Source: Sphaerochaeta associata
Lineage (GTDB): Bacteria > Spirochaetota > Spirochaetia > Sphaerochaetales > Sphaerochaetaceae
Direction: 5' to 3'
DNA length: 64,000 nt
Assembly: GCF_022869165.1 (NCBI RefSeq)
Contig: NZ_CP094929.1
Location: forward strand, 496,001 to 560,000
The notes beneath the pieces are model-generated. The model was not told the origin of the DNA and searched no databases. It was given only the letters and a program-made list of their open reading frames with translations. Positions within the stretch are counted from its first letter, which is position 1; every line of letters begins with the position of its first letter. Positions 1 to 64,000 of the stretch are shown piece by piece. A program made the translations under genes and the position numbers.

Positions 1-225
1 CAATCAAGCGCCGATTATGTTTCTGATGCTCCAGAGTATCCCTACGACATTCCTGTCATGAAGCGATATTTCTCAGCAAAAGGATTCTTTTCCTCCAAGG
101 AATTCGCCCAATACATTGGTAAATCACTATCTATGGCCAAGAAGGTACTGTTTGATTTACAACAGCAGAAGGTGGTTGAAATGGTTGGTAAAGGTCCTGC
201 CACGAAGTATCGGTTTATCAACTAG
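1..225 (+). CDS. C-terminal part of an unknown protein, winged-helix-like end
   Basis: An open frame enters from the left edge and ends at TAG 223-225, giving 74 residues of a C-terminus. The last 55 residues (around KRYFSAKGFFSSKEFAQYIG, then a helix-rich stretch and KGPATKYRFIN) have the look of a winged helix: short helices followed by a basic wing. Proteins that end this way include Fic-type and AlbA-type regulators, but nothing here fixes the family. Its stop overlaps the stop of the convergent antitoxin gene by three bases. I do not recognise the product and the start is outside the window. Confidence 0.6.
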   Translation, partial: QSSADYVSDAPEYPYDIPVMKRYFSAKGFFSSKEFAQYIGKSLSMAKKVLFDLQQQKVVEMVGKGPATKYRFIN

Positions 226-590
226 ATGAATCGGCCTGCAGGCACATCGAACAAGGATCCCAGCTTAAGGGCCATAGCCCTGCTTATGGGTTTGATCCCG
301 TTCTCCATGTTGGATACAAACTGCTTGGAGATTCCCAGCTTGCTGCCAAGCTCGGTCTGATTCATATGGGCAAGCCTCCGGTAGAAACGCAAGTTGCCTC
401 CTGGAGTCTCTTCGGCCTTCGACTCCTTGTACCAAGCCATTTCTTGAACTTCCATCAAGGTATCTTCTTCCTCCTCAAATTCTATATGCATATAGTTTTT
501 ATATTCAGAGGAGAGAGAATCCAGAAGATGTTTAGGAATTTTCCCCGAGACAGTGAAATTAATAGGGGGCTTTTTCACGACTACCAACAT
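222..590 (-). CDS. XRE-type HTH antitoxin
   Basis: A 122-residue protein with an acidic N-terminal half and a C-terminal helix-turn-helix (LRFYRRLAHMNQTELGSKLG, then ISKQFVSNMENGIKPIS). In known type II toxin-antitoxin pairs with this layout the N-terminal half binds a RelE/ParE-fold toxin and the HTH represses the operon. The start is placed at ATG 588-590 because GGAGGT lies 5 bases upstream; a longer GTG-started version to 623 would lack that site. The gene begins inside the 3' end of the toxin frame (559-807), the usual toxin-first order with overlap. It is intact, while the toxin is not. Confidence 0.8.
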   Translation of the reverse strand: MLVVVKKPPINFTVSGKIPKHLLDSLSSEYKNYMHIEFEEEEDTLMEVQEMAWYKESKAEETPGGNLRFYRRLAHMNQTELGSKLGISKQFVSNMENGIKPISRAMALKLGSLFDVPAGRFI

Positions 591-807
591 ATAGTACCTC
601 CACAATCCATGTGTCTTTTTCACATCGCCAACATGCTACCCAATGATACGCAAGATGGCAATGATACGTTTATTTTCCCAATGCACTAAAATTATGATAC
701 TTCGGTTGCACCGGGCCAGTCTCCTTAATATCGTCAATCAAATGCCGTAACGTTTCTTTGGCATTTTTTGGCATTTCCCTAATTACTTTGCTGAACTTGG
801 ATGACAT
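559..807 (-). pseudogene. RelE/ParE-like toxin interrupted by one in-frame stop
   Basis: Reading the minus strand from ATG 805-807 gives 45 codons (MSSKFSKVIREMPKNAKETL...NFSALGK), then TAA at 670-672. The same frame then continues for 36 codons as TYHCHLAYHWVACWR ... VEVLYVGSREKAPY before TAA 559-561. The second part carries the ending typical of a small RelE/ParE-fold toxin family (EVYYVGxxExAPY). No frame change is needed: a single codon, the one between GK and TYHCHL, is a stop. Without it the protein would be 82 residues, a normal size for the family, and its end overlaps the antitoxin start. A start further upstream is blocked or lacks a clear site. Most likely an inactivated toxin with a surviving antitoxin; a sequencing error cannot be excluded. 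Confidence 0.75.
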
Positions 808-997
808 TTTTATGATGTAGTTCACACATAGATAGTACTATAAAATATATTACATTGCAAGTGATTTCCCATAGCTTGACATATACCCTCAGGGAATGTC
901 TTTTTTCACATCCTAAGATGAAAGCATATTTATAAATTCCCTATCGAGTACTTATCAGAAAGAAAATTGATTCCTTACATTGCTAAGAGTTAATGTA

Positions 998-1957
998 TCA
1001 TTCATAGTGGAATCTCACCGTTCTGGTATCCTCTTCCTTCCCTGTTTTCTCTGAGAGAGGGGAGTAGAGCTCGGGCCTGCGGGCCTTCATCCATCGTCTG
1101 CCATTGCTTGAGGGAAGCAATGAAGCATCCAACTCAGCAATAACCATATCCTGCTCGATCGCTTTTGACTCTGTAAGTATCTCTCCGTAGGGGTCGAGGA
1201 TCATGGCATTGCCGGTACGTACCTCATCGTCATCCCTTCCAACCCCGTTGCTGAAGATTAGGAACATGCCGTTGTCATGGGCACGGGAGGGAAGCCAGCG
1301 CATCAACCACTGTCGGCCCTTAGGGCCTTGGAACTCAGAGAGGAGCTCTGCTTCTTTTGTTGAACGCTCCTCCCACAGTGCAACATCGATTCGCTTCATA
1401 CCCTTCGGACTAGCAGAGTTGCACCCGCCTGTCTGGTGGGGGGCGAGCAGCACCTCAGCCCCCAGAAGGGCCGTGATGCGGGCATTCTCCACGATGTTGT
1501 TATCGTAGCAGGTAAGTACTCCCAACCTCACTCCCTCTGGAATGTCGAAGACGGTGTAGGAGGACCCGCTTTGCATATGGGCGCTGATGAAGGTATGCAG
1601 TTTTCTGTGTGTGTGGACAGTGCCGTCGCTGAGCGTCACGACATAGGAATTGTAGAGCTCGCCTTGCTCTGAAATTTCAATCAACCCCGCTCCGATGGTC
1701 ATGCCATATTGCAGGGAAAGACTCCTCAGATAGTGGACCGATGAACCGGATGGAACTGGTTCTGCAAGGTCTATGATCTCTTCTTTGCTGAGATTGCGCA
1801 CATGCCAGTAACCGGTGATGCACATCTCGGGAAAGACGATGAGGTTGACTCCTTTGTTTGCTGCCTGCTCTACAAAGTGTGTAATGGTCTTCAGGTTTGC
1901 CTGCTTGTCCCCCGCCTTATGCCGGAACTGTACGCTCGCTGCCTTGATGTTGTGCAT
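998..1957 (-). CDS. Carbon-nitrogen hydrolase (nitrilase superfamily)
   Basis: A 319-residue amidase/nitrilase-fold protein. The catalytic triad of the superfamily is visible: Glu44 in VFPEMC, Lys119 in HRKLH and Cys150 in VLTCYDN. These enzymes cleave amide or nitrile C-N bonds through a thioester intermediate; members of this size include N-carbamoyl amino acid amidohydrolases and omega-amidases, and the substrate cannot be told here. The start is set at ATG 1955-1957, preceded by GGAGG at good spacing, rather than at an ATG 120 bases upstream that would add residues unlike the family. Divergent from the oxidoreductase gene at 2054 across 96 bases. No signal peptide, so cytoplasmic. Confidence 0.85.
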   Translation of the reverse strand: MHNIKAASVQFRHKAGDKQANLKTITHFVEQAANKGVNLIVFPEMCITGYWHVRNLSKEEIIDLAEPVPSGSSVHYLRSLSLQYGMTIGAGLIEISEQGELYNSYVVTLSDGTVHTHRKLHTFISAHMQSGSSYTVFDIPEGVRLGVLTCYDNNIVENARITALLGAEVLLAPHQTGGCNSASPKGMKRIDVALWEERSTKEAELLSEFQGPKGRQWLMRWLPSRAHDNGMFLIFSNGVGRDDDEVRTGNAMILDPYGEILTESKAIEQDMVIAELDASLLPSSNGRRWMKARRPELYSPLSEKTGKEEDTRTVRFHYE

Positions 1958-2053
1958 GAAATCCTCCGCAAAAACTATACCACGGAATTGTTGCCACACT
2001 TCATTGTAAAATCCAAAGAAGGTGGTAGGCTGAAGGGCGGAGGTGAAAACACC

Positions 2054-3490
2054 ATGCTTGGCAAATGTAATCTTCATTCTCTGGATACAAGAATCAAGGT
2101 CCCATCATACGATCGAACAACGCTCGAGCCGCATATCGTGCATCTGGGCCTCGGGCACTTTCATCGCTCGCACTTCTGTTACTATCTGCACCAACTTTTA
2201 GAGCAAGGAGTGACGGACTGGGGCATCGAGGAGATTGATCTTGTCCCCTCCCATACAGACGAGATTGCTAAAAAGCAGGAGTATCTGTACACCCTCTGCA
2301 GCAGAGACCCTGCCGGAGGCCGACAGATGACGGTCATCGAGTGCATCCTTGGCTATACCAAGGGGTGGGAGGACAAGAGACAAGCCATCGCTCTGATGAA
2401 GCGGCCTCAGACAAAACTCATCACACTCACCATCACTGAAAAGGGATATTGCTACGACAACCACACCCAGGCCCTGGACTGGCAGCACCCCCTGTTGCAG
2501 CACGACCTGCATAGTCCCCAGGATCCACAGTCGGCGATAGGATACCTTTCGCTCGCCCTGTTTGAGCGTTGCCAAGAGAACAGGGAGAAGCTCACCATCG
2601 CCTCGTGCGACAACATTCCCTCCAACGGGTATGTGTTGAAACGGTGCATCCTCCAATATTGCTCCAAGGCATTTCCATCCATTGTACCGTGGATTGAACA
2701 AAAGGTTGCTTTCCCTCTATCCATGGTGGATAGGATTACCCCCAGCACCAAGACCGAGGATATTCAGTTTGTAGAGAGGGAGTATGGTTTGAGGGATGAG
2801 TGGCTGGTGGTCAGTGAAGACTTCTTGCAGTGGGTGATCGAGCCAAGAGGCTTGGATGGGCTCCCTCCCTTTGAGAAGGCGGGTGCCTTGGTCACCAAGG
2901 ATGTTGAGGCCTTTGAGACGATGAAGATCAGGCTGCTCAACGGCAGCCACTCCGCCTTGGCGTATCCGGCCCTCCTGTCGGGGTATGCCTATGTGGATGA
3001 GGCTCTCGCTGATGCAACGCTCCGGTCGTTCATCCGGGATCGCTACATGTGTGAAGTAGGGGATACGCTGCTTCCCATCCCCGGCTACGACTTCGAGGCA
3101 TACAAGGACCAGCTGATCGAACGCTTTTCCAATCCGTATTGCAGCGATACGCTGCTGCGCCTTGCCCAGGACGGTTCCAAGAAATTCGCCAATGCCCTGG
3201 TTCCAGCACTCAGGATTGCTTTGGAGAAAGGCCTGCCTCACAAGGTGATGGTCTGTACGCTCGCCCTGTGGGCTCATTTCCTACGTAGGCATGCGTCGTT
3301 GGTTGATGACCAGGCTTGTGAAGCTCTTATAAAGGCCGTTTCACTGCTGGATTTAGACGTGAAACCGTTCTTTGGCCTCATCGGGCTTGCAGGTGAGCAG
3401 TATGATGTCCTTCAGCCTTTGTTTCAGTCATATCTTGCATTGATTGAAACCGAAGGAGTGAAGCATGTATTGACTCACTTTCAAAGTTAG
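2054..3490 (+). CDS. Mannitol dehydrogenase family oxidoreductase
   Basis: A 478-residue long-chain polyol dehydrogenase. Near the N-terminus IVHLGLGHFHRSH is the nucleotide-binding segment characteristic of the family, and MKIRLLNGSHSALAY around residue 295 is its catalytic signature. Family members oxidise mannitol, arabinitol or reduce fructuronate (UxuB, YeiQ) with NAD(H). The closest role cannot be chosen from motifs alone; a fructuronate or mannitol reductase would suit a sugar-fermenting cell. The start at ATG 2054 follows GGAGG; the open frame runs further upstream only through the divergent nitrilase region. Next gene begins 73 bases downstream. Confidence 0.85.
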   Translation: MLGKCNLHSLDTRIKVPSYDRTTLEPHIVHLGLGHFHRSHFCYYLHQLLEQGVTDWGIEEIDLVPSHTDEIAKKQEYLYTLCSRDPAGGRQMTVIECILGYTKGWEDKRQAIALMKRPQTKLITLTITEKGYCYDNHTQALDWQHPLLQHDLHSPQDPQSAIGYLSLALFERCQENREKLTIASCDNIPSNGYVLKRCILQYCSKAFPSIVPWIEQKVAFPLSMVDRITPSTKTEDIQFVEREYGLRDEWLVVSEDFLQWVIEPRGLDGLPPFEKAGALVTKDVEAFETMKIRLLNGSHSALAYPALLSGYAYVDEALADATLRSFIRDRYMCEVGDTLLPIPGYDFEAYKDQLIERFSNPYCSDTLLRLAQDGSKKFANALVPALRIALEKGLPHKVMVCTLALWAHFLRRHASLVDDQACEALIKAVSLLDLDVKPFFGLIGLAGEQYDVLQPLFQSYLALIETEGVKHVLTHFQS

Positions 3491-3563
3491 TTTTGATTCG
3501 CTTGGAAGGTGTTGCAGAGAACCGGAAGCTGTGGGACAATCAAGGGAGTTTGGGGGGACAGAC

Positions 3564-4856
3564 ATGCATTTGACCATTGCGGGAACCGGGTATGTAGGAT
3601 TGGTGGCAGGCGTGTGCTTTGCCAAGGTAGGGCACCATGTAACGTGTGTGGATATCGACGAGAAGAAGGTGGAGATGCTGAACAAAGGCCTCAGCCCCAT
3701 CTACGAGACTGATTTGCAAGAGTATCTGCAGGAAGGTCTGGAGAAGGGCCTTTTGCACTTTACCACCAACTACCAAGAGGCGTATAGGAATCCCGATGTC
3801 ATCTTCATCGGCGTCGGCACTCCCGAGCTTCCCGACGGATCGGCCAACCTGAGTTACGTAGCTTCAGTTGCCCGCCAGATTGCCGAAAACGTCGAACGAG
3901 ACTGCCTGGTCGTTGTGAAGTCCACCGTTCCGGTTGGCACGAACGACAAGGTCGAGCAGTTCATCAAGGACTCCTTGGTCCATCCGGTGCGTATCGAAGT
4001 TGCCTCAAATCCTGAGTTCCTCGCCCAGGGCACCGCAGTGCATGACATGATGCATGCACAGCGCATCGTCATCGGGGTGGAGGACAAGCATGCAGAAGGA
4101 TTCCTGCGTGAACTCTATAAGCCCTTCAACCTGCCTGTGGTTGCAGTCAGCAGACGCAGTGCCGAGATGACTAAGTATGCAGCCAACGACTTTCTTGCAT
4201 TGAAAATTTCCTACATGAACGATTTGGCGAACCTTTGTGAACTCGTCGGAGCCAACATCGAGGACGTGGCATTGGGCATGTCCTATGACGAACGCATCGG
4301 CTCACGCTTCTTGAAAGCCGGCATCGGCTATGGCGGCAGTTGCTTCCCCAAGGACACCAAGGCGTTGCAGTATCTGGCAACCCAGTACGGCTACAACCTC
4401 AGGACCGTGAGTGCTGCAGTGGATGTGAACAACGAGCAGCGCTACAAGCTCTATCGCAAGGCCTGCAATCGTATGATCACCTTCAACGGCATCAAGGTGG
4501 CGGTGCTTGGTTTGGCCTTCAAGGCAGGTACCGATGACCTGAGGGAGTCGCCTTCCATCTATAATATCCCGCTTCTCTTGGATCAGGGCGCGTTAATCAC
4601 TGCCTTCGACCCTGTTGCAGAGGAGAACTGCAAGCGCCAGTACCAATTTGAGATGCAGTATGCCTCGAGTGTCGAACAAGCGCTTACCGGTTCCCAGGTC
4701 TGCTTCATCTTTACCGATTGGCCTGAGATCCGAAGCCTTTCTCCCTCGGTCTTCAAACAGCTCATGCGCACACCTCTGGTCTACGACGGAAGGAACCTCT
4801 TCAACCCCAGGGCCATGTTGGAAGCCGGGGTGGAGTATTACAGCATCGGGCGCTGA
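3564..4856 (+). CDS. UDP-glucose 6-dehydrogenase
   Basis: A 430-residue protein with all three domains of the UDP-glucose/GDP-mannose dehydrogenase family: an N-terminal Rossmann fold (MHLTIAGTGYVGLVAGVCF), a central dimerisation helix, and a C-terminal UDP-binding domain. The catalytic cysteine is Cys260 in GYGGSCFPKD. It oxidises UDP-glucose twice with NAD to UDP-glucuronate, a precursor for surface polysaccharides. Length is usual. The start was chosen at ATG 3564, just after a G-rich ribosome site (TTTGGGGGGACAGAC) and matching the family N-terminus. The next gene starts one base after its stop, so the two are very likely co-translated. Confidence 0.93.
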   Translation: MHLTIAGTGYVGLVAGVCFAKVGHHVTCVDIDEKKVEMLNKGLSPIYETDLQEYLQEGLEKGLLHFTTNYQEAYRNPDVIFIGVGTPELPDGSANLSYVASVARQIAENVERDCLVVVKSTVPVGTNDKVEQFIKDSLVHPVRIEVASNPEFLAQGTAVHDMMHAQRIVIGVEDKHAEGFLRELYKPFNLPVVAVSRRSAEMTKYAANDFLALKISYMNDLANLCELVGANIEDVALGMSYDERIGSRFLKAGIGYGGSCFPKDTKALQYLATQYGYNLRTVSAAVDVNNEQRYKLYRKACNRMITFNGIKVAVLGLAFKAGTDDLRESPSIYNIPLLLDQGALITAFDPVAEENCKRQYQFEMQYASSVEQALTGSQVCFIFTDWPEIRSLSPSVFKQLMRTPLVYDGRNLFNPRAMLEAGVEYYSIGR

Positions 4857-4857
4857 C

Positions 4858-5457
4858 ATGAGTGAGAATACGCGACCCTTTCATGGAGTAATAAGCTCTA
4901 TTCAACCAAGAATAAGGCTCAATCGGTCCTTTGACCAATCTTGGCACAGCTACCTTGGCTATGCCCTGACCATCGTTGAGGCAGAGGGAACTCCCTTGCT
5001 GGTAGGCATCAGTGAGAAGCTACAGGAAAAGCATCAGTTGAGGGTTGGCATGGCAGTATCAGGCTGTTGCAAGCCAGTGGAAGACAGCAAGTTGGAGAGC
5101 GTGGACTACTACCGGGTAACCGGCTTCAAGGTGTTTGAAGCCGAATCAGAGCAACCTGTTCCTCCGTCGTTGGAGAACTATCGCCAGCGGGGTCCTAGAC
5201 GCCTTGCTGCCAAAACGTACGAAACGGCATGTACATCTTGTATGTGGGGTTGCAGGATGGCAGTTGAAATCATCGTCGACCAGTGGAAGCCCTGGATCCG
5301 CAAATATCGCACGGAGACCTTCTGTTATGGTCCCAAATCATGCAAAAACTACCGTCCCGGTCCCAATCGCCGTGTAACCGGAAGAAACAAAATGGTGTAC
5401 ATTGAAGAGGATTGGGTGGATGAGATGCTGACAGAACACAGAGGTGAGGACGAATGA
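4858..5457 (+). CDS. Cysteine-cluster protein of unknown function
   Basis: A 199-residue protein starting one base after the UDP-glucose dehydrogenase stop (TGACATG). I do not recognise it. Residues 1-110 look like a beta-rich, OB-fold-like domain (GVISSIQPRIRLNRSF, then LRVGMAVSGCC). The C-terminal third holds cysteines in the pattern CTSCMWGC, then CYGPKSC 30 residues later, suggesting a metal site (zinc or an Fe-S cluster). The position implies shared expression with the dehydrogenase but gives no direct function. Followed at once by a hairpin terminator. Confidence 0.75.
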   Translation: MSENTRPFHGVISSIQPRIRLNRSFDQSWHSYLGYALTIVEAEGTPLLVGISEKLQEKHQLRVGMAVSGCCKPVEDSKLESVDYYRVTGFKVFEAESEQPVPPSLENYRQRGPRRLAAKTYETACTSCMWGCRMAVEIIVDQWKPWIRKYRTETFCYGPKSCKNYRPGPNRRVTGRNKMVYIEEDWVDEMLTEHRGEDE

Positions 5458-5466
5458 CAAAGAAAA

Positions 5467-5496
5467 GGGCCTCTCGCCTGTGCGAAAGACCCTTGT
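5467..5496. terminator. Bidirectional hairpin terminator
   Basis: AAGGGCCTCTCGC and GCGAAAGACCCTT form a 13-base stem with two mismatches around a CTGT loop, lying between two convergent genes. On the minus strand it is followed by TTTTCTTT and on the plus strand by TTGTTTG, so it can serve both directions. Confidence 0.7.
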
Positions 5497-5520
5497 TTGT
5501 CACGTCTCTTGTATAGTGCA

Positions 5521-5814
5521 TTATCGCAGTGCAAACTCCACCATGTGCTGTTTTGCTCCAGCGATATTTCCCTTGCTCATCGCCTTCTTCACCTTCAGAA
5601 GAATTTTCCTTCCTTCAGCTTCGGAGAGCGTGTTGCCCTCAAGCGTCTGTGCCAGATTGATGCTCAAGTCCAGTACGCCGTAGGCAGCTTCAATATTTCC
5701 CCGCTGGATGTTCTCGATCAAGGCTGAGTCGAGCATATCAAGCAGGAAAGGGGTGGTGACCAATGTGTGCTCTTCCTTGAGCAACGTTGCATCGTGTGGT
5801 GTATATCGTATCAT
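5521..5814 (-). CDS. Small hypothetical protein
   Basis: A 97-residue mostly helical soluble protein (MIRYTPHDATLLKEEHTLVT ... GAKQHMVEFALR) without a recognisable family. It has an AAAGGAT ribosome site before its ATG, ends just before the bidirectional terminator, and is followed upstream on the same strand by another small gene 60 bases away. No signal peptide or membrane span. Confidence 0.65.
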   Translation of the reverse strand: MIRYTPHDATLLKEEHTLVTTPFLLDMLDSALIENIQRGNIEAAYGVLDLSINLAQTLEGNTLSEAEGRKILLKVKKAMSKGNIAGAKQHMVEFALR

Positions 5815-5874
5815 AGGCTGGTATCCTTTATCAGGGGTTTCATTTTCCCTTTACGGTAATATCGCCATAAACGC

Positions 5875-6363
5875 TTATATTTTCAAGTAGTAGCAGTGCG
5901 TGTTGCTCTCCTCTCCGACCAGCGTAACCATTTCACTCTGTCCATCGCGGCTTTGGGAGTAGCTGATGGTAATCGGCAGCGCATCCCCCTCATAGTACAT
6001 TGCAAAGCCTCCATCCTCGTCAAATACAAGTCTACCGAACAGGACGGCCCGATTGGTTGCCGTCAGGGTCATCTCAAGCTCACTAGCCTGTACAACGGCA
6101 TTGCCGAATGAGATTTCCTTCAAAGAGAGGCCGAATAACTCCGGCAGGACCGGAATTCCCTCGGTGTCATCGATCTCCCATCGATTGCCCGCAAGACGGG
6201 AGACTACATCGATTGCCTCTTCGATGGTAGGCTCCTCGAAGACAGGTTGGTAGCTGCAGCCGTAGCACCCGAAGGTGAAAATAAAGAGCAACACCAAGGC
6301 AAACGTGGCCAGGATTGCAATCTTGGGTTTTGAGAGCTTCTCGTTCTGTTTCTTTTCTTCCAT
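5875..6363 (-). CDS. Single-pass membrane-anchored hypothetical protein
   Basis: A 162-residue protein: a charged lysine-rich N-terminus (MEEKKQNEKLSKPK), one hydrophobic segment at about residues 15-33 (IAILATFALVLLFIFTFGCY), and a roughly 125-residue extracytoplasmic domain. The cysteines at the end of the hydrophobic segment (FGCYGC) could be a lipidation site, but the N-terminus is longer than in typical lipoproteins, so a membrane anchor is as likely. The outer domain has beta-strand character and no known motif. Good ribosome site (AGGAGGACTCT) before ATG 6361-6363. Confidence 0.7.
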   Translation of the reverse strand: MEEKKQNEKLSKPKIAILATFALVLLFIFTFGCYGCSYQPVFEEPTIEEAIDVVSRLAGNRWEIDDTEGIPVLPELFGLSLKEISFGNAVVQASELEMTLTATNRAVLFGRLVFDEDGGFAMYYEGDALPITISYSQSRDGQSEMVTLVGEESNTHCYYLKI

Positions 6364-6498
6364 AGAGTCCTCCTATTCGACCAATCATCAGTATTTCTGC
6401 TTCGGGCGGGGTTCTCCAGTTGCAAAGCGAATCGATAAAAGACAGTTGCTCCGCTTGGCAAGGTCGTGGTAGGGTGGAGCCATCGGGAGATGCATGCC

Positions 6499-7320
6499 AT
6501 GTATGAATTCGACGTCTCAACGCTGCTATTTGCCTTTGGGTTGACGGTGTTTGCAGGCCTTGGTACCGGTGTAGGTTCGTTGATGAGTTTCTTTTCCAAG
6601 AAATTCAATCCGAAGTTCCTCGCCGCCGCCCTCGGATTTTCTGCAGGCGTCATGATTTATGTCGCCATGATCGAGATTTTTGTGAAAGCACGGGAGTCAT
6701 TGGAAGGTGCTTTGGGCGCAAAGGCCGGGTATACACTGACCACCGTAGCCTTCTTTGCCGGTATAGCCGTCATTGCCATCATCGACAAAGTCATACCCGA
6801 CTACGAAAACCCCCACGAAATACAGGACCATGGCTCTGAGACCAAGCCCTATGTCGATTCCAATGACTCGAAGCTCATGCGCATGGGCTTTTTCAGTGCC
6901 CTGGCCATTGCCATCCATAACTTTCCCGAAGGCCTGGCCACCTTTATGGCCGCCATCAGTGAGCCGAAGTTGGGTATCAGCATCGCAGTGGCCATAGCCA
7001 TCCACAATATTCCCGAAGGCGTAGCCGTCTCGGCTCCCATCTACTATGCCACCAAGAGCCGCAAGAAAGCATTCTGGTACAGCTTGCTGTCAGGCCTTGC
7101 TGAACCGGTAGGAGCCTTCATCGGCTTCTTTTTGCTCAGGCGCTGGTTCAACGACATTACCTTCGGGTTTGTTTTCGCCGCAGTTGCCGGCATTATGGTC
7201 TATATTTCCCTTGATGAACTGCTGCCCACCGCCGAGGAGTATGGCGAACACCATGTCGCCATCACCGGCGTCATTGCCGGCATGATCGTGATGGCGGTCA
7301 GCTTGGTCATGCTTTCATGA
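6499..7320 (+). CDS. zupT: ZIP-family metal transporter, ZupT-like
   Basis: A 273-residue integral membrane protein with eight predicted spans. The two metal-binding helices carry HNFPEG and HNIPEG, the hallmark of ZIP transporters of the ZupT group, which bring zinc and other divalent cations into the cytoplasm. A short acidic and histidine-containing loop (YENPHEIQDHGSE) separates helices three and four. Two start codons are close together (6490 and 6499); the second gives the best spacing to GGGAG. The downstream acetyltransferase overlaps its stop by four bases (ATGA). Confidence 0.92.
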   Translation: MYEFDVSTLLFAFGLTVFAGLGTGVGSLMSFFSKKFNPKFLAAALGFSAGVMIYVAMIEIFVKARESLEGALGAKAGYTLTTVAFFAGIAVIAIIDKVIPDYENPHEIQDHGSETKPYVDSNDSKLMRMGFFSALAIAIHNFPEGLATFMAAISEPKLGISIAVAIAIHNIPEGVAVSAPIYYATKSRKKAFWYSLLSGLAEPVGAFIGFFLLRRWFNDITFGFVFAAVAGIMVYISLDELLPTAEEYGEHHVAITGVIAGMIVMAVSLVMLS

Positions 7321-7838
7321 AGCATGTGATCGAAACCTCCAGATTATACCTCAGGGAACTCAATCAGGCAGACTATTCCTCTCTTGCGGCCATCGTCCAG
7401 GATGAACAGACCATGTATGCGTACGAGGGGCCCTTCAGTGATGCAGAGACCCAGGCATGGCTGGACAAGAACATTCTTAGGTACAAACAGGACGGATTCG
7501 GCCTGTGGGCTGTCATCCTGCGCGAGAGCGGGGCTATGATCGGGATGGCGGGCTTGACCTGGCAGTCCATCGAGCAAGCAACGGTGCTCGAGATCGGCTA
7601 CCTGCTGAACCGACGGTACTGGGGGATGGGATTTGCTATAGAGGCGGCTAAAGCCTGCAAAGAGTATGCATTCTCTGTATTGGAAGCGAATGAAGTCTAT
7701 TCGATCATCCGCGATACAAATATAGCCTCGATGAATGTAGCCATTCGCAACGGCATGCTTGTACGCGGTAGATTCGTCAAGCAGTATCGCGGTGTCTCGA
7801 TGCCCCACCTGGTGTTCTCTGCCAAACGAACTACCTGA
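7317..7838 (+). CDS. GNAT acetyltransferase, RimJ/RimL type
   Basis: A 173-residue acetyltransferase of the GNAT fold. It begins IETSRLYLRELNQADYSSL, the usual start of the RimL-like branch, and has the acetyl-CoA pyrophosphate-binding region at EIGYLLNRRYWGMGFAIEA (R/Q-x-x-G-x-G/A type). Later, SMNVAIRNGM matches the conserved asparagine segment of the family. Substrate unknown: family members acetylate ribosomal protein N-termini, amino groups of drugs or small metabolites. Coupled to the ZIP gene through an ATGA overlap, so probably one transcript. Confidence 0.88.
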   Translation: MKHVIETSRLYLRELNQADYSSLAAIVQDEQTMYAYEGPFSDAETQAWLDKNILRYKQDGFGLWAVILRESGAMIGMAGLTWQSIEQATVLEIGYLLNRRYWGMGFAIEAAKACKEYAFSVLEANEVYSIIRDTNIASMNVAIRNGMLVRGRFVKQYRGVSMPHLVFSAKRTT

Positions 7839-7904
7839 TTCCCAAACAGTATTCTTTTCTCTCAGTTCCCATTCTCACCGGAATTTCTATTCCGATTCGT
7901 CAGG

Positions 7905-7928
7905 CTTCTCGTAAGAAGAATTTTTTTT
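7905..7928 (+). terminator. Hairpin with eight-T tract after the acetyltransferase gene
   Basis: CTTCT-CGTA-AGAAG forms a short five-base stem followed by AA and eight T residues (7921-7928). A second small perfect stem, CGGAAT-TTCT-ATTCCG, lies just before it at 7879-7894. The stem is weak but the T tract and position fit a factor-independent terminator. Confidence 0.5.
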
Positions 7929-7929
7929 G

Positions 7930-7985
7930 TTGACGGATTGTAGGCTAGGATATACGATACAGGTACTGATTAAATGATTAATCAA
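7930..7985 (+). promoter_or_regulatory. Promoter and operator candidate of the first ABC sugar operon
   Basis: TTGACG (7930-7935) and TACGAT (7953-7958) are 17 bases apart, a good sigma-70 pair. At the expected transcript start are two direct copies of TGATTAA (7967-7973 and 7975-7981), the second being part of the perfect palindrome TGATTAATCA (7975-7984). A repressor bound here would block the promoter; the LacI protein at the end of this operon is the obvious candidate, by inference. Confidence 0.6.
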
Positions 7986-8003
7986 ACAATTAAGGAGGAA
8001 TGT

Positions 8004-9299
8004 ATGAACTTGAAACACACCAAGGGGGTGGTCCGTGCCCTCGCCCTGTTGCTTGTTCTTGTGTTGAGTATGCCGATGGCATTTTCACAGGGAACTTCCG
8101 AGACAAAAGCCCCTGCAGGACCCGTAGCCATGACCATTGCCACCTGGACGAGCAACCCCGACCAGATTGCGCTGCTTGATTCCTTTGTCCAAGGCTTTGC
8201 CAAGGAGAAGGGCATCGAAATCAAGGCAACCTTTGAATCGATTCCGTTTGCAGAGTACAACACCAAGCTCTCCCTGGAGCTGCAAGGCTCAAGTGGTCCT
8301 GATTTGTTCTGGGTCTTGGAAACGGCAGCCCCGGCTTTCATTCAGAGCGGCCTGCTTGCCAAACTCAACGACGGGATGAAAGCCTACGACCCTGCCGACA
8401 TCTCCGCCGATGCTCTTGAGCTGTGGAGCAAGGGCGGTGATGTCTACGCGATTCCCTTCTCGACTTCCCCGTTCTTCATCCTGTACAACAAGGATCTTTT
8501 TGCCAAGGCCGGCCTGAAAACTCCCGAACAGTATGCCGCCGAAGGCACCTGGAACTGGGATGCCTTCAGAACCGTCAGCAAGACGATCAAGGACAAGACC
8601 GGTGTGTGGGGCCTGCAGACCGTTGACGGACAGGGTTACGACGCACGCATTCTGCACAACCTCGCTCCGATGGTCCGCTCCTACGGCGGTGACTTCTGGA
8701 CTGATGACGGAAAGGTTTTGATCAACAGTGCGGAATCGGTGGCAGCGGTAACCTTGTTCCATACCATGGTGTACAAGGATGCCTCGGTGGTACCTCCTGG
8801 AAACCAGAGCGACTTCTTTGCCGGCAATGCTGCGATGACCGTCGGACAGATTTCCCGCGTATCGAAGCTTAATGAGGCTGCATTCGCTTGGGGTCTTGCC
8901 CCGATGCCTGCAGGGCCCAAGGGAGAATCTCCTGTGATCGGACAGGCTGCCATTGGTGCAAATTCCAAGGGCAGGAATGTAGAGCTGGCAAGCGAACTTG
9001 TCGGCTACATGACCAACAAGAGCTCGGTAGCCGCCATGGCAGGCATTTGGCCGCCGGCCCGCAAGTCGGTGCTTGAGTCCGAAGCCTTCCTGACCTCCAA
9101 TAAGAGTGTGACCAAGGAGCAGATGCAGAGAGCCGTCGCCGACTCAATCAAGAGCGGTCGCGTACTTCCCAGCCATGTGAAGTACCCCCAGATTGAAGTA
9201 GAATCGAAGATGGTCTTTGATAAGCTGTGGAACGCAAATGCCAACGTCAAGGCGATTCTCGACGAGGTGGCTGCAATCTACGCAAAGCACACTAAATAA
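8004..9299 (+). CDS. ABC sugar transporter substrate-binding protein
   Basis: A 431-residue family 1 extracellular solute-binding protein. The signal peptide (MNLKHTKGVVRALALLLVL ... MAFSQGTSETKA) has a basic start, a hydrophobic core and small residues at the cleavage site; there is no lipobox cysteine. The mature part has typical family features such as SGPDLFWVLETAA and the AIPFSTSPFFILYNKDLF hinge strand. It would deliver a mono- or oligosaccharide to the two permeases that follow. Start set at ATG 8004 by the AGGAGG five bases upstream. No ATPase gene is in the operon; a shared MsmK/UgpC-type ATPase elsewhere is expected. Confidence 0.92.
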   Translation: MNLKHTKGVVRALALLLVLVLSMPMAFSQGTSETKAPAGPVAMTIATWTSNPDQIALLDSFVQGFAKEKGIEIKATFESIPFAEYNTKLSLELQGSSGPDLFWVLETAAPAFIQSGLLAKLNDGMKAYDPADISADALELWSKGGDVYAIPFSTSPFFILYNKDLFAKAGLKTPEQYAAEGTWNWDAFRTVSKTIKDKTGVWGLQTVDGQGYDARILHNLAPMVRSYGGDFWTDDGKVLINSAESVAAVTLFHTMVYKDASVVPPGNQSDFFAGNAAMTVGQISRVSKLNEAAFAWGLAPMPAGPKGESPVIGQAAIGANSKGRNVELASELVGYMTNKSSVAAMAGIWPPARKSVLESEAFLTSNKSVTKEQMQRAVADSIKSGRVLPSHVKYPQIEVESKMVFDKLWNANANVKAILDEVAAIYAKHTK

Positions 9300-9323
9300 C
9301 TATTTTGATAGGAGAGGGGACGA

Positions 9324-10226
9324 ATGAGGATGCAAACCCTGAAGGCGAGTCATCGAAGGGAAGCAGTCATCGGCTGGGCGTTCATCGCCCCGCAGATGGC
9401 AGGCTTTATCATCTTCGTCCTGCTCCCGTTGGCCTCGGTATTTGTGTACAGCATGCAGGAGAAGAATCTGCTGTTCGGCACCAGCCTGTTCACCGGACTT
9501 GAGAATTTCCGCCTGCTCGCCAAAGATCCGCTGTTCGCCAAGTCATTGGTCAATACCCTGATCTTCAGCGCCGGGGTCGTTCCCCTCAACTTGGTATTCA
9601 GCCTCCTGCTTGCCCTCTACCTCGGTGGGGGCAGGACCGGGACTCGGTTTGTCAGGGGAATCATCTTTCTGCCGGTGGTGACGTCGGGAGTTGCCTGGGC
9701 GATTGTATGGAAGTACCTGTTGCAGGGTGGGGACGCCGGCCCTGTCAATGCCTTTCTCTCGTTCTTCGGCATCACCGGGCCGAACTGGTTGTTCGAGAAG
9801 GGGTGGGCGATGAGCAGCGTCATCGTCACTCGGGTGATGAAGAACCTGGGCATGAACGTGCTGATTTTCATGGGAGCGGTTTTGAACATGCCCGGTGATG
9901 TCATCGAAGCCGCCCGCATCGATGGAGCCAAACGCTTCACCTTGTTTTTCAAGATCAAGCTGCCGCTCTTGATGCCCACCGTCATGATGGTGACCATCGT
10001 CACGATCATCGGCTCGATGAGGGTCTTCGATACCATCAAGCTTATGACCGATGGAGGTCCTGAAGGGTCGACCATGGTCATGGTTTATTACATCTACCAC
10101 CAAGCCTTTCGGATGTTCGACACCGGCTTTGCCTCTGCCTTGGCCGTAGTACTCTTTTTGATCGTGCTGCTTTTAACGGTAATCCAATGGGTTACCCGTA
10201 AGAGGATCTCCTACTATGAAAACTAA
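9324..10226 (+). CDS. ABC sugar permease, MalF/UgpA type
   Basis: A 300-residue membrane protein with six predicted spans, first at about residues 16-40. The conserved cytoplasmic EAA loop reads EAARIDGAKRFTLFFKIKLP (about residues 193-212), the site that contacts the ATPase. It forms a heterodimeric channel with the next gene product, which it overlaps by 11 bases. Start at ATG 9324 after GGAGAGGGG. Confidence 0.93.
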   Translation: MRMQTLKASHRREAVIGWAFIAPQMAGFIIFVLLPLASVFVYSMQEKNLLFGTSLFTGLENFRLLAKDPLFAKSLVNTLIFSAGVVPLNLVFSLLLALYLGGGRTGTRFVRGIIFLPVVTSGVAWAIVWKYLLQGGDAGPVNAFLSFFGITGPNWLFEKGWAMSSVIVTRVMKNLGMNVLIFMGAVLNMPGDVIEAARIDGAKRFTLFFKIKLPLLMPTVMMVTIVTIIGSMRVFDTIKLMTDGGPEGSTMVMVYYIYHQAFRMFDTGFASALAVVLFLIVLLLTVIQWVTRKRISYYEN

Positions 10227-11049
10227 TACACACCTTAAACAGATCCCTTACTGGCTCTTGATGCTCATCCTGACCGTTCTCTTCGTCTATCCCTTCTGGT
10301 GGATGGTAGTGAACTCATTGAATGTAAGTGCCGAGATTTTCGGCGCTCCAAAGCTTCTGCCTACCTCGTGGGCGTTTTCAAACTATCGGGACATCTTCAC
10401 CGTCCAGCCTTTTGCCCGCCACTACGCCAATACGCTGGCAGTGGCTCTGCTGGGGACATTCGGCAATGTGCTCTTGTCCGCCTTGGCGGGCTATGCCTTC
10501 GCCCGCATGCACTTTCCCTTCAGAAATGCGGCGTTTCTCTTGCTGCTTACGGCATTGATGATGCCCATCGAGGTCACCATCATCCCCCTGTTTTTCCAAA
10601 TGCGCAGTTGGGGGGCGCATGATACCCTTACGCCCTTGATTCTGCTGGCGATCTTCGGCAGCCAGGGGGCTTTCTCCACCTTCATGCTCCGTCAGTTCTA
10701 TGTGACGGTGCCCAACGAGCTTGAGGAAGCCGCCCGCATCGACGGGCTCAATCCGCTCGGGATCTTTGTGCGGATCATGCTGCCGGTCGCAGTTCCTGTA
10801 CTGAGTTCGGTAGCCATCCTTGCCTTCATCGCCGTCTGGAACACCTATCTCGAACCTTTGGTATTTCTCAGCTCGCTGGAGAAATTCACTCTCCCGCTCT
10901 CGCTGACGAATTTCAACGATACCTACGGTCTTCCCCAGTGGCATCTGCAACTGGCGGCGACCACCTTATCCATTTTACCCATCATGGTTGTCTATCTCAT
11001 TTTCCAACAGAAGGTTTCCGACTCCATGGTCAACTCTGGATTGAAATAA
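10216..11049 (+). CDS. ABC sugar permease, MalG/UgpE type
   Basis: A 277-residue partner permease with six spans. The EAA loop is EEAARIDGLNPLGIFVRIML. The N-terminus MKTNTHLKQIPYWLLMLILT and the motif YPFWWMVVNSL are usual in this class. Its start lies inside the end of the preceding permease gene, so both subunits are translated together. Only 13 bases separate it from the FAD oxidoreductase gene. Confidence 0.93.
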   Translation: MKTNTHLKQIPYWLLMLILTVLFVYPFWWMVVNSLNVSAEIFGAPKLLPTSWAFSNYRDIFTVQPFARHYANTLAVALLGTFGNVLLSALAGYAFARMHFPFRNAAFLLLLTALMMPIEVTIIPLFFQMRSWGAHDTLTPLILLAIFGSQGAFSTFMLRQFYVTVPNELEEAARIDGLNPLGIFVRIMLPVAVPVLSSVAILAFIAVWNTYLEPLVFLSSLEKFTLPLSLTNFNDTYGLPQWHLQLAATTLSILPIMVVYLIFQQKVSDSMVNSGLK

Positions 11050-11062
11050 GAAGGAGCACTCT

Positions 11063-12424
11063 ATGCAAAGCAGTACCCATACTCACTACGATCTGGTTGT
11101 TGTCGGAGGCGGTATCGCAGGATCGATGGCGGCCGTTGCCGCCGGCCGTGAAGGCCTTCGAGTCCTGCTCATCGAGGAGGAGGGCTACCTGGGGGGAAGT
11201 TTGACAGCCTGCGGAACGGGCCCGATGATGACCTTCCATGCCGGGGATAAGCAGGTCGTACGCGGCCTTGTCGATGAGATGATCCAGCGTTTGGTACAAA
11301 AAGGCTTGTCGGTCGGCCACATCATCGACTCAACCGGCTATACCTATACCGTCACACCGTTTGACAGCGAAGGAATGAAGCGTGAACTTGAGCTGATGTG
11401 CCTTGAGGCCGGGGTGCAATTGCTCTATCACACCTCGGTTGTAGTGGCGAAGGTAATTGATGGAAGGTTGGGTACGATTACCTGCCTGTGCGCAGGCAAC
11501 CTCTTCAGCGTCGAGGGCACCTATTTCATCGATGCCTCCGGTGATGCCGACCTCATCGCCATGGCAGGCATTCCGTTCGAGCAGGGAAGGGAGAGCGATG
11601 GGAAAGACCAACCGCTTACCATGAACTTCAAGCTGGTGGATGTCGATCTCTCGGTTATCCGCAACCTTATGGACAGCGATGTAGAACTTTTCCCGTTCCT
11701 TGCCCCCAAGGCCGGCTTGCAGCATCAGGCGAGCCGGCTCTCCTTCTCAGGTTTCCAGCAAATCATGGGCGAAGGCATACAAAAGGGTGAGATTACCTTC
11801 GACCGCGACATCGTGCTCTGCTTTGAGACCAATGCAAAGAATGAAGTAATTGTGAATATGACGCGGGTGCTGGATAAGAATCCGGTCAAGCCGCTTGAGC
11901 TCACCGAAGCCGAGCTGGAGGGCAGGCGACAAGTCTGGGAGCTGTATGGCTTTCTCAAAACCCATATACCCGGCTTTGAGAAGGCCCGGATGACCTATAG
12001 CGGGCCCAGGATCGGGGTACGAAGTTCACGTCGACTGAAGGGTGCCTATAGGATCACTGCACAGGATTTGCTGAATGAGACCATCTTTGAAGATGCAATC
12101 TCAGCCTGTGGATATCCAATCGACATACACTCTCCCGATGGGGCTGAAACTGACTCGACCTTCCTTCGCGAAGGCGGCTACTATACCATACCACTGAGGA
12201 GCCTGCTCAACGAGCAGGTACCCAATGTACTGGCGGCGGGCAGGAACATCAGCTGCGAGTTTACAGCCCATGCAAGTCTTCGGGTAAGTCCGTCGGCTGG
12301 AGCCATCGGGCAGGGGGCCGGCGCCGCCGTCGCCCTGGCTATCCAGACAAACACAGACCTTTTACATCTTGATTTGGATGCACTCCATGCTACACTTCGC
12401 AATGCAGGAGCATTTGTAGGATGA
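11063..12424 (+). CDS. FAD-dependent oxidoreductase (FAD_oxidored family)
   Basis: A 453-residue flavoprotein. YDLVVVGGGIAGSMAAVAAG at the N-terminus is the dinucleotide-binding GxGxxG fold, followed by an acidic strand end (LIEEEGYLGG). DASGDADLIAMAG in the middle and a late ATP/FAD motif (PNVLAAGRNIS) complete the pattern of the FAD_oxidored family, which is often found in carbohydrate operons but is poorly characterised. It sits between the permeases and the LacI gene, overlapping the latter by four bases, so it probably oxidises or reduces the imported sugar or a derivative. Cytoplasmic. Confidence 0.85.
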   Translation: MQSSTHTHYDLVVVGGGIAGSMAAVAAGREGLRVLLIEEEGYLGGSLTACGTGPMMTFHAGDKQVVRGLVDEMIQRLVQKGLSVGHIIDSTGYTYTVTPFDSEGMKRELELMCLEAGVQLLYHTSVVVAKVIDGRLGTITCLCAGNLFSVEGTYFIDASGDADLIAMAGIPFEQGRESDGKDQPLTMNFKLVDVDLSVIRNLMDSDVELFPFLAPKAGLQHQASRLSFSGFQQIMGEGIQKGEITFDRDIVLCFETNAKNEVIVNMTRVLDKNPVKPLELTEAELEGRRQVWELYGFLKTHIPGFEKARMTYSGPRIGVRSSRRLKGAYRITAQDLLNETIFEDAISACGYPIDIHSPDGAETDSTFLREGGYYTIPLRSLLNEQVPNVLAAGRNISCEFTAHASLRVSPSAGAIGQGAGAAVALAIQTNTDLLHLDLDALHATLRNAGAFVG

Positions 12425-13428
12425 AAGAGTTCAAGCGGGTAACCTTGCAGGATGTAGCCCGGGAGGCGAAAGTCTCCTACGCCTCGGTGTCCGCCGTACT
12501 CAACGGCAAGGACGGGCAGAGCATCCGGGTGGCCCAGAGGACGAAGGAGAAAATCCTGGAGTGTGCCGCCAGCCTAGGGTATGTGCCCAACATGGCGGCG
12601 CGCAAACTGAAGAACGGAACCAACTCCCTGATCGCCGTCTTCACCTATGAACAGATTTTCCCGGTTGAGTCGGAGAATGAGTACTACCGATTCTTCGTCG
12701 GTATCCAGGAAACTGCAGAGAAGTTGGGTTATGACATCCTGATTCTCAACAACCGACCCACCGAGGAGAACTCGAGTAGGATTGTGCTGGCCGACGGGGC
12801 TGTGATGATGGGTGTGAACCGGGACGACAAGGGCATCGAGCGGTTGGTGAAAGCCAACTATCCCTTGGTGTTTGTCGGACGGCGCGAGGTCGCCGAGGTT
12901 TCGACTCACTGGGTCACCTTCGACTACCAGAAAGTAATAATCCAGATGGTCGACCATCTCAGTGGTTTGTGTTTACAGCACAGTCTTGTGTATGTGGAGT
13001 CTTTCGAGCAGGAACGCGAACCACGCAAGGATAAGCGTCGATTCTTATTGGATGCCGCCCGGTCCCTTGGTCTGGAGGTGCTCATTGTTCAAGCCGATGA
13101 GCGAAATAGAATCAGCGAGGAAGCTTTCGCTCTCATCCAGCAGTGCAAGGTTGTAGTCTTTGACCGATTGTTCCTGTTGGAGCCCTTTGAGCGATTACTG
13201 GAGAGAAAGTATCTGAAGCTTGGCAGTGACATCAGGGGTGCGGTGCTGGAGGACGATTGGATGGGCTGCCATGAGCATTGGACGCGGTGGTCGAACCAAC
13301 GCTTGGAACTAGGGTCGCTTGCAGTCGAGTATCTCTCACACCTTCTGCAGAAGGATTCGTTGGAGCAGCTTGATAGGCTTACTCCTTTGCACCTGGTGAT
13401 CGCCGAGAGTTCAGCGTTCGCCGAATAG
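12421..13428 (+). CDS. LacI-family transcriptional regulator
   Basis: A 335-residue regulator. The N-terminal headpiece VTLQDVAREAKVSYASVSAV with the hinge helix LGYVPNMAARKLKNGTN is typical of LacI proteins; a periplasmic-binding-like sensor domain follows. It is the last gene of the 8004-13428 operon (ATGA overlap with the oxidoreductase), so probably a local repressor responding to the imported sugar or its product. The end overlaps the convergent AAC(3)-like gene by 18 bases. Confidence 0.92.
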   Translation: MKEFKRVTLQDVAREAKVSYASVSAVLNGKDGQSIRVAQRTKEKILECAASLGYVPNMAARKLKNGTNSLIAVFTYEQIFPVESENEYYRFFVGIQETAEKLGYDILILNNRPTEENSSRIVLADGAVMMGVNRDDKGIERLVKANYPLVFVGRREVAEVSTHWVTFDYQKVIIQMVDHLSGLCLQHSLVYVESFEQEREPRKDKRRFLLDAARSLGLEVLIVQADERNRISEEAFALIQQCKVVVFDRLFLLEPFERLLERKYLKLGSDIRGAVLEDDWMGCHEHWTRWSNQRLELGSLAVEYLSHLLQKDSLEQLDRLTPLHLVIAESSAFAE

Positions 13429-14154
13429 GTCGGGATCCTTTGCAAGCAGCTCATTGAGCAGCCGGGTCAGCGGTTGTGTCTTGTGATAGAGCACCTTTGC
13501 ATCGCCAAGCTTCCCCTCACTGAGGATGCCCCGCTCCTTCAGTATGGTTTCAACACGGGGAAAGTTCTCTGCTACATGACCGACATGCCCGCTGTTCGGG
13601 CGGGGTACGAGCGTTCCATCGGCGAGGCGGATGAAGAGCATGCGCTTCTTCTCGTTGATGCGGTTGGGGATGTCCAGCCACTCTTCAACTCCGTGGATGA
13701 AGGTGTCACGGTTCAAGCCGACCCCGACCAGCAGGATGGTTGCGTTCCTGTCGAGCAGTTTGCCCCAGGCCCCTTCACGAGGACAGGGAGTGGTATACAA
13801 TTGATCGCCATCGGTGAAGGCTTTTGCATCCTTGCCGAAGGCGACGACCGAATGCGTCGGATGTGCCGATCGTATGCCGTTGGGGGTTTTCCTGGCGAGC
13901 TCGGGTATGATGCCGATGCAGACCTCGGTCTCATTCACACTGTAATAGGGTTGGTCGTCGTTGACATTCGCCCACGTATGGGTGGGGAAGACCATCAAGC
14001 CGTCACGCATGTACTCGACCATTGCGTCTACTACGGTCTGCGCACCGCCTTCAACATCTCCTAAACTCTTATAGGAGAAGTGGGCGAGGGTGGTCCCTTT
14101 CGGGTCGAGGCCGAGGTTCTTCAAATCGGACAGCAAGCTTTGTTTGGTATGCAT
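13411..14154 (-). CDS. AAC(3)-family N-acetyltransferase
   Basis: A 247-residue member of the aminoglycoside 3-N-acetyltransferase family. It has the N-terminal part LGLDPKGTTLAHFSYKSLGDVEGG and the conserved VFPTHTW and RSAHPTHSVVAFG segments. Chromosomal members in bacteria that make no antibiotics often act on other amines (for example YokD, FrbF), so resistance should not be assumed. Start is uncertain: ATG 14152-14154 best matches the family, but no strong ribosome site is visible and two in-frame ATGs lie slightly upstream. Convergent with the LacI gene and divergent from the epimerase gene. Confidence 0.85.
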   Translation of the reverse strand: MHTKQSLLSDLKNLGLDPKGTTLAHFSYKSLGDVEGGAQTVVDAMVEYMRDGLMVFPTHTWANVNDDQPYYSVNETEVCIGIIPELARKTPNGIRSAHPTHSVVAFGKDAKAFTDGDQLYTTPCPREGAWGKLLDRNATILLVGVGLNRDTFIHGVEEWLDIPNRINEKKRMLFIRLADGTLVPRPNSGHVGHVAENFPRVETILKERGILSEGKLGDAKVLYHKTQPLTRLLNELLAKDPDLFGER

Positions 14155-14255
14155 GCAAAGCATCATGCCATACCGGAGAGGCATAATCAAGGGAGTAAAA
14201 CCGGTGACTAGGATGCACCAATTGGAGTATGATGGCTCGTATGTGAGGATTTGCA

Positions 14256-15437
14256 ATGAAACAAACATCTGACCTGTTGTACCAGGAATATCGACACATG
14301 CTGGTGGACAACATTCTTCCATTCTGGCTTCGCTATGGACTGGATCGGGTGCATGGCGGCATGTATACTGCTTTGGACCGGGATGGTTCGATTCTCGATA
14401 CCGACAAATCGGTCTGGTTCCAAGGCCGGGCGCTATGGACGTATGCCACTGCATATCGCCAGGTGGAGAAAAACGCCGAGTTCAAGACAGCATGCGACTC
14501 CTTGGTCTCGTTCATTGAGAAGCACTGCTTCGACCCTGCCGACGGGAGGATGTTCTTTCGGGTCAGCAAAGAAGGCAGGCCGGAGATCAAGCGCATCCGC
14601 TATGTTTTCAGCGAGACCTTTGCAATTCTGGGTTTTGCAGCCTACAGCAGGGCGTTCAACCGCCCCGACTATGCCCAAAAGGCCTACGACCTGCTTCTGA
14701 AGGTGGAGGGGTACCTCAACACACCGGGGGTTTTGGTTCCCAAATTCGAGACGGCTTCCATAGGCTTCGGCCTTCCCATGATACTTCTTAACACCGTACA
14801 GGAACTCCGTGCCGCCCTTCCCGATCGAGTTGTTGAATTCAACGCTCGCATCGATGGGTATCTTGAGCAGATCAAGACGCATTTTGTACGTCCTGAACTG
14901 CAGATTGTGGTCGAACAGTGCAATCCCGACGGGTCGCTGCAGCTCGACCACTTCGAGGGACGGCAACTGAATCCAGGTCACGCCATCGAGGGCGCCTGGT
15001 TCATCCTCAATGAGGCGCGCTACCGAAACAACGACCCCGATCTTATGAATCTGGGTACCACCATGCTTGATTGGATGTGGTCCAAGGGCTGGGATGCTGA
15101 GATGGGCGGAATCATCTACTTCCGCGATGCCCTGGGCCGTAGCGCCACCGAGTACTGGCACGACATGAAGTTCTGGTGGCCGCAGTGCGAAGCGACCATC
15201 GCCAACCTCATGGCCTACAGCATGACAGGTAAAGAATCCTACCTGACCCAATTCGATACGGTGCACCAGTACATCAAAGGCCACTTCATCGACCGGGAGT
15301 TCGGCGAGTGGTACGGTTATCTGCATCGCGACGGGAGCCTTTCAACGCCGCTTAAGGGCAACATGTACAAAGGGCCCTTCCATATTCCCAGAATGTATCT
15401 GGTCTGCTGCCAATTGCTCGATGAGCTCAGGCGCTAG
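14256..15437 (+). CDS. N-acylglucosamine 2-epimerase family protein
   Basis: A 393-residue (alpha/alpha)6-barrel epimerase. It resembles the renin-binding-protein/GlcNAc 2-epimerase branch: SVWFQGRALWTYATAYR, RIRYVFSETFAI, NPGHAIEGAWF and EYWHDMKFWWPQCEA carry the conserved active-site histidines and arginines, and MYKGPFHIPRMYL is the usual end. Family members interconvert N-acetylglucosamine and N-acetylmannosamine or related sugars. It stands alone after a divergent intergenic space and may serve either neighbouring sugar operon; nearby NahK-like and sulfatase genes make an amino-sugar role plausible. Confidence 0.85.
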   Translation: MKQTSDLLYQEYRHMLVDNILPFWLRYGLDRVHGGMYTALDRDGSILDTDKSVWFQGRALWTYATAYRQVEKNAEFKTACDSLVSFIEKHCFDPADGRMFFRVSKEGRPEIKRIRYVFSETFAILGFAAYSRAFNRPDYAQKAYDLLLKVEGYLNTPGVLVPKFETASIGFGLPMILLNTVQELRAALPDRVVEFNARIDGYLEQIKTHFVRPELQIVVEQCNPDGSLQLDHFEGRQLNPGHAIEGAWFILNEARYRNNDPDLMNLGTTMLDWMWSKGWDAEMGGIIYFRDALGRSATEYWHDMKFWWPQCEATIANLMAYSMTGKESYLTQFDTVHQYIKGHFIDREFGEWYGYLHRDGSLSTPLKGNMYKGPFHIPRMYLVCCQLLDELRR

Positions 15438-15445
15438 AGCTGTCT

Positions 15446-15469
15446 GGGGACCTTTGCCCAGAGGTCCCC
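15446..15469 (+). terminator. Hairpin after the epimerase gene
   Basis: GGGGACCT and AGGTCCCC form a perfect eight-base stem around TTGCCCAG, just after the epimerase stop. There is no T tract at once after it, so it may be a weak terminator or an mRNA 3' end stabiliser. Confidence 0.5.
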
Positions 15470-15514
15470 GATACATTCAGCCATCCGGTCTCCTTGTACG
15501 TCTCTTTTTTATAC

Positions 15515-15565
15515 ATAACATTTTTCCATGTATTCGTAACATTTCTACATTGTTTTCATGGAAAA
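15515..15565 (+). promoter_or_regulatory. Repeat-rich candidate operator before the alpha-galactoside operon
   Basis: ATAACATTTTTCCATG (15515-15530) is repeated imperfectly as GTAACATTTCTACATT 21 bases further on, two turns of the helix. TTTTCCATG (15522-15530) also has an exact inverted copy, CATGGAAAA, at 15557-15565. Spaced direct repeats suit an AraC-type activator; the AraC gene at 20266 ends this operon. The remaining leader to 15679 has a small TAGAGG/CCTCTA hairpin at 15635-15654. Confidence 0.45.
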
Positions 15566-15679
15566 CCAGCATACGATAATATATGTCCAAGCAATTACTT
15601 ATGTTTTCTCACCCTTTGGACGACAAAAGGAGTGTAGAGGTTTTTATGCCTCTAACAGATAAAAATCAGGAGGATATGT

Positions 15680-16954
15680 ATGAAAAAGAGGATTCTTGTC
15701 TTGTTGCTCGTTGCTCTTACCGTAAGTGTGATGCTGTTTGCCGGTGGAGATGCTGAGAAAGCTAAAACCGCTGACGTTTCCAAGCCCTTGTCCGTCATGA
15801 TTTGGGACTCCAACCAGGAGCCTGGCATCAGAAAGCTCATCGATGATTTTACTGCAAAGACCGGTGTAACTGCAGAAATTCAGGTTGTCGATTGGAACAA
15901 CTATTGGACATTGCTCAGCGCAGGAGCCCAGGGTGGTTCTCTTCCCGATGTATTCTGGATGCACTCGAATGAGTCTCAGCGCTATATGTCCAACGATCTG
16001 CTGCTTGATGTGACCGACCGCATTGCCAAGAGCCCTATTATTGATCCTGAGAACTATCCTGCTGATATCTGGAGCCTGTATACCTACAACAAGAAGTATT
16101 ATGCTGTTCCCAAGGACGTGGATACCATTGCCCTTTGGTACAACCGTGCCCTGTTCGACCAGGCCGGCGTAGCCTATCCGACTGATGACTGGACATGGGA
16201 GGACCTCTATGCTGCAGCGAAGAAGATTACCAAGGCTGATGGCAGCGTGTATGGATTCGCTTGTCCCAACAACAACAACCAGGCTGGTTGGTACAACCTG
16301 ATTTATGGAAACAACGGCTATGTCATTTCTGAAGACAAGAAAAAGTCCGGAATGGACCTCCCTGCTTCCATTGAAGCCATGAAGTGGATGGAGAAGATGA
16401 TCAATGAGAATCTGATGCCTCCGCAGACTGTCATGACCGAGAGTTCGGAAGACGTGCTTCTCCAGTCAGGAAAAATCGCCATGGCCATGCAGGGTTCTTG
16501 GATGCTTCCCGCCTTCAGGGACAATGAATACACCTTGAAGAATTGTGATATCGCCATGCTGCCGAAGAACAGCAAGACCGGCCGTCGTCCCTCCATTTAC
16601 AACGGTCTTGGCTGGGCGATTGCAAAGAACTCTACACGAACCGATGATGCCTGGAAGCTTGTTGAGTACTTCGGTTCACAGGAAGGTCAGCTCAAGCAGG
16701 CTCAGTTGGGCATTACGATGTCCGCTTACAACAACACCAGCGATGCATGGAAGAACGGCGTACCGCAGTTCAATCTGCAGGCTTATCTGAACATGCAGGA
16801 CGATATGGTTATCCGCCCGTTCTCCAGAAACACCGTCAAGTGGGAGAATGCAGTCCTTGACGTGATGCTGAGAGTCTGGAACAAGGAAATTTCAATGGAA
16901 GCTGGATGCAAGGAAGCAGCCGCCCAGATGAATGCAATTCTTGCCGAGGAGTAA
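15680..16954 (+). CDS. ABC sugar-binding protein of the alpha-galactoside operon
   Basis: A 424-residue family 1 solute-binding protein with signal peptide MKKRILVLLLVALTVSVMLF ending AGGDAEKA and no lipobox. Mature features include LPDVFWMHSNESQRYMSN and the strand YAVPKDVDTIALWYNRALF. The operon also contains two permeases, a GH4 glycosidase and an AraC regulator, so raffinose, melibiose or another alpha-galactoside is the likely ligand (inference from context). AGGAGG precedes the ATG. A strong terminator-like hairpin separates it from the permease genes. Confidence 0.92.
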   Translation: MKKRILVLLLVALTVSVMLFAGGDAEKAKTADVSKPLSVMIWDSNQEPGIRKLIDDFTAKTGVTAEIQVVDWNNYWTLLSAGAQGGSLPDVFWMHSNESQRYMSNDLLLDVTDRIAKSPIIDPENYPADIWSLYTYNKKYYAVPKDVDTIALWYNRALFDQAGVAYPTDDWTWEDLYAAAKKITKADGSVYGFACPNNNNQAGWYNLIYGNNGYVISEDKKKSGMDLPASIEAMKWMEKMINENLMPPQTVMTESSEDVLLQSGKIAMAMQGSWMLPAFRDNEYTLKNCDIAMLPKNSKTGRRPSIYNGLGWAIAKNSTRTDDAWKLVEYFGSQEGQLKQAQLGITMSAYNNTSDAWKNGVPQFNLQAYLNMQDDMVIRPFSRNTVKWENAVLDVMLRVWNKEISMEAGCKEAAAQMNAILAEE

Positions 16955-16970
16955 GAACCATCTTTTCGAA

Positions 16971-17002
16971 CCTAGGCAGGGAAACCCCTGCCTGGGATTT
17001 TT
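16971..17002 (+). terminator. Intercistronic attenuating terminator after the binding-protein gene
   Basis: CCTAGGCAGGG and CCCTGCCTGGG form an 11-base stem (one G-T pair) with an AAAC loop, followed by a run of five T residues. It lies between the binding-protein stop and the permease start. It can reduce read-through so that the binding protein is made in excess, and protect the upstream message from decay. Confidence 0.8.
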
Positions 17003-17019
17003 CCAAGGAATGATTCTGC

Positions 17020-17916
17020 ATGAACAGACGTTCGTTACGTTCTACAACTAAAACCCAAATGTTTGTCTGGGGTTGGATTCTGGTCCTGCCCACCATTGTC
17101 GGTTTAATGGTTCTCAATATTATTCCCTTGATCAACACAATCAACCAAAGCTTTCACAAGACCGGGGATTTCGGCAGGGGAAATATTTTCATTGGATTGA
17201 AGAACTACCAAAAGCTGTTCTCAGACCAAGCTGTTTTGCAGTCGATCATCAATACGTTGAAATATACTATTGTCCAGGTACCCTTCTCGGTTTTCATCGC
17301 CTTGGTTCTCGCCGTCATGCTCAACAGGCAGGTCAAAGGCAGGGGAGCCTATCGAACCATTTTCTTTTTACCCATGGTTGTTGCTCCGGCAGCTATCTCC
17401 ATGGTATGGCGATGGCTTTACCATACGGAATTCGGATTGATCAACAATCTCTTCAATCTCAAGATAAGCTGGATTTCCGATCCTGCGATTGCAGTATTTT
17501 CCATTGCCATTATCGGCATATGGTCGGATATCGGATACAATATGATCCTCTTCCTTGCAGGGCTGCAGGAGGTCCCCAAGGACTATTATGAGGCAGCAGA
17601 CCTGGATGGGGCGAACGTCATCCAGACCTTTCGGCATATAACCGTCCCGATGATCTCCCCGATTCTCTTCTTTGTCATCGTTACCCGTATGATTGCCGCC
17701 ATGCAGGTGTTCGACACCATTTTCATGGTGATGGAACAGCGGTCGAATCCAGCCATGTATAAAACCCAGTCTTTGGTGTATCTCTTCTACCAATCCTCCT
17801 TTGTGGAACGGGATTTTGGGTATGGTTCAACGATTGTAGTTGTTTTGTTGGTTCTCATCATGTGTATAACTGTAATACAGATGATCGCCCAGAAAAAATG
17901 GGTTCATTACAATTAG
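17020..17916 (+). CDS. ABC sugar permease, MalF type
   Basis: A 298-residue six-span permease. EAA loop: YYEAADLDGANVIQTFRHIT, a slightly diverged but recognisable form. N-terminus is basic (MNRRSLRSTTKTQ) before the first span. Partner of the gene nine bases downstream. The ribosome site is AAGGA. Confidence 0.92.
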   Translation: MNRRSLRSTTKTQMFVWGWILVLPTIVGLMVLNIIPLINTINQSFHKTGDFGRGNIFIGLKNYQKLFSDQAVLQSIINTLKYTIVQVPFSVFIALVLAVMLNRQVKGRGAYRTIFFLPMVVAPAAISMVWRWLYHTEFGLINNLFNLKISWISDPAIAVFSIAIIGIWSDIGYNMILFLAGLQEVPKDYYEAADLDGANVIQTFRHITVPMISPILFFVIVTRMIAAMQVFDTIFMVMEQRSNPAMYKTQSLVYLFYQSSFVERDFGYGSTIVVVLLVLIMCITVIQMIAQKKWVHYN

Positions 17917-17925
17917 GAGGTGTGC

Positions 17926-18756
17926 ATGAGAAAGAAAAGCCTTGTATATACCCTGTTGTTGCATGCAGTCCTGATTGTCGTATCACTGACCATGATCGTT
18001 CCATTTGTGTGGATGATTCTTACCGCATTCAAGACGGCAGGAGAAGCAATCCAGCTCGATCCGTATGTGTTCTTCCCCACAAGGTTCCAGTTCAATTCCT
18101 TTATCCGTGTCTTTACCACGAACAACTTCCTGAACTTGTATAAGAACACGCTTTTGCTCATTGCCTTCAGAATACTATGTGCCGTTATTACGGCCAGCAT
18201 GGCTGGATTCGCTTTTGCCAGATTGAAATTCTTCGGCTCAGAACTGGCATTTTCCCTTGTTCTGGTCCAGATGATGATCCCTTCTCAGATCTTCATCATT
18301 CCCCAGTACTTGATGATCAGCAAGCTGGGAATGACAAATACCACGTTTGCCTTGGTCTTTCCAGGGCTGGTGACTGCCTTCGGTACCTTCTTGATGCGTC
18401 AGGCATACAAGATCCTGCCCAAGGACCTGGAGGATGCAGCCAAGATTGACGGCTTGAATATCGGCAAGACGTTTGTACTCGTGCTTGCTCCTTTGACAAA
18501 GTCCAGTTTGGTGGCATTGAGCGTATTTACTGCAGTGTTCGCCTATAAGGAGCTGATGTGGCCGATGATCGTCAATACAAGCAAGGACTCTCTGGTCCTG
18601 GCCTCTGCATTGGCAAAAATGAAGGGTCAGTATGTAGCCAACTATCCCGAGCTTATGGCAGCATCACTGATCGCCTGTGTACCGATGATTGTTCTCTACT
18701 TCATCTTCCAAAAGCAGTTCATTGAAGGAATTGCCACTTCTGGAGGAAAGTTGTAG
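17926..18756 (+). CDS. ABC sugar permease, MalG type
   Basis: A 276-residue six-span permease with EAA loop LEDAAKIDGLNIGKTFVLVL. ATG 17926 is chosen because AGGAGG ends five bases before it; a GTG two codons earlier overlaps the ribosome site. A 124-base space with a small GC hairpin (18796-18809) follows before the glycosidase gene. Confidence 0.92.
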   Translation: MRKKSLVYTLLLHAVLIVVSLTMIVPFVWMILTAFKTAGEAIQLDPYVFFPTRFQFNSFIRVFTTNNFLNLYKNTLLLIAFRILCAVITASMAGFAFARLKFFGSELAFSLVLVQMMIPSQIFIIPQYLMISKLGMTNTTFALVFPGLVTAFGTFLMRQAYKILPKDLEDAAKIDGLNIGKTFVLVLAPLTKSSLVALSVFTAVFAYKELMWPMIVNTSKDSLVLASALAKMKGQYVANYPELMAASLIACVPMIVLYFIFQKQFIEGIATSGGKL

Positions 18757-18880
18757 CGCTTTGGTTGTGTAGTGTCTCAGCTGTTCTGGTCAGGCTCCCC
18801 TGTGGGGGATGTCGTGGTTGGTATAGCTTGGTACGATTGGATTTCTCATAAGAGGACCATAAGATAGGAGAGGGGAAGCG

Positions 18881-20200
18881 ATGAAAATTACCTTTTTGGG
18901 AGCTGGTAGCACAGTGTTTGCACGCAATGTGCTGGGTGATTGCATGGGAACCGAAGCTCTGCGGGACGCAGAGATGGCTCTCTACGATATAAACGCGAAG
19001 AGGCTCGAGGAGTCGAAGCTGATTCTTCAGGCGATCAACGATACCATCAACGGGGGCCGCGCAAGCATTGTGGTCTATCATGGGCGTGAACAATTGGAAG
19101 CTGCCTTGCGTGGTGCCGTGTTTGTAGTCAATGCAATCCAGGTGGGGGGCTACGACCCGGCGACCATTACTGATTTTGAGATTCCTAAAAAGTACGGACT
19201 GAGGCAGACCATCGCCGATACCATCGGTATCGGGGGGGTGATGCGGGCCTTGAGGACCATCCCCGTTATGGAGGAGTTTGCCAAGGTGATGGAGAGGGTC
19301 TGCCCGAACGCACTGCTTCTCAACTACTCAAATCCCATGGCGATGCTTACCTCATACATGTTGCGTTACACCGATGTGAAAACCGTAGGGCTCTGCCACA
19401 GCGTGCAGATTTGCTCTGAGACCTTGCTCAAGGGCCTCGGTATGGAAGACAAGCTGGAAGGCAGGGTCGAGTATATTGCCGGCATAAACCACATGGCTTG
19501 GCTGTTGAGTCTGCATGACAAGGACGGCAATGACCTCTACCCGGAGATCAAGAAGAGGGCTGCGCACAAGAACGCAACTGAAAAGCACGATGACATGGTC
19601 CGCTATGAGTACATCAAGCATCTGGGATATTACTGCACCGAGTCGAGTGAACATAATGCCGAATACAATCCGTTCTTCCTCAAGAAGGGCTATCCAGAGT
19701 TGGTAGACCGGTTCAACATTCCCTTGGACGAGTATCCAAGGCGGTGCATCCGTCAGATCGCCGAGTGGGATGAGGAGTGGAAGAAAATCCACAACCAGGG
19801 CTCGATCGGCCATGAACGCTCGCTTGAGTATGCCTCCCATATCATGGAGGCGGTGGTAACCAATTCGGTGTACAAGATCAACGGCAATGTGCTCAATACT
19901 GATTTGATCGATAATCTTGACCGAGATGCGTGTGTCGAGGTTCCCTGCTTGGTGGACGGCAGCGGTGTTCACCCATGCAAGGTGGGCAAACTTCCTGCCC
20001 ATCTGGCGGCGATGAACATGACCAACGTCAATACCCAGTTGCTCGCCGTCGAAGCGGCGGTAAGCAAAAAGAAAGAGGATGTCTATCATGCAGCAATGCT
20101 TGATCCTCATACGGCCGCCGAGCTTTCGATCGATGATATCGTTGCGATGTGCGACGAGATGATCGAGGAGCATGGTCCGCTGATGGAAATGTATCGATAA
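18881..20200 (+). CDS. melA: GH4 glycosidase, probable alpha-galactosidase
   Basis: A 439-residue glycoside hydrolase family 4 enzyme. These use NAD+ and a divalent metal in an oxidation-elimination mechanism and work in the cytoplasm. Seen here: Rossmann start MKITFLGAGSTVFARNVLGD, the NYSNPMAM segment, the metal-binding cysteine and histidine in GLCHSVQ, and GINHMAW. The pattern CHSVQ is typical of the MelA alpha-galactosidase branch rather than the 6-phospho-glucosidases, and the upstream ABC importer (not a PTS) agrees with an unphosphorylated substrate. Gene symbol given on that basis. Ribosome site GGAGAGGGG. Confidence 0.85.
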   Translation: MKITFLGAGSTVFARNVLGDCMGTEALRDAEMALYDINAKRLEESKLILQAINDTINGGRASIVVYHGREQLEAALRGAVFVVNAIQVGGYDPATITDFEIPKKYGLRQTIADTIGIGGVMRALRTIPVMEEFAKVMERVCPNALLLNYSNPMAMLTSYMLRYTDVKTVGLCHSVQICSETLLKGLGMEDKLEGRVEYIAGINHMAWLLSLHDKDGNDLYPEIKKRAAHKNATEKHDDMVRYEYIKHLGYYCTESSEHNAEYNPFFLKKGYPELVDRFNIPLDEYPRRCIRQIAEWDEEWKKIHNQGSIGHERSLEYASHIMEAVVTNSVYKINGNVLNTDLIDNLDRDACVEVPCLVDGSGVHPCKVGKLPAHLAAMNMTNVNTQLLAVEAAVSKKKEDVYHAAMLDPHTAAELSIDDIVAMCDEMIEEHGPLMEMYR

Positions 20201-20214
20201 GTATGTGATGGTGC

Positions 20215-20238
20215 ACACCCCGGATTCGTCCGGGGTGT
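20215..20238 (+). terminator. Strong hairpin with TTCG loop
   Basis: ACACCCCGGA and TCCGGGGTGT form a perfect ten-base stem closed by the stable TTCG tetraloop, 14 bases after the glycosidase stop. Only a short T-rich stretch follows, so it may be a partial terminator or 3' stabiliser ahead of the AraC gene. Confidence 0.65.
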
Positions 20239-20265
20239 TGTATACTGGACGGCAGGAGTAGAGCC

Positions 20266-21156
20266 ATGGCCGAAGAAGAGTTGTTGATCAAGGCTGCCAG
20301 ATTTGTTGGATTGGACGGGGTGAGGAAATCCGCCATCGATCTTGCGCTGTCGTACTGCGGCATCCAGCAGTGTTCGCCGCTTCACAACAATGGGCCTGAG
20401 GTTCGTGACACCAGCTTCATCCATATTGTGAGAAGCGGAAAGGGAGTGCTGAAGATGGATGGCAGGGAGTATGCTCTGCAGGCCGGCCATGCCTTTCTGA
20501 TCCCTTCCGGAGTCAAGGCTCAGTACACCGCCGACAAGGACGATCCCTGGCACTACATGTGGGTGGGCTTTTCAGGTCTTATGAGTGAAGAGAGCATGGC
20601 GATGGCCGGCTTCAGTAGAGAGCATCCTGTGCGGTCAGTACTCAATGAGCAGCTTCTTTTGCAGGATATCGAAGGCATGATCGAGACCTATCACCTCACG
20701 TTCACCAATGAATTGCGCAGAAACGGCTGTTTTTTCCACTTCATTGCACATCTGGTCGAGGATTATCAGGCACAAGGAACGCTGGCCGGTGAGAGCAACC
20801 AGCAATGTGCCCAGTATGCCCGCAAGGCCTACCATTATATAATGGAGCGCTTCAGCGAGCCGATTAAGATCCAGGAGTTGGCCCGCCGGTTCGGAGTGAG
20901 CCGCAACTACTTGTACGCTTGTTTCAAGGAGGTGTACAAGGTCTCGCCGAAGCAGTTCCTCAACGCAGTGCGCATGGAGCATGCTTCAAGTTTGCTGCTT
21001 TCAAAGTACTTGTATATATCGCAGGTTGCCCATCAGGTGGGATTTGATGATGAACTGGCTTTCTCGAAGGCCTTCAAGGAGTACCACCATCTCTCTCCCA
21101 CCGATTTTCGCAAGCAGCTGCATGCTCACATTGCATCTATGAAAGACAATCCATAA
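20266..21156 (+). CDS. AraC-family regulator of the alpha-galactoside operon
   Basis: A 296-residue protein: an N-terminal cupin-like sensor domain (SFIHIVRSGKGVLKMDGREY, then AGHAFLIPSGVKAQYTAD) and a C-terminal double helix-turn-helix (IKIQELARRFGVSRNYLYAC and ISQVAHQVGFDDELAFSKAF). The architecture matches MsmR/RafR-type activators of raffinose and melibiose uptake. It probably binds the repeats upstream of 15680. The end overlaps the convergent kinase gene by 20 bases. Confidence 0.9.
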   Translation: MAEEELLIKAARFVGLDGVRKSAIDLALSYCGIQQCSPLHNNGPEVRDTSFIHIVRSGKGVLKMDGREYALQAGHAFLIPSGVKAQYTADKDDPWHYMWVGFSGLMSEESMAMAGFSREHPVRSVLNEQLLLQDIEGMIETYHLTFTNELRRNGCFFHFIAHLVEDYQAQGTLAGESNQQCAQYARKAYHYIMERFSEPIKIQELARRFGVSRNYLYACFKEVYKVSPKQFLNAVRMEHASSLLLSKYLYISQVAHQVGFDDELAFSKAFKEYHHLSPTDFRKQLHAHIASMKDNP

Positions 21157-22219
21157 TGTCCTTCCATTTGCGGTCCATATCCTGCATCAGGGCGATCTGG
21201 GTTCTGGCTCGGTCGAGATTGTGGCTCGGCCGCTCGATGTGGTAGTAGACATCACCATTGAGATAATCGGTGAGGAAGCGCACCCCCATGATCTGGGTGG
21301 TCGCCCTCCCTGATTCTGCAATGAGGCTTCGCTCGGATTGTGTTAAAAAGCTGTCCGCTACAGAGCGGTACCCTTTGACCATCTGGATGAAGAGCTTCTC
21401 ATCGCATTTGACCTTGCTCAGGTCCTGCTCATCCTCGCTTGCCGTGATGCTGCCGGTTCTGAGCATGTCACCGGTGTCGAAGAGGATGGTTCCGCTCATC
21501 ACGGTATCGAGGTCGATCACACAAACTCCTTCGCCGCTTGTCTGGTCGAAAAGGATGTTGTTGATCTTTGTGTCATTGTGGGTCACTCTCAGCGGTACCT
21601 GTCCTGCTTCCAAGGCATTGGTGAGGACCATTCCCCGCTCTTCGTTCTCTAGAAAGAATTTCAGTTCGGCTTGCACGGAGTCGAGCCTTCCAGCTTTGTT
21701 ATCGCTGACAGCCTGCCTGAGTTGGCTGTAGCGATTTCCCATGTGGTGGAATTTTGCAATCGTGGTATGCAGCTGGTCGGCCGGGAAATCCGAGAGATGC
21801 TGCTGGAAGGTCCCCACGGCCTCTCCGAAGCGATAGGCAAGGAGCCGGTCATCGAGGAAGGGGTAGGTATTCACCCCGTCGATGAAGTGGTAGGTTCGCC
21901 AGAGGTTGTCCTCATCGTCATACGCATACCACTGATGCCCCTTGGTTTGTACAAGCTTCAGGCACCGTTTGTCCTTGTCGGGAAGGTGTGCAACCTTGCT
22001 CTGGATGTGGCTTGTCACCCGCTGGATATTGTCCATGACCTCCTCGGGCCGGGTGAAGACTGCATCGTTGAGTTTCTGGTGGGTGTACTTGTAATGGTTC
22101 CCGTTCCATTTGAAGGTTGATATGAAGGTGCTGTTTATGTGCCCTTCCTTGTTTGCCTTGACTTTCTCAAGTTCGCCTTCGATGGCGAACAGGCCTATGA
22201 TGTCTGCGATATCCTGCAT
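21137..22219 (-). CDS. nahK: N-acetylhexosamine 1-kinase-like phosphotransferase (NahK type)
   Basis: A 360-residue APH-fold kinase. The catalytic loop is VTHNDTKINNILFD (Brønsted motif HNDxKxxN, about residue 214) and the metal-binding stretch is VCVIDLDTVMSG; both closely follow NahK of bifidobacteria, which phosphorylates GlcNAc and GalNAc at C1 for the lacto-N-biose/mucin pathway. The rest of that pathway is not in the window. Divergent from a LacI gene whose operon imports a sugar and encodes a sulfatase, which suggests a (sulfated) amino sugar as the shared substrate. Symbol is by resemblance. Confidence 0.8.
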   Translation of the reverse strand: MQDIADIIGLFAIEGELEKVKANKEGHINSTFISTFKWNGNHYKYTHQKLNDAVFTRPEEVMDNIQRVTSHIQSKVAHLPDKDKRCLKLVQTKGHQWYAYDDEDNLWRTYHFIDGVNTYPFLDDRLLAYRFGEAVGTFQQHLSDFPADQLHTTIAKFHHMGNRYSQLRQAVSDNKAGRLDSVQAELKFFLENEERGMVLTNALEAGQVPLRVTHNDTKINNILFDQTSGEGVCVIDLDTVMSGTILFDTGDMLRTGSITASEDEQDLSKVKCDEKLFIQMVKGYRSVADSFLTQSERSLIAESGRATTQIMGVRFLTDYLNGDVYYHIERPSHNLDRARTQIALMQDMDRKWKDIMDCLS

Positions 22220-22248
22220 GGTGCTCTTCCTTGCTCCTACAATTTTCC

Positions 22249-22298
22249 TTGACAGAATAGCACACCTGTCTTATCCTAGCAATGTACACAGGTGTGTA
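22249..22298 (+). promoter_or_regulatory. Promoter with paired operator sites before the LacI gene
   Basis: TTGACA (22249-22254) and TATCCT (22272-22277) are 17 bases apart. ACACCTGT lies between the two boxes (22262-22269) and its exact inverse, ACAGGTGT, lies after the -10 box (22288-22295). The second is inside the perfect palindrome TACACAGGTGTGTA (22285-22298). This is the arrangement expected for an autoregulating repressor that also controls the downstream ABC/sulfatase operon and perhaps the divergent kinase gene. Confidence 0.65.
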
Positions 22299-22315
22299 TA
22301 TTGGTGGAATCAGGC

Positions 22316-23335
22316 ATGGAAAGCAAAAAGGACCTTCGAACCATAACGCGCAAGGACATCGCCATCGAGGCAGGGGTGACAGAGACCATCGTCTCGTATG
22401 TGATCAACGGCAATCGGTATGTGAAGGAAGAGAAGCGCAGGAAGGTGGAGGAGGCGATCGCCCGGCTCAACTACCGTCCCAATTCCATGGCCCGTGCCCT
22501 TAAGGGGAAGAAATCGAACCACATTCTTTTCATCGCCGACGACATCAAGGGTGAGTACTTCGGCAAGCTTATCAGCGAAATAGACGGTCTCGCCTATAAA
22601 GAGGACTACTTTATTACATTGTGTGCCGACCATCAGGATGAGGATTTCGTCAACCGTATCTATTCCAAATTCTTTGACGGCATCGTCATCGGTTCGGCAT
22701 CCTTTCCTCTGCATAATATCCAGCGGCTGATCGATGCCGGAATACCGATTGTCCTTTTGGAAATCCGCGATTACAGCTCGATTCAGGGGGTCTATGGATT
22801 GATCAACACCGGTCTGTATGAAGGTTCTCGTCGTGTCGTACGGACCTTGTACGAGAGGGGCAGGCGCAAGCTGTTGTTTCTTGACCGTGTCAGCACCTCT
22901 GGCAATTGGAGCAGCATGGATGACTGGCGCTTGAAGGGCTTTACCGACCAGTGCAATGTGTATCGGCTGGAGCCTGTGGTTGTCAGCGGTTGCCGCACCG
23001 AGGACGAATTGAGTGCCAAGGTGATCGATCTGCTTGCGTCGGGCTATGTCCCTGACGGGATTTTCGGAAGGAACGATCCGATTGCCTTGGTGGGAATGCA
23101 GGCATGTCAAAAAATGGGCTTCAATGTTCCGGATGACATCTCGGTCATCGGCTTTGACAATACGCGTTTGTGCCGATTCTCTTCTCCTACACTTAGCTCT
23201 GTTGAGATTGAGCAGAGCGAAATTGCCCGTTGGGTGATGGATATGATGATGAGCCTTATAGACAACCGCAGCTCGTTTGAAAAGCGCTTGGAAGTCTATC
23301 TGGATACGAAACTGGTTATGCGCGAGAGCGTATAA
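22316..23335 (+). CDS. LacI-family regulator
   Basis: A 339-residue repressor. Headpiece: ITRKDIAIEAGVTETIVSYV; hinge helix: LNYRPNSMARALKGKKSN. The sensor domain follows with FDGIVIGS and the late GFDNTRLC segment. Start chosen at ATG 22316 after GGTGG; a GTG eight codons upstream would lie inside the operator palindrome. First gene of the 22316-28006 operon, with the binding-protein gene 30 bases downstream. Confidence 0.92.
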   Translation: MESKKDLRTITRKDIAIEAGVTETIVSYVINGNRYVKEEKRRKVEEAIARLNYRPNSMARALKGKKSNHILFIADDIKGEYFGKLISEIDGLAYKEDYFITLCADHQDEDFVNRIYSKFFDGIVIGSASFPLHNIQRLIDAGIPIVLLEIRDYSSIQGVYGLINTGLYEGSRRVVRTLYERGRRKLLFLDRVSTSGNWSSMDDWRLKGFTDQCNVYRLEPVVVSGCRTEDELSAKVIDLLASGYVPDGIFGRNDPIALVGMQACQKMGFNVPDDISVIGFDNTRLCRFSSPTLSSVEIEQSEIARWVMDMMMSLIDNRSSFEKRLEVYLDTKLVMRESV

Positions 23336-23365
23336 ATAGCTATACAACAAAAGGGAGTTTGAATC

Positions 23366-24646
23366 ATGAAGAAAGTCGTAGTATTTCTGTTGGTGCTTGC
23401 AATGCTGTCTGCTTCTGTGTTTGCAGCAGGAAAGACTGAAGCCGCCCCCGCCGGTCCGGTGACCCTCAAGGTGGCGAACTATGCTCTGCTGGAGAGCGGG
23501 TATGAACCGTTCTGGAAGCAGGTGAAAGTGGATTTTGAGGCTGCCAACCCCGATATCACCATCGAGTGGGTGACCGCTCCCTATGGTGAGATCGTCAACC
23601 AGGTGGTGAATATGGCCGGCGGCGGCAACAAGGTCGACGTCATTTTCGGGGAGATCGACTGGGTTCCAGGACTTGTCGATGCAGGTTTGGCTGCCCCTGT
23701 CAGGGACATCCTTCCTCAAGCGTTTGTCGATGACTTCTATCCCGATGTCCTCAAGTCCTTCGAAGTGGAAGGCAAGCCGTACGGTATTCCGCTCTATGTC
23801 TCTCCGTATGTACTGTATTACAACAAGAACCTGTTCACCCAGGCGGGACTCGATCCGAACAAGCCGCCTAAGACCTATGATGAGATGCTCTCCTACGCCC
23901 AGAAGCTCTCCCAACTGAAGGATGCAAACGGCAACAAGGTCTATGCCTTTGGCCAGACCACTGCTTCGGTACCTGTTTCAGGAGCTTCCTTGACTGCAAT
24001 GGTCTTCAATTTCGGCGGTCAGGTGCTCGATGCACAGGGAAAACTCGCTGTGGACAACCAAGGTTTCAAGGATGCCTTTACCATGGTGCAGAAGCTCGAC
24101 CAGCTGGGGTACAATCCACAGAATGCCAAGCTGAAGGACCTGAGAAACCTCTTCGCCCTCGGACAGCTTGCCATGTATTACGACCAGAGCTGGGGTTTCA
24201 ACGGTGTAAAGTCGATTAATCCTGATGCAGTCAACTTCACCGCCTCCGCCGAGCCCTTGAAGGGTGGAAACGGAGTAGGGGCGAGCCTGCTTCAAGCCCA
24301 CTGTTTCATTTTGGTCGACAACGGACCCGCCAGAAAAGCTGCACTGTCGAAGTTTGTGGAGTTCGTGATCAGCGAACAGACACTCAGCTCCTACCTGCGT
24401 GACCTCACCCCCGCATATCCTGCAAAGAAGTCGATGGCGACCATGGAGAGTGTGGTGAACAACGGCATTCTCAAGGGTGCCTCCCCGGCTGCAGGCAGAG
24501 TGCAGGTGCAGTCGTTCATTCCCAGGATCAGCAATCTCAATCTTGAGCTGTGCTCCCTTGCGCAGGCTGTGACGGTCGGCAAGCAGGATGTTGCTGCTTC
24601 CATCGAGAAGTTCAAAAACACTGCGAGTGTAAAGATTTCCCAGTAA
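23366..24646 (+). CDS. ABC sugar-binding protein linked to a sulfatase
   Basis: A 426-residue family 1 solute-binding protein. Signal peptide MKKVVVFLLVLAMLSASVFA ends before AGKTEAAP; no lipobox. Features include VDVIFGEIDWVPGLVDAG and the hinge strand YGIPLYVSPYVLYYNKNLF. Operon context (LacI, permeases, sulfatase) suggests it binds a sulfated or amino sugar. A GC-rich hairpin separates it from the permease genes. Confidence 0.92.
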   Translation: MKKVVVFLLVLAMLSASVFAAGKTEAAPAGPVTLKVANYALLESGYEPFWKQVKVDFEAANPDITIEWVTAPYGEIVNQVVNMAGGGNKVDVIFGEIDWVPGLVDAGLAAPVRDILPQAFVDDFYPDVLKSFEVEGKPYGIPLYVSPYVLYYNKNLFTQAGLDPNKPPKTYDEMLSYAQKLSQLKDANGNKVYAFGQTTASVPVSGASLTAMVFNFGGQVLDAQGKLAVDNQGFKDAFTMVQKLDQLGYNPQNAKLKDLRNLFALGQLAMYYDQSWGFNGVKSINPDAVNFTASAEPLKGGNGVGASLLQAHCFILVDNGPARKAALSKFVEFVISEQTLSSYLRDLTPAYPAKKSMATMESVVNNGILKGASPAAGRVQVQSFIPRISNLNLELCSLAQAVTVGKQDVAASIEKFKNTASVKISQ

Positions 24647-24662
24647 CATAACGTATGTTTGT

Positions 24663-24685
24663 GGGGGCCGGTCTTCCCGGCTCCC
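24663..24685 (+). terminator. Intercistronic hairpin after the binding-protein gene
   Basis: GGGGGCCGG and CCGGCTCCC form a nine-base stem (one G-T pair) around TCTTC. There is no T tract, so it is more likely an mRNA stabiliser or pause than a full terminator. Confidence 0.6.
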
Positions 24686-24699
24686 ATGGTAGGAGTGGT

Positions 24700-25611
24700 A
24701 TGAAAAGCAGAACCTTGAAGCGGACGAGAGCAGACTTTCTTTTCTCGTTCCTCCTCGATGTCCCGGCCCTTCTGATGACGGTGTTGTTCATCATCGTTCC
24801 CATAGTGGATTCAGTGGTCAAGAGCTTTCAGGACTATGGGGTACGCAACATCATCAGCGGAAAGCCGGGCGTCTGGAACGATTTTGCAAACTATCTGTAT
24901 CTAGCGAAGACCGATGCATTCACCATGGCGAGCATCCATACCTTCAGCTTTGTGCTGGGAGTGGTGTTGTTGCAGTTTATGCTTTCGCTTGTGCTCTCCC
25001 TGATTTTAAATACCGAGATCAAGGGCGCCCGATTGCTCAGAAGCGTCATGATGACTCCTTGGGTGGTGCCCACCGTCATCTCGGCCCTTATATGGATGTG
25101 GCTTTTTCAACCCCAATACGGGTTTATCAAATACTTGGTCGATCTTGTTACCTTTGGGAACGTGAAAGACTTCGCCGTGCTCAACAATCCACAGACAGCA
25201 CTTGCCGGGGTGGGTATCGCCGCCCTTTGGAAGCAGATTCCCCTCATGTCCCTGCTGTTGCTGGCAGGACTTCAGAATGTTCCTCAGGAGATCAACGAAG
25301 CGGCGATGATCGACGGGGCCGGCAAGTTCAGACGTTTTGTTTCTGTTACCTTGCCCTATCTCAGTCCGGTGATCAAGGTGAGCATCTCCATGGCGATCAT
25401 CGAGAACTTCAAGCAGTTCCCGCTTTTCTGGACCATGACCGGAGGCGGTCCGAACAACGCCACCACCACGCTTGCCGTACTCAGCTACCGCGAGGCGTTT
25501 GTGTCAATGAATCTGGGATCTGGGGCAGCAATAACCACCTTGTGGATGCTCATGATGGTGTTGGTGGTATTCTTCTACAACCGGATTTTCCGTGTTCAGG
25601 ATCTGGGGTGA
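24700..25611 (+). CDS. ABC sugar permease, MalF type
   Basis: A 303-residue six-span permease with EAA loop NEAAMIDGAGKFRRFVSVTL. Start set at ATG 24700 after AGGAG; an earlier in-frame start would run through the hairpin. The next permease begins three bases after its stop. Confidence 0.92.
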   Translation: MKSRTLKRTRADFLFSFLLDVPALLMTVLFIIVPIVDSVVKSFQDYGVRNIISGKPGVWNDFANYLYLAKTDAFTMASIHTFSFVLGVVLLQFMLSLVLSLILNTEIKGARLLRSVMMTPWVVPTVISALIWMWLFQPQYGFIKYLVDLVTFGNVKDFAVLNNPQTALAGVGIAALWKQIPLMSLLLLAGLQNVPQEINEAAMIDGAGKFRRFVSVTLPYLSPVIKVSISMAIIENFKQFPLFWTMTGGGPNNATTTLAVLSYREAFVSMNLGSGAAITTLWMLMMVLVVFFYNRIFRVQDLG

Positions 25612-25614
25612 CCT

Positions 25615-26472
25615 ATGGCAAATACTTCTACACTCAAACACGATTCCCGGTTGTTCATCCTGGCCAAATACGTGCTGCTTGTCAGCATTCTACTCTTTTT
25701 GCTCTTTCCCCTCTATTGGGTTCTGGTCACCTCATTCAAGACGAATATGGAAGCCTATCAGTACCCTCCGACGTTTTTTCCGCACACTCCCGTTCTTGAC
25801 AGCTTCATCAAGCTTTTTACCCAGCACAACCAGTTCTTTGTCTACTATCAGAACAACCTTATCGTCTCAGCCTGCGTGGCCTTGCTGTGTTGCATGCTGG
25901 CGATCTTTGCCGGATACTCACTTGCACGGTTCAAGAATCGTTGGAACCAAGCCTTTTTCGCCCTCCTGCTGGTAAGCCAGATGTTTCCGGTCATCAGCCG
26001 CATGATCAGCTTGTATGCAATCATGGGTAAGCTGGGGATCATCAATACCCTGGGCGGCCTGATATTCGCCCTCCTTGCAGCCCAAGTGCCTTTCTGCATA
26101 ATCCTGATGGCAAGTTTCTTTGCAAACATCCCCACCGAAATCGAGGAGGCTGCGTTCGTCGATGGGGCTGGGAGATGGAGAATCCTTTTGACCATTGTGA
26201 CACCCCTGGTGAAATCGGGTCTGCTTGCAGTCGGCATCTACGCTTTCTTGATGACTTGGGACGACTACCTGCATGCAGCCACCCTCATTCAGGCTGACAA
26301 CCTGCGCACACTCTCGGTGGGCATAGCACTTCGCTACTTGGGTGAGCTCTCCTACGATTGGTCGTTGGTCAATGCCATCTCAATCATCGGGACCATTCCT
26401 GTTGTACTGCTGTTCTTCTTCTTCCAAAAATATATGATCAAAGGCCTGGTAGCCGGTGCTGTGAAGGGCTGA
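25615..26472 (+). CDS. ABC sugar permease, MalG type
   Basis: A 285-residue six-span permease with EAA loop IEEAAFVDGAGRWRILLTIV and the LYWVLVTSFKT segment usual near the first periplasmic loop. It is followed 13 bases later by the sulfatase gene, whose ribosome site overlaps its stop region. Confidence 0.92.
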   Translation: MANTSTLKHDSRLFILAKYVLLVSILLFLLFPLYWVLVTSFKTNMEAYQYPPTFFPHTPVLDSFIKLFTQHNQFFVYYQNNLIVSACVALLCCMLAIFAGYSLARFKNRWNQAFFALLLVSQMFPVISRMISLYAIMGKLGIINTLGGLIFALLAAQVPFCIILMASFFANIPTEIEEAAFVDGAGRWRILLTIVTPLVKSGLLAVGIYAFLMTWDDYLHAATLIQADNLRTLSVGIALRYLGELSYDWSLVNAISIIGTIPVVLLFFFFQKYMIKGLVAGAVKG

Positions 26473-26485
26473 GGTGGAGTATTCA

Positions 26486-28006
26486 ATGCCAAGACAAGTT
26501 GTGTTCATTATGACCGATACCACAAGAAAGGATATGCTGGGCTGCTACGGCGACAGTCGCATGCTGACACCCAATCTCGACAAGCTGGCCGGACAGGGCT
26601 TGCGCTACGAGCAGGCTTACTGCTGTCAGCCTGTCTGCGGACCGGCACGATCGGCCCTGTTTACCGGGACCTTTCCCCACTCCAACGGGGTGGTCTCAAA
26701 CAACCTGCCTTTGGGAGATAATGTTAAGACTCTCGGACAGAGGCTGAGGGACAACGGCATCCAAGCGGCCTATACCGGCAAGTGGCACCTCGATGGCGGG
26801 GATTATTTCGGTTTAGGACAGTGCCCGGATGGGTGGGATCCAGATGCGTGGTACGATATGCACAACTACCTTGAGGAACTTTCTGTAGAAGAGAGGCTTC
26901 GTTCACGAAAGTCCGAAACCGCGTTTGATGAGGACTGGGGGGCGGAAATGACCTATGCCCACCGTGTTTCGAACAAAGCGATAGGGTATGTGCAGGAGCA
27001 TGAAGGCCAGGATTTCTTCCTTGCAGTCTCCTATGACGAGCCCCATGGTCCGTTCATCTGTCCCGCTCCCTTCAACACCATGTACGATGGGTTCTCGTTT
27101 GAAGACAATCCCACCTTCCATGACAGCCTTCAGTCCAAGCCGATGCTCCAGCGCCTGTGGTCGGGGGACGACCTTCACAAGAGTCCCGAGGCGCTGCACG
27201 CGCCCTCGAAGATGCTCTCTCTTTACCTAGGATGCAACAGCTTCGTCGACCATGAGATCGGCAGGGTGTTGGATGAGGTGTATCGTCTTGCCCCGGATGC
27301 CTTGGTCATCTTTACCTCCGACCATGGCGATATGCTGGGCTCGCACCGCCTGCAGGCCAAGAATGCCGCTTTTTACAAGGAGATAACGAACATTCCGTTC
27401 ATTGTGAAGCCGGGCAGAGGCCATGAGCTCAATCGCAATGTCGTGGTCTCCCATCCTGCCAGCCACATCGATGTGACCCCTACGGTGCTGGATTACTTCG
27501 GCATCCCGATTCCCAAGCTTCTTGAGGGAAAAAGCATGCTCGTCCAGTTCGAAGACCCGACGGTTCAAGTCAATGAGCATGTCTATTGTGAATTCACCCG
27601 GTACGAGGTCGACCATGACGGTTTTGGAGGCTTGCAGATGATGCGTTCCATCACCGATGGTCGCTTCAAGCTGACGATCAACCTGATGGACTGCGATGAG
27701 CTCTACGATTTGGATTCTGACCCCCATGAGGTGGTCAACCTGATTGAAGATCCTAGCAGAAGGGAAATCAGAAACAAGCTTCACGACCTGCTGATCGAGC
27801 ACATGGACCGCACCCGCGATGTCTATCGAGGCTATCAGTGGGTTGCCCGGCCATGGCGGAACGACCGTCATCCAAACTGGCAGAACAGCGGCCTGACGCG
27901 CCAGCGTGAGAACGAGGAGTACGAGAGCCGGCAGTGGGACTATGATACCGGCCTTCCGATGGAGAGTGCTGTTCGGGGAAAAAAGCTCTACGATGTGAAG
28001 AAGTAA
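26486..28006 (+). CDS. Cys-type sulfatase, cytoplasmic
   Basis: A 506-residue arylsulfatase-family enzyme. The modification site is Cys51 in CGPARSALFTG (C-x-P-x-R), where the cysteine is converted to formylglycine. Metal ligands are visible in IMTDTTRKDMLGC (N-terminal Asp pair) and TSDHGDMLGSH (DH pair). A Cys rather than Ser at this place is the type matured by anSME; one such maturase lies at 29908. No signal peptide, so it should act on sulfate esters imported by the preceding ABC transporter. The C-terminal region (HPNWQNSGLTRQRENEEY) is family-like for N-sulfoglucosamine/iduronate-type sulfatases, but the substrate is unknown. Confidence 0.92.
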   Translation: MPRQVVFIMTDTTRKDMLGCYGDSRMLTPNLDKLAGQGLRYEQAYCCQPVCGPARSALFTGTFPHSNGVVSNNLPLGDNVKTLGQRLRDNGIQAAYTGKWHLDGGDYFGLGQCPDGWDPDAWYDMHNYLEELSVEERLRSRKSETAFDEDWGAEMTYAHRVSNKAIGYVQEHEGQDFFLAVSYDEPHGPFICPAPFNTMYDGFSFEDNPTFHDSLQSKPMLQRLWSGDDLHKSPEALHAPSKMLSLYLGCNSFVDHEIGRVLDEVYRLAPDALVIFTSDHGDMLGSHRLQAKNAAFYKEITNIPFIVKPGRGHELNRNVVVSHPASHIDVTPTVLDYFGIPIPKLLEGKSMLVQFEDPTVQVNEHVYCEFTRYEVDHDGFGGLQMMRSITDGRFKLTINLMDCDELYDLDSDPHEVVNLIEDPSRREIRNKLHDLLIEHMDRTRDVYRGYQWVARPWRNDRHPNWQNSGLTRQRENEEYESRQWDYDTGLPMESAVRGKKLYDVKK

Positions 28007-28011
28007 CAAAC

Positions 28012-28035
28012 AGGACCGGCTGCAAGGCTGGTCCT
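28012..28035 (+). terminator. Hairpin after the sulfatase gene
   Basis: AGGACCGGC and GCTGGTCCT form a nine-base stem (one G-T pair) with a TGCAAG loop, directly after the sulfatase stop. It closes the LacI/ABC/sulfatase operon; the T tract is poor. Confidence 0.6.
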
Positions 28036-28295
28036 GATTCAAATCCACACCTAGACAAGTCTGTCCTTTTTGTCCATCAACCATACAACTTTCAGCAAAA
28101 TCGCTGAAAATCTGCATTGCTTTCAAATTGGAGCAAGAGCGCACCGAAATATGATCCAATCGTTGTCTGTACTTGACTTCCATAACACCAAGCCAACGAT
28201 TTACGATGGATGGTCGATTAAGAAGCTGGTGGATGATAAATCATACTAAATAAATAGGGAATAACACAAAGATAGAAGCCTCGCTGATTGTTATT
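28036..28295. other. Intergenic stretch without a supported gene
   Basis: About 260 bases, AT-rich towards the right. It has a 45-codon open frame on the plus strand ending at the TAA near 28250 and the 5' part of a minus-strand open frame, but neither has a ribosome site or family resemblance. It may be decayed sequence; I see no clear function. Confidence 0.5.
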
Positions 28296-28376
28296 TTGCA
28301 GGTTTCTTTTTACACTCTCTATAGATATTCCATTGGTTTTTGCAGGTATGACGAAGAGCGACAGCTTTTCTGTCGC
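28296..28376 (+). promoter_or_regulatory. Promoter and 5' leader hairpin of the repeat lipoprotein gene
   Basis: TTGCAG (28296-28301) and TATAGA (28320-28325) are 18 bases apart. In the leader, GCGACAG-CTTTT-CTGTCGC (28358-28376) is a perfect seven-base hairpin ending one base before the AAGG that serves as ribosome site for ATG 28390. It could tune translation. Confidence 0.45.
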
Positions 28377-28389
28377 AAAGGACCCTGAT

Positions 28390-29865
28390 ATGAAACGAAT
28401 CAATGTGGTACGCACGATTTCTCTCGTGCTTCTGCTCTCTACTCTGTTCTTGGGCTGTGCAACCCCTATTGATCAGCAAGCTGTCCCGCCGGTTCCAGCA
28501 GCACCTGTAGAGGTTGAGCAGCAGAGCGAGGCTGTGGCGGTTGAAGAGCCGAAGCTTGCGATGGCCTCCATTGAACTACCTCCACGGTTTATACAATATC
28601 CTCCTGTTGTTCGATATGGAGAGATCATGGGGTTGGTCAATGAGACAGGGTACTCGATCAAGAGTTTCGACCTCTTCAATGACCGGATGTATCTTGCAAG
28701 CACACAAGCGCTGAATATGCTCTCTGAATCTCTTGGCGATGGGGAGCGGATGGTTATCGACCTGACGAAATTCCCTCTGCTCTCTGAAGAGATTCAGAAA
28801 CGTGACGGCTCAATCTTCACCTTCAATGCCAGCGACTGGGACGATGACCTGTATTGGGGGGAGTGGGATCCAAGCGAGGATTCTTGGAATTTGGTGCTTA
28901 CTTCCGATTCTCTGCTTCCGACATCGATGGACATTGATGTTGAATCCTTCGGCCCCTCGATTGTCATAGCCAACCGCAGCGGGTACCCCTTCGAGCGGCT
29001 GTATATTGAGAGGAAGAGCCCGAACGAGATGGATGGCAGTGAAACCAATCTGCTCGGAGAGCAACTGCTTTCAAGCGGACAGTTTGCCCGCATCCAGGTG
29101 GCTGACCTTGCCTACTTGCAGGAGTTCCTGACCTTCGATGCGTATGCAACGCTGACTATTACTGCCTTCGACACTGATGGAGATCGTTATACCCTGCTTT
29201 GGCATCCCACAACCGATGCTTGGTTCATCGAGCTCACCTTGGCAGAGCTGCAGTGGCCCGAGGGCGATCAGTTCTACCTGACGGTACAAAACCAGACCGG
29301 TCAGACGCTTTGGTATCTGTATGCTGTTCCCGACTCCTATTTTGTGGAAGGAGACTATGGTTCAGACCTTCTCGATTGGGACTTGATCTACGACTCTGAC
29401 GAGCTCACTGTGGATTTGGCCCAACTGGACTACCTGGATGAGGCTTTGCAGGGAGATAGCGATGAAGTCATTCACCTCATCGCCAAGGATGCCGATGAAG
29501 TTCTCTATCACAAGGAGTACTATCCCAATCGGGATATCGCTTATGTAGTATTCGAGGCGGAAGCAGCTTTGGAAGAAGCCGAAAGCCTCTCTCTGTACAA
29601 CGATACGCCTGCTGATTTGTGGTTTCTGTACTTGGCTACCGATGAGATGGTGCATGAGAAGAACTTTGGCAACGACCTGCTTCGTGACGGCATCTGGGAG
29701 GTGAAGGAAGAATTCACGTTCAAGGTAAGCCCTGCATTGGTGGAGAATAATCAGGTGTTGCACCTGTATGCCTATGATTACTTGGACAATGAGTACCATA
29801 AGGAGTGGAACGTCAGCGACGGTTGGACCCTTACGTTCAACGCCGATGACTTGAGTACGCAGTAG
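28390..29865 (+). CDS. Lipoprotein with four repeated domains, unknown function
   Basis: A 491-residue lipoprotein: MKRINVVRTISLVLLLSTLF then LGC, so lipidation at Cys23. After a proline/glutamate-rich linker (residues 26-60) come about four similar units of some 90-100 residues, near 80-170, 190-285, 293-390 and 395-491. Each begins with a short strand such as VNETGYSIKSFDLF, IANRSGYPFERLYI, VQNQTGQTLWYLYA or LYNDTPADLWFLYL and ends with a strand such as YHKEYYP or YHKEWNV. Very acidic throughout. I do not recognise the family. It lies between a sulfatase operon and the sulfatase maturase; a link is only positional. ATG 28348, in frame, is an alternative start but gives a poorer signal. Confidence 0.8.
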   Translation: MKRINVVRTISLVLLLSTLFLGCATPIDQQAVPPVPAAPVEVEQQSEAVAVEEPKLAMASIELPPRFIQYPPVVRYGEIMGLVNETGYSIKSFDLFNDRMYLASTQALNMLSESLGDGERMVIDLTKFPLLSEEIQKRDGSIFTFNASDWDDDLYWGEWDPSEDSWNLVLTSDSLLPTSMDIDVESFGPSIVIANRSGYPFERLYIERKSPNEMDGSETNLLGEQLLSSGQFARIQVADLAYLQEFLTFDAYATLTITAFDTDGDRYTLLWHPTTDAWFIELTLAELQWPEGDQFYLTVQNQTGQTLWYLYAVPDSYFVEGDYGSDLLDWDLIYDSDELTVDLAQLDYLDEALQGDSDEVIHLIAKDADEVLYHKEYYPNRDIAYVVFEAEAALEEAESLSLYNDTPADLWFLYLATDEMVHEKNFGNDLLRDGIWEVKEEFTFKVSPALVENNQVLHLYAYDYLDNEYHKEWNVSDGWTLTFNADDLSTQ

Positions 29866-29907
29866 TACTCGCTTGCGAATAATTTCGATACAGGGTATAC
29901 ACAGAAT

Positions 29908-31005
29908 ATGGAAACTCAACGATCGCAGCTGACGATGATGATCAAACCAGCGTCGGCTGCCTGTAACCTTGCTTGTGACTACTGCTTCTACCTCGATACA
30001 GCCCATCATCGAGAAATGGGGGTTCTTCCGTTGATGAAGAACGAGGTTGCCGATGCCATTATCCAAAAGAGCCTTGCAGAGGCAAAGCACTGCAGTTTTG
30101 TTTTCCAGGGTGGTGAGCCAACCTTGGCAGGCTTAGGGTTTTTTGAACGATTTGTAGAGCAGGTTGCTTTGCTCAAGAGTGAAGACCACACTGTTTCGTA
30201 TGCGTTTCAGACCAATGGACTGAAGCTGGACACAACATGGGCGCGTTTCTTCAAACAGCATGGGTTTCTCGTTGGAGTCTCTTTCGATGGAAGTCCGCGT
30301 CTTCACGATCTGCATCGTTTCGACGCTCAGAAGAGGGGAAGCGGCAGGTCGGTTGCAGCAACTATTGCCTTATTGAAGGAAGAAGACGTGCAGTTCAATG
30401 TCCTTTCAGTAGTGACCAACGAACTAGCCCAGAACATTAAACAGGCCTACAGCTACTTGGTCAATCATGAAGTGTACTATCACCAATATATTGCGTGCAT
30501 GGACCCGTTGCAGGATGAGAAGAGCTATCTTTCCCCCCAATCCTACGGCCGGTTCCTCAAGGAGTTGTTCGACCTGTGGTTTGCCTCTTGGCAGCAGGGG
30601 AAGCCGGTTTCAATCCGGTTTTTTGATAATCTGGTGGGGATGCTGCTCGGCTATCCCCCTGAAAGCTGTGATATGGGCGGGGTATGCTCGGCCAACTACG
30701 TCGTGGAGAGCAACGGCACTATCTATCCGTGCGACTTCTATTGCACTGATGACCAACTTTTAGGCTCTATTGTCACCAATTCTTTTGCAGAATTGGACGC
30801 CAGGCGTACAGAGCTTCGGTTCATAGAGGATTCTCCCAATCGCATCGATGATTGTGCCGCGTGCCCATGGCGAGTGCTCTGTCGAGGCGGGTGCAAGCGG
30901 TACCGCAATGAGACGGGATACAAGTACTGCTCCTCGATGCAGGAGTTTTTCCCGTACGCCATCCAGAGGCTTGAGATAGTGGCGCGGTCGGTGCAGAAGC
31001 AATAA
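29908..31005 (+). CDS. Anaerobic sulfatase-maturating enzyme (radical SAM)
   Basis: A 365-residue radical-SAM/SPASM protein. Cys19, Cys23 and Cys26 (CNLACDYC) bind the SAM-cleaving Fe-S cluster, followed by FVFQGGEPTLAG. The C-terminal SPASM region holds the auxiliary-cluster cysteines (CDMGGVCSANY, YPCDFYC, CAACPWRVLCRGGC, CSSM). Members of this anSME group oxidise the active-site Cys or Ser of sulfatases to formylglycine without oxygen, as needed in an anaerobe. Three Cys-type sulfatases are in the window (26486, 38426, 43893). The next gene is a TauE/SafE permease. Confidence 0.92.
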   Translation: METQRSQLTMMIKPASAACNLACDYCFYLDTAHHREMGVLPLMKNEVADAIIQKSLAEAKHCSFVFQGGEPTLAGLGFFERFVEQVALLKSEDHTVSYAFQTNGLKLDTTWARFFKQHGFLVGVSFDGSPRLHDLHRFDAQKRGSGRSVAATIALLKEEDVQFNVLSVVTNELAQNIKQAYSYLVNHEVYYHQYIACMDPLQDEKSYLSPQSYGRFLKELFDLWFASWQQGKPVSIRFFDNLVGMLLGYPPESCDMGGVCSANYVVESNGTIYPCDFYCTDDQLLGSIVTNSFAELDARRTELRFIEDSPNRIDDCAACPWRVLCRGGCKRYRNETGYKYCSSMQEFFPYAIQRLEIVARSVQKQ

Positions 31006-31019
31006 GTCTGGAGGGGTGT

Positions 31020-31817
31020 GTGGAAATACTGTTGGTTGTCATTACGTTTATAGCTACGGTCATCGGTGCCATCAGTGGTATCGGCGGCGGGGTGCTCATC
31101 AAGCCGGTCATGGATGCACTGGTCGATTATCCGGTAGCCACGATCAGCTTTCTCAGCGGCAATACGGTGCTTGCCATGACCGCCGTCTCGTTGCTTCGCA
31201 GCCGCAGGGACTCAATCAAAGTAGATGGCGTGGTGGGAACCCCGCTTGCCATTGGTGGTGCGGTCGGTGGAATTTTGGGAAAGCTGGTATTCTCAGCCAT
31301 CAAGGAGGCGTACCAGAATGATGCGCTGCTCGGCTTGGTACAGAACATCCTGATGGTCCTGCTCACCGTTACGGTGTTCTTGTATATCCTGAACAAGGCG
31401 AGGATCAAGACGCTGGCTGTTCGGAACAAGGCGCTTGCGTTGGCAGCCGGCTTGGTCCTGGGGCTGTTCTCCTCCTTTCTGGGAATCGGGGGAGGGCCGA
31501 TCAACATCATGTTCCTTTCCTACCTGTTCTCCATGGACAGCAAGCATGCGGCACTGAACTCGCTGTACATCATCTTTTGCAGTCAGGTGGCAAACCTCAT
31601 TGCCAATATTGTTCAAAACTGCGTTCCTGCGTTCGATGTGCTGCTTCTGCTCTCCATGATGGCAAGCGGTATTGTCGGTGCAATGACAGGGAGGTCGGTA
31701 TCAAAGAGGTTGGACAACGCACAGGTGGACAAGCTCTTCATGGCCCTGATGGTGGTCATCATCGTGCTCTCGCTGGGCAATGTGGTTAAGTTTGCGGGTG
31801 CTTACCAGGGATTCTGA
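31020..31817 (+). CDS. TauE/SafE family sulfite/anion exporter
   Basis: A 265-residue integral membrane protein with about eight spans in two related halves (VIGAISGIGGGVLIKPVMDA and LGLFSSFLGIGGGPINIM), the diagnostic G-I-G-G-G motifs of TauE/SafE. The family exports sulfite, sulfoacetate or similar anions. Located after the sulfatase maturase, it could remove sulfate or sulfite released by desulfation; this is inference. Start is a GTG at 31020 with GGAGGGG four bases upstream. Confidence 0.85.
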   Translation: MEILLVVITFIATVIGAISGIGGGVLIKPVMDALVDYPVATISFLSGNTVLAMTAVSLLRSRRDSIKVDGVVGTPLAIGGAVGGILGKLVFSAIKEAYQNDALLGLVQNILMVLLTVTVFLYILNKARIKTLAVRNKALALAAGLVLGLFSSFLGIGGGPINIMFLSYLFSMDSKHAALNSLYIIFCSQVANLIANIVQNCVPAFDVLLLLSMMASGIVGAMTGRSVSKRLDNAQVDKLFMALMVVIIVLSLGNVVKFAGAYQGF

Positions 31818-31825
31818 TTTTCAAA

Positions 31826-32485
31826 TCACAGCATGTTTTTCAAAGGCTTGTACAGCAGTGCAAGGAAGAACATCCAAGGGATGAGTGAGAGGATGGAGAA
31901 TACCAAGCCTATCATTCCCGCTGTTGAGGGAATGCTCATCAGTATGCCGCTTATCAGGCCTATGACGCCGATTTCTCTTGGAAGGTCGCTCTTTATGAGG
32001 GCATACGAGATGAGAATCAGGCAGATTCCGTTGAGGATGTAGTAGGAGTTGAAGGCCGTTCCCCTCCACTGCAGGATGAGGGATTCAGCAATGGTCAGCC
32101 AGGTTTGTTGTTCAATAAGGGTGGAGGCTTGTGCGTAGTTACGCTGTGCCTCCCACAGTTCGAAGGCGGGGTTGCTGCTATAGTAGGCTGCGATGCCGAT
32201 GTACCCCAGGAGCAGGGCGATCTGCATCAGGGCACGGTGCTTTTCCTTTAGGATTTCATACAGACCCAGATATACCAGGGCAACCAAGGCGTTGTCGATG
32301 AGGTAGAGCAGGTCCATCTCGATGAGGCCAAGGAACCAGTTGCTTGCAAACAAGTCAAACCAGAGCTTTGCTTCGCTTGGTGGACGGTGCAGGCTGAAAA
32401 CTATAATTTGTGTTGGAATGAGCACCAGCATGGCAAGGCTGCAGAAAGCAGCGGTTTTTCCGAGAAGGCGTGGACTGTTCTCCAT
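31826..32485 (-). CDS. Multi-pass membrane protein, DUF4386-like
   Basis: A 219-residue membrane protein with six or so hydrophobic segments. Length and layout (short N-terminus, LFASNWFLGLIEMDLLYLID, paired C-terminal spans ending in a basic tail) recall DUF4386 proteins, whose role is unknown. Start at ATG 32485 with GGGAGGA upstream. Convergent with the exporter gene with eight bases between; divergent from the sensor kinase. Confidence 0.65.
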   Translation of the reverse strand: MENSPRLLGKTAAFCSLAMLVLIPTQIIVFSLHRPPSEAKLWFDLFASNWFLGLIEMDLLYLIDNALVALVYLGLYEILKEKHRALMQIALLLGYIGIAAYYSSNPAFELWEAQRNYAQASTLIEQQTWLTIAESLILQWRGTAFNSYYILNGICLILISYALIKSDLPREIGVIGLISGILMSIPSTAGMIGLVFSILSLIPWMFFLALLYKPLKNML

Positions 32486-32553
32486 ACACTTCCTCCCTTG
32501 TGTTGAGCAGACGATACAACAGTAGCGCTCCACTGTCTAGGTGGAGGACAACG

Positions 32554-32582
32554 TTGACGCCATCTGAATCGGCCTGTATAGT
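32554..32582 (+). promoter_or_regulatory. Promoter of the sensor kinase gene
   Basis: TTGACG (32554-32559) and TATAGT (32577-32582) are exactly 17 bases apart. Transcription should begin near 32589, only about ten bases before ATG 32599, with no ribosome site in between. Confidence 0.65.
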
Positions 32583-32598
32583 GACTTGCACAAAACCT

Positions 32599-34011
32599 AT
32601 GAAAAGCATTCTTCGTCTTGTCGCACTTAGTTTCATTCTTCTCCTGTTGTTTCTGGGCATCAGTCTCTCGGTTTTCTTTGTCTTGGGAACCTTGCAGGAT
32701 CGTGCGCATCGGGCTTTTCTGGATAAGAACGAGGAGGTTCTCACGCTTTCAAGGACTGTCAGTCAGCTGAACGTCCTTTCCAGCACCATGTTGCGCTCTT
32801 CCTCCACCGAGCTCATTCCCGACTACCGCAATGCCATGGCCTTGCTTGATCAGCAGATTGAGCAGGTTCGCTTGATTCCCGAGGTCGATGCCGATCTCGA
32901 TGCAATACTCAGGAGGCTTGCATACTTCAATGATTACCAGCGGATACTTCTCAATGATTCTTCATTAATCCCCTTTGAGACATTCACCTACATTCGTGAC
33001 AGTGTCATCCAACACCAGATGGCTGTCGATGAGCTGGTTTTGGGAATTTATCGATTATCCAGTGAAACTTTTTCCGCCTATGAAAACCGGCTTGGCACGA
33101 TCGAATACTCGTTCTGGCTTCTGCTGATAGCCAGCATTTTCATGATTGTCCTTACGGGAACCCGTTATGCACGGCGGATCGGGTTGCAGATCAAACAGAT
33201 CCAGCATGCCGCCCATCGGCTTTCAGAACGCGATTGGGCAACAGCCGATATACCCAGTTCCGGGTTTCTTGAATTGGATGAACTTGCCACCGGTATGAAC
33301 AAGATGAAGCGGGAGATTTTACTTTCAATCCAGAAGTTGCACGCACAAGCTGAGAAGGAGAAGGAGCTCGGTGAAAAGCTCATAGAGTCTGAGAAACGTG
33401 ATAAACTGCTGATGCAGGCACAGCTTTCTGCACTTCGGGCCCAGATCAATCCGCACTTTCTCTTCAATGCCCTGGACATCATCGGCAAGGTCGCCTTTCT
33501 CAACAATCCTGAACTGGCTATGGAGTTGATCGAGGCCATCTCCAAGATTCTCCGGTACTCCTTGGACGCTACCGACCAATTGGTGCCGCTTTCTGAAGAG
33601 TTGTCCATCATCCAACACTACCTGTTGTTACAGAAGGTTCGGTTCGGCGAGCGGGTAGTCATCGAGTATGCAGTTGCAGAGGAAGCCAGGCAGGCTCGAA
33701 TGCCGGCAATGTTGCTCCAACCTATTTTGGAGAATTGCTTCAAGCATGGGATGAAAGCACAAGCCTCGTTGCATATACGCCTAGAGGCCGATCTTGAGCA
33801 AGACATATTGAAGGTGGTCGTTCATGATACCGGGGAAGGCTTTGAAACAGGGGAGATTGTGGCCGCCCCTTCCCCTCACATCGGACTGAATAATGTCTCC
33901 TCCCGATTGAGCCTGCGTTACAAGCGGGACGATTTGTTCAGCATAGTCAGCAAGAAACATGCCTTCACCACGGTGACGTTGCGTATTCCCCAGCAAGAGG
34001 AGCCTGCATGA
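32599..34011 (+). CDS. Sensor histidine kinase, YesM type
   Basis: A 470-residue membrane kinase. One span at residues 5-30, an extracytoplasmic domain of about 140 residues, a second span near 175-195 (SFWLLLIASIFMIVL), a HAMP linker, then the His_kinase domain with the phosphorylation site near residue 286 (QINPHFLFNALDIIG) and an HATPase domain (LLQPILENCFKHGM, VHDTGEGFE). It overlaps the response-regulator gene by four bases. YesM/YesN pairs usually sense sugars outside the cell and turn on neighbouring transporters; the TRAP and sulfatase genes downstream are the likely targets. The start has no ribosome site and the leader is very short. Confidence 0.9.
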   Translation: MKSILRLVALSFILLLLFLGISLSVFFVLGTLQDRAHRAFLDKNEEVLTLSRTVSQLNVLSSTMLRSSSTELIPDYRNAMALLDQQIEQVRLIPEVDADLDAILRRLAYFNDYQRILLNDSSLIPFETFTYIRDSVIQHQMAVDELVLGIYRLSSETFSAYENRLGTIEYSFWLLLIASIFMIVLTGTRYARRIGLQIKQIQHAAHRLSERDWATADIPSSGFLELDELATGMNKMKREILLSIQKLHAQAEKEKELGEKLIESEKRDKLLMQAQLSALRAQINPHFLFNALDIIGKVAFLNNPELAMELIEAISKILRYSLDATDQLVPLSEELSIIQHYLLLQKVRFGERVVIEYAVAEEARQARMPAMLLQPILENCFKHGMKAQASLHIRLEADLEQDILKVVVHDTGEGFETGEIVAAPSPHIGLNNVSSRLSLRYKRDDLFSIVSKKHAFTTVTLRIPQQEEPA

Positions 34012-35483
34012 CCATTCTGATAGTAGAGGATGAGCTGATCGAACAGCAGGCTCTTACCAAGATTCTTCTGCAGCTGTATCCCTCCAAGCAGCTGGATATC
34101 CACTATGCAAACGACGGACAGACGGCGGTGGGCATGGCTCGTTCAATTCCTGTCGATATCATATTGCTGGACATCCAGCTGCCGATCTTCAGCGGGTTGG
34201 AGGCGGCCAGAAGAATACGAAGTTGCAACGAGACCGTTGAAATTGTCATGATCACAGCCTACAGCAAGTTCGAGTACGCCCAACAGGCGGTGAAGAATAA
34301 TACGTTCGACTATATCGTAAAGCCCTACTCGATCAAAACCATCCAGACCATGATGGACCGCCTGTTTGAGAAAATTGAGCAGAAGCTTCGCAAGAGCAGG
34401 CAGATTGAGGAAAACCAGAGACTGAAGGCTCTGCTGCAGCATGAGTTTCTGCAAAAGCTCTACCTGGGTTCCGAGTTCTCCGATGAACAGATAGCCGAGT
34501 ATACCGAGTACCTCGACCTTGCCCCTTGTACCTATCTATTGTGCGTGCATATGGTGCAAAGCGGACAGACAGCCCTGTCCAAGTACCTTCCTTCCTTGCA
34601 GGCTTCCTTTGATGTTTCTTTCTATAGTGCTTCCTTTCAGTCCCAATCAGTATGCTTGCTTTTCGCCGAGCAGACGGAAACCCTGCAGGCAGCAAAAAGC
34701 CGGCTGGCCTCCAAGCGAGTCACCGGCCCTGTGGTGTTCAGCGAAATCCAATCCGACTGGAAGCTTCTAAGCAGGGAGTACAAGAGCTTGATGGCCCGCC
34801 TTCCTGTGGATTTGCAGAGCAGCTCATCCTCATCTGAACTGCTCATTTTCAAGATGGCGGATGCAGTGCTCTCAAAAGATGAAAAGCATTTGATGGAGTT
34901 TGCACAGGAGCTGTTGCTCGGCCCTGAGGCGCGCGATTGCAATGAATTGGAGATGCGACACTTTCTGCTTGCCATCGTGCACAAGATCATGGTCCAGGTC
35001 TACTCAATCTCCGAAGTGCAGGTATCTCAGCTATATCGGGAGATTGGATACCCAATCCAACAGGAGGCTGGGGGAGGGTTGCAACAAGCCAAGCATGAGT
35101 TCATTACCTGTCTCACACGTTTTTATGACTATTTTCAAGCCAACCTTACCAGTAGAAATGAACGACTGCTCTCCCAGGTGAAACACAGAATAACTGAGCA
35201 ATATGCCAAGGCTATCTCCTTGGAAGGGCTCTCCTCGGAGATTGGGTTGAGTCCAAGCTACCTCTCCCGTCTCTTTAAATCCCAGGAAGGGATCAATCTC
35301 AAGGACTACATTCTCAATATTCGTGTTGACAAGGCCAAGCAGGCATTGCTTGAGGGGAAAACTGTGGAACAGGCAGGCAGTGAAACCGGGTTCTCCGATC
35401 CTGCCTATTTCACCAAATGCTTCAAGAGGGTTGTTGGTTTGACGCCCCGTGAGTACGTACAGGAGAAGAAGAGACTTTCATGA
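34008..35483 (+). CDS. Response regulator with AraC DNA-binding domain, YesN type
   Basis: A 491-residue regulator. Receiver domain at residues 1-120 (MTILIVEDELIEQQALTKIL; phospho-acceptor Asp in IILLDIQLPIFSG; YIVKPY near its end), a long middle region, and an AraC-type double helix-turn-helix at about 390-488 (ISLEGLSSEIGLSPSYLSRL, EQAGSETGFSDPAYFTKCF). Partner of the preceding kinase (ATGA overlap). It ends 91 bases before the TRAP binding-protein gene. Confidence 0.92.
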   Translation: MTILIVEDELIEQQALTKILLQLYPSKQLDIHYANDGQTAVGMARSIPVDIILLDIQLPIFSGLEAARRIRSCNETVEIVMITAYSKFEYAQQAVKNNTFDYIVKPYSIKTIQTMMDRLFEKIEQKLRKSRQIEENQRLKALLQHEFLQKLYLGSEFSDEQIAEYTEYLDLAPCTYLLCVHMVQSGQTALSKYLPSLQASFDVSFYSASFQSQSVCLLFAEQTETLQAAKSRLASKRVTGPVVFSEIQSDWKLLSREYKSLMARLPVDLQSSSSSSELLIFKMADAVLSKDEKHLMEFAQELLLGPEARDCNELEMRHFLLAIVHKIMVQVYSISEVQVSQLYREIGYPIQQEAGGGLQQAKHEFITCLTRFYDYFQANLTSRNERLLSQVKHRITEQYAKAISLEGLSSEIGLSPSYLSRLFKSQEGINLKDYILNIRVDKAKQALLEGKTVEQAGSETGFSDPAYFTKCFKRVVGLTPREYVQEKKRLS

Positions 35484-35574
35484 CAATAATTTCCTGGTAT
35501 TGGACAATTTTGTCTCTCACTTTTCTTTTGCTGCAGCTTCTACCATGAACCTATCTTTGAATAGGAGTTTGTCT

Positions 35575-36588
35575 ATGAAAAAAACAGCGCTTGTATGCAT
35601 GCTTGCCCTTTTGATGGCGGGATCACTTTTTGCAGGAGGTCAGACGGAGGCCTCCTCCGGTGCCGCAGTAAAGCCGACCATTCTGAAGGTCGGTCTCAAT
35701 AATCCGATCACCCACCCATTGGACCAGGGGATTGTGAAGTTTGGTGAAATCCTGAAAGAGAAGTCGGGAGGTCGGTATGAACTGCAGATTTTCCCCGGCG
35801 GCCAGCTAGGAAAGCCTGCTGTACACCTGCAGTCGCTGCAGAGTGGCGTGCTCGATATGACCATGATCATGCCTGCAACCCTTGCAGACTACGGTGCCAA
35901 GGATCTGAAGGTTTTCACCCTTCCGTACCTCTTTGAGAGTGTCGCCCATGCCCGTGCCTTCCAGAAAACCGAGGCAGGCCAGAAACTGTTTGACAGCATC
36001 CAAACCAGCGGAACCCGCATGGTTGCCATCGGTTCTTATCAGGAGTCTGCACGTCACTACTTCTTCACCAAGAAGAAGGTCACTCGTGTTGCTGATATGA
36101 AGGGCATGAAGATCCGCTCGAACGAGGGAGCGATCGCCTTGGAGAATATGGCCTCCTTGGGAACCAACCCTGTCTCCATCGCCTTCACCGAGCTGTACAG
36201 CGCCCTTCAGACCGGCATCGTTGACGGGGCCGAGCAGCCGCTTTCCGGTTTCTACAACAACCAGTTCCATGAAGTCGCCAAATACATGGTCCTTGACGGG
36301 CACGAGCTGAGTCCGAACATTGTCTTGTTCTCCGAGATTACCTGGAACAAGCTGTCCTCCGAAGACCAGAAGTTGATCAAGGCGTGCTTTGCCGAGTCGG
36401 TCCCGTATTTCAACCAGCTTTCCGATTCCGAGGACTCGGTTTTAATGAAGAAGATACTGGCAGCCGGTGTCGAAGTGTACGAGCCTGCCGACCCCTCCGA
36501 GTGGAGAGCTGCTGTGAAAAGTGTATATGACAAGTATGGCACCGAGTACGCTGCCACCATCGAGCAAATCATAAATACCACGTATTAA
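35575..36588 (+). CDS. dctP: TRAP transporter substrate-binding protein, DctP type
   Basis: A 337-residue periplasmic protein with signal peptide MKKTALVCMLALLMAGSLFA and mature start GGQTEASSG. DctP features are seen: GGRYELQIFPGGQLGKP, the conserved arginine region KGMKIRSNEG, and VDGAEQPLSGFYNNQFHEVA. DctP proteins bind carboxylates, including uronates and sugar acids. With a sulfatase ending the operon, a sulfated or uronic compound is plausible. Start set at ATG 35575 after ATAGGAG. Confidence 0.92.
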   Translation: MKKTALVCMLALLMAGSLFAGGQTEASSGAAVKPTILKVGLNNPITHPLDQGIVKFGEILKEKSGGRYELQIFPGGQLGKPAVHLQSLQSGVLDMTMIMPATLADYGAKDLKVFTLPYLFESVAHARAFQKTEAGQKLFDSIQTSGTRMVAIGSYQESARHYFFTKKKVTRVADMKGMKIRSNEGAIALENMASLGTNPVSIAFTELYSALQTGIVDGAEQPLSGFYNNQFHEVAKYMVLDGHELSPNIVLFSEITWNKLSSEDQKLIKACFAESVPYFNQLSDSEDSVLMKKILAAGVEVYEPADPSEWRAAVKSVYDKYGTEYAATIEQIINTTY

Positions 36589-36596
36589 GTTTCAAA

Positions 36597-36619
36597 GCCG
36601 GGCAGCCAAGCTGCCTGGC
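36597..36619 (+). terminator. Intercistronic hairpin after dctP
   Basis: GCCGGGCAGC and GCTGCCTGGC form a ten-base stem (one G-T pair) with a CAA loop, directly after the dctP stop. No T tract. Likely favours excess of the binding protein over the membrane subunits. Confidence 0.65.
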
Positions 36620-36641
36620 GATCTATGAAGGGAGACCATCA

Positions 36642-37133
36642 ATGCTTACTTCGTTATCAGCCGGACTGCAAACCGTATCCCGGTATCTGTATACTGTCTT
36701 GGAGCTGCTTGCAAAGCTCATTTTCGTGATTATGGTCGTCTCGGTTTCCATAGCTGTCGTCGGCAGGTTCGTCTTCAGCAAGTCTCCGAGCTGGACCGAG
36801 GAAGTCGGTATCCTGAGCCTTGTTTGGCTCTGCTTTCTGACCGCAGCAATGGGCATACGCGATGGATCGCACATGCGCATGACAATCATCGAGTACATCT
36901 TCAGCCCCAAGGTTTGTAATGTAATGCATCGCATTGCTTATGTAGTATTGCTTGTGTTGTATATGCTGTTTATCAAAATTGGACTTGATGCAATTCTCAT
37001 GATGTCAAAATCCATTCTTCCCTCAACCAAGCTCCCTTTGTCAGTCATGTACGGCTCTGTGTTCGTATCGGGGATTCTGGGACTTGTAATGGCACTTGCC
37101 AAGTTATTTGACAAGGAGAGTTTTAAATTATGA
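36642..37133 (+). CDS. dctQ: TRAP transporter small membrane subunit, DctQ type
   Basis: A 163-residue protein with four predicted spans, the usual size and topology for DctQ. Family-like segments are FVFSKSPSWTEEVGILSLVW and AAMGIRDGSHMRM. It joins DctM, whose start overlaps its stop by four bases, to form the sodium-driven membrane unit. Confidence 0.9.
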   Translation: MLTSLSAGLQTVSRYLYTVLELLAKLIFVIMVVSVSIAVVGRFVFSKSPSWTEEVGILSLVWLCFLTAAMGIRDGSHMRMTIIEYIFSPKVCNVMHRIAYVVLLVLYMLFIKIGLDAILMMSKSILPSTKLPLSVMYGSVFVSGILGLVMALAKLFDKESFKL

Positions 37134-38416
37134 ATGTACAGGCAATACTCTTGCTTCTAGGATCGTTCGCTGTTCTTATCTTAGGTGGTATTCATATTGC
37201 TTATGCAATGATCGCCTCGGCGGTATTCACCATCGTGTTCCTCAATATTTCTTTAATTGCCGTGGTGACCACCCTGATCGACGGTATCAACGGGTTCACC
37301 TTTCTTGCCATCCCGTTCTTCGTACTGGCAGGGGAAATTATGGCACAAGGGGGTATCTCGGACCGCCTCATCAAGCTCTCCAATGCACTGGTAGGTTGGA
37401 TGCGCGGCGGCCTTGCAATGGTGAACATCATCGCCAGTGTCTTTTTCGGCGGTATCAGCGGAAGTGCAACTGCCGATACTGCTTCATTGGGATCGATTCT
37501 CATTCCTATGATGAAGAAAAGCGGATACGACGGGGAGTTCTCCACTGCAGTCACCATGGCCAGTTCAATCGAGGGGCTTTTGATTCCACCCAGCCACAAC
37601 ATGATCATCTATGCCATGGCTGCAGGAGGTCTTTCCATCGGAAAACTCTTTCTGGGGGGCTTGGTTCCTGGTCTGTTGCTTGCCCTGGCGTTGATGATTT
37701 TCTCGTTCTTTGTCTCGAGAAAACGCAAATACCCCAAGGGGGATGCCTTCCATGTGAAGAATGTGCTTGTCTCGCTCAAGGACTCCATCTGGGCTCTGAT
37801 GACCATCCTTATCGTAGTGGTGGGAGTTATAACAGGGGTCTTCACAGCTACAGAGTCTGCTGCAATATCAACTGTATGGGCTTTTATTGTGACCTTCTTC
37901 ATTTATAAGGAGATTCCGCTGAAAGCGTTCGGAGGAATCCTGAAAAAGGCTCTGAAGGTCTTGTCCAACATTCTGATTCTTATTGCTGCTGCGGGCACTT
38001 TTGGATTTGTGGTTGCTTACCTGCAGATTCCAACTTTCATCTCAGATCTTATCCTGGGAGTCACTTCCAACAAAATCATTATACTCTTGCTTGTCAACCT
38101 GATACTCCTTCTGCTTGGTATGATCATGGGTATGGCATCGATCATAGTTATCATGACCCCGATCCTGCTCCCCATCGTAACCCAGCTTGGGATGGACCCG
38201 ATTCAGTTTGGTGCCATCATGATTCTCAACTGCGGTATCGGCTTGATCACACCTCCAGTCGGCGGCGTCCTCTTTGTAGGCAGCGGTATTTCGGGTATCA
38301 AGATCGAGCGGCTCACCAAGGAGCTGCTGCCGTTCTATCTGGTCATGGTCTTGGTGCTTCTGATGGTGACCTTCATCCCTCAGATCACCATGTTCGTTCC
38401 CAATTTTCTCATGTAG
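37130..38416 (+). CDS. dctM: TRAP transporter large membrane subunit, DctM type
   Basis: A 428-residue membrane protein with about twelve spans. Diagnostic DctM segments are present: IPFFVLAGEIMAQGGISDRL, FFGGISGSATADTASLGSIL and IPPSHNMIIYA, and late NCGIGLITPPVGGVLFVGSG. It carries the cation-coupled translocation path. The sulfatase gene starts ten bases after its stop. Confidence 0.93.
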   Translation: MNVQAILLLLGSFAVLILGGIHIAYAMIASAVFTIVFLNISLIAVVTTLIDGINGFTFLAIPFFVLAGEIMAQGGISDRLIKLSNALVGWMRGGLAMVNIIASVFFGGISGSATADTASLGSILIPMMKKSGYDGEFSTAVTMASSIEGLLIPPSHNMIIYAMAAGGLSIGKLFLGGLVPGLLLALALMIFSFFVSRKRKYPKGDAFHVKNVLVSLKDSIWALMTILIVVVGVITGVFTATESAAISTVWAFIVTFFIYKEIPLKAFGGILKKALKVLSNILILIAAAGTFGFVVAYLQIPTFISDLILGVTSNKIIILLLVNLILLLLGMIMGMASIIVIMTPILLPIVTQLGMDPIQFGAIMILNCGIGLITPPVGGVLFVGSGISGIKIERLTKELLPFYLVMVLVLLMVTFIPQITMFVPNFLM

Positions 38417-38425
38417 GAGGACTCC

Positions 38426-39877
38426 ATGGCGCAGAACCATGTATTATTTATTTGTACCGACCATTGGCCTGCAGCATTGCTGGGAAGTCATGGCAATAGC
38501 GATATAATGACACCGACTCTCGATGCGTTGGCACGCGATGGCATAGATTTCACGCAATGCTACAGCACCTGTCCTGTGTGCATTCCCGCACGGCGTTCGA
38601 TGATGACCGGCACGTTCCCCAAGACCCATGGAGACCGTGTATACAGCGACCACATGGAGATGCCGGACATTCCCACGCTGGCACAGACCTTCCGCGATGC
38701 CGGGTATCAGGCGTACGGGGTGGGCAAACTTCATGTCTATCCCCAACGCAACCGTATCGGGTTCGACGATGTAGTGTTGATGGAGGAGGGACGTTACGAG
38801 CTGGGCGTGGTGGATGACTACCAGGTCTGGTTGGGGGAAAATGGGTATGCAGGGGCAGAGTTCGCCCACTCTATGGGCAGCAATACCTATTACACCAGGC
38901 CGTGGCACCTGAACGAGGAGGCTCATCCTACTACATGGGCCACCAAACAGATGTGCAGGACCATCAAGCGCATCGATCCCACCCGTCCAGGTTTTTTCTA
39001 CATCTCCTACCAAGCCCCCCATCCTCCGCTTGTCCCGCTGCAGACGTATCTGGATATGTATGACGAGCCTTCCATGCCGCTTCCTGTTTTGGGTGATTGG
39101 GAGAAAGAGCACCCGATCTACCAAGCATTGCAGGAGCTGGCTGATGAGTACTCAGAGCGAGACATTAGAAGGGCGCTCAGGGCGTTCTATGCGCAGTGCA
39201 CCCATATCGATCACCAGATACGCCTGCTCATCGGTACCCTGAGGGAATGCAATCTTCTGGATGACACCATCATTGTCTTTACCAGCGACCACGGGGATAT
39301 GCTGTTCGATCATGGCATGGTGGCAAAGCGCTTGTTCTACGAACAGGCAGCCCATGTTCCCTTGCTTTTTTCCGGTAAACCGCTGCACAAGCGACGGGGT
39401 GAGGTCAATGACAAACTGGTCTGCCTGGAAGACATCATGCCGACTCTGCTGTCCCTGTGCGGTATCAGCATTCCTGCTTCAGTCGAAGGCATCGATATCT
39501 GTTCAGAAACCCGACGTGACTACCTCTATGGAGAGTGCGGCGAGGGCGAGAAAGCAACGCGTATGATTCGAAAGGGGGAGCATAAGCTGATCTACTACCC
39601 GTGGGGAAACCATCTGCATTTGTTCAACCTTCAGCAAGACCCTGACGAGTTGCACGATTGTGTACATGATGGCCAGTACGCTGCAATATTGAAGGAGCTG
39701 GAACAGCTGTTGATAACCAACCTTCACGGATCAGACCTATCCTGGGTAAAGGACGGGAAGCTGATAGGGCTTGGTGAGAAGGAGTTTGAACCAAAGCCGC
39801 ACTACGGATTGTACAACCAGCGGGGACTTCATTGGCCTGCTCCGAGTGGGTATTCCAATATTGGAAAGAATGCTTGA
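38426..39877 (+). CDS. Cys-type sulfatase of the TRAP operon
   Basis: A 483-residue sulfatase. Modification site Cys52 in CIPARRSMMTG; metal-binding Asp in FICTDHWP and TSDHGDMLFDH. No signal peptide, so it should act in the cytoplasm on material brought in by the TRAP transporter. Requires formylglycine formation by the maturase at 29908. Within the family it resembles choline-sulfatase/arylsulfatase-like enzymes of about 480-500 residues; the substrate is unknown. Ribosome site AGGAGG. Confidence 0.92.
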   Translation: MAQNHVLFICTDHWPAALLGSHGNSDIMTPTLDALARDGIDFTQCYSTCPVCIPARRSMMTGTFPKTHGDRVYSDHMEMPDIPTLAQTFRDAGYQAYGVGKLHVYPQRNRIGFDDVVLMEEGRYELGVVDDYQVWLGENGYAGAEFAHSMGSNTYYTRPWHLNEEAHPTTWATKQMCRTIKRIDPTRPGFFYISYQAPHPPLVPLQTYLDMYDEPSMPLPVLGDWEKEHPIYQALQELADEYSERDIRRALRAFYAQCTHIDHQIRLLIGTLRECNLLDDTIIVFTSDHGDMLFDHGMVAKRLFYEQAAHVPLLFSGKPLHKRRGEVNDKLVCLEDIMPTLLSLCGISIPASVEGIDICSETRRDYLYGECGEGEKATRMIRKGEHKLIYYPWGNHLHLFNLQQDPDELHDCVHDGQYAAILKELEQLLITNLHGSDLSWVKDGKLIGLGEKEFEPKPHYGLYNQRGLHWPAPSGYSNIGKNA

Positions 39878-39882
39878 TTGAT

Positions 39883-39908
39883 GCACCGCCTCCTTTCGGG
39901 GGCGGTGC
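39883..39908 (+). terminator. Hairpin terminator of the TRAP-sulfatase operon
   Basis: GCACCGCCTCC and GGGGGCGGTGC form an 11-base GC-rich stem (one T-G pair) with a TTTC loop, just after the sulfatase stop. The T tract is weak. It marks the border to the lower-GC block. Confidence 0.7.
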
Positions 39909-39983
39909 TGCTTGGTATGAAAGGTTTCGATACTGTAAGGTTTGTTCTCCTATATTTTTTGTTTCATAGACAGCAAAAATCTC

Positions 39984-40031
39984 TTGACTTCATAAGAGGT
40001 TCGATTTACTATCTCTCTATAGTTATTGACA
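39984..40031 (+). promoter_or_regulatory. Promoter region of the cyclase/Tct/sulfatase operon
   Basis: TTGACT (39984-39989) and TACTAT (40007-40012) are 17 bases apart. CTCTT and AAGAG (39981-39985, 39994-39998) flank the first box as an inverted repeat. CTATAGTTA at 40017-40025 is the reverse complement of TAACTATAG in the palindrome at 46690-46706, and is followed by another TTGACA (40026-40031). The stretch to 40144 is very AT-rich leader without a gene. Confidence 0.5.
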
Positions 40032-40144
40032 GAATGTAAAAAACTAATAAGAAATACACGTTTTTTATGCCTGAAAATTGCAGAAACCATAACTAAATTG
40101 TGATAGAAATTAACAAAAAGAAAAAAACAAAAAGAGGGAATTAG

Positions 40145-40816
40145 ATGAAGCCTTACAAAGTAATTGATCTGTCTAAAATCTTAGATCCGGCAACAGAGAC
40201 GAGGCGGTGTAAAATCCGTAGGTTCAACACTGGTGGACCAATTCCTGATTTTCATACAGATATGGATCTCACAACTCACCTTGGAACCCATGTGGAGACT
40301 CCCTATCATCACAATGATAATTGGAAGGATGTCGTTCAGCTTCCCATCGAGCATTTCCTTGGGCGCTGTGTATATTTGAATTTCACTCATCTTGCTCCCA
40401 ATTCCTATATTACAGCAGACGATCTCGAGAAGGTCTGCAGAGGAAGGGTGGGTAAGAATGATGTTGTGATTCTCGATTCTCCCCATAAGCTTCCCCCCTT
40501 CACACCGAAGACCAATACTGCAGAAGACAAGCGTCTCTTTATTAGCAGAGAGACTGCTCAGTGGCTAGCCGATATCGGCGTGAAATGCGTGGGTTTCGGC
40601 GACGGGGTTTCCATCGAAAACTCGAATAAAGATGTCTGTGCATTCCACGATGTATTGATGGAACAAGATGTGACGTTTTTGGAAGTGCTGAAAAATCTCG
40701 ACCAACTTAGCGAAGAGGTGTTTTTCATTGCATTTTTACCGCTTCCGATCAAGGGTATTGATTCAAGTCCAGTTCGTGTTGTCGCAATTGAAGGTTTGCC
40801 TGGATTTGGCGCCTGA
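40145..40816 (+). CDS. Cyclase-family hydrolase (kynurenine formamidase-like)
   Basis: A 223-residue member of the Cyclase family (PF04199). The metal-binding signature is HLGTHVETPYHH (HxGTHxDxP type, here with Glu), preceded by VIDLSKILDPAT. The family hydrolyses N-formylkynurenine, isatin or cyclic amide/ester compounds using a divalent metal. It leads a block with a Tct transporter and a sulfatase, so it may open a ring or ester in the imported compound; the true substrate is unknown. Ribosome site AGAGGGA. Confidence 0.85.
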   Translation: MKPYKVIDLSKILDPATETRRCKIRRFNTGGPIPDFHTDMDLTTHLGTHVETPYHHNDNWKDVVQLPIEHFLGRCVYLNFTHLAPNSYITADDLEKVCRGRVGKNDVVILDSPHKLPPFTPKTNTAEDKRLFISRETAQWLADIGVKCVGFGDGVSIENSNKDVCAFHDVLMEQDVTFLEVLKNLDQLSEEVFFIAFLPLPIKGIDSSPVRVVAIEGLPGFGA

Positions 40817-40841
40817 TAAATAGTGTTAAAGGAGTTTATGT

Positions 40842-41819
40842 ATGAAAAAGGCATTGATGGTAGTACTGAGCATTCTTATGGCGTGTTCCCTTCTTTTTGC
40901 TGCAGGTTCCTCTGAAGCTGCTGTAGCTGCTGATTTGAAATGGCCTGAAAGACCGATTCAGGTGTATGTGGGAGCTAATGCAGGTGGGGGAATCGATACT
41001 GCAGCACGTCTTATGGGAAAGTATCTTGAGAAAGAACTTGGTGCAACAATCGTAGTTTCGAATATGTCCGGTGGAGCCGGAAGCATCGCTGCAACGAAGG
41101 TAAAGGAGTCCAAGCCCGATGGTTATACTATGCTGGTCTGTCATGAAGCTCTGCTTACCAACAAGATCAGTGGTATTACAGATTTTGACTATGGTGCTTT
41201 TACTAGTGGCGGCATTGCCTTGAAAGTGTTCACAACCTGTCTCTTGAGCAGGGATTACAAATCTTTCGATGAACTGTTGGCTGCTGCCAAGAGTAATCCT
41301 GGAAAAATTAAGTTCGGAACAGAAGCGGCAACCAATGATACTCATATCATTGCTATGATGCAAAAGGAATTCGGTACTAAAATTCAGATTGTTGACTCTG
41401 GTGCCATTTCAAACCAGATAGCTTCGATGATGGGTGGCCATATCGATTTCATGAAGTCACCTGTTGGTTTGGTAAAGGATTATGTGAGAACTGGTGAATT
41501 CAATTTGCTTGGATTCTTCAATGATAACAGGAACTCAGATTATCCTGATATTCCTACCCTGAAGGAAAAAGGACTTCCCTTTGTCGTGGATAAGTTCTTC
41601 TATGCAGGATTCCCAAAAGGGACTCCCAATGAGATTATCGAAAAATTCTCTTCTGCTCTCGAAAGAGTCTCTCAGAATCCAGAATTCATTGCAGATGCCA
41701 AAAAAATTGACTACGCAGTTGAATATGTGAGTCCTGCTGAGATCCCGGCTTATTTTGAAGCAGCAAAAAAGAATCTTGTTGAGTATCAGAAGATCTATGA
41801 CGAGGTCATGGGCAACTAA
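40842..41819 (+). CDS. Tripartite tricarboxylate-type transporter binding protein, TctC
   Basis: A 325-residue periplasmic binding protein. Signal peptide MKKALMVVLSILMACSLLFA with mature start AGSSEAAV. TctC/Bug features: ADLKWPERPIQVYVGANAGG, GIDTAARLMGKYLE, and SKPDGYTMLVC. Bug-type proteins bind carboxylates and diverse small acids. First of the three transporter genes. Confidence 0.9.
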   Translation: MKKALMVVLSILMACSLLFAAGSSEAAVAADLKWPERPIQVYVGANAGGGIDTAARLMGKYLEKELGATIVVSNMSGGAGSIAATKVKESKPDGYTMLVCHEALLTNKISGITDFDYGAFTSGGIALKVFTTCLLSRDYKSFDELLAAAKSNPGKIKFGTEAATNDTHIIAMMQKEFGTKIQIVDSGAISNQIASMMGGHIDFMKSPVGLVKDYVRTGEFNLLGFFNDNRNSDYPDIPTLKEKGLPFVVDKFFYAGFPKGTPNEIIEKFSSALERVSQNPEFIADAKKIDYAVEYVSPAEIPAYFEAAKKNLVEYQKIYDEVMGN

Positions 41820-41851
41820 TTTCTACGATGAAGGAGAAGGGTGGAATACAT

Positions 41852-42358
41852 ATGAATAGCAAGAAATATAATAATCTAATTTCTGGACTAGTTGTTATGG
41901 TATTAGGAGTTGCATATTATATCCAATCCTTCTCCATTCGTGTTACACGTGTTGGGGGTGACTACAACTCCCGGATGTTCCCCCAACTAATCGCTATCGT
42001 ATTCATCGTGATGGGGCTCCTTCTGGCTCTTCGAAATGTGCGTTCTCTTTTCGAGAGACCAACTGTTCAAGATCAGCCGGATACAGGGGCGGTGGCTGCA
42101 AAAATATCTTTTTGGGCACTCCATAAGAAAGTGATAATCATCTTTTTGATTTCTTTTGCCTATGTAGGATTGATGATGGTTTTCGGATACCTGATTGCTA
42201 CTCCGATATTTATGTTTTGCTTCATGCTGATTTTGACTCCCAAGACACTGAACCATAGGTTTGTGTTCAATATTGTGCTTTCTCTCGCTTCATCCTTTCT
42301 GTTTTATGTAATGTTCCGCTATGGATTCACCATGATTCTTCCGAAAGGCATTTTTTAA
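41852..42358 (+). CDS. Tct transporter small membrane subunit, TctB
   Basis: A 168-residue protein with four spans, as usual for TctB. The start is set at ATG 41852, after AAGGAGAAGGGTGG; an ATG at 41828 would put that site inside the gene. It is followed 11 bases later by the large subunit. Confidence 0.85.
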   Translation: MNSKKYNNLISGLVVMVLGVAYYIQSFSIRVTRVGGDYNSRMFPQLIAIVFIVMGLLLALRNVRSLFERPTVQDQPDTGAVAAKISFWALHKKVIIIFLISFAYVGLMMVFGYLIATPIFMFCFMLILTPKTLNHRFVFNIVLSLASSFLFYVMFRYGFTMILPKGIF

Positions 42359-42369
42359 AGGAGTCAAGT

Positions 42370-43863
42370 ATGTTTGATATGTTTGTAACCGGCTTTTCCA
42401 TGATTGCGAATCCAATGGCATATCTATTGATATTGATTGGCTCGATTCTTGGGATTTTCTTTGGTGCTGTTCCAGGAATGACGTCTTCTATGGGAATTGC
42501 ACTCGTATTACCCGTAACATACAGTATGGGTATCGTTGAGGGGATGGCCATACTGCTGGGTATCTATATCGGCAGTATTTCAGGAGGTCTGATTACAGCG
42601 ATTCTTTTTAACATCCCTGGGACTCCTGCGTCCATAGCAACAACCTTTGATGGATATCCCATGGCTATGCGGGGAGAGGGTGGAAAAGCCCTACGAGTTG
42701 GCATGTTCTATTCGTTCCTTGGTGGAATGTTCAGCTTGCTGGTTTTGTTCTATGTTTCTCCGCCCTTGGCAAAATTCGCCTTGAAATTCGGTCCTGTTGA
42801 ATACTTCTCCATTGGTATTCTCTCATTAACCTTGATTGCCAGTCTAAGCGGCGATGATTTAGTGAAAGGCATTATTAGTGCGATGATCGGTGTTGCTCTG
42901 ACTACCATCGGGATGGCTCCCATCGATAGTGTGAAGCGCTTTACGTTCGGAATCGGGGCCCTGAATGGTGGTGTACAGCTTTTACCGGTTCTTATCGGTG
43001 TATATGCAGTATTGGAAATTTTGAAGTCTGCTGAAAATAGTGATGCAGGATATGGGGAGATTCCTGCATTCAAAGCGAAAGGCTTAGGCGTCAGTCTGAA
43101 AGAGTTCAAACAACAATTTGTAAATTTCGTCCGTTCTTCAGTCGTAGGTACTGTTATTGGCATTCTCCCGGGTTTGGGTGCCACCATTTCCAATATTCTT
43201 GCATATTCCATTGCCAAGGACTCTAGCAACCACCCGGAGAAGTTCGGTACTGGAGTAGTAGATGGCCTTATTGCTTCCGAGACCGCAAATAATGCTGTCT
43301 CCGGCGGTGCAATGATTCCAATGCTTACCATGGGTATTCCTGGTGATGCTGGTACCGCTATGTTGCTTGCAGCCTTCATGTTGCACGGCATTACGCCGGG
43401 ACCTCTGTTGTTTCGGGAGCATGGCCCCATCGTGTATTCAATTTTTGCAATTCTGATTGTTGCGAATGTCTTTACCCTTATCATTGAAATGTATGGATTG
43501 AAAGTATTTCTGAAGCTCTTGGATATCCCGAAGCAGTTTCTCTACCCGATCATCATTGTACTTGCAACCATCGGCGCATATGGATTGAACAACAGATTGT
43601 TCGACGTACTCTGTATCTTCATCTTTGCCGTGTTGGGATATGTTTTGGACAAGAATGAATTCCCATTGGCTCCACTTGTACTGGGATTTGTCATTGGCCC
43701 GATCATCGAACTGAATCTGAGAAGAGGTTTGATGTCCACCTATGGTAGTTTTGGGGCCTTCTTTACCAGACCGATTTCTGCTGTAGTGCTCGTCATGACG
43801 TTGGTTCTTCTTGTGTTCTCATCACTGAAGAGCCGAAAGAGGCAGAAAACAGCACGCACTTGA
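42370..43863 (+). CDS. Tct transporter large membrane subunit, TctA
   Basis: A 497-residue membrane protein with about eleven spans. Conserved TctA segments: GIFFGAVPGMTSSMGIALVL, YIGSISGGLITAILFNIPGT, and GGAMIPMLTMGIPGDAGTAM. Drives sodium- or proton-coupled uptake with TctC and TctB. The sulfatase gene follows after 29 bases. Confidence 0.92.
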   Translation: MFDMFVTGFSMIANPMAYLLILIGSILGIFFGAVPGMTSSMGIALVLPVTYSMGIVEGMAILLGIYIGSISGGLITAILFNIPGTPASIATTFDGYPMAMRGEGGKALRVGMFYSFLGGMFSLLVLFYVSPPLAKFALKFGPVEYFSIGILSLTLIASLSGDDLVKGIISAMIGVALTTIGMAPIDSVKRFTFGIGALNGGVQLLPVLIGVYAVLEILKSAENSDAGYGEIPAFKAKGLGVSLKEFKQQFVNFVRSSVVGTVIGILPGLGATISNILAYSIAKDSSNHPEKFGTGVVDGLIASETANNAVSGGAMIPMLTMGIPGDAGTAMLLAAFMLHGITPGPLLFREHGPIVYSIFAILIVANVFTLIIEMYGLKVFLKLLDIPKQFLYPIIIVLATIGAYGLNNRLFDVLCIFIFAVLGYVLDKNEFPLAPLVLGFVIGPIIELNLRRGLMSTYGSFGAFFTRPISAVVLVMTLVLLVFSSLKSRKRQKTART

Positions 43864-43892
43864 TCTTTATACATTTCTCCAAGGAGTTATCG

Positions 43893-45341
43893 ATGTCGAA
43901 TGTTCGGCCTAAAAATATGATTGTGATCATGAGCGATCAGCATAACAAACATATGCTGGGTTGCTATGGAAATCCCGTAATAGAGACACCAAATATTGAT
44001 GCTCTGGCAACCAGGGGCGTAAGGTTTACGGATGCATACTGCAATAATCCTGTCTGTGTCCCGTCGCGTTCCAGCATGGTAACTGGGCAATACTCGCATA
44101 CACATGGATATTGGGACAATGCTCATGCGTATGGAGGCGGTGAAGACAGTTTTGGTACAAAATTGCACCAAAATGGATACACTGTGACTACAATCGGCAA
44201 AATGCACCTGCGTAATGATTCTGCTGAGACAGGATTTCACGACCAACGAATTCCATTGCATATGGTCAATGGAATCGGGGATGTGTATGGTTCGATCAGA
44301 GATAAGAAGATTGCAAGACCACAATTTTTGAAAGCTTTGGAATCTGCAGGTCCTGGAGAAACTGATTACACAAGGTATGATCGAGAAATTACACGGCAGG
44401 CACGTGAGTATCTTTTGCACGAAGCTCCTTCCAAAGAAAAACCCTTCGTCCTCTACTTAGGATTTGTTTCACCTCATTTTCCACTTACAGTACCACAAGA
44501 GTATTTTGATAAATATATTAATCAATCACTGGTTAAACCTATACAATCTGATCCTGAACAGTGGCCCTCTCATCCTGTACTCAATGATTATCGTCGGTAT
44601 TGTAATATGGAGCATGTTTCGTCAGAGGTAGCACAGAGAGCTTTAGCTACCTATTACGGTATGTGCACATTTCTTGACGACCAAATCGGCACTGTCCTCA
44701 ATGCATTGCAGGAAGCAGGCTTGGAAGAGGATACAAGGATTCTCTACACAACCGACCATGGCGATACTATGGGAGAACATGGGCTATTTTTTAAATCCAC
44801 CATGTATGAAGGCAGTGTAGGCGTTCCCATGATTCTTGCTGGTTCTGACCTTCCCCAACATACAGTAAGCAGTGCATTAGTGTCTCTCATTGATCTTTAT
44901 CCAACGATTCTCGATTCGGTCGGGCTTTCTTCTTTCTATGCAGAGGAGCGTCTTCCAGGTAATTCTCTCTTTGAGGTACTAATAGATCCAAGCCTGCATA
45001 ATCGACCGGTTTTTTCAGAGTATCATGCTTTTGGGTCCTACACATCCCAATTCATGCTGCGATTAGGCCCCTATAAATATATCCATTATGTGGGGGAACC
45101 GAGTCAGCTTTTCAACTTGGAAAATGATCCTGATGAATTGCATGATCTTTGTTCGCAAAGCGCATATGCTGGAGTACTTGAAAGTATGGAACAACACCTT
45201 AGATCAATCGTTGATCCCGAAGCTCTGGCGCAACAAGCAAAAGCCAGTCAGTTGCAGCTTTTGGAAACCTATGGTGGAGAGGAGGAGTTCTTAAAAGGCT
45301 TTAAACCCGCACTCTTTTCTCCGATACCAAAAGGTGTGTAA
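43893..45341 (+). CDS. Cys-type sulfatase of the Tct operon
   Basis: A 482-residue sulfatase. Modification site Cys55 in CVPSRSSMVTG; metal-site segments VIMSDQHNKHMLGCYGNP and TTDHGDTMGEHG. Like the other two sulfatases here it has no signal peptide and follows transporter genes, so cytoplasmic desulfation of an imported acid is likely. Base composition is more AT-rich than for the sulfatases at 26486 and 38426. Start at ATG 43893 after AAGGAG. Confidence 0.92.
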   Translation: MSNVRPKNMIVIMSDQHNKHMLGCYGNPVIETPNIDALATRGVRFTDAYCNNPVCVPSRSSMVTGQYSHTHGYWDNAHAYGGGEDSFGTKLHQNGYTVTTIGKMHLRNDSAETGFHDQRIPLHMVNGIGDVYGSIRDKKIARPQFLKALESAGPGETDYTRYDREITRQAREYLLHEAPSKEKPFVLYLGFVSPHFPLTVPQEYFDKYINQSLVKPIQSDPEQWPSHPVLNDYRRYCNMEHVSSEVAQRALATYYGMCTFLDDQIGTVLNALQEAGLEEDTRILYTTDHGDTMGEHGLFFKSTMYEGSVGVPMILAGSDLPQHTVSSALVSLIDLYPTILDSVGLSSFYAEERLPGNSLFEVLIDPSLHNRPVFSEYHAFGSYTSQFMLRLGPYKYIHYVGEPSQLFNLENDPDELHDLCSQSAYAGVLESMEQHLRSIVDPEALAQQAKASQLQLLETYGGEEEFLKGFKPALFSPIPKGV

Positions 45342-45393
45342 TTCTGCTTGAGTCGTATTGCTAATAGTGTGATAATCTGTATGAAGAGAGGGA

Positions 45394-46656
45394 ATGATGG
45401 GCGTCTTTCGATTTGAAGAAGGTTCGGCAAAGCATCCATTTTTTACACTGCCTGAGAACAGTCTTATCGTTTTTGGGCTTATTCATCAATTTGGGCCGAT
45501 CAGCAAGACCGATCTCTGCAATATCCTGCAAAAGAAAATGACACCCATCAACAGGATGCTTCAACCACTGGAGCTGCATAATTTTGTCATCGTACACAGC
45601 AAAGGCGATTCCACCGGTGGTCGAAAGCCCATGCTCTATGATATCAACCCACATCAGCACTATTTATTGGGAATCAACTTTTCCACTACGTATTGTGAAG
45701 TGGCCTTGGTTAATCTTCGCTTGGAAACTCTTGCAATAGAACGCTTCCAAGTTGATGTTGCAACCCATCCTGATTCTGTGGTAGAGAAGGCTTCAGCTCT
45801 TTGCTATAGGTTTGTTCAGTCGGAAAATATCTCAATGCATCAAGTCTTGGGAGTGGGAGTCAGTGTTTTTAGCTCATTCAACGAAAGTACCGGTTTCATT
45901 TGCCGTCCCATTAAACTCTATGCACATGAGAGATGGGTTGAATACCCCATATTACAGGAGGTGCAAAAACGTATTCCTCTTCCTGTGCATATAGAGAAGG
46001 GGACTAATGCAGCAGCATTGCTTGAATATGTGCACGGCAAGGGAATGCATTCGAAGAAGATGTTTTACCTCCTCTGTGCAATGAATATCCGCTCAGCCAT
46101 GCTTTTTGAGGGAAAGCTTATCAATACTGCTCCGAATTATGAAGATGCTTTCGGACATATGACCATCGACTATGATGGTGATCGTTGTGATTGTGGTTGG
46201 TATGGTTGTGTTGCAGCCTATGCTACCATTCCAGCTGTTGTTAAAGCTTTCCTTACCGGATTGAAAATGGGCCGAACTTCATCGGTGCAAAAGCCTATTG
46301 AAACCATCACATTCCCGGATATCTGCGATGCCGTCCACACAGGAGATTTGCTCGCCAGAGAAGTAATAGAACGATCTGCATCCATGCTTGGATTGGCTTT
46401 GGCGAACTACATTAATTTGTTCGCTCCTGAGTTGATTATCTTATCTGGTCTTATTCCCCAGAATTGTCCCTTGTATTACGAGATTGCAGTGGAGACTGCA
46501 AAGAAAAAAGTCGAATTGTTGCAGGTTCCTACTAATATTCGATTTGAACAGAATGGAATGTACTCCACCCCCATTACCATAGGAGCGGCTGCTTTGATAC
46601 TCGATCAAGCGTTCCACTTGCGACCTCCGCTCGACTATAAAAGTATTGACCTCTAA
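45394..46656 (+). CDS. ROK-family regulator (NagC/XylR type)
   Basis: A 420-residue protein. The N-terminal winged helix (GLIHQFGPISKTDLCNILQK, then GGRKPMLYDINP) is followed by a ROK sugar-kinase-like domain. The zinc-site pattern CDCGWYGC is present, but the usual GCLE continuation reads GCVA, losing the conserved glutamate, and the catalytic Asp region is unclear, so it is a regulator rather than a kinase. It lies between the Tct-sulfatase genes and the deaminase operon and is the best candidate to bind the palindrome at 46690. Confidence 0.87.
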   Translation: MMGVFRFEEGSAKHPFFTLPENSLIVFGLIHQFGPISKTDLCNILQKKMTPINRMLQPLELHNFVIVHSKGDSTGGRKPMLYDINPHQHYLLGINFSTTYCEVALVNLRLETLAIERFQVDVATHPDSVVEKASALCYRFVQSENISMHQVLGVGVSVFSSFNESTGFICRPIKLYAHERWVEYPILQEVQKRIPLPVHIEKGTNAAALLEYVHGKGMHSKKMFYLLCAMNIRSAMLFEGKLINTAPNYEDAFGHMTIDYDGDRCDCGWYGCVAAYATIPAVVKAFLTGLKMGRTSSVQKPIETITFPDICDAVHTGDLLAREVIERSASMLGLALANYINLFAPELIILSGLIPQNCPLYYEIAVETAKKKVELLQVPTNIRFEQNGMYSTPITIGAAALILDQAFHLRPPLDYKSIDL

Positions 46657-46684
46657 AAACATCTTTTCTTAATGCAATTTTCTC

Positions 46685-46713
46685 TTGACCCTATAGTAAC
46701 TATAGGCTTTATC
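46685..46713 (+). promoter_or_regulatory. Promoter with a 17-base palindromic operator
   Basis: TTGACC (46685-46690) and TTTATC (46708-46713) are 17 bases apart. The spacer is filled by CCTATAG-TAA-CTATAGG (46690-46706), a perfect seven-base inverted repeat. A protein bound here would block polymerase. Half of it recurs at 40017-40025. Confidence 0.65.
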
Positions 46714-46745
46714 GTTCACTCATCACGCAAGCGGAGTGAGGAACC

Positions 46746-48134
46746 ATGGGTCAAAAGAAACTTATTCGGAATGCTCGTGCAATTGTAAGCTGCGATGCCT
46801 TGGACACTGTGTATTACGACAGTGATGTACTGATCGAAGGATTTCAGATCAAGCAAATTGGAAAAAATCTTTCCTCTGAAGGGTGCGAGATCATCGACGG
46901 CTCTTCCTATTTCATCTACCCCGGTTTGGTGAACACCCATCATCACTTTTTCCAAACCTTTGTGCGCAATCTGATCACCATCGATTATCCAAACCTGTTG
47001 GTTGTCGATTGGCTGGATTTGATCTATCCCATCTTCGCTCAGATCGACAGCGAAGTGATCTATTACTCCTCCCTGACAGCAATGGCCGACCTGCTCAAGC
47101 ATGGCTGCACCACAGCCTTCGACCATCAATACTGCTACACCAAAAAGACCGGCAAGAGTGCAGTCGACCGTCAAATGGAAGCTGCTTCAGCGTTAGGCAT
47201 CCGCTACCATGCAGGCCGAGGTTGCAACACGCTGGAAAAAAGCAAAGGCAGCACCATTCCCGATGAAATGTTGGAAACCACCGATGAGTTCCTCAAGGAC
47301 TGTGAACGCCTTATCAAAGCGTATCACAATCCTGGACCAAACAGCATGTCCCAAATTGTTCTGGCACCGTGTCAGCCCATCAACAGCTATGAAGAGACAT
47401 TCACCGAGTCGGTTGCTCTGGCACGAAAACTAGGGGTGCGCCTGCATACCCATCTCGGGGAAGGGGAGAATCCCATCATGCTTGAGCGTATGGGAAAGAG
47501 AACCCTGACCTGGGCCCAGGAGATTGGATTTACGGGAAAGGATGTCTGGTATGCCCATGGCTGGGAACTGCAGCCGGATGAATATGCTGTCATGGGTAAG
47601 AGCGGCACCGCTCTCTCCCATTGTCCTGCCCCGGCGGTACTCGGCGGGTTCCCCATCATCGACATCCCTGCAATGCAGAGAGCAGGTATGACCGTCTCGT
47701 TGGGCTGTGATGGTTCGGCAACCAATGACAGCTCCAATCTTCTTGACTCACTGAGGATGGCGTATCTCGCACAATCCTACCATAGCAAGATTCGTGAAGG
47801 GGCGCCCTCTTCCTATGAGATGCTGAAGATTGCCACAGTCAACGGGGCCAAGACCTTGGGAAGAGAGGATATCGGGTCCCTTGAAGTTGGCAAGGCAGCC
47901 GATCTGTTTGCCATCGATGTTTCCCGCCTTGAGCTTGCAGGAACCCTCCATGATCCGAAGAACCTTCTGGCTCGGTGTGGAGCTACAGGTGAAGCGGCAC
48001 TGACCATGGTCGGGGGACAGGTAGTCTTTCAGGATGGCCGGCTGCTCAAGGTGGATGAGCAACAGCTTGCTTGTATGGCTGAAGAGGCGTGTACCGAGCG
48101 CCTACGCACACAGTTTCCGACCATCTTTGGTTGA
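46746..48134 (+). CDS. Amidohydrolase, probable 8-oxoguanine/guanine-type deaminase
   Basis: A 462-residue amidohydrolase of the TRZ/ATZ and guanine deaminase group. Metal ligands: HHHFFQ after GLVNT, the histidine of HTHLGEG, YAHGWEL, and the Asp in GCDGSATND. The sequence between (SHCPAPAVLGG) recalls bacterial 8-oxoguanine deaminases. Its own promoter leads into a BMP-type nucleoside ABC transporter (48150-52609), supporting a purine or related aromatic amine as substrate. Cytoplasmic, about the usual 450 residues. Confidence 0.82.
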   Translation: MGQKKLIRNARAIVSCDALDTVYYDSDVLIEGFQIKQIGKNLSSEGCEIIDGSSYFIYPGLVNTHHHFFQTFVRNLITIDYPNLLVVDWLDLIYPIFAQIDSEVIYYSSLTAMADLLKHGCTTAFDHQYCYTKKTGKSAVDRQMEAASALGIRYHAGRGCNTLEKSKGSTIPDEMLETTDEFLKDCERLIKAYHNPGPNSMSQIVLAPCQPINSYEETFTESVALARKLGVRLHTHLGEGENPIMLERMGKRTLTWAQEIGFTGKDVWYAHGWELQPDEYAVMGKSGTALSHCPAPAVLGGFPIIDIPAMQRAGMTVSLGCDGSATNDSSNLLDSLRMAYLAQSYHSKIREGAPSSYEMLKIATVNGAKTLGREDIGSLEVGKAADLFAIDVSRLELAGTLHDPKNLLARCGATGEAALTMVGGQVVFQDGRLLKVDEQQLACMAEEACTERLRTQFPTIFG

Positions 48135-48149
48135 GATAGAGGAGTAATC

Positions 48150-49151
48150 ATGAAAAAAACATTAGTGGTAGTGTGTTTGGTCCTGGCTCTGGGCACGATG
48201 CTGCTCACTGCAGGGGGAGCGAAGGAAGCTGGTACTTCCGGTGGGAAGCTCAAGGTGGCACTGCTCTTAAGTGGTCCGGCAAACGACCAAGGGTGGAATG
48301 CCGTAGCCTATGCCGGTTTGCAGGAAGCACAGCAGAAGTTCAACATCGAGACGGCATACTCTGAGAATGTCGGAATTGCTGACGGCGAGGCTGCCTTTCG
48401 CGATTATGCTGCACAGGGCTACGGCTTGGTGATCGGCCATGGCTTCCAATTCGGTGAGCCCGCCGTCCGCATCTCCTCACAGTTTCCCAATACCAAGTTC
48501 ATGGCCATCGAGTCGAATACCTACTCCAAGAACGCCGCCTCCTATGTGATGGCTTGTGAAGAAGCGGGATATTTGATGGGCATGCTTGCAGGCTCCATGT
48601 CCAAGAGCGGTGTCATCGGTATTGTCGGCGGCTTTGAACAGCCTTCGATCGTCAAGGTATTGGAAGCCTATAAACTGGGTGCAAAGAGTGTGAATCCCTC
48701 GATCAAGGTACTGGAAGCGTATGTAAGCAGCTTCACCGATGTAGCCTTGGGCAAGGAGGCAGCCCTGTCGATGGCCGACCAAGGAGCCGATGTGCTCTCC
48801 CACTGTGCAAACCAGGCAGGTACCGGCGTTATCAAGGCGGCGGAGGAGCGCGGTCTGCTCTCCACCGGGGACTCCTACGACCAGAACTCCATAGCACCGA
48901 ATACCGTCATGGCTTCGACCATCTACAGTGTGCCGGCATTGGTGCTGACAGCCGTGGAGAAGGTATTGGGTAATACCTATGAGGGTGGAGTTTTCAATCT
49001 CGGTATGAAGGACGGGGTTGTTGACATCTCCGGCTACAACAGCTTCGAGGCCAAGATCCCCCAGACTGTGAAGGATGCGATTGCAGCCAAGCGCAATGAG
49101 ATTCTTGGCGGCAGCTTCAAGGTACCCTTGATCGAAACCCGTTCGAAGTAA
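48150..49151 (+). CDS. BMP-family nucleoside-binding protein
   Basis: A 333-residue binding protein of the PnrA/BMP group. Signal peptide MKKTLVVVCLVLALGTMLLT with mature start AGGAKEAG. Family segments: LLLSGPANDQGWNAVAYAGL, VIGHGFQFGE, AGYLMGMLAGSMSKSG and IGIVGGFEQPS. PnrA proteins bind purine nucleosides. Together with the deaminase this points to salvage of purines or modified purines. Confidence 0.9.
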   Translation: MKKTLVVVCLVLALGTMLLTAGGAKEAGTSGGKLKVALLLSGPANDQGWNAVAYAGLQEAQQKFNIETAYSENVGIADGEAAFRDYAAQGYGLVIGHGFQFGEPAVRISSQFPNTKFMAIESNTYSKNAASYVMACEEAGYLMGMLAGSMSKSGVIGIVGGFEQPSIVKVLEAYKLGAKSVNPSIKVLEAYVSSFTDVALGKEAALSMADQGADVLSHCANQAGTGVIKAAEERGLLSTGDSYDQNSIAPNTVMASTIYSVPALVLTAVEKVLGNTYEGGVFNLGMKDGVVDISGYNSFEAKIPQTVKDAIAAKRNEILGGSFKVPLIETRSK

Positions 49152-49163
49152 CCAGGAGTGAAC

Positions 49164-50672
49164 ATGCCGACGTTGAGGATGTCCAAAATCGACAAGCAGT
49201 TCTTTGGCAAGATGGCCAATGAACAAGTGGATTTCACCTTGGAACAAGGGGAGATTCATGCCCTGCTTGGAGAGAACGGGGCGGGTAAGACCACCCTGAT
49301 GAACATTCTTTACGGCATCTATCAGGCAGATTCGGGCTGTATTGAACTTGACGGGAAACCGGTAAGCATCAAGAGTCCCAAGGATGCCATTGCGCTGCAA
49401 ATCGGGATGGTGCACCAGCACTTTACGCTGGTGCCCACCCTTACCGTACGCCAGAACATTACCCTCGGGCTTAAAAGCAAAGGGTATCCTTTCGTCAATG
49501 CGAAGGAACTCGATCGCAGCATCCGCACCTTGAGCGAACGCTACAACCTCACCGTAGACCCTGCTGCACTGGTGGGTTCCCTCTCGGTAGGCCAGCAACA
49601 GCGGGTGGAGATCATGAAAGTACTCTACCGCAACGCCCGGCTTATTATTTTGGATGAACCTACCGCCGTCCTTACGCCACAGGAGGTGGAGAGTCTGTTC
49701 ATCGTTCTCAGGCGCCTGCGTGAGGAAGGGCATTCAGTCATCATCATTACGCATCATATCGATGAAGTATTGGCCATAACCGACCGTGTCACGGTCCTTC
49801 GGGCTGCGAGAAATGCCGGACACGTTGTAACTCGTGAAACCAGTGAAGAAGAGCTTTCTTCCCTGATGATTGGTCGGAAGCTCCAAAAAATTGAACGCAA
49901 ACCACTGCCGTTCTCGTTTGCCTCCAAAGGTCTGCAGCTTGATTCGATTCAGAGTAAAAACGGACCGTTGGGGCCTCTGTCCCTCTCGATTCCCGCCGGC
50001 TCCATCGTGGGAATCGCCGGTGTGGATGGAAACGGACAGAAGGCTCTTGCCGAGGTGATAATGGGAATTCGGGATATCGAGAGCGGGACGATTACGCTTG
50101 ATGGAAAGCCCTTGCAGCATCTGAGTGTAAAAGAGCGCAAGGCCTTGGGCATCGGGTATATCTCGGACGACCGGCTCAAGGATGGCTTGGTGTTGGATAT
50201 GGATGTACGGGACAATTTCCTGCTCTCTTCATATGACAAGAGGGAGTACACATCCCATGCTCTTATCGATACCAAGCGCGTACAACAGGCGACCGAGCAG
50301 GCGGTTTTTTTGTATGCCATCAAGACGGCATCACTTTCGACGCCCGTACGTTATCTATCCGGGGGAAACCAGCAAAAGCTGATAGTAGCCAGGGAGCTGG
50401 GTGACCAACCGAAGGTGGTGGTCGCCTGCCAGCCCACCCGGGGCTTGGACATCGGCAGCACCGAGGAAGTGCACTCCATTCTTCTCGACTTGCGCAGTCA
50501 GGGATGCTCGGTATTGCTTATTTCCTCGGATCTCGATGAAATCCTCACTCTCAGCGATAAGATCGCGGTTATCTATCAGGGAACGATTATGGATGTACTT
50601 GATCACGACAAGGTGGACATGACCCATCTAGGGCTGTTGATGGCAGGTTCCAAGACGCGGAGGAGCGTATGA
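49164..50672 (+). CDS. ABC transporter ATPase with two nucleotide-binding domains, YufO type
   Basis: A 502-residue protein with two ATP-binding domains in tandem. First: Walker A GENGAGKTT, signature LSVGQQQRVEI, Walker B LIILDEPTAV. The second is degenerate at Walker A (GIAGVDGNGQKA) but keeps LSGGNQQKLIVARE, the pattern of ribose/nucleoside ATPases. Powers the two permeases that follow. Start at ATG 49164 after AGGAG; the permease gene overlaps its stop by four bases. Confidence 0.93.
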   Translation: MPTLRMSKIDKQFFGKMANEQVDFTLEQGEIHALLGENGAGKTTLMNILYGIYQADSGCIELDGKPVSIKSPKDAIALQIGMVHQHFTLVPTLTVRQNITLGLKSKGYPFVNAKELDRSIRTLSERYNLTVDPAALVGSLSVGQQQRVEIMKVLYRNARLIILDEPTAVLTPQEVESLFIVLRRLREEGHSVIIITHHIDEVLAITDRVTVLRAARNAGHVVTRETSEEELSSLMIGRKLQKIERKPLPFSFASKGLQLDSIQSKNGPLGPLSLSIPAGSIVGIAGVDGNGQKALAEVIMGIRDIESGTITLDGKPLQHLSVKERKALGIGYISDDRLKDGLVLDMDVRDNFLLSSYDKREYTSHALIDTKRVQQATEQAVFLYAIKTASLSTPVRYLSGGNQQKLIVARELGDQPKVVVACQPTRGLDIGSTEEVHSILLDLRSQGCSVLLISSDLDEILTLSDKIAVIYQGTIMDVLDHDKVDMTHLGLLMAGSKTRRSV

Positions 50673-51678
50673 AACGGACCATACTCTCCTTTGCCGTAAT
50701 GATCATTGTAATCCTGCTTGTCTCTTTCCTGCTTATTGCCATGGTAGGAAGCGACATCCCGACCTCTTTGGCAAGTTTTTTCGTGGAATTGGAGGGTCGA
50801 CGTATGCAATGGCTGAAGTCCTGGTACGTGCTACCCCGCTCATGCTGGCCGCCTTGGGTGTCTCGGTGGGGTTTCGTACCGGCTTTCTGAATATCGGGGC
50901 CGAAGGACAGCTCTATCTGGGGGCCATATCCATCACCTGGCTTGGTATGACATTCCCCACGTTGCCTGCGCCGCTTATGCTGGTACTCTCGCTTGTACTC
51001 GGCTTTTTGAGCGGAGGACTTTGGGCCTTGATTCCAGGGCTCCTGAAAGCAAAGTTCGGCCTTTCCGAGGTGATAAACACGATTATGCTCAACTACATAG
51101 CCATCAATTTGGTGGGGATCCTGGTTCGCACCTCGCTTAAGGATCCTACCTATCCCTATCCAATGTCCCCTATGCTTCCTGCCTCGACCAATTTCCTTCA
51201 GCTGCTTTCTCCCACCCGCCTGCATGCAGGACTATTGCTTGCTTTGGTTTGTGCTGCGTTGGTCTACTTGCTGATGTTTCAAACAACTCTAGGGTTTTGC
51301 ATGCGGGCTGTGGGTTTGAATGCACGTGCTTGCCAGTGCAGCGGAATTGCTGTCAGCAAGTATGTGATTATCTCCTCCTTGATCAGCGGAGGTTTGAGCG
51401 GCCTGGCCGGGGTGTCGGAAATCGCCGGGTTGCATCATCGACTCATCGAAGGTATCAGTCCAAGCTATGGGTACCTTGCCATCATCGTTTCCTTGTTGGG
51501 GCGCAATAATCCGGTGGGTATTGTGTTTGCCTCCTTGGGTATTGCCGCCTTGCAGGTGGGCAGCATGTCCATGCAACGTTCCAGCGGGGTTCCCACCTCG
51601 ATAGCTTCCATTATTATGGGTTTGGTGGTCATTATGATTCTTTCACGTAAAAGCCTGTTCAGGTGCAAGGAGGCTTAG
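50669..51678 (+). CDS. Nucleoside ABC permease, YufP type, split by a -1 frameshift
   Basis: The gene starts at ATG 50669, overlapping the ATPase stop, and reads MKRTILSFAVMIIVILLVSF ... TSLASFF in one frame; this frame would end at 50890. The rest of the protein, from about RGIGGSTYAMAEVLV and ATPLMLAALGVSVGF through eight further spans, is in the -1 frame and ends at 51678. Joined at the six-T run 50776-50781 (one base re-read or one T added), the product is about 336 residues and matches the YufP/NupP layout, including the NIGAEGQ motif. Without the shift the first span is lost and initiation inside at ATG 50809 would be needed. Either a base deletion (real or a sequencing error) or programmed frameshifting. 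Confidence 0.8.
50776..50782 (+). other. Slippery heptamer T TTT TTC at the permease frame change
   Basis: In the frame of ATG 50669 the codons are AGT TTT TTC, so the run reads T TTT TTC, which fits the X XXY YYZ rule for -1 slippage. Slipping here continues directly into the long permease frame. A GGAGGG sequence follows at 50791-50796. Confidence 0.6.
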
Positions 51679-51679
51679 C

Positions 51680-52609
51680 ATGGAACTGGTGGTACTCTCC
51701 AGCTTTCTCGCCGCCACAGTCAGAATGGCCGCTCCGATCGCCCTTGCCGCTCTTGGGGAGACCATCAGCGAGAAAGCGGGTGTCAGCAACATCGGGGTTG
51801 AAGCCATAATGCTCAGCGGAGCATACTTCAGCTTCTGGGCGATGTTTCAAAGTGGAAACGTCTATGTGGCGGTATTCGCGGGCATTTTGGGAGGAGCAGG
51901 TACGAGTCTTATCCATGCCTTCCTCTCTCTGAGGTGCAAAGCAGATCAGACCATTGCCGGATTGGCGTTGAATTTCCTGTTTCTTGGTTTGACCAGCTTT
52001 TTGTTTTTAATGCAATTTGGAAAAACGACCACGCTTCCTTCCATTACTGTACTCAAGCCGGTGGCGCTTCCCTTGCTCTCCAACATCCCGATAATCGGAG
52101 AGGCCCTGTTCGCTCAGGATCCCTTCGTCTATGTACTGTATCTGATGGTCATCCTTTTGATGGTTTTCTTCTATAAGACAGAGTGGGGTGTCATCCTCCA
52201 TGCCGTAGGAGAGGCTCCTCGTGCCGCCGATACTGCGGGTATCAAGGTACATGCAGTTCGCTATCTTGCTTGTACGGCCAACGGCGTGCTCGGCGGGCTT
52301 GGAGGAGCATACCTTACCTTGGTCAAGCTTGGCTTCTTCCAGGAGAACCTCACCGGCGGCAAGGGCTACATAGCCCTGGTGGCTGTCATTCTTGGCAGGC
52401 GCAACCCGTTGGGGGTATTGATTGCTGCGCTGGTAATCGGCTCGGCCGAAGCCTTGCAGATACGCCTGCAAACCCTTGGCTCGACCATCCCATCACAGGC
52501 TTTCAGCATGCTTCCCTATGTTGTTACCGTATTGGTATTGATGCTTTCGATGGGAAAGGGTCACAATCCTGCAGCCTTGGGGCTTCCGTATGAAAGGGAC
52601 AAACGGTAG
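51680..52609 (+). CDS. Nucleoside ABC permease, YufQ type
   Basis: A 309-residue membrane protein with about nine spans, the second permease of the BMP-type importer. Conserved parts: LGETISEKAGVSNIGVEAIM (N/S-I-G-x-E motif), VGEAPRAADTAGIKVHAVRY and GGKGYIALVAVILGRRNPLG. AAGGAGG precedes the ATG. It starts two bases after the other permease stop. Confidence 0.92.
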   Translation: MELVVLSSFLAATVRMAAPIALAALGETISEKAGVSNIGVEAIMLSGAYFSFWAMFQSGNVYVAVFAGILGGAGTSLIHAFLSLRCKADQTIAGLALNFLFLGLTSFLFLMQFGKTTTLPSITVLKPVALPLLSNIPIIGEALFAQDPFVYVLYLMVILLMVFFYKTEWGVILHAVGEAPRAADTAGIKVHAVRYLACTANGVLGGLGGAYLTLVKLGFFQENLTGGKGYIALVAVILGRRNPLGVLIAALVIGSAEALQIRLQTLGSTIPSQAFSMLPYVVTVLVLMLSMGKGHNPAALGLPYERDKR

Positions 52610-52618
52610 TATTTTTGC

Positions 52619-53362
52619 ATGAAGGACTATTTCACCATAGGCGAGCTTGCAAACCTTTTTGCCATCGATGTACAGACGTTGCGGTACTACGATTCCATCG
52701 GACTCCTGGTTCCTTCACATCGGGATGCCCATAATGGCTATCGATTATACAAGTTCGACCAGATCTACCAAGTTGCCTCAATCCGCTATCTCAAGCGCAT
52801 CGGGTACTCCCTGAACCAAATACGTCAGTATTTGGACAGCAGGACGCTGGAGCACACCATGCAGCACCTGCATGACCAATCACAGGAGTTGAAGCGGCGG
52901 TGGAATGAGCTCATCGATATTGATGCCACCATTGGTCGCAAACTGGAGTTCATCAAGCAGCAACTCCCTCTGGTGGATCTTCAGCATATTGTTGTGAAAA
53001 CCTTCGAAGACCGTTACTACCTCAATATAGGTTCCGAGGAGAGCCTGTATGGCTCCGATGTCTTTTACTTCCATCCGACTATGGTATTTTACCATGGCAG
53101 GGAAAAAACCTTCGGAGCCTACCTTTTTGCATCAGAAAAACCAGAGGATGCCTTGGTTCTCCCTCGCGGGCAGTTCCTGTGCGCCTATCATCAAGGTCCA
53201 TACGAAACAATCCATGAGAGAATAGCCTTTATTCGAGCACACGCCCAAGGCCTACACTTGGCCGATTGGGAGGTGAACTTCAATATCCTCGATCAGTTCG
53301 TAGAACGCGACAGTAATCATTTCATCACAGAGATTCAAATACCAATACTCTCGCAACAATAA
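52619..53362 (+). CDS. MerR-family regulator with GyrI-like effector domain
   Basis: A 247-residue BmrR-like regulator. N-terminal MerR helix-turn-helix DYFTIGELANLFAIDVQTLR and YYDSIGLLVPSHRD, a coiled-coil dimer helix at about 80-115, and a C-terminal GyrI-like ligand domain (FLCAYHQGPYETIHERIAFI). Such regulators respond to hydrophobic drugs or metabolites. No ribosome site is evident before the ATG. The following gene encodes a separate GyrI-like protein, a possible target. Confidence 0.88.
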   Translation: MKDYFTIGELANLFAIDVQTLRYYDSIGLLVPSHRDAHNGYRLYKFDQIYQVASIRYLKRIGYSLNQIRQYLDSRTLEHTMQHLHDQSQELKRRWNELIDIDATIGRKLEFIKQQLPLVDLQHIVVKTFEDRYYLNIGSEESLYGSDVFYFHPTMVFYHGREKTFGAYLFASEKPEDALVLPRGQFLCAYHQGPYETIHERIAFIRAHAQGLHLADWEVNFNILDQFVERDSNHFITEIQIPILSQQ

Positions 53363-53423
53363 CTGAACATCTTGTAGATTCTGATATTCGGTTGTAATCT
53401 AACTTATTGGAGGTTAACAATCT

Positions 53424-53888
53424 ATGGAAGAACAAGTGTGCTGCCCGAAGTTCGACCCAAAACCTTGGGAAAAGAGGTTCGTTTCCTTTGATGACCAGTA
53501 TTTCATGAAGGTAAAGGTTCGAACCTTCAATCACATTCCCCTTAACTTCGGATCGGTGATGACAAAAGCCCAGAAGCAGATTGAAGCCAGCGGAGCCAAG
53601 GTGGTGAACAACATCGCCCTATCCAACCATGTCTCAAGGTGGACCATGGAAGTCTACATTGCAATAGACAAGGAAGTGGCTGAACTGAAGCCGATCAGAT
53701 TGTCGGGGAAGTTCCTTTCCAATGTGTACGAGGGGCCCTTCAAGGATACAGCCATCTGGTGCAAGGATTTTGAACGGCTGGCCAAGGAGAAGGAGTTCGT
53801 CATCAACACATGGTACATGTGGTACACCACCTGTCCTAAGTGTGCCAAGAAGTATGGGAAGAATTACGTGGTAGTGCTCGCGCGCTAG
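53424..53888 (+). CDS. Small GyrI-like protein
   Basis: A 154-residue soluble protein. SGKFLSNVYEGPFKDTAIWC resembles the GyrI/SOUL fold seen also in the neighbouring MerR protein. A C-terminal CPKCAKKYGKNY with a CxxC pair suggests metal or redox chemistry. I know no assigned function; some database entries call such proteins hydrolases without proof. Good ribosome site (TTGGAGG) some bases before ATG 53424. Confidence 0.7.
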   Translation: MEEQVCCPKFDPKPWEKRFVSFDDQYFMKVKVRTFNHIPLNFGSVMTKAQKQIEASGAKVVNNIALSNHVSRWTMEVYIAIDKEVAELKPIRLSGKFLSNVYEGPFKDTAIWCKDFERLAKEKEFVINTWYMWYTTCPKCAKKYGKNYVVVLAR

Positions 53889-53947
53889 AAAACTCTAGTC
53901 ATTGCGAAAGCTCTCGGCTACTATGATTGCATGCACAGGAGGTTTGC

Positions 53948-54997
53948 ATGCTGATTAGTTGTACGCGCAAGATGTATGGTTATGTCGGTGGTTCAGAAAG
54001 GATAGGCTCGCATGAGTATGATTCTCTGTTCACCTGGTCGGGGGAGCTGTTCCATGCAGATGATGGAAACGCATACGTTATGCTCCGCAACCTTTATACT
54101 GGATTTCCCATCTTGTTTCAGGTATCAAGAAAAACCCTTGTGATCAACAGCGAACAGATTCTTGCTGAGATTCGTAAGGCTTTTCTAGCCCAAGGCTATG
54201 ACAATAATGCAATCGAGGTCTATCTGAAGGAAGGTGAGGCTGTCCGATTTACCCGAAAGAGTGACCAGCCTGTCAAGAAGAAGCTCGACGCCCTTATTGC
54301 TTCTACCTGCGAAATTGGATTTGACAAGGCGCCCTCCATGCTCCCCAAGCAGGTGACGACACAGAACAGGAAGAAGGTGGTCAGCTCTGATTTGATGAGG
54401 GAGGCTCTTGATGAACAAAGGGTGGAAATTACCAAGAAACTGAATTTGGTTGTTCCTTTGAAGGCAACCCTTCAGCTGACTCCCGGCTACAATGTTTGGC
54501 GGAGTTTTCTCCTCCCTCCGACACTTACCATGTATGAAGTGCATCGTGTGTTGCAGATTGCCTTCGCTTGGGACGACGATCATCTGCACGAATTCAGAGT
54601 AGGCAAGCATATCCGCATAGGTGAGAAAAACGAGGAGAAGGACGGATGGTTTGACCGTGATGAGATATACGATGAAAGTGAAGTGCAGTTGCAACAAGTA
54701 GTCGGCCTTGCCCCTACCTTCACCTATATTTATGATTTCGGCGATTATTGGGTCCATACCATCAAGGTTGAAAAACCGAAGTTCATACCTGAAGAACCCG
54801 TTGCAGTGTGTACGGGTGGAAAAGGTGCGAGTCCTTGGGAGGATTGCGGCGGAGCCTATGGATTTGATGAAATGATGGGAATTCTCGCTGATCCCGAGCA
54901 TGAGCAATATGAAGAAATCCTGGATTGGTCCGGTGGAATTGAGGAACGGGAGTTCGATCAGCTGTACATCAATGCACGTCTTTTGCAAGAATTCTGA
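53948..54997 (+). CDS. DUF6933-like plus pRiA4b ORF-3-like fusion protein
   Basis: A 349-residue protein. Residues 1-95 begin MLISCTRKMYGYVGG and continue SLFTWSGELFHADDGNAYVM, like DUF6933. After a linker, residues from about 165 form a pRiA4b ORF-3 domain: VWRSFLLPPTLTMYEVHRVL, FAWDDDHLHEFRVG, and FTYIYDFGDYWVHTIKVEK, ending in CGGAYGF. Such proteins, first noted near plasmids and insertion sequences, have no settled function. Start ATG 53948 follows AGGAGG. Confidence 0.8.
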   Translation: MLISCTRKMYGYVGGSERIGSHEYDSLFTWSGELFHADDGNAYVMLRNLYTGFPILFQVSRKTLVINSEQILAEIRKAFLAQGYDNNAIEVYLKEGEAVRFTRKSDQPVKKKLDALIASTCEIGFDKAPSMLPKQVTTQNRKKVVSSDLMREALDEQRVEITKKLNLVVPLKATLQLTPGYNVWRSFLLPPTLTMYEVHRVLQIAFAWDDDHLHEFRVGKHIRIGEKNEEKDGWFDRDEIYDESEVQLQQVVGLAPTFTYIYDFGDYWVHTIKVEKPKFIPEEPVAVCTGGKGASPWEDCGGAYGFDEMMGILADPEHEQYEEILDWSGGIEEREFDQLYINARLLQEF

Positions 54998-55011
54998 TTG
55001 AGGAGCGTTGT

Positions 55012-56265
55012 ATGCGTTTAGGTGTTATTGCCGATGATTTTACCGGGGCTGTCGATATAGCCGGCTTTCTGGTGGCGGGGGGAATGAGGACTGTCATGTG
55101 CAGCCGTGCGGTCCAGACGGGTGACTGTGATGCAATCGTCATGAGTTTGAAGATACGCAGCATCCCCAAGGAGCAGGCAGTCGAGCAAGCCCTTGCTGCT
55201 CTTGCTTTTCTCAAGGAATGCGGCTGTGACCGGTTCTATTACAAGTACTGCTCCACCTTCGATAGTACCGCTGAAGGGAATATCGGACCGGTTTCCGATG
55301 CCCTCAGACAGGCTCTGCATTGTAGTGCCACCCTGATCTGTCCGGCCCTTCCGGTCAACAAAAGGACTGTGTTCCATGGCTATCTCTTTGTAAACGATGA
55401 GCTGCTCAGCGATTCGCCGATGCGCCACCATCCGCTCAATCCGATGCACGACTCCAAACTCGCGAGGATTCTCTCCTCGCAAAGCCCGGCCAAGAATGGA
55501 CATATCTACCATGATGTCATAAAGAGGGGAAGTGATGCCGTCCGTCAGGCGATTGACGGCTTGAAAGACGAGGGGGTAAACAACATTATCGTCGATGTCG
55601 TCGATGATGAGGACCTTGCTTGCATTGCAGAGGCAACCCAGGATTTTACCCTGGTGACCGGAGGCTCAGGCCTTGCCCAGGGAATAACAGAGGTTTGGAG
55701 ACGAACTGAGAAGCGTGGAGGCAATGAAGCCGCCTTTGTCGTGGAAAAACGAAAGGCGGTGGTTATAGCCGGCTCCTGCTCGGCGATGATGCAGAAGCAG
55801 GTTGCGTACTACAAAAAGCTCGCTCCTTCGTTGAGCATCGATGAACAGGCCTGCTTGGATGATCCAGAGTATGGCAAGAACATAGCAACTTGGGTTTTGG
55901 ATCATCAAGACCAGGATCTCGCACCGTTGGTGTACGCAACCAGGTCGCCGATTGAGCTTGAAGAGAATCGAAAGAAGTTCGGCGACGTTGATGTCTCATC
56001 GGCCATCGAGCACTTGTTCGCCCGCCTGACCGCATTGCTTGCAGAGAAGGGCGTACAAACTTTCATCGTAGGGGGAGGCGAGACCAGCGGGGTGGTGGCT
56101 ACCACCTTGGGAGTCGATGCCTACCGTATCGGAGCTCAAATCGACCCGGGTGTCTCCTGGGTGCGATCGTTGGATGGAACATATCAGTTGGTGCTCAAGA
56201 GCGGCAACTTCGGTTCCGAGCAGTTCTTGTTGAAGGCGCAGGAGATGTACGATGGAAATACGTGA
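55012..56265 (+). CDS. otnK: 3-oxo-tetronate kinase family protein (four-carbon acid sugar kinase)
   Basis: A 417-residue protein with the two-domain SBD_N/NBD_C layout of OtnK. N-terminus LGVIADDFTGAVDIAGFLV is the DDxTG substrate motif; VTGGSGLAQG and the late VGGGETSGVVATTLGV are the nucleotide-site glycine motifs. OtnK phosphorylates 3-oxo-tetronates made from L-threonate or D-erythronate. The adjacent aldolase-family decarboxylase supports this role. No dehydrogenase for the first step is seen nearby. Confidence 0.88.
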   Translation: MRLGVIADDFTGAVDIAGFLVAGGMRTVMCSRAVQTGDCDAIVMSLKIRSIPKEQAVEQALAALAFLKECGCDRFYYKYCSTFDSTAEGNIGPVSDALRQALHCSATLICPALPVNKRTVFHGYLFVNDELLSDSPMRHHPLNPMHDSKLARILSSQSPAKNGHIYHDVIKRGSDAVRQAIDGLKDEGVNNIIVDVVDDEDLACIAEATQDFTLVTGGSGLAQGITEVWRRTEKRGGNEAAFVVEKRKAVVIAGSCSAMMQKQVAYYKKLAPSLSIDEQACLDDPEYGKNIATWVLDHQDQDLAPLVYATRSPIELEENRKKFGDVDVSSAIEHLFARLTALLAEKGVQTFIVGGGETSGVVATTLGVDAYRIGAQIDPGVSWVRSLDGTYQLVLKSGNFGSEQFLLKAQEMYDGNT

Positions 56266-56869
56266 GATGAAGCAGCAGTTGGTGGAAGTCGCCCTCAGTC
56301 TCTATCAGAGAGGATTGGTCGTCGGAAGTGCGGGCAACATGTCGGTGTCCCTCGATGACGGTACCTTTTTGGCAACTCCCACCGGGTCATCCTTCGGTTC
56401 GCTGAGAGAGGGGGATGTTTCGCACTTCACCAAGGAGGGAACCATACTCTGCGGCAAAGCCCCCACCAAGGAAGTGCCTTTTCACCTCGCCTGTTATGCA
56501 TCGCATCCACAGGCAAAGGCGGTGGTGCATTTGCACTCAACCTATGCAACCTTGCTTGCAAGTTGTGAACATCTGGTCGATGGACAGCCCTTTGTGCCCT
56601 TCACTCCCTACTTTGTGATGAAGGTCAGCAAGGTGGGCATTCTTCCTTACCGCAAGCCGGGATCGCCTCTGATTGCCACCGACATCCTGGCAAAGCCGCA
56701 ATACAGCACCTATCTGATGCAGAACCATGGCCTGATCGTCTGTGGCGCCACCTTGAACGAAGCCCTCTATAGTGCAGAGGAATTTGAGGAGAGTGCAAAG
56801 CTCTGGTACCTTGGCAGGACTTTGCCTATCAGGCATTTGACCGAGGAGCAATTGAAGGAGCTGAGATGA
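56252..56869 (+). CDS. otnC: Class II aldolase family protein, probable 3-oxo-tetronate 4-phosphate decarboxylase
   Basis: A 205-residue class II aldolase/adducin protein. SAGNMSVSL near residue 28 binds phosphate; zinc ligands are in VVHLHSTYATL and the later QNHGLIVCG, with the acidic residue in KEVPFHLACY. Paired with OtnK (14-base overlap) it matches the OtnC decarboxylase, which yields dihydroxyacetone phosphate. An ATG overlapping its stop opens a short frame of about 30 codons (MAGLDVFVGLLRR) that runs into the PIN-gene region and may be the remains of a third operon gene. Confidence 0.85.
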   Translation: MEIREMKQQLVEVALSLYQRGLVVGSAGNMSVSLDDGTFLATPTGSSFGSLREGDVSHFTKEGTILCGKAPTKEVPFHLACYASHPQAKAVVHLHSTYATLLASCEHLVDGQPFVPFTPYFVMKVSKVGILPYRKPGSPLIATDILAKPQYSTYLMQNHGLIVCGATLNEALYSAEEFEESAKLWYLGRTLPIRHLTEEQLKELR

Positions 56870-56898
56870 TGGCAGGCCTCGATGTGTTTGTAGGCTTA

Positions 56899-57477
56899 CT
56901 ACGAAGGTTGTTGAATCAATGGCCATATCTTGGGATCGAATGCTTCTTTTATCTTTGCTGAGATGATCCAAAGAAGCTTTGCGTCCTTTCTTTGTAAAAG
57001 TTGAATTTTCCCTGCTTTGATGGCTTGGATGATATCGATGAGTCTCAGGCAGGTTATTTTGTGGAGTTCTGTGTTCAATAATTCATCTACGATTGTCTGC
57101 AGGTGCATTTCATCAGTGGCGAAGATGGCGATGTCCATTGTTTTTGCATACGCAAGGGAACTCACTTCACCCAAATTCTTCCTTGGATATCGGGGATCAA
57201 TCATTCTCTTGGACAGTAGTTTGAATGTCGCATGATACAATAGTTGTTCCTGTACCGGTAACACGGCTTCACTGACAATTTTCAAGGTTCCTGAATCCAG
57301 TAATGATTTGATTTGTCTTTTTGCTGATGTCGATTGCCTGATTTCGTTATAGACAGTTTCATGAATGAGGGCGACATCTGCCAGAAGCGGTAACATTTTG
57401 GTCAGATACGGATAACTATCGCTACACCCAAGTTTGATGCAGAAGTCGGCATCAACCAGTATTTGATTATAATGCAA
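56899..57477 (-). CDS. PIN-domain-like protein, probable toxin
   Basis: A 192-residue protein whose N-terminus QILVDADFCIKLG and middle segment MDIAIFATDE carry the acidic residues expected of a PIN nuclease, with an intermediate glutamate in ETVYNEI. PIN proteins of toxin-antitoxin pairs cut RNA. The gene begins four bases after the remains of an XRE/ImmA-like partner (57482-57808). Lower GC than its neighbours, pointing to a transferred module. Whether it is harmful to the cell cannot be judged here. Confidence 0.65.
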   Translation of the reverse strand: MHYNQILVDADFCIKLGCSDSYPYLTKMLPLLADVALIHETVYNEIRQSTSAKRQIKSLLDSGTLKIVSEAVLPVQEQLLYHATFKLLSKRMIDPRYPRKNLGEVSSLAYAKTMDIAIFATDEMHLQTIVDELLNTELHKITCLRLIDIIQAIKAGKIQLLQRKDAKLLWIISAKIKEAFDPKIWPLIQQPS

Positions 57478-57481
57478 TAGA

Positions 57482-57808
57482 TTATATCTCCATCAGACTT
57501 GATAGCTCCTCATTTGATGGAAGTTGAGGTTGTTCTGGTGACTTTATTCCCACTTGCCCAGCTTGCAAGCCTGACAAGGAGAGCAGGTATTCCAAGCGTT
57601 CAAAGGTGATCCGGTGCTGTTCATAGGCACGAACAGTGTATTCGACTAACCTATCCAGAGAAATCGTATTGGTACGTTCCAGTGATTCCAATCCCAACCT
57701 CTTCTTCCACATTTTCAGGTGATTCTTATCAAGTTGCACGAAAGAAAGGTAGGTACTTTGGGATATTGCTTCAATCTCTCTCAAGCGCTCAATCCAGTGT
57801 CTGCATTC
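57482..57808 (-). pseudogene. C-terminal remnant of an XRE/ImmA-type partner gene
   Basis: The open frame covers about 108 codons from 57808 to the stop at 57482, and the only usable starts are a TTG at 57784 or internal codons. Its sequence (LSFVQLDKNHLKMWKKRLG, then VRAYEQHRITFERLEYLLSL) is like the C-terminal end of long XRE-ImmA/IrrE proteins that accompany PIN genes; the helix-turn-helix and peptidase parts are missing. Upstream it joins a lipoprotein signal sequence in another frame. Therefore likely a 5'-truncated gene; expression from TTG 57784 is possible. Confidence 0.55.
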
Positions 57809-57891
57809 TCAATGGATTCTTCGCATCCGGCCAGTACCAGTGCAAGTACCAGCATGCTGAGTATGCTCAGAGAGACGTATGCTCGTTTCAT
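57781..57891 (-). pseudogene. Truncated lipoprotein gene
   Basis: From ATG 57889-57891, with GGAGG five bases upstream, the frame gives 36 residues: MKRAYVSLSILSMLVLALVL then AGCEESIENADTGLSA and a stop. This is a complete lipoprotein signal (lipobox LAGC, Cys23) with almost no mature protein. Its last part overlaps the XRE/ImmA remnant in another frame, so the original lipoprotein gene was probably cut off at about 57810-57825. A promoter lies upstream (57920-57948). A genuine tiny lipoprotein of the lysis or entericidin kind is the alternative. Confidence 0.6.
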
Positions 57892-57919
57892 TGCGTCCTC
57901 CAGGTAGTATGGTATTGTT

Positions 57920-57948
57920 AGGATACGGTACCTGACATGACACATCAA
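57920..57948 (-). promoter_or_regulatory. Promoter of the truncated lipoprotein gene
   Basis: On the minus strand TTGATG (57948-57943) and TATCCT (57925-57920) are 17 bases apart, about 30 bases before the ATG at 57891. Confidence 0.5.
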
Positions 57949-58079
57949 GGAATATGTATGGCAAAAACTCTCAAAGTGCCAACACAATCTTATAATTGTA
58001 CAATAAGCGCTTAGAATTCACTTATTGCCATGTTGGTGTGGATAATAAAATTCCAGGCTGGGATTGGACTTTTTCAATC

Positions 58080-58616
58080 CTAGATAAACCCATAGTCCTG
58101 GTGAGAGTACCTATTCAAGCCAAAGATCTGGATACACCAGTTTTTACCGGTTCTTGTCTTGAAGATGGTATTGCAGGTGCTTTGGATGGACTGGCTGGGA
58201 GTGTTCTTCTCTTGGAGATTGACCAGGAAGTCACTCTCTACCAGAATCTGGTAATCGAGTCCTTGGATGTCGGTGTAGGTGTGGTGGTGCCCGACCAAGT
58301 AGGCTACCCGTTCTATTGTCTTGGCATCGAAGCCCAATTCTGAGAGCAATGCCGTTGCCACCGGAGGGCCTTCGATCTCCTGCAGATGTCCCGAGCTCTT
58401 TCCTTCGTACTTTGCTTCACATGTCTTTATACCGATGTCATGCACAATTGCTGCGGCTTCCAAAGTGAATTGGGTCTCTTCGTCAAGTCCTTCCAGTAAT
58501 CCGATGGCTCGGGCATAACCATGGACTTTCACCAAATGAGCAATTCTTCGACTGTCGGGGCTGTCGTAGGCGATGGCTCGATCGAGCAATCTGGCAAGCA
58601 TGAGGTTTTTTGTCAT
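58080..58616 (-). CDS. HD-domain phosphohydrolase
   Basis: A 178-residue metal-dependent phosphohydrolase. The HD motif is AAAIVHDIGIKTCE, with an earlier histidine in VKVHGYARAIG and a later YLVGHHHTYTD. HD enzymes remove phosphate from nucleotides or other metabolites. Start ATG 58616 overlaps the PHP gene stop by four bases and has GGAG upstream; a longer start four codons earlier is less likely. Last gene of the minus-strand operon beginning at 63805. Confidence 0.85.
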   Translation of the reverse strand: MTKNLMLARLLDRAIAYDSPDSRRIAHLVKVHGYARAIGLLEGLDEETQFTLEAAAIVHDIGIKTCEAKYEGKSSGHLQEIEGPPVATALLSELGFDAKTIERVAYLVGHHHTYTDIQGLDYQILVESDFLVNLQEKNTPSQSIQSTCNTIFKTRTGKNWCIQIFGLNRYSHQDYGFI

Positions 58617-59407
58617 AGCTGGCTCCATGTGTTGTATGCATGCACCCTCTTTTTCGAGCCGGATGCATCGTAGAGATAGACAGGGATATCGGAATCAGAG
58701 CTTTTGGGAGGCTGCACATGGGTCTCATCCGATAGGATTTCGTACCCCTTTCTCTCCTTGATCGCTTTCACGAAATCGGCAATCGTGTGAAGTGGATGGT
58801 CGAAGGCCATGCCTCCGGGGACGAGCCCTACTTTTGCTGCATCGTGTATGTCGCTGCCGCTGGTCATTGCAAGCTCGTACTTCTGTGCATAGGCACAAGC
58901 CTTTCGATCGAACTCTGCGTCATTCTCTGCGTTCACCGCCTCTATGCCGTGTACGGCAAAGGGACGTAGATGGATGGCAGAGAGATAGAATCGTTCCCGA
59001 AAAGGATGGGCTTGGATCATACACCCACCGCTATTGTCCACCGCCTCAAAGAGCTGAAGGTGGTCCCACTCCATAATCTGGGGATGGGCAAGCAACCATG
59101 TCTTGTCCAGGCCATAGATGAGGTATTCATCGTTGCCGAAGGAGTGTTCCCAGCCGAAGAAGACAGCGAGGCCGGCTTGTTCCCCAGCCTGTTTTGCATT
59201 CTCATAGCCTTTGCAGAACTGCTGGATTTTCTGCTCCCAAGGCAGGGAGCGCGATATGCAGGAGTTGCCGTTGAAGAAATGGTCGGTAACGATAATGCCG
59301 CTGTATCCGGCATTCACGTAGGGTTGTATATACTCGCAAGCCCAGCTGACCGAGCAGGCACTGGCTTCCTTGGTATGGAGGTGGGTCTCATAGAGAAACT
59401 GGTTCAT
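58613..59407 (-). CDS. PHP-domain metal-dependent hydrolase
   Basis: A 264-residue PHP-fold protein. YETHLHTKEASAC provides the HxH motif; IIVTDHFFNG the next ligand set; GWEHSFG, IQAHPFRE and SGSDIHDA the remaining metal ligands. PHP enzymes are phosphoesterases such as histidinol phosphatase or nuclease-like proteins; substrate unknown. Start ATG 59407 overlaps the epimerase stop by four bases; a longer frame upstream lies inside that gene. Confidence 0.87.
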   Translation of the reverse strand: MNQFLYETHLHTKEASACSVSWACEYIQPYVNAGYSGIIVTDHFFNGNSCISRSLPWEQKIQQFCKGYENAKQAGEQAGLAVFFGWEHSFGNDEYLIYGLDKTWLLAHPQIMEWDHLQLFEAVDNSGGCMIQAHPFRERFYLSAIHLRPFAVHGIEAVNAENDAEFDRKACAYAQKYELAMTSGSDIHDAAKVGLVPGGMAFDHPLHTIADFVKAIKERKGYEILSDETHVQPPKSSDSDIPVYLYDASGSKKRVHAYNTWSQL

Positions 59408-60582
59408 ATGTTCTGAGTATACCTTTTTATGAGCTCCATGCACATCCTTCCGTTGTTGTAAGGACCTTTCCATGACCAAACAAGTGCATGCGGTTCGGTA
59501 ACGGTTCCCTTTTCATCAACTTGGTAAAGCCACTCGCTCTGACTTCTTTGGTCAACCAAATGCATCTGGATGAAAGTCCAGATTCCATTGGCAGCTTCAA
59601 GATACTCCTTTTTATCGGGGTGCCTCTCATAGGCTGAAATGAAACCGAGAACAGCTTCGGCCTGGACCCAGTGCACACGCCTCGCTTGTACCTTTTCGTT
59701 GTGAGTCTCATCTACGACAGAGTTATACTTGTAGGCGTGTTCATATACTTGTTGGACGAGAGTGTCACACAGCGAAATCAGGTACTCTGTGTGGGTTCCC
59801 ATTGCACAGCTGCTGAGCATCCAGCTTGCTTCAATCTCATGGCCGAACGAGCGGTAATCACTCGCTTTGTTCAGTGAGCCGTCAAAGTAGATGGTCAGTG
59901 CTTTGCGCTCCTTATCATAGACTTGGGTCGCAAACAACGAGCAGAGCATATGGATTTTCTGCAGCAGCTTCGCATCGGGACTCGCCTGATGAAGCGTGTG
60001 ATAGGCTTCCAGAAGATGCAGCATCGTATTCATAGTTTTTTCTCCTCCGAAGTTACCTTTGGAGAAGCGGGTGTCGTCATTGGGATTTGCCTTGAAATCT
60101 TGTGAAAGGACCTCTTTGTATCCGATTTCATCGGCGAAATGCAACTCTACCAACTCTTGCAACTCTTGTGCCTTTTGCAGCGCTTCAAGCTTTCCCGTCA
60201 GCCGATAATAGGAAGTGAGCGCAAGAATTCCATAGGCAAAGCTGAAACTGCTTTTCACTGGATCTTCAATTTCTCCGTTATACGTCAGGGACCAGTAGAG
60301 CCCTCCGTACTCAGAGTCGAAGCAATGGTGCATCAGAAATTGATAGGCGTGATCGGCTGAGCGGCGGCAATCTTCGCGGTTAAGCAACATTGCCGCCTCA
60401 CTGAAGAAGTACAAGATCCGGCTTGTTTGCACACTGCCCTTGGAAGCCTTCTTGTACCATGTAAGATCGAACCCGACCTTGCCGTAGTATCCTCCATACT
60501 CTTCATCCTTCAGACTCACCCAGAATGGGATTATTGTCTTTTCAAGATGCTCCTTGGCTTGATGTGCTAGTAAATTCATCAT
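59404..60582 (-). CDS. AGE-family epimerase, cellobiose 2-epimerase type
   Basis: A 392-residue (alpha/alpha)6-barrel enzyme. Segments KTMNTMLHLLEAYHTL, YRSFGHEIEASWML, RVHWVQAEAVLGF and WSWKGPYNNGRMCMELIK hold the active-site histidines and tryptophans of cellobiose/mannobiose 2-epimerases (EC 5.1.3.11), which turn the reducing glucose of a beta-linked disaccharide into mannose. Located after ABC sugar permeases with four-base overlaps on both sides, so it probably acts on the imported disaccharide. Confidence 0.88.
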   Translation of the reverse strand: MMNLLAHQAKEHLEKTIIPFWVSLKDEEYGGYYGKVGFDLTWYKKASKGSVQTSRILYFFSEAAMLLNREDCRRSADHAYQFLMHHCFDSEYGGLYWSLTYNGEIEDPVKSSFSFAYGILALTSYYRLTGKLEALQKAQELQELVELHFADEIGYKEVLSQDFKANPNDDTRFSKGNFGGEKTMNTMLHLLEAYHTLHQASPDAKLLQKIHMLCSLFATQVYDKERKALTIYFDGSLNKASDYRSFGHEIEASWMLSSCAMGTHTEYLISLCDTLVQQVYEHAYKYNSVVDETHNEKVQARRVHWVQAEAVLGFISAYERHPDKKEYLEAANGIWTFIQMHLVDQRSQSEWLYQVDEKGTVTEPHALVWSWKGPYNNGRMCMELIKRYTQNI

Positions 60583-61418
60583 TCTTTAACCGCTCCTCGA
60601 GCAATGCCGTTGTAGATATAGCGTTGTAAAAATAAAAAAGCAATCAAGATTGGGATGATGGTAATCATTACCCCGGCACAGATATAATTATACTGGTTTC
60701 CATACTCTCCCGTAAATGTATATAAAGAGGTCGAAATCGTGACATATCGCGTTTTCGACTGCAAGTACAGATTGGCAAGATAGTACTCTTTATAGACTGA
60801 GACACCCTTGAGGATAAGGACCGTAACTGTAGCCGGTTTAACCAAAGGAAAGAGAATCCGGAAGAATATTGTAAAGTAGGATGCCCCATCAATGTATGCA
60901 GCTTCATCAAGGGAACGGGGAATGCTCTCAAAGAATTGCAGGAATATGTAAATGGCAATAATGTCGGTACCGGTATAGAGGATGACAATGCCCGGGATCG
61001 AGTTGACCAAACCCAGTGCGGTCATGATCTGATAAGTACTTACCTGCATCGTTACCCCGGGAATGAGATTGGCTACTAAAAAGGCTGCTTTGACCAAATT
61101 TCTTCCCTTGAAGGAGAAGCGATTGATAATGTAGGCGACCATGGTCCCAGTGATTACCGAACCGATGAGGGTAAAAAAGAGGATGAGCGAGGTATTCCAA
61201 AATGCAAGAGGCATTTTGGCCTTGGTCCAAGCGGTGGCATAGTTTTGCAGGTAAAGCCAACTCTTAGGTAAGTCGAGTGCTCCTGAGAGTCCGAACTCCT
61301 TTACATCCTTGAATGAAGCCAACAGGACCGTTACCAAAGGCAGCAAGGAGACAAAAGCCCCAAGAGCAAGTGTTGCATAGGTTGCCAGACGCAGGATACT
61401 CATTGGTTTTGATCTCAT
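60579..61418 (-). CDS. ABC sugar permease, MalG type
   Basis: A 279-residue six-span permease with EAA loop LDEAAYIDGASYFTIFFRIL. Overlaps the epimerase gene by four bases downstream and the other permease by four bases upstream. Confidence 0.92.
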   Translation of the reverse strand: MRSKPMSILRLATYATLALGAFVSLLPLVTVLLASFKDVKEFGLSGALDLPKSWLYLQNYATAWTKAKMPLAFWNTSLILFFTLIGSVITGTMVAYIINRFSFKGRNLVKAAFLVANLIPGVTMQVSTYQIMTALGLVNSIPGIVILYTGTDIIAIYIFLQFFESIPRSLDEAAYIDGASYFTIFFRILFPLVKPATVTVLILKGVSVYKEYYLANLYLQSKTRYVTISTSLYTFTGEYGNQYNYICAGVMITIIPILIAFLFLQRYIYNGIARGAVKE

Positions 61419-62341
61419 ATCCTCCCCCCTGCTTTTTCACCGAACAAGAGGTTGTACAGTACTTTCTGTAGAACGGTTCCGACAAGAATGATGAATAGGA
61501 GAACAATGGCCATGGCTGAGGCAAGACCGACCTTACCGGCCTCATGGGCAAGTTGATGCATCAAGACTACAAAGGTGGCTGTCCCATTCATCCCATTGGT
61601 GATGACATACGGGCCTTCGAACGCGCTGAAGGAGCCTTTGACCATCAACATGATGTTCAGCGTGACAATAGGTTTGAGCATGGGAAAAATGATGTAGCGA
61701 AACTGCTGGACTTTTGTTGCCCCGTCGATTTCGGCGGCCTCATAGAATTCCGGACTAATGGATTGGATCGCTCCTATGAATAGAACCATGCTCTGACCCA
61801 TATAGCGCCAGATGGAGGTCGCGGCGATGCTGTAGTTGTTGATCGAGCGTTCTTTCAGCCAGTAGGGTAGCTCGGCTTTATCGAAACCGATGATGCTCAG
61901 TACAGAGTCGAGCACGAGGCCACGTGTGTAGAAATATCGGAAAATGAAGCCCATAGCGATACCACAGACAAGGTAGGGGAAAAATAGGGTGGCTTTAAAG
62001 AAATTCCCCATTCGTACCTTGAAGCTGAGGATGGTGGCAAAGTAGAGAGCCAGAGTAAGCTGTATAACGCCGGCTCCCATATAATAAAAACTGTTTACCA
62101 ACGCAGCCTTGGTATCGGTGCGGGAGAAAACATCTTGGTAGTTCTTCAGACCGATAAAGGTTCTAGGACCGAGGTATTTCATTTTGAAGAAACTGAATTC
62201 AATCATTTTGACAAACGGAAGGTAGGTAAAGGTGACCAGCAATGCCATAGGAACCAAGGTGAAGGTGATTATTACCAACCATTTCTGTACTTCTCGCTGT
62301 TGGAAAAAGTATTGCAGTGCAGGTTTCTGCTGTCGTTCCAT
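61415..62341 (-). CDS. ABC sugar permease, MalF type
   Basis: A 308-residue six-span permease with EAA loop FYEAAEIDGATKVQQFRYII and a basic, glutamine-rich N-terminus. The ribosome site is AAAGGCGG. A 96-base space with a perfect hairpin separates it from the binding-protein gene. Confidence 0.92.
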   Translation of the reverse strand: MERQQKPALQYFFQQREVQKWLVIITFTLVPMALLVTFTYLPFVKMIEFSFFKMKYLGPRTFIGLKNYQDVFSRTDTKAALVNSFYYMGAGVIQLTLALYFATILSFKVRMGNFFKATLFFPYLVCGIAMGFIFRYFYTRGLVLDSVLSIIGFDKAELPYWLKERSINNYSIAATSIWRYMGQSMVLFIGAIQSISPEFYEAAEIDGATKVQQFRYIIFPMLKPIVTLNIMLMVKGSFSAFEGPYVITNGMNGTATFVVLMHQLAHEAGKVGLASAMAIVLLFIILVGTVLQKVLYNLLFGEKAGGRI

Positions 62342-62375
62342 GAAAATCCGCCTTTAGGAGAAGGTGTAGAGCGCC

Positions 62376-62395
62376 CTCCTGCATTGCTGCAGGAG
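62376..62395 (-). terminator. Intercistronic hairpin after the binding-protein gene
   Basis: CTCCTGCA and TGCAGGAG form a perfect eight-base stem with a four-base loop between the binding-protein and first permease genes. No T tract; likely sets the ratio of the products. Confidence 0.6.
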
Positions 62396-62437
62396 AGCAA
62401 GATTCACTATTGTTAGATGCAGGAGGTAAACTGCACG

Positions 62438-63805
62438 CTAATACCGATTCTTTGTTGCGTAGTCCTTTCCAATGATGGAGATTTGAGCGGCAGTCCATCG
62501 CTTGTTCCAATCCTCCATAATAGAGTCAAAGCTCTCCTTGGTCTGTCCCATCGCAGCTTCGACGATACGAGCCTTCTGGGGATACTTACCCAGATACAAC
62601 TCTGATTCTGCATTCAACTCATCAAATAGGCCGATGTCCTGGGGATGGGGAGGATTGTCGAGTACCAAGGTGACTCCAGCATCCTGCAAGGCCTTGAGTG
62701 TCTGCGGATATGCTTCACCCTTCATGATGGGAATACCCCCGTAGGTGAAGGAATAGCCGGATTTTTCGGTAAGGAACAGAATATAGTCACGGGCGACCTG
62801 ATACCGGTCGGCAGAGATGTTCTTGTTGATTGCATATGCATAGTCAGCTGCAATGGTTGCGTACTGCTTGCCATTGTTGTTCCAAGGGAAGGCTGCGAAG
62901 ACGATATCCGAGGGATCCTCCGCTGCTTTCTGGGTATCGACGGTTGCCCATGAACCGATGACTGTTGCAGCAACTTTGCCTTGAGCCAACAGGTTCTTGC
63001 AGGTATCCCAGTTTGAGGTTGCAGGATCGTCTTCCACCAAATCCTGAGCAACCACATCGTAGAGCATCTTCATTACAGTATAATAAGGCTTGCCTGGCGA
63101 GAACGGGTTCTCCATATACACCAGCTTATTCTTATAGTTTCCATCGGCGGTGAGGCTTCCACGGGCATTCCACTCCCAGTCGGCGAGCCGCGAACCGGCA
63201 CCATAGTTGCAGTACAGAGGTATGGCAGCGGTATTAGCCTTTACTTTCCTCAGTGCGTCAAAGAAGGCTTCGGGAGACTTGGGAATTTCAGTGACACCGG
63301 CCTGCTGGAGCACTTTCTTATTATACAGTACACCGTAGGCGGTTCCTGTCGAAGAGATGCCGTATACATCGCCTTCGATTGAGAATGCTGAGGCAAACTC
63401 ATATTTTTTTTCGAATTCTTCAACCTTCCCCAGTGGTGCAAACAACTCGGGAAGCTGGGTTTCACTGATGAACATATGGGGAATCATGCACATATCTCCC
63501 CAGTTGTTGCTGGTCCACCTGATTTCAATGTTTTTCTTGTAGTCTCCAATAGGTTCATAGATGACTTGCACGTTTGGATAGATTTTGTTGAATTCCACCT
63601 GATATTTGGCAAATTCCTCTTCCAAGCCCTGCTTGTGGGTGAGAAACGTAAGCTTCATCGAAACATTCTTGTCCACTGGTTGCTCGATTACCGAGTCTTG
63701 GGCTGGTGTCTGAGCGGTGGTTGCTTCTGATTTTCCTGAGGCAAACAGGACTGCCGGGATTAATGCACAGAGACAGAACAATACCACGAGAACCTTCTTT
63801 TTCAT
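62438..63805 (-). CDS. ABC sugar-binding protein, possible beta-disaccharide ligand
   Basis: A 455-residue family 1 solute-binding protein. Signal peptide MKKKVLVVLFCLCALIPAVL then FASGKSEATT; the cysteine lies within the hydrophobic core and there is no lipobox at the cleavage point. Mature segments include YGISSTGTAYGVLYNKKVLQ and WATVDTQKAAEDPSDI. The operon continues with two permeases, a cellobiose-epimerase-type enzyme, PHP and HD hydrolases; cellobiose or mannobiose is a reasonable guess for the ligand. Confidence 0.91.
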   Translation of the reverse strand: MKKKVLVVLFCLCALIPAVLFASGKSEATTAQTPAQDSVIEQPVDKNVSMKLTFLTHKQGLEEEFAKYQVEFNKIYPNVQVIYEPIGDYKKNIEIRWTSNNWGDMCMIPHMFISETQLPELFAPLGKVEEFEKKYEFASAFSIEGDVYGISSTGTAYGVLYNKKVLQQAGVTEIPKSPEAFFDALRKVKANTAAIPLYCNYGAGSRLADWEWNARGSLTADGNYKNKLVYMENPFSPGKPYYTVMKMLYDVVAQDLVEDDPATSNWDTCKNLLAQGKVAATVIGSWATVDTQKAAEDPSDIVFAAFPWNNNGKQYATIAADYAYAINKNISADRYQVARDYILFLTEKSGYSFTYGGIPIMKGEAYPQTLKALQDAGVTLVLDNPPHPQDIGLFDELNAESELYLGKYPQKARIVEAAMGQTKESFDSIMEDWNKRWTAAQISIIGKDYATKNRY

Positions 63806-63821
63806 ACATAACTCCTTTTTA

Positions 63822-63875
63822 TTAAGTTTACGATAACTTAATATTAGGTTATGAACAGAAAATTCATGATGTCAA
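63822..63875 (-). promoter_or_regulatory. Promoter and palindromic operator candidate of the minus-strand ABC operon
   Basis: On the minus strand TTGACA (63875-63870) is followed after 18 bases by TAACCT (63851-63846). Just after it TTAAGTT-TACGAT-AACTTAA (63822-63841) is a 20-base palindrome with seven-base arms and a central CG, the style of a LacI-type operator. No regulator gene lies in the visible part of this operon. Confidence 0.55.
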
Positions 63876-63918
63876 CCTTATGGTGAGAAAATTAACCAAC
63901 CTCTTTAAACGAAGAAAA

Positions 63919-63937
63919 GGCGGAGAGTTTCTCCGCC
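63919..63937 (-). terminator. Terminator of the gene entering from the right edge
   Basis: On the minus strand GGCGGAGA-AAC-TCTCCGCC is a perfect eight-base stem followed by TTTTCTTCGTTT, a standard factor-independent terminator. It lies 20 bases after the stop at 63958. Confidence 0.8.
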
Positions 63938-63957
63938 CTGTACCCTGCTGAAATCAC

Positions 63958-64000
63958 TTATCCGAACCTGCTCAAGGAATCCCACTCCGCCGGGGTGATC
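63958..64000 (-). CDS. C-terminal end of an unidentified gene
   Basis: A minus-strand frame ends at TAA 63960-63958 with the last 13 residues ITPAEWDSLSRFG. The strong terminator that follows supports a true gene end. Too short to name. Confidence 0.55.
   Translation of the reverse strand, partial: ITPAEWDSLSRFG

Follow-up and report, generated by a model that had tools for sequence, protein, structure and literature searches.

Intracellular desulfation behind ABC, TRAP and Tct importers is predicted from a sulfatase island of Sphaerochaeta associata

Introduction

Research on sulfatases has dwelt mainly on the enzymes that Bacteroidetes and Planctomycetes-type degraders export, and the release of sulfate is viewed as extracytoplasmic. 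Most characterized sulfatases of B. theta are periplasmic (PMC10154612), and Kiritimatiellales F1 and F21 have 354 and 339 sulfatases with signal peptides, mostly exported (PMC6388578). Import followed by desulfation is already known from two systems. A pneumococcal island encodes a ROK protein, a PTS, a sulfatase, a sulfatase-modifying factor and a TauE-like protein; deletion of the ROK gene raises importer and sulfatase transcripts, and the sulfatase activity could not be measured (PMC3283741). In the glycosaminoglycan (GAG) cluster of Streptobacillus moniliformis, the ABC system Smon0120–0123 imports whole sulfated disaccharides and the sulfatase Smon0126 is predicted to be cytoplasmic (PMC5430744).

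Here we analyse 64,000 nucleotides of the complete 3.55 Mb genome of Sphaerochaeta associata (positions 496001–560000; hereafter the window). Like the pneumococcal island, the window brings together importer, sulfatase, maturase, ROK repressor and a TauE-family neighbour, but it has ABC, TRAP and Tct importers where the pneumococcal island has a PTS and a single sulfatase. The Streptobacillus cluster shares parts (ABC importer, sulfatases and GH88) with another locus of the same genome (L042); unlike the window, it is GAG-specific with lyases and GH88, has neither TRAP nor Tct and has no described exporter. The Kiritimatiellales and Bacteroides sulfatases belong to S1, as do those of the window, but are mostly exported. 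We propose an import-first model in which three cassettes surround one maturation-and-export hub, to which we assign a probability of about 0.78. What is new is import-first desulfation as the sole strategy of a whole family, served by ABC, TRAP and Tct importers, and the exchange of TauE for ChrA exporters beside the maturase.

Three leaderless sulfatases behind three importers

The window encodes three Cys-type sulfatases, A (CGPAR; 26486–28006), B (CIPAR; 38426–39877) and C (CVPSR; 43893–45341), that score 182, 135 and 197 bits against PF00884, far above the cut-off of 25 bits (coordinates are window positions, and all genes given with a range lie on the + strand). The fold score, a C/S-x-P/A-x-R motif (catalytic Cys C51/C52/C55 in A/B/C) and metal-site Asp and Lys/His residues (D11/12/15, D279/288/288 and K292/301/301) make them S1 family members that are predicted to hydrolyse sulfate esters. 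None has a leader, as derived from reading frames: the longest frames extend the called starts by just 4/0/11 residues and the first metal-ligand Asp lies at residue 11/12/15, which leaves no space for a signal peptide. The importer genes stop 10–30 bp before the called sulfatase starts and would overlap the sulfatase genes if the longer starts were taken. Sulfatases A, B and C therefore probably act in the cytosol.

Sulfatase A closes an operon with a LacI-type regulator (22292–23335; PF00356/PF13377; same position in L102, L103, L105–L107 and L114), a CUT1-type sugar-binding protein (23366–24646; PF01547/PF13416) and two ABC permeases (24655–25611 and 25615–26472), whose orthologues in relatives are 64–90% and 70–96% identical, respectively, and keep their order. 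Upstream of sulfatase B lie a sensor histidine kinase (32470–34011; PF06580; start uncertain), a response regulator with an AraC-type HTH (34008–35483; assigned from sequence and conserved order), the TRAP binding protein DctP (35575–36588; PF03480, 235 bits), DctQ (36642–37133) and DctM (37130–38416), the last two with in-order homologues in relatives at 37–38% and 58–64%. Sulfatase C follows a complete Tct transporter, composed of the binding protein TctC (40842–41819; PF03401, 112 bits), TctB (41828–42358; assigned by position, with homologues in L046, L051 and L125) and TctA (42370–43863; own-genome TctA match at genome position 538424), and is itself followed by a ROK-family regulator (45394–46656; PF00480; a neighbour conserved in L046 and L051). 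A cyclase gene at 40145 was left out of the Tct cassette because it is not kept in L046 or L051. Between sulfatases A and B, as the first-pass annotation had stated, are the sulfatase maturase anSME (29908–31005) and a TauE/SafE-family protein, the proposed sulfate exporter (31020–31817). A predicted lipoprotein gene between sulfatase A and anSME (28288–29865; start uncertain) has homologues at the equivalent place in L102, L107 and L283, and Pfam and NCBIfam profile searches with its product returned zero matches. The motifs, gene calls and gene order of that annotation were correct, including the position of each leaderless sulfatase directly 3′ of an ABC, TRAP or Tct importer, except that the ABC operon does not itself include an ATPase gene.

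The layout across the genome and the family

The genome encodes eight PF00884 sulfatases, all Cys-type and leaderless. The five outside the window lie behind importers of the ABC type (two sulfatases at L042, one each at L043 and L045) or of the TAXI-type TRAP class (L044). The first-pass annotation had noted the sulfatase–importer layout at three of its eight occurrences. One of these loci, L042, combines an ABC importer and two sulfatases with GH88 and a heparinase-II/III-like lyase, an arrangement expected, by analogy, of a pathway that degrades sulfated disaccharides internally. Seven of the eight sulfatases have an importer gene no more than 150 bp upstream, compared with 7 of 342 other genes (~2%) drawn as background from 20 sampled stretches of the same genome (Fisher p ~2e-10). 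No exported sulfatase was detected among the eight, and approximately 140 sulfatases sampled from the family gave no credible signal peptide; the one hydrophobic leader candidate, L207, has an internal start that directly precedes the conserved region. Within the family sample, an importer gene immediately precedes 57 of 135 sulfatases, and 98 of 130 have an importer within 4.5 kb, fractions whose true values are uncertain given that the sample is tilted to high-scoring matches and to orthologues of A and B. About one quarter have no recognized importer within 4.5 kb, in a search that covered ABC, TRAP and Tct systems. Absence of leaders and adjacency to importers both support the earlier proposal that intact compounds are imported and desulfated inside the cell.

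A chance neighbourhood, or simple accretion in a transporter-rich genus, could in principle give such pairs, given that TctA occurs in 9 copies in this genome and in about 5 per genome across the family, and that two Burkholderiales loci (L050 and L054) have orphan TctC genes beside sulfatases that could be there by chance. The ~2% background rate against seven of eight sulfatases speaks against chance, as do three pairings kept in order across genera and one across phyla, and we consider this explanation the least credible of those weighed here.

Conservation and exchange of the pairings

Orthologues of sulfatase A (70–89% identity) occur in 17 other family genomes, and the ABC–sulfatase A operon is retained across the genus. 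The order histidine kinase, response regulator, DctPQM, sulfatase B recurs in other genera, in a total of five genomes (L120, L121, L123, L124 and L130). TctC–TctB–TctA–sulfatase C–ROK is retained in another genus of the family (L046) and in a Lachnospiraceae metagenome-assembled genome (L051), each with 55% identity for sulfatase C and 66% for TctA. All three pairings are thus ordered alike across genera at 37–66% protein identity, and one of them across phyla; the co-localization looked for in relatives is present. In a 144-member sulfatase tree, 33 changes of importer label are required, compared with 79 when labels are shuffled. The TctAs linked to sulfatases, that of the window among them, form approximately three clades and need 4 label changes compared with 15.5 shuffled, a separation that may be favoured by the choice of top PF01970 matches as the unlinked TctA set. 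On these comparisons, importer–sulfatase pairings appear to have been kept for long times.

The clustering of transporter class on the sulfatase tree would also fit the proposal of the first-pass annotation that each class marks a different substrate chemistry, with sugars for ABC, uronates for TRAP and small acids for Tct. The ABC binding protein is of the sugar type, and the DctP and TctC families bind organic acids. The sulfatase B lineage runs against this: its orthologues (49–64% identical) follow DctPQM in five of the relatives sampled, whereas in three others they adjoin Tct, namely behind TctCBA (L125), behind another Tct–sulfatase pair (L119) and between TctA and TctC (L129). Moreover, the window TctA, the partner of sulfatase C, shares a clade with the TctAs of L125 and L129, such that one TctA clade serves relatives of both B and C, and another sister pair on the sulfatase tree (L223 and L224) is split between Tct and TRAP. 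Because one sulfatase lineage pairs with either class, the step from transporter class to substrate chemistry is weakened and we regard it as unlikely, although it is the strongest of the alternatives weighed here. As judged from the trees and gene orders, transporter class and sulfatase lineage seem to be loosely coupled.

One maturase for eight sulfatases

The protein at 29908 is the sole anSME match in the complete genome. It has the radical SAM motif CX3CX2C, as CNLACDYC, near the N terminus, and PF04055 and PF13186 (SPASM) domains. The anSME models rank first by a wide margin (NF010321, 357.6 bits; TIGR03942, 332.1 bits; next non-anSME family, 182), with scores that do not reach the NCBI equivalog cut-offs of 441 and 349.45 bits. 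It is therefore filed as a divergent anSME-like maturase, an assignment supported by co-occurrence with sulfatases: of 119 genomes, 55 have both and 11 are discordant (p 6e-21). FGE was rejected as a second maturase, given that the only PF03781 protein in the genome does not have the paired catalytic Cys that FGE requires. The notion of one shared maturase holds in that the genome has a single anSME, which must serve all eight sulfatases instead of the three originally assigned to it.

An exchangeable exporter beside the maturase

The TauE/SafE-family protein is a PF01925 member (110.1 bits; cut-off, 32.6). In all 18 genus genomes with anSME, an anion exporter is encoded directly 3′ on the same strand, a TauE in 5 and a ChrA pair (PF02417) in 13; outside the genus, no exporter was found directly 3′ of anSME. 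TauE and ChrA were exchanged at least four times on the anSME tree, also when only well supported branches are counted, and in the sister genome G023 the window TauE is replaced in place by a ChrA pair. Close TauE orthologues are limited to the five genomes with anSME–TauE, plus a 55% copy elsewhere in G092. The ChrA pair is not exclusive to anSME, as members of its CHR clade are also encoded by genomes that do not have anSME. As unrelated exporters were repeatedly exchanged in place, the slot is suggested to serve a single purpose. Sulfite and sulfonates are moved by TauE-family proteins, and chromate is a mimic of sulfate; sulfate is therefore the natural candidate cargo, and by this analogy TauE and ChrA would export it as the ion. 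TauE and CHR families carry several anions.

Cytosolic sulfatases serve sulfur supply in aerobic bacteria, as with the sulfate-ester ABC systems of Pseudomonas, and an ester could likewise be imported here for its sulfate, which would then be assimilated. PF01507 (CysD/CysH type, sulfate reduction) is, however, absent from the genome and present in 14 of 14 control genomes; released sulfate is therefore unlikely to be assimilated. With an anion exporter 3′ of the maturase genus-wide in addition, we rejected sulfur scavenging, which we consider very improbable. The same two observations, the TauE/ChrA exchange at anSME and the absence of PF01507, favour the earlier suggestion that the released anion is exported.

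The link between exporter and desulfation has exceptions. G063 (99% complete) has anSME–TauE and no detected sulfatase, and the ChrA pair persists in G002, a genome that encodes neither a sulfatase nor anSME, so the exporter is not always coupled to desulfation; in G071 the ChrA pair is beside anSME remnants only. That TauE and the paired short ChrA proteins are interchangeable exporters of cytoplasmic sulfate, dedicated to intracellular desulfation, and that Tct (and TRAP) clades import sulfate esters, is a tentative proposal to which we give slightly less than even odds. The open-licence papers searched yielded no report of sulfate esters as Tct substrates, and no paper linking Tct and sulfatase, ChrA and sulfatase, or Sphaerochaeta and sulfatase.

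Origin of the island

In G023 (sulfatase A, 89%) gene order is identical to that of the window through anSME, after which come two ChrA genes and a DUF4386 gene; the amidohydrolase gene found at 46746 in the window lies two genes past the latter. The block 32470–46656 was missing from G023, L104, L115 and L116 when the loci were compared. Sulfatase B has no other close match in the sampled genus, sulfatase C has only one in the family, and the Tct part has 43.6% G+C compared with 50.3% (s.d. 2.9) in genome windows of equal size. Given its absence from relatives, the few close matches and the low G+C, the TRAP and Tct cassettes were probably added beside a pre-existing maturase and exporter. 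Direct repeats sought at the borders of the added block were not found. In four other genomes of the genus (L103, L105, L110 and L114), a different Tct–sulfatase cassette lies between sulfatase A and anSME.

Candidate substrates

The best solved sequence match of sulfatase B is BT1918 (S1_46; 245.8 bits over 446 residues), a GlcNAc-3-O-sulfatase (PMC10154620) that is periplasmic and encoded by an orphan gene of a PUL system (PMC10154612), in contrast to the leaderless sulfatase B; an E. faecium arylsulfatase is also among its nearest solved relatives. GlcNAc binding in S1_46 GlcNAc-3-sulfatases involves two Tyr, an Arg and an Asn. The nearest folds to sulfatase C are choline sulfatases (6fny: Z 33.4, r.m.s.d. 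3.6, 422 aligned residues, 28% identity), with carbohydrate sulfatases within ~1.5 Z. As the model is moderate (pLDDT 68.9, pTM 0.79), these matches serve just to name relatives. Despite the closeness in fold to BetC choline-sulfatase, the gene context differs and the choline-sulfatase assignment was rejected, as TIGR03417 (cut-off, 433.45) scores 285.6 for C, 193.9 for B and 182.4 for A. A single-sequence model of DctP (mean pLDDT 36.8) was set aside; the solved DctP proteins closest to the window DctP are probably uronate binders.

Could the enzymes be formylglycine-dependent hydrolases of phosphonate or phosphate esters? The PMH/arylsulfatases 4upi, 4upl and 2vqr are among the nearest solved relatives, and the metal-site signature cannot tell such hydrolases from sulfatases. 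The best solved match of sulfatase B is nevertheless a characterized carbohydrate sulfatase, the PehA-family score is 164 against a cut-off of 900, and linkage to TauE (sulfite/sulfonate) or ChrA (chromate, a sulfate analogue) fits sulfate and not phosphate. We regard this identity as improbable and retain sulfatases as the preferred assignment. Overall, the most probable substrates are sulfated sugars or sugar acids; we lean towards sulfated monosaccharides or sugar acids as TRAP and Tct cargo and sulfated sugars as ABC cargo.

Proposed mechanism

In the import-first model, ABC, TRAP and Tct importers would each carry a small sulfate ester, still intact, into the cytosol, where the sulfatase encoded directly behind each importer would cut off the sulfate. 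The local regulator (LacI, two-component pair or ROK) would presumably switch its own cassette, and all eight sulfatases would have their active-site Cys turned into formylglycine by the single anSME. As the usual route of sulfate reduction is not open to the cell, sulfate would accumulate internally and would be removed by the exporter made with anSME (TauE here, the ChrA pair in the sister species). The gain to the cell would thus be carbon rather than sulfur. The ABC–sulfatase A–anSME–exporter unit may represent an old genus core, to which TRAP–sulfatase B and Tct–sulfatase C would have been added in this lineage.

Implications

A family that has essentially all of its sulfatases inside the cell has to take up sulfated anions and get rid of sulfate, and gene neighbours therefore have strong predictive value. 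They yield candidate ligands for Tct and TRAP binding proteins that are still orphans, and they offer sulfate efflux as a physiological hypothesis for TauE and for the CHR proteins, which are known in connection with chromate.

Further sulfatase loci of the same genome

The S. associata genome carries further Cys-type sulfatases outside the window. At an ABC-linked locus (L042, G000:C1:76001-96000; 4414-11424), two sulfatase genes lie behind the importer together with genes for an unassigned 381-aa protein, a GH88 enzyme and a heparinase-II/III-like lyase. No leader was seen on this lyase, and depolymerisation may therefore also take place inside the cell. A second locus combines a TAXI-TRAP importer with a sulfatase (L044, G000:C1:741001-760500). 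Around it lie genes for two LarA-type racemases, for a hydroxyisobutyrate-type and an iron alcohol dehydrogenase, and for a second TauE. The racemase, dehydrogenase and TauE neighbours suggest sulfated hydroxy acids for this locus.

Active-site and gene-order variants

One relative of sulfatase B, at L129 (7805-9277, minus strand), has serine at the catalytic cysteine position (SIPAR) and adjoins Tct genes; the L209 sulfatase is likewise Ser-type (SMPAR). Across L129, L119 and L125, relatives of sulfatase B are combined with Tct genes in three distinct layouts, one of which places the sulfatase between TctC and TctA. In 10 sampled genomes (genus g11, plus g16 for L196), the conserved sulfatase directly before the maturase, anSME, has C-x-A-x-R in place of C-x-P-x-R (L168, L169, L175, L178, L182, L183, L185, L188, L191 and L196).

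A predicted lipoprotein with no family match found (window 28288-29865) lies between sulfatase A and anSME, and relatives keep it in this gap. The genome G002 still has the lipoprotein, having lost both sulfatase A and anSME. The only anSME of the sister genome G023 is split (L102, G023:C1:476001-495000; 10547-12852) by a stretch of approximately 1.2 kb with a transposase-like ORF (10859-11887). Three sulfatases are nevertheless still present, making G023 a candidate natural maturase knock-out.
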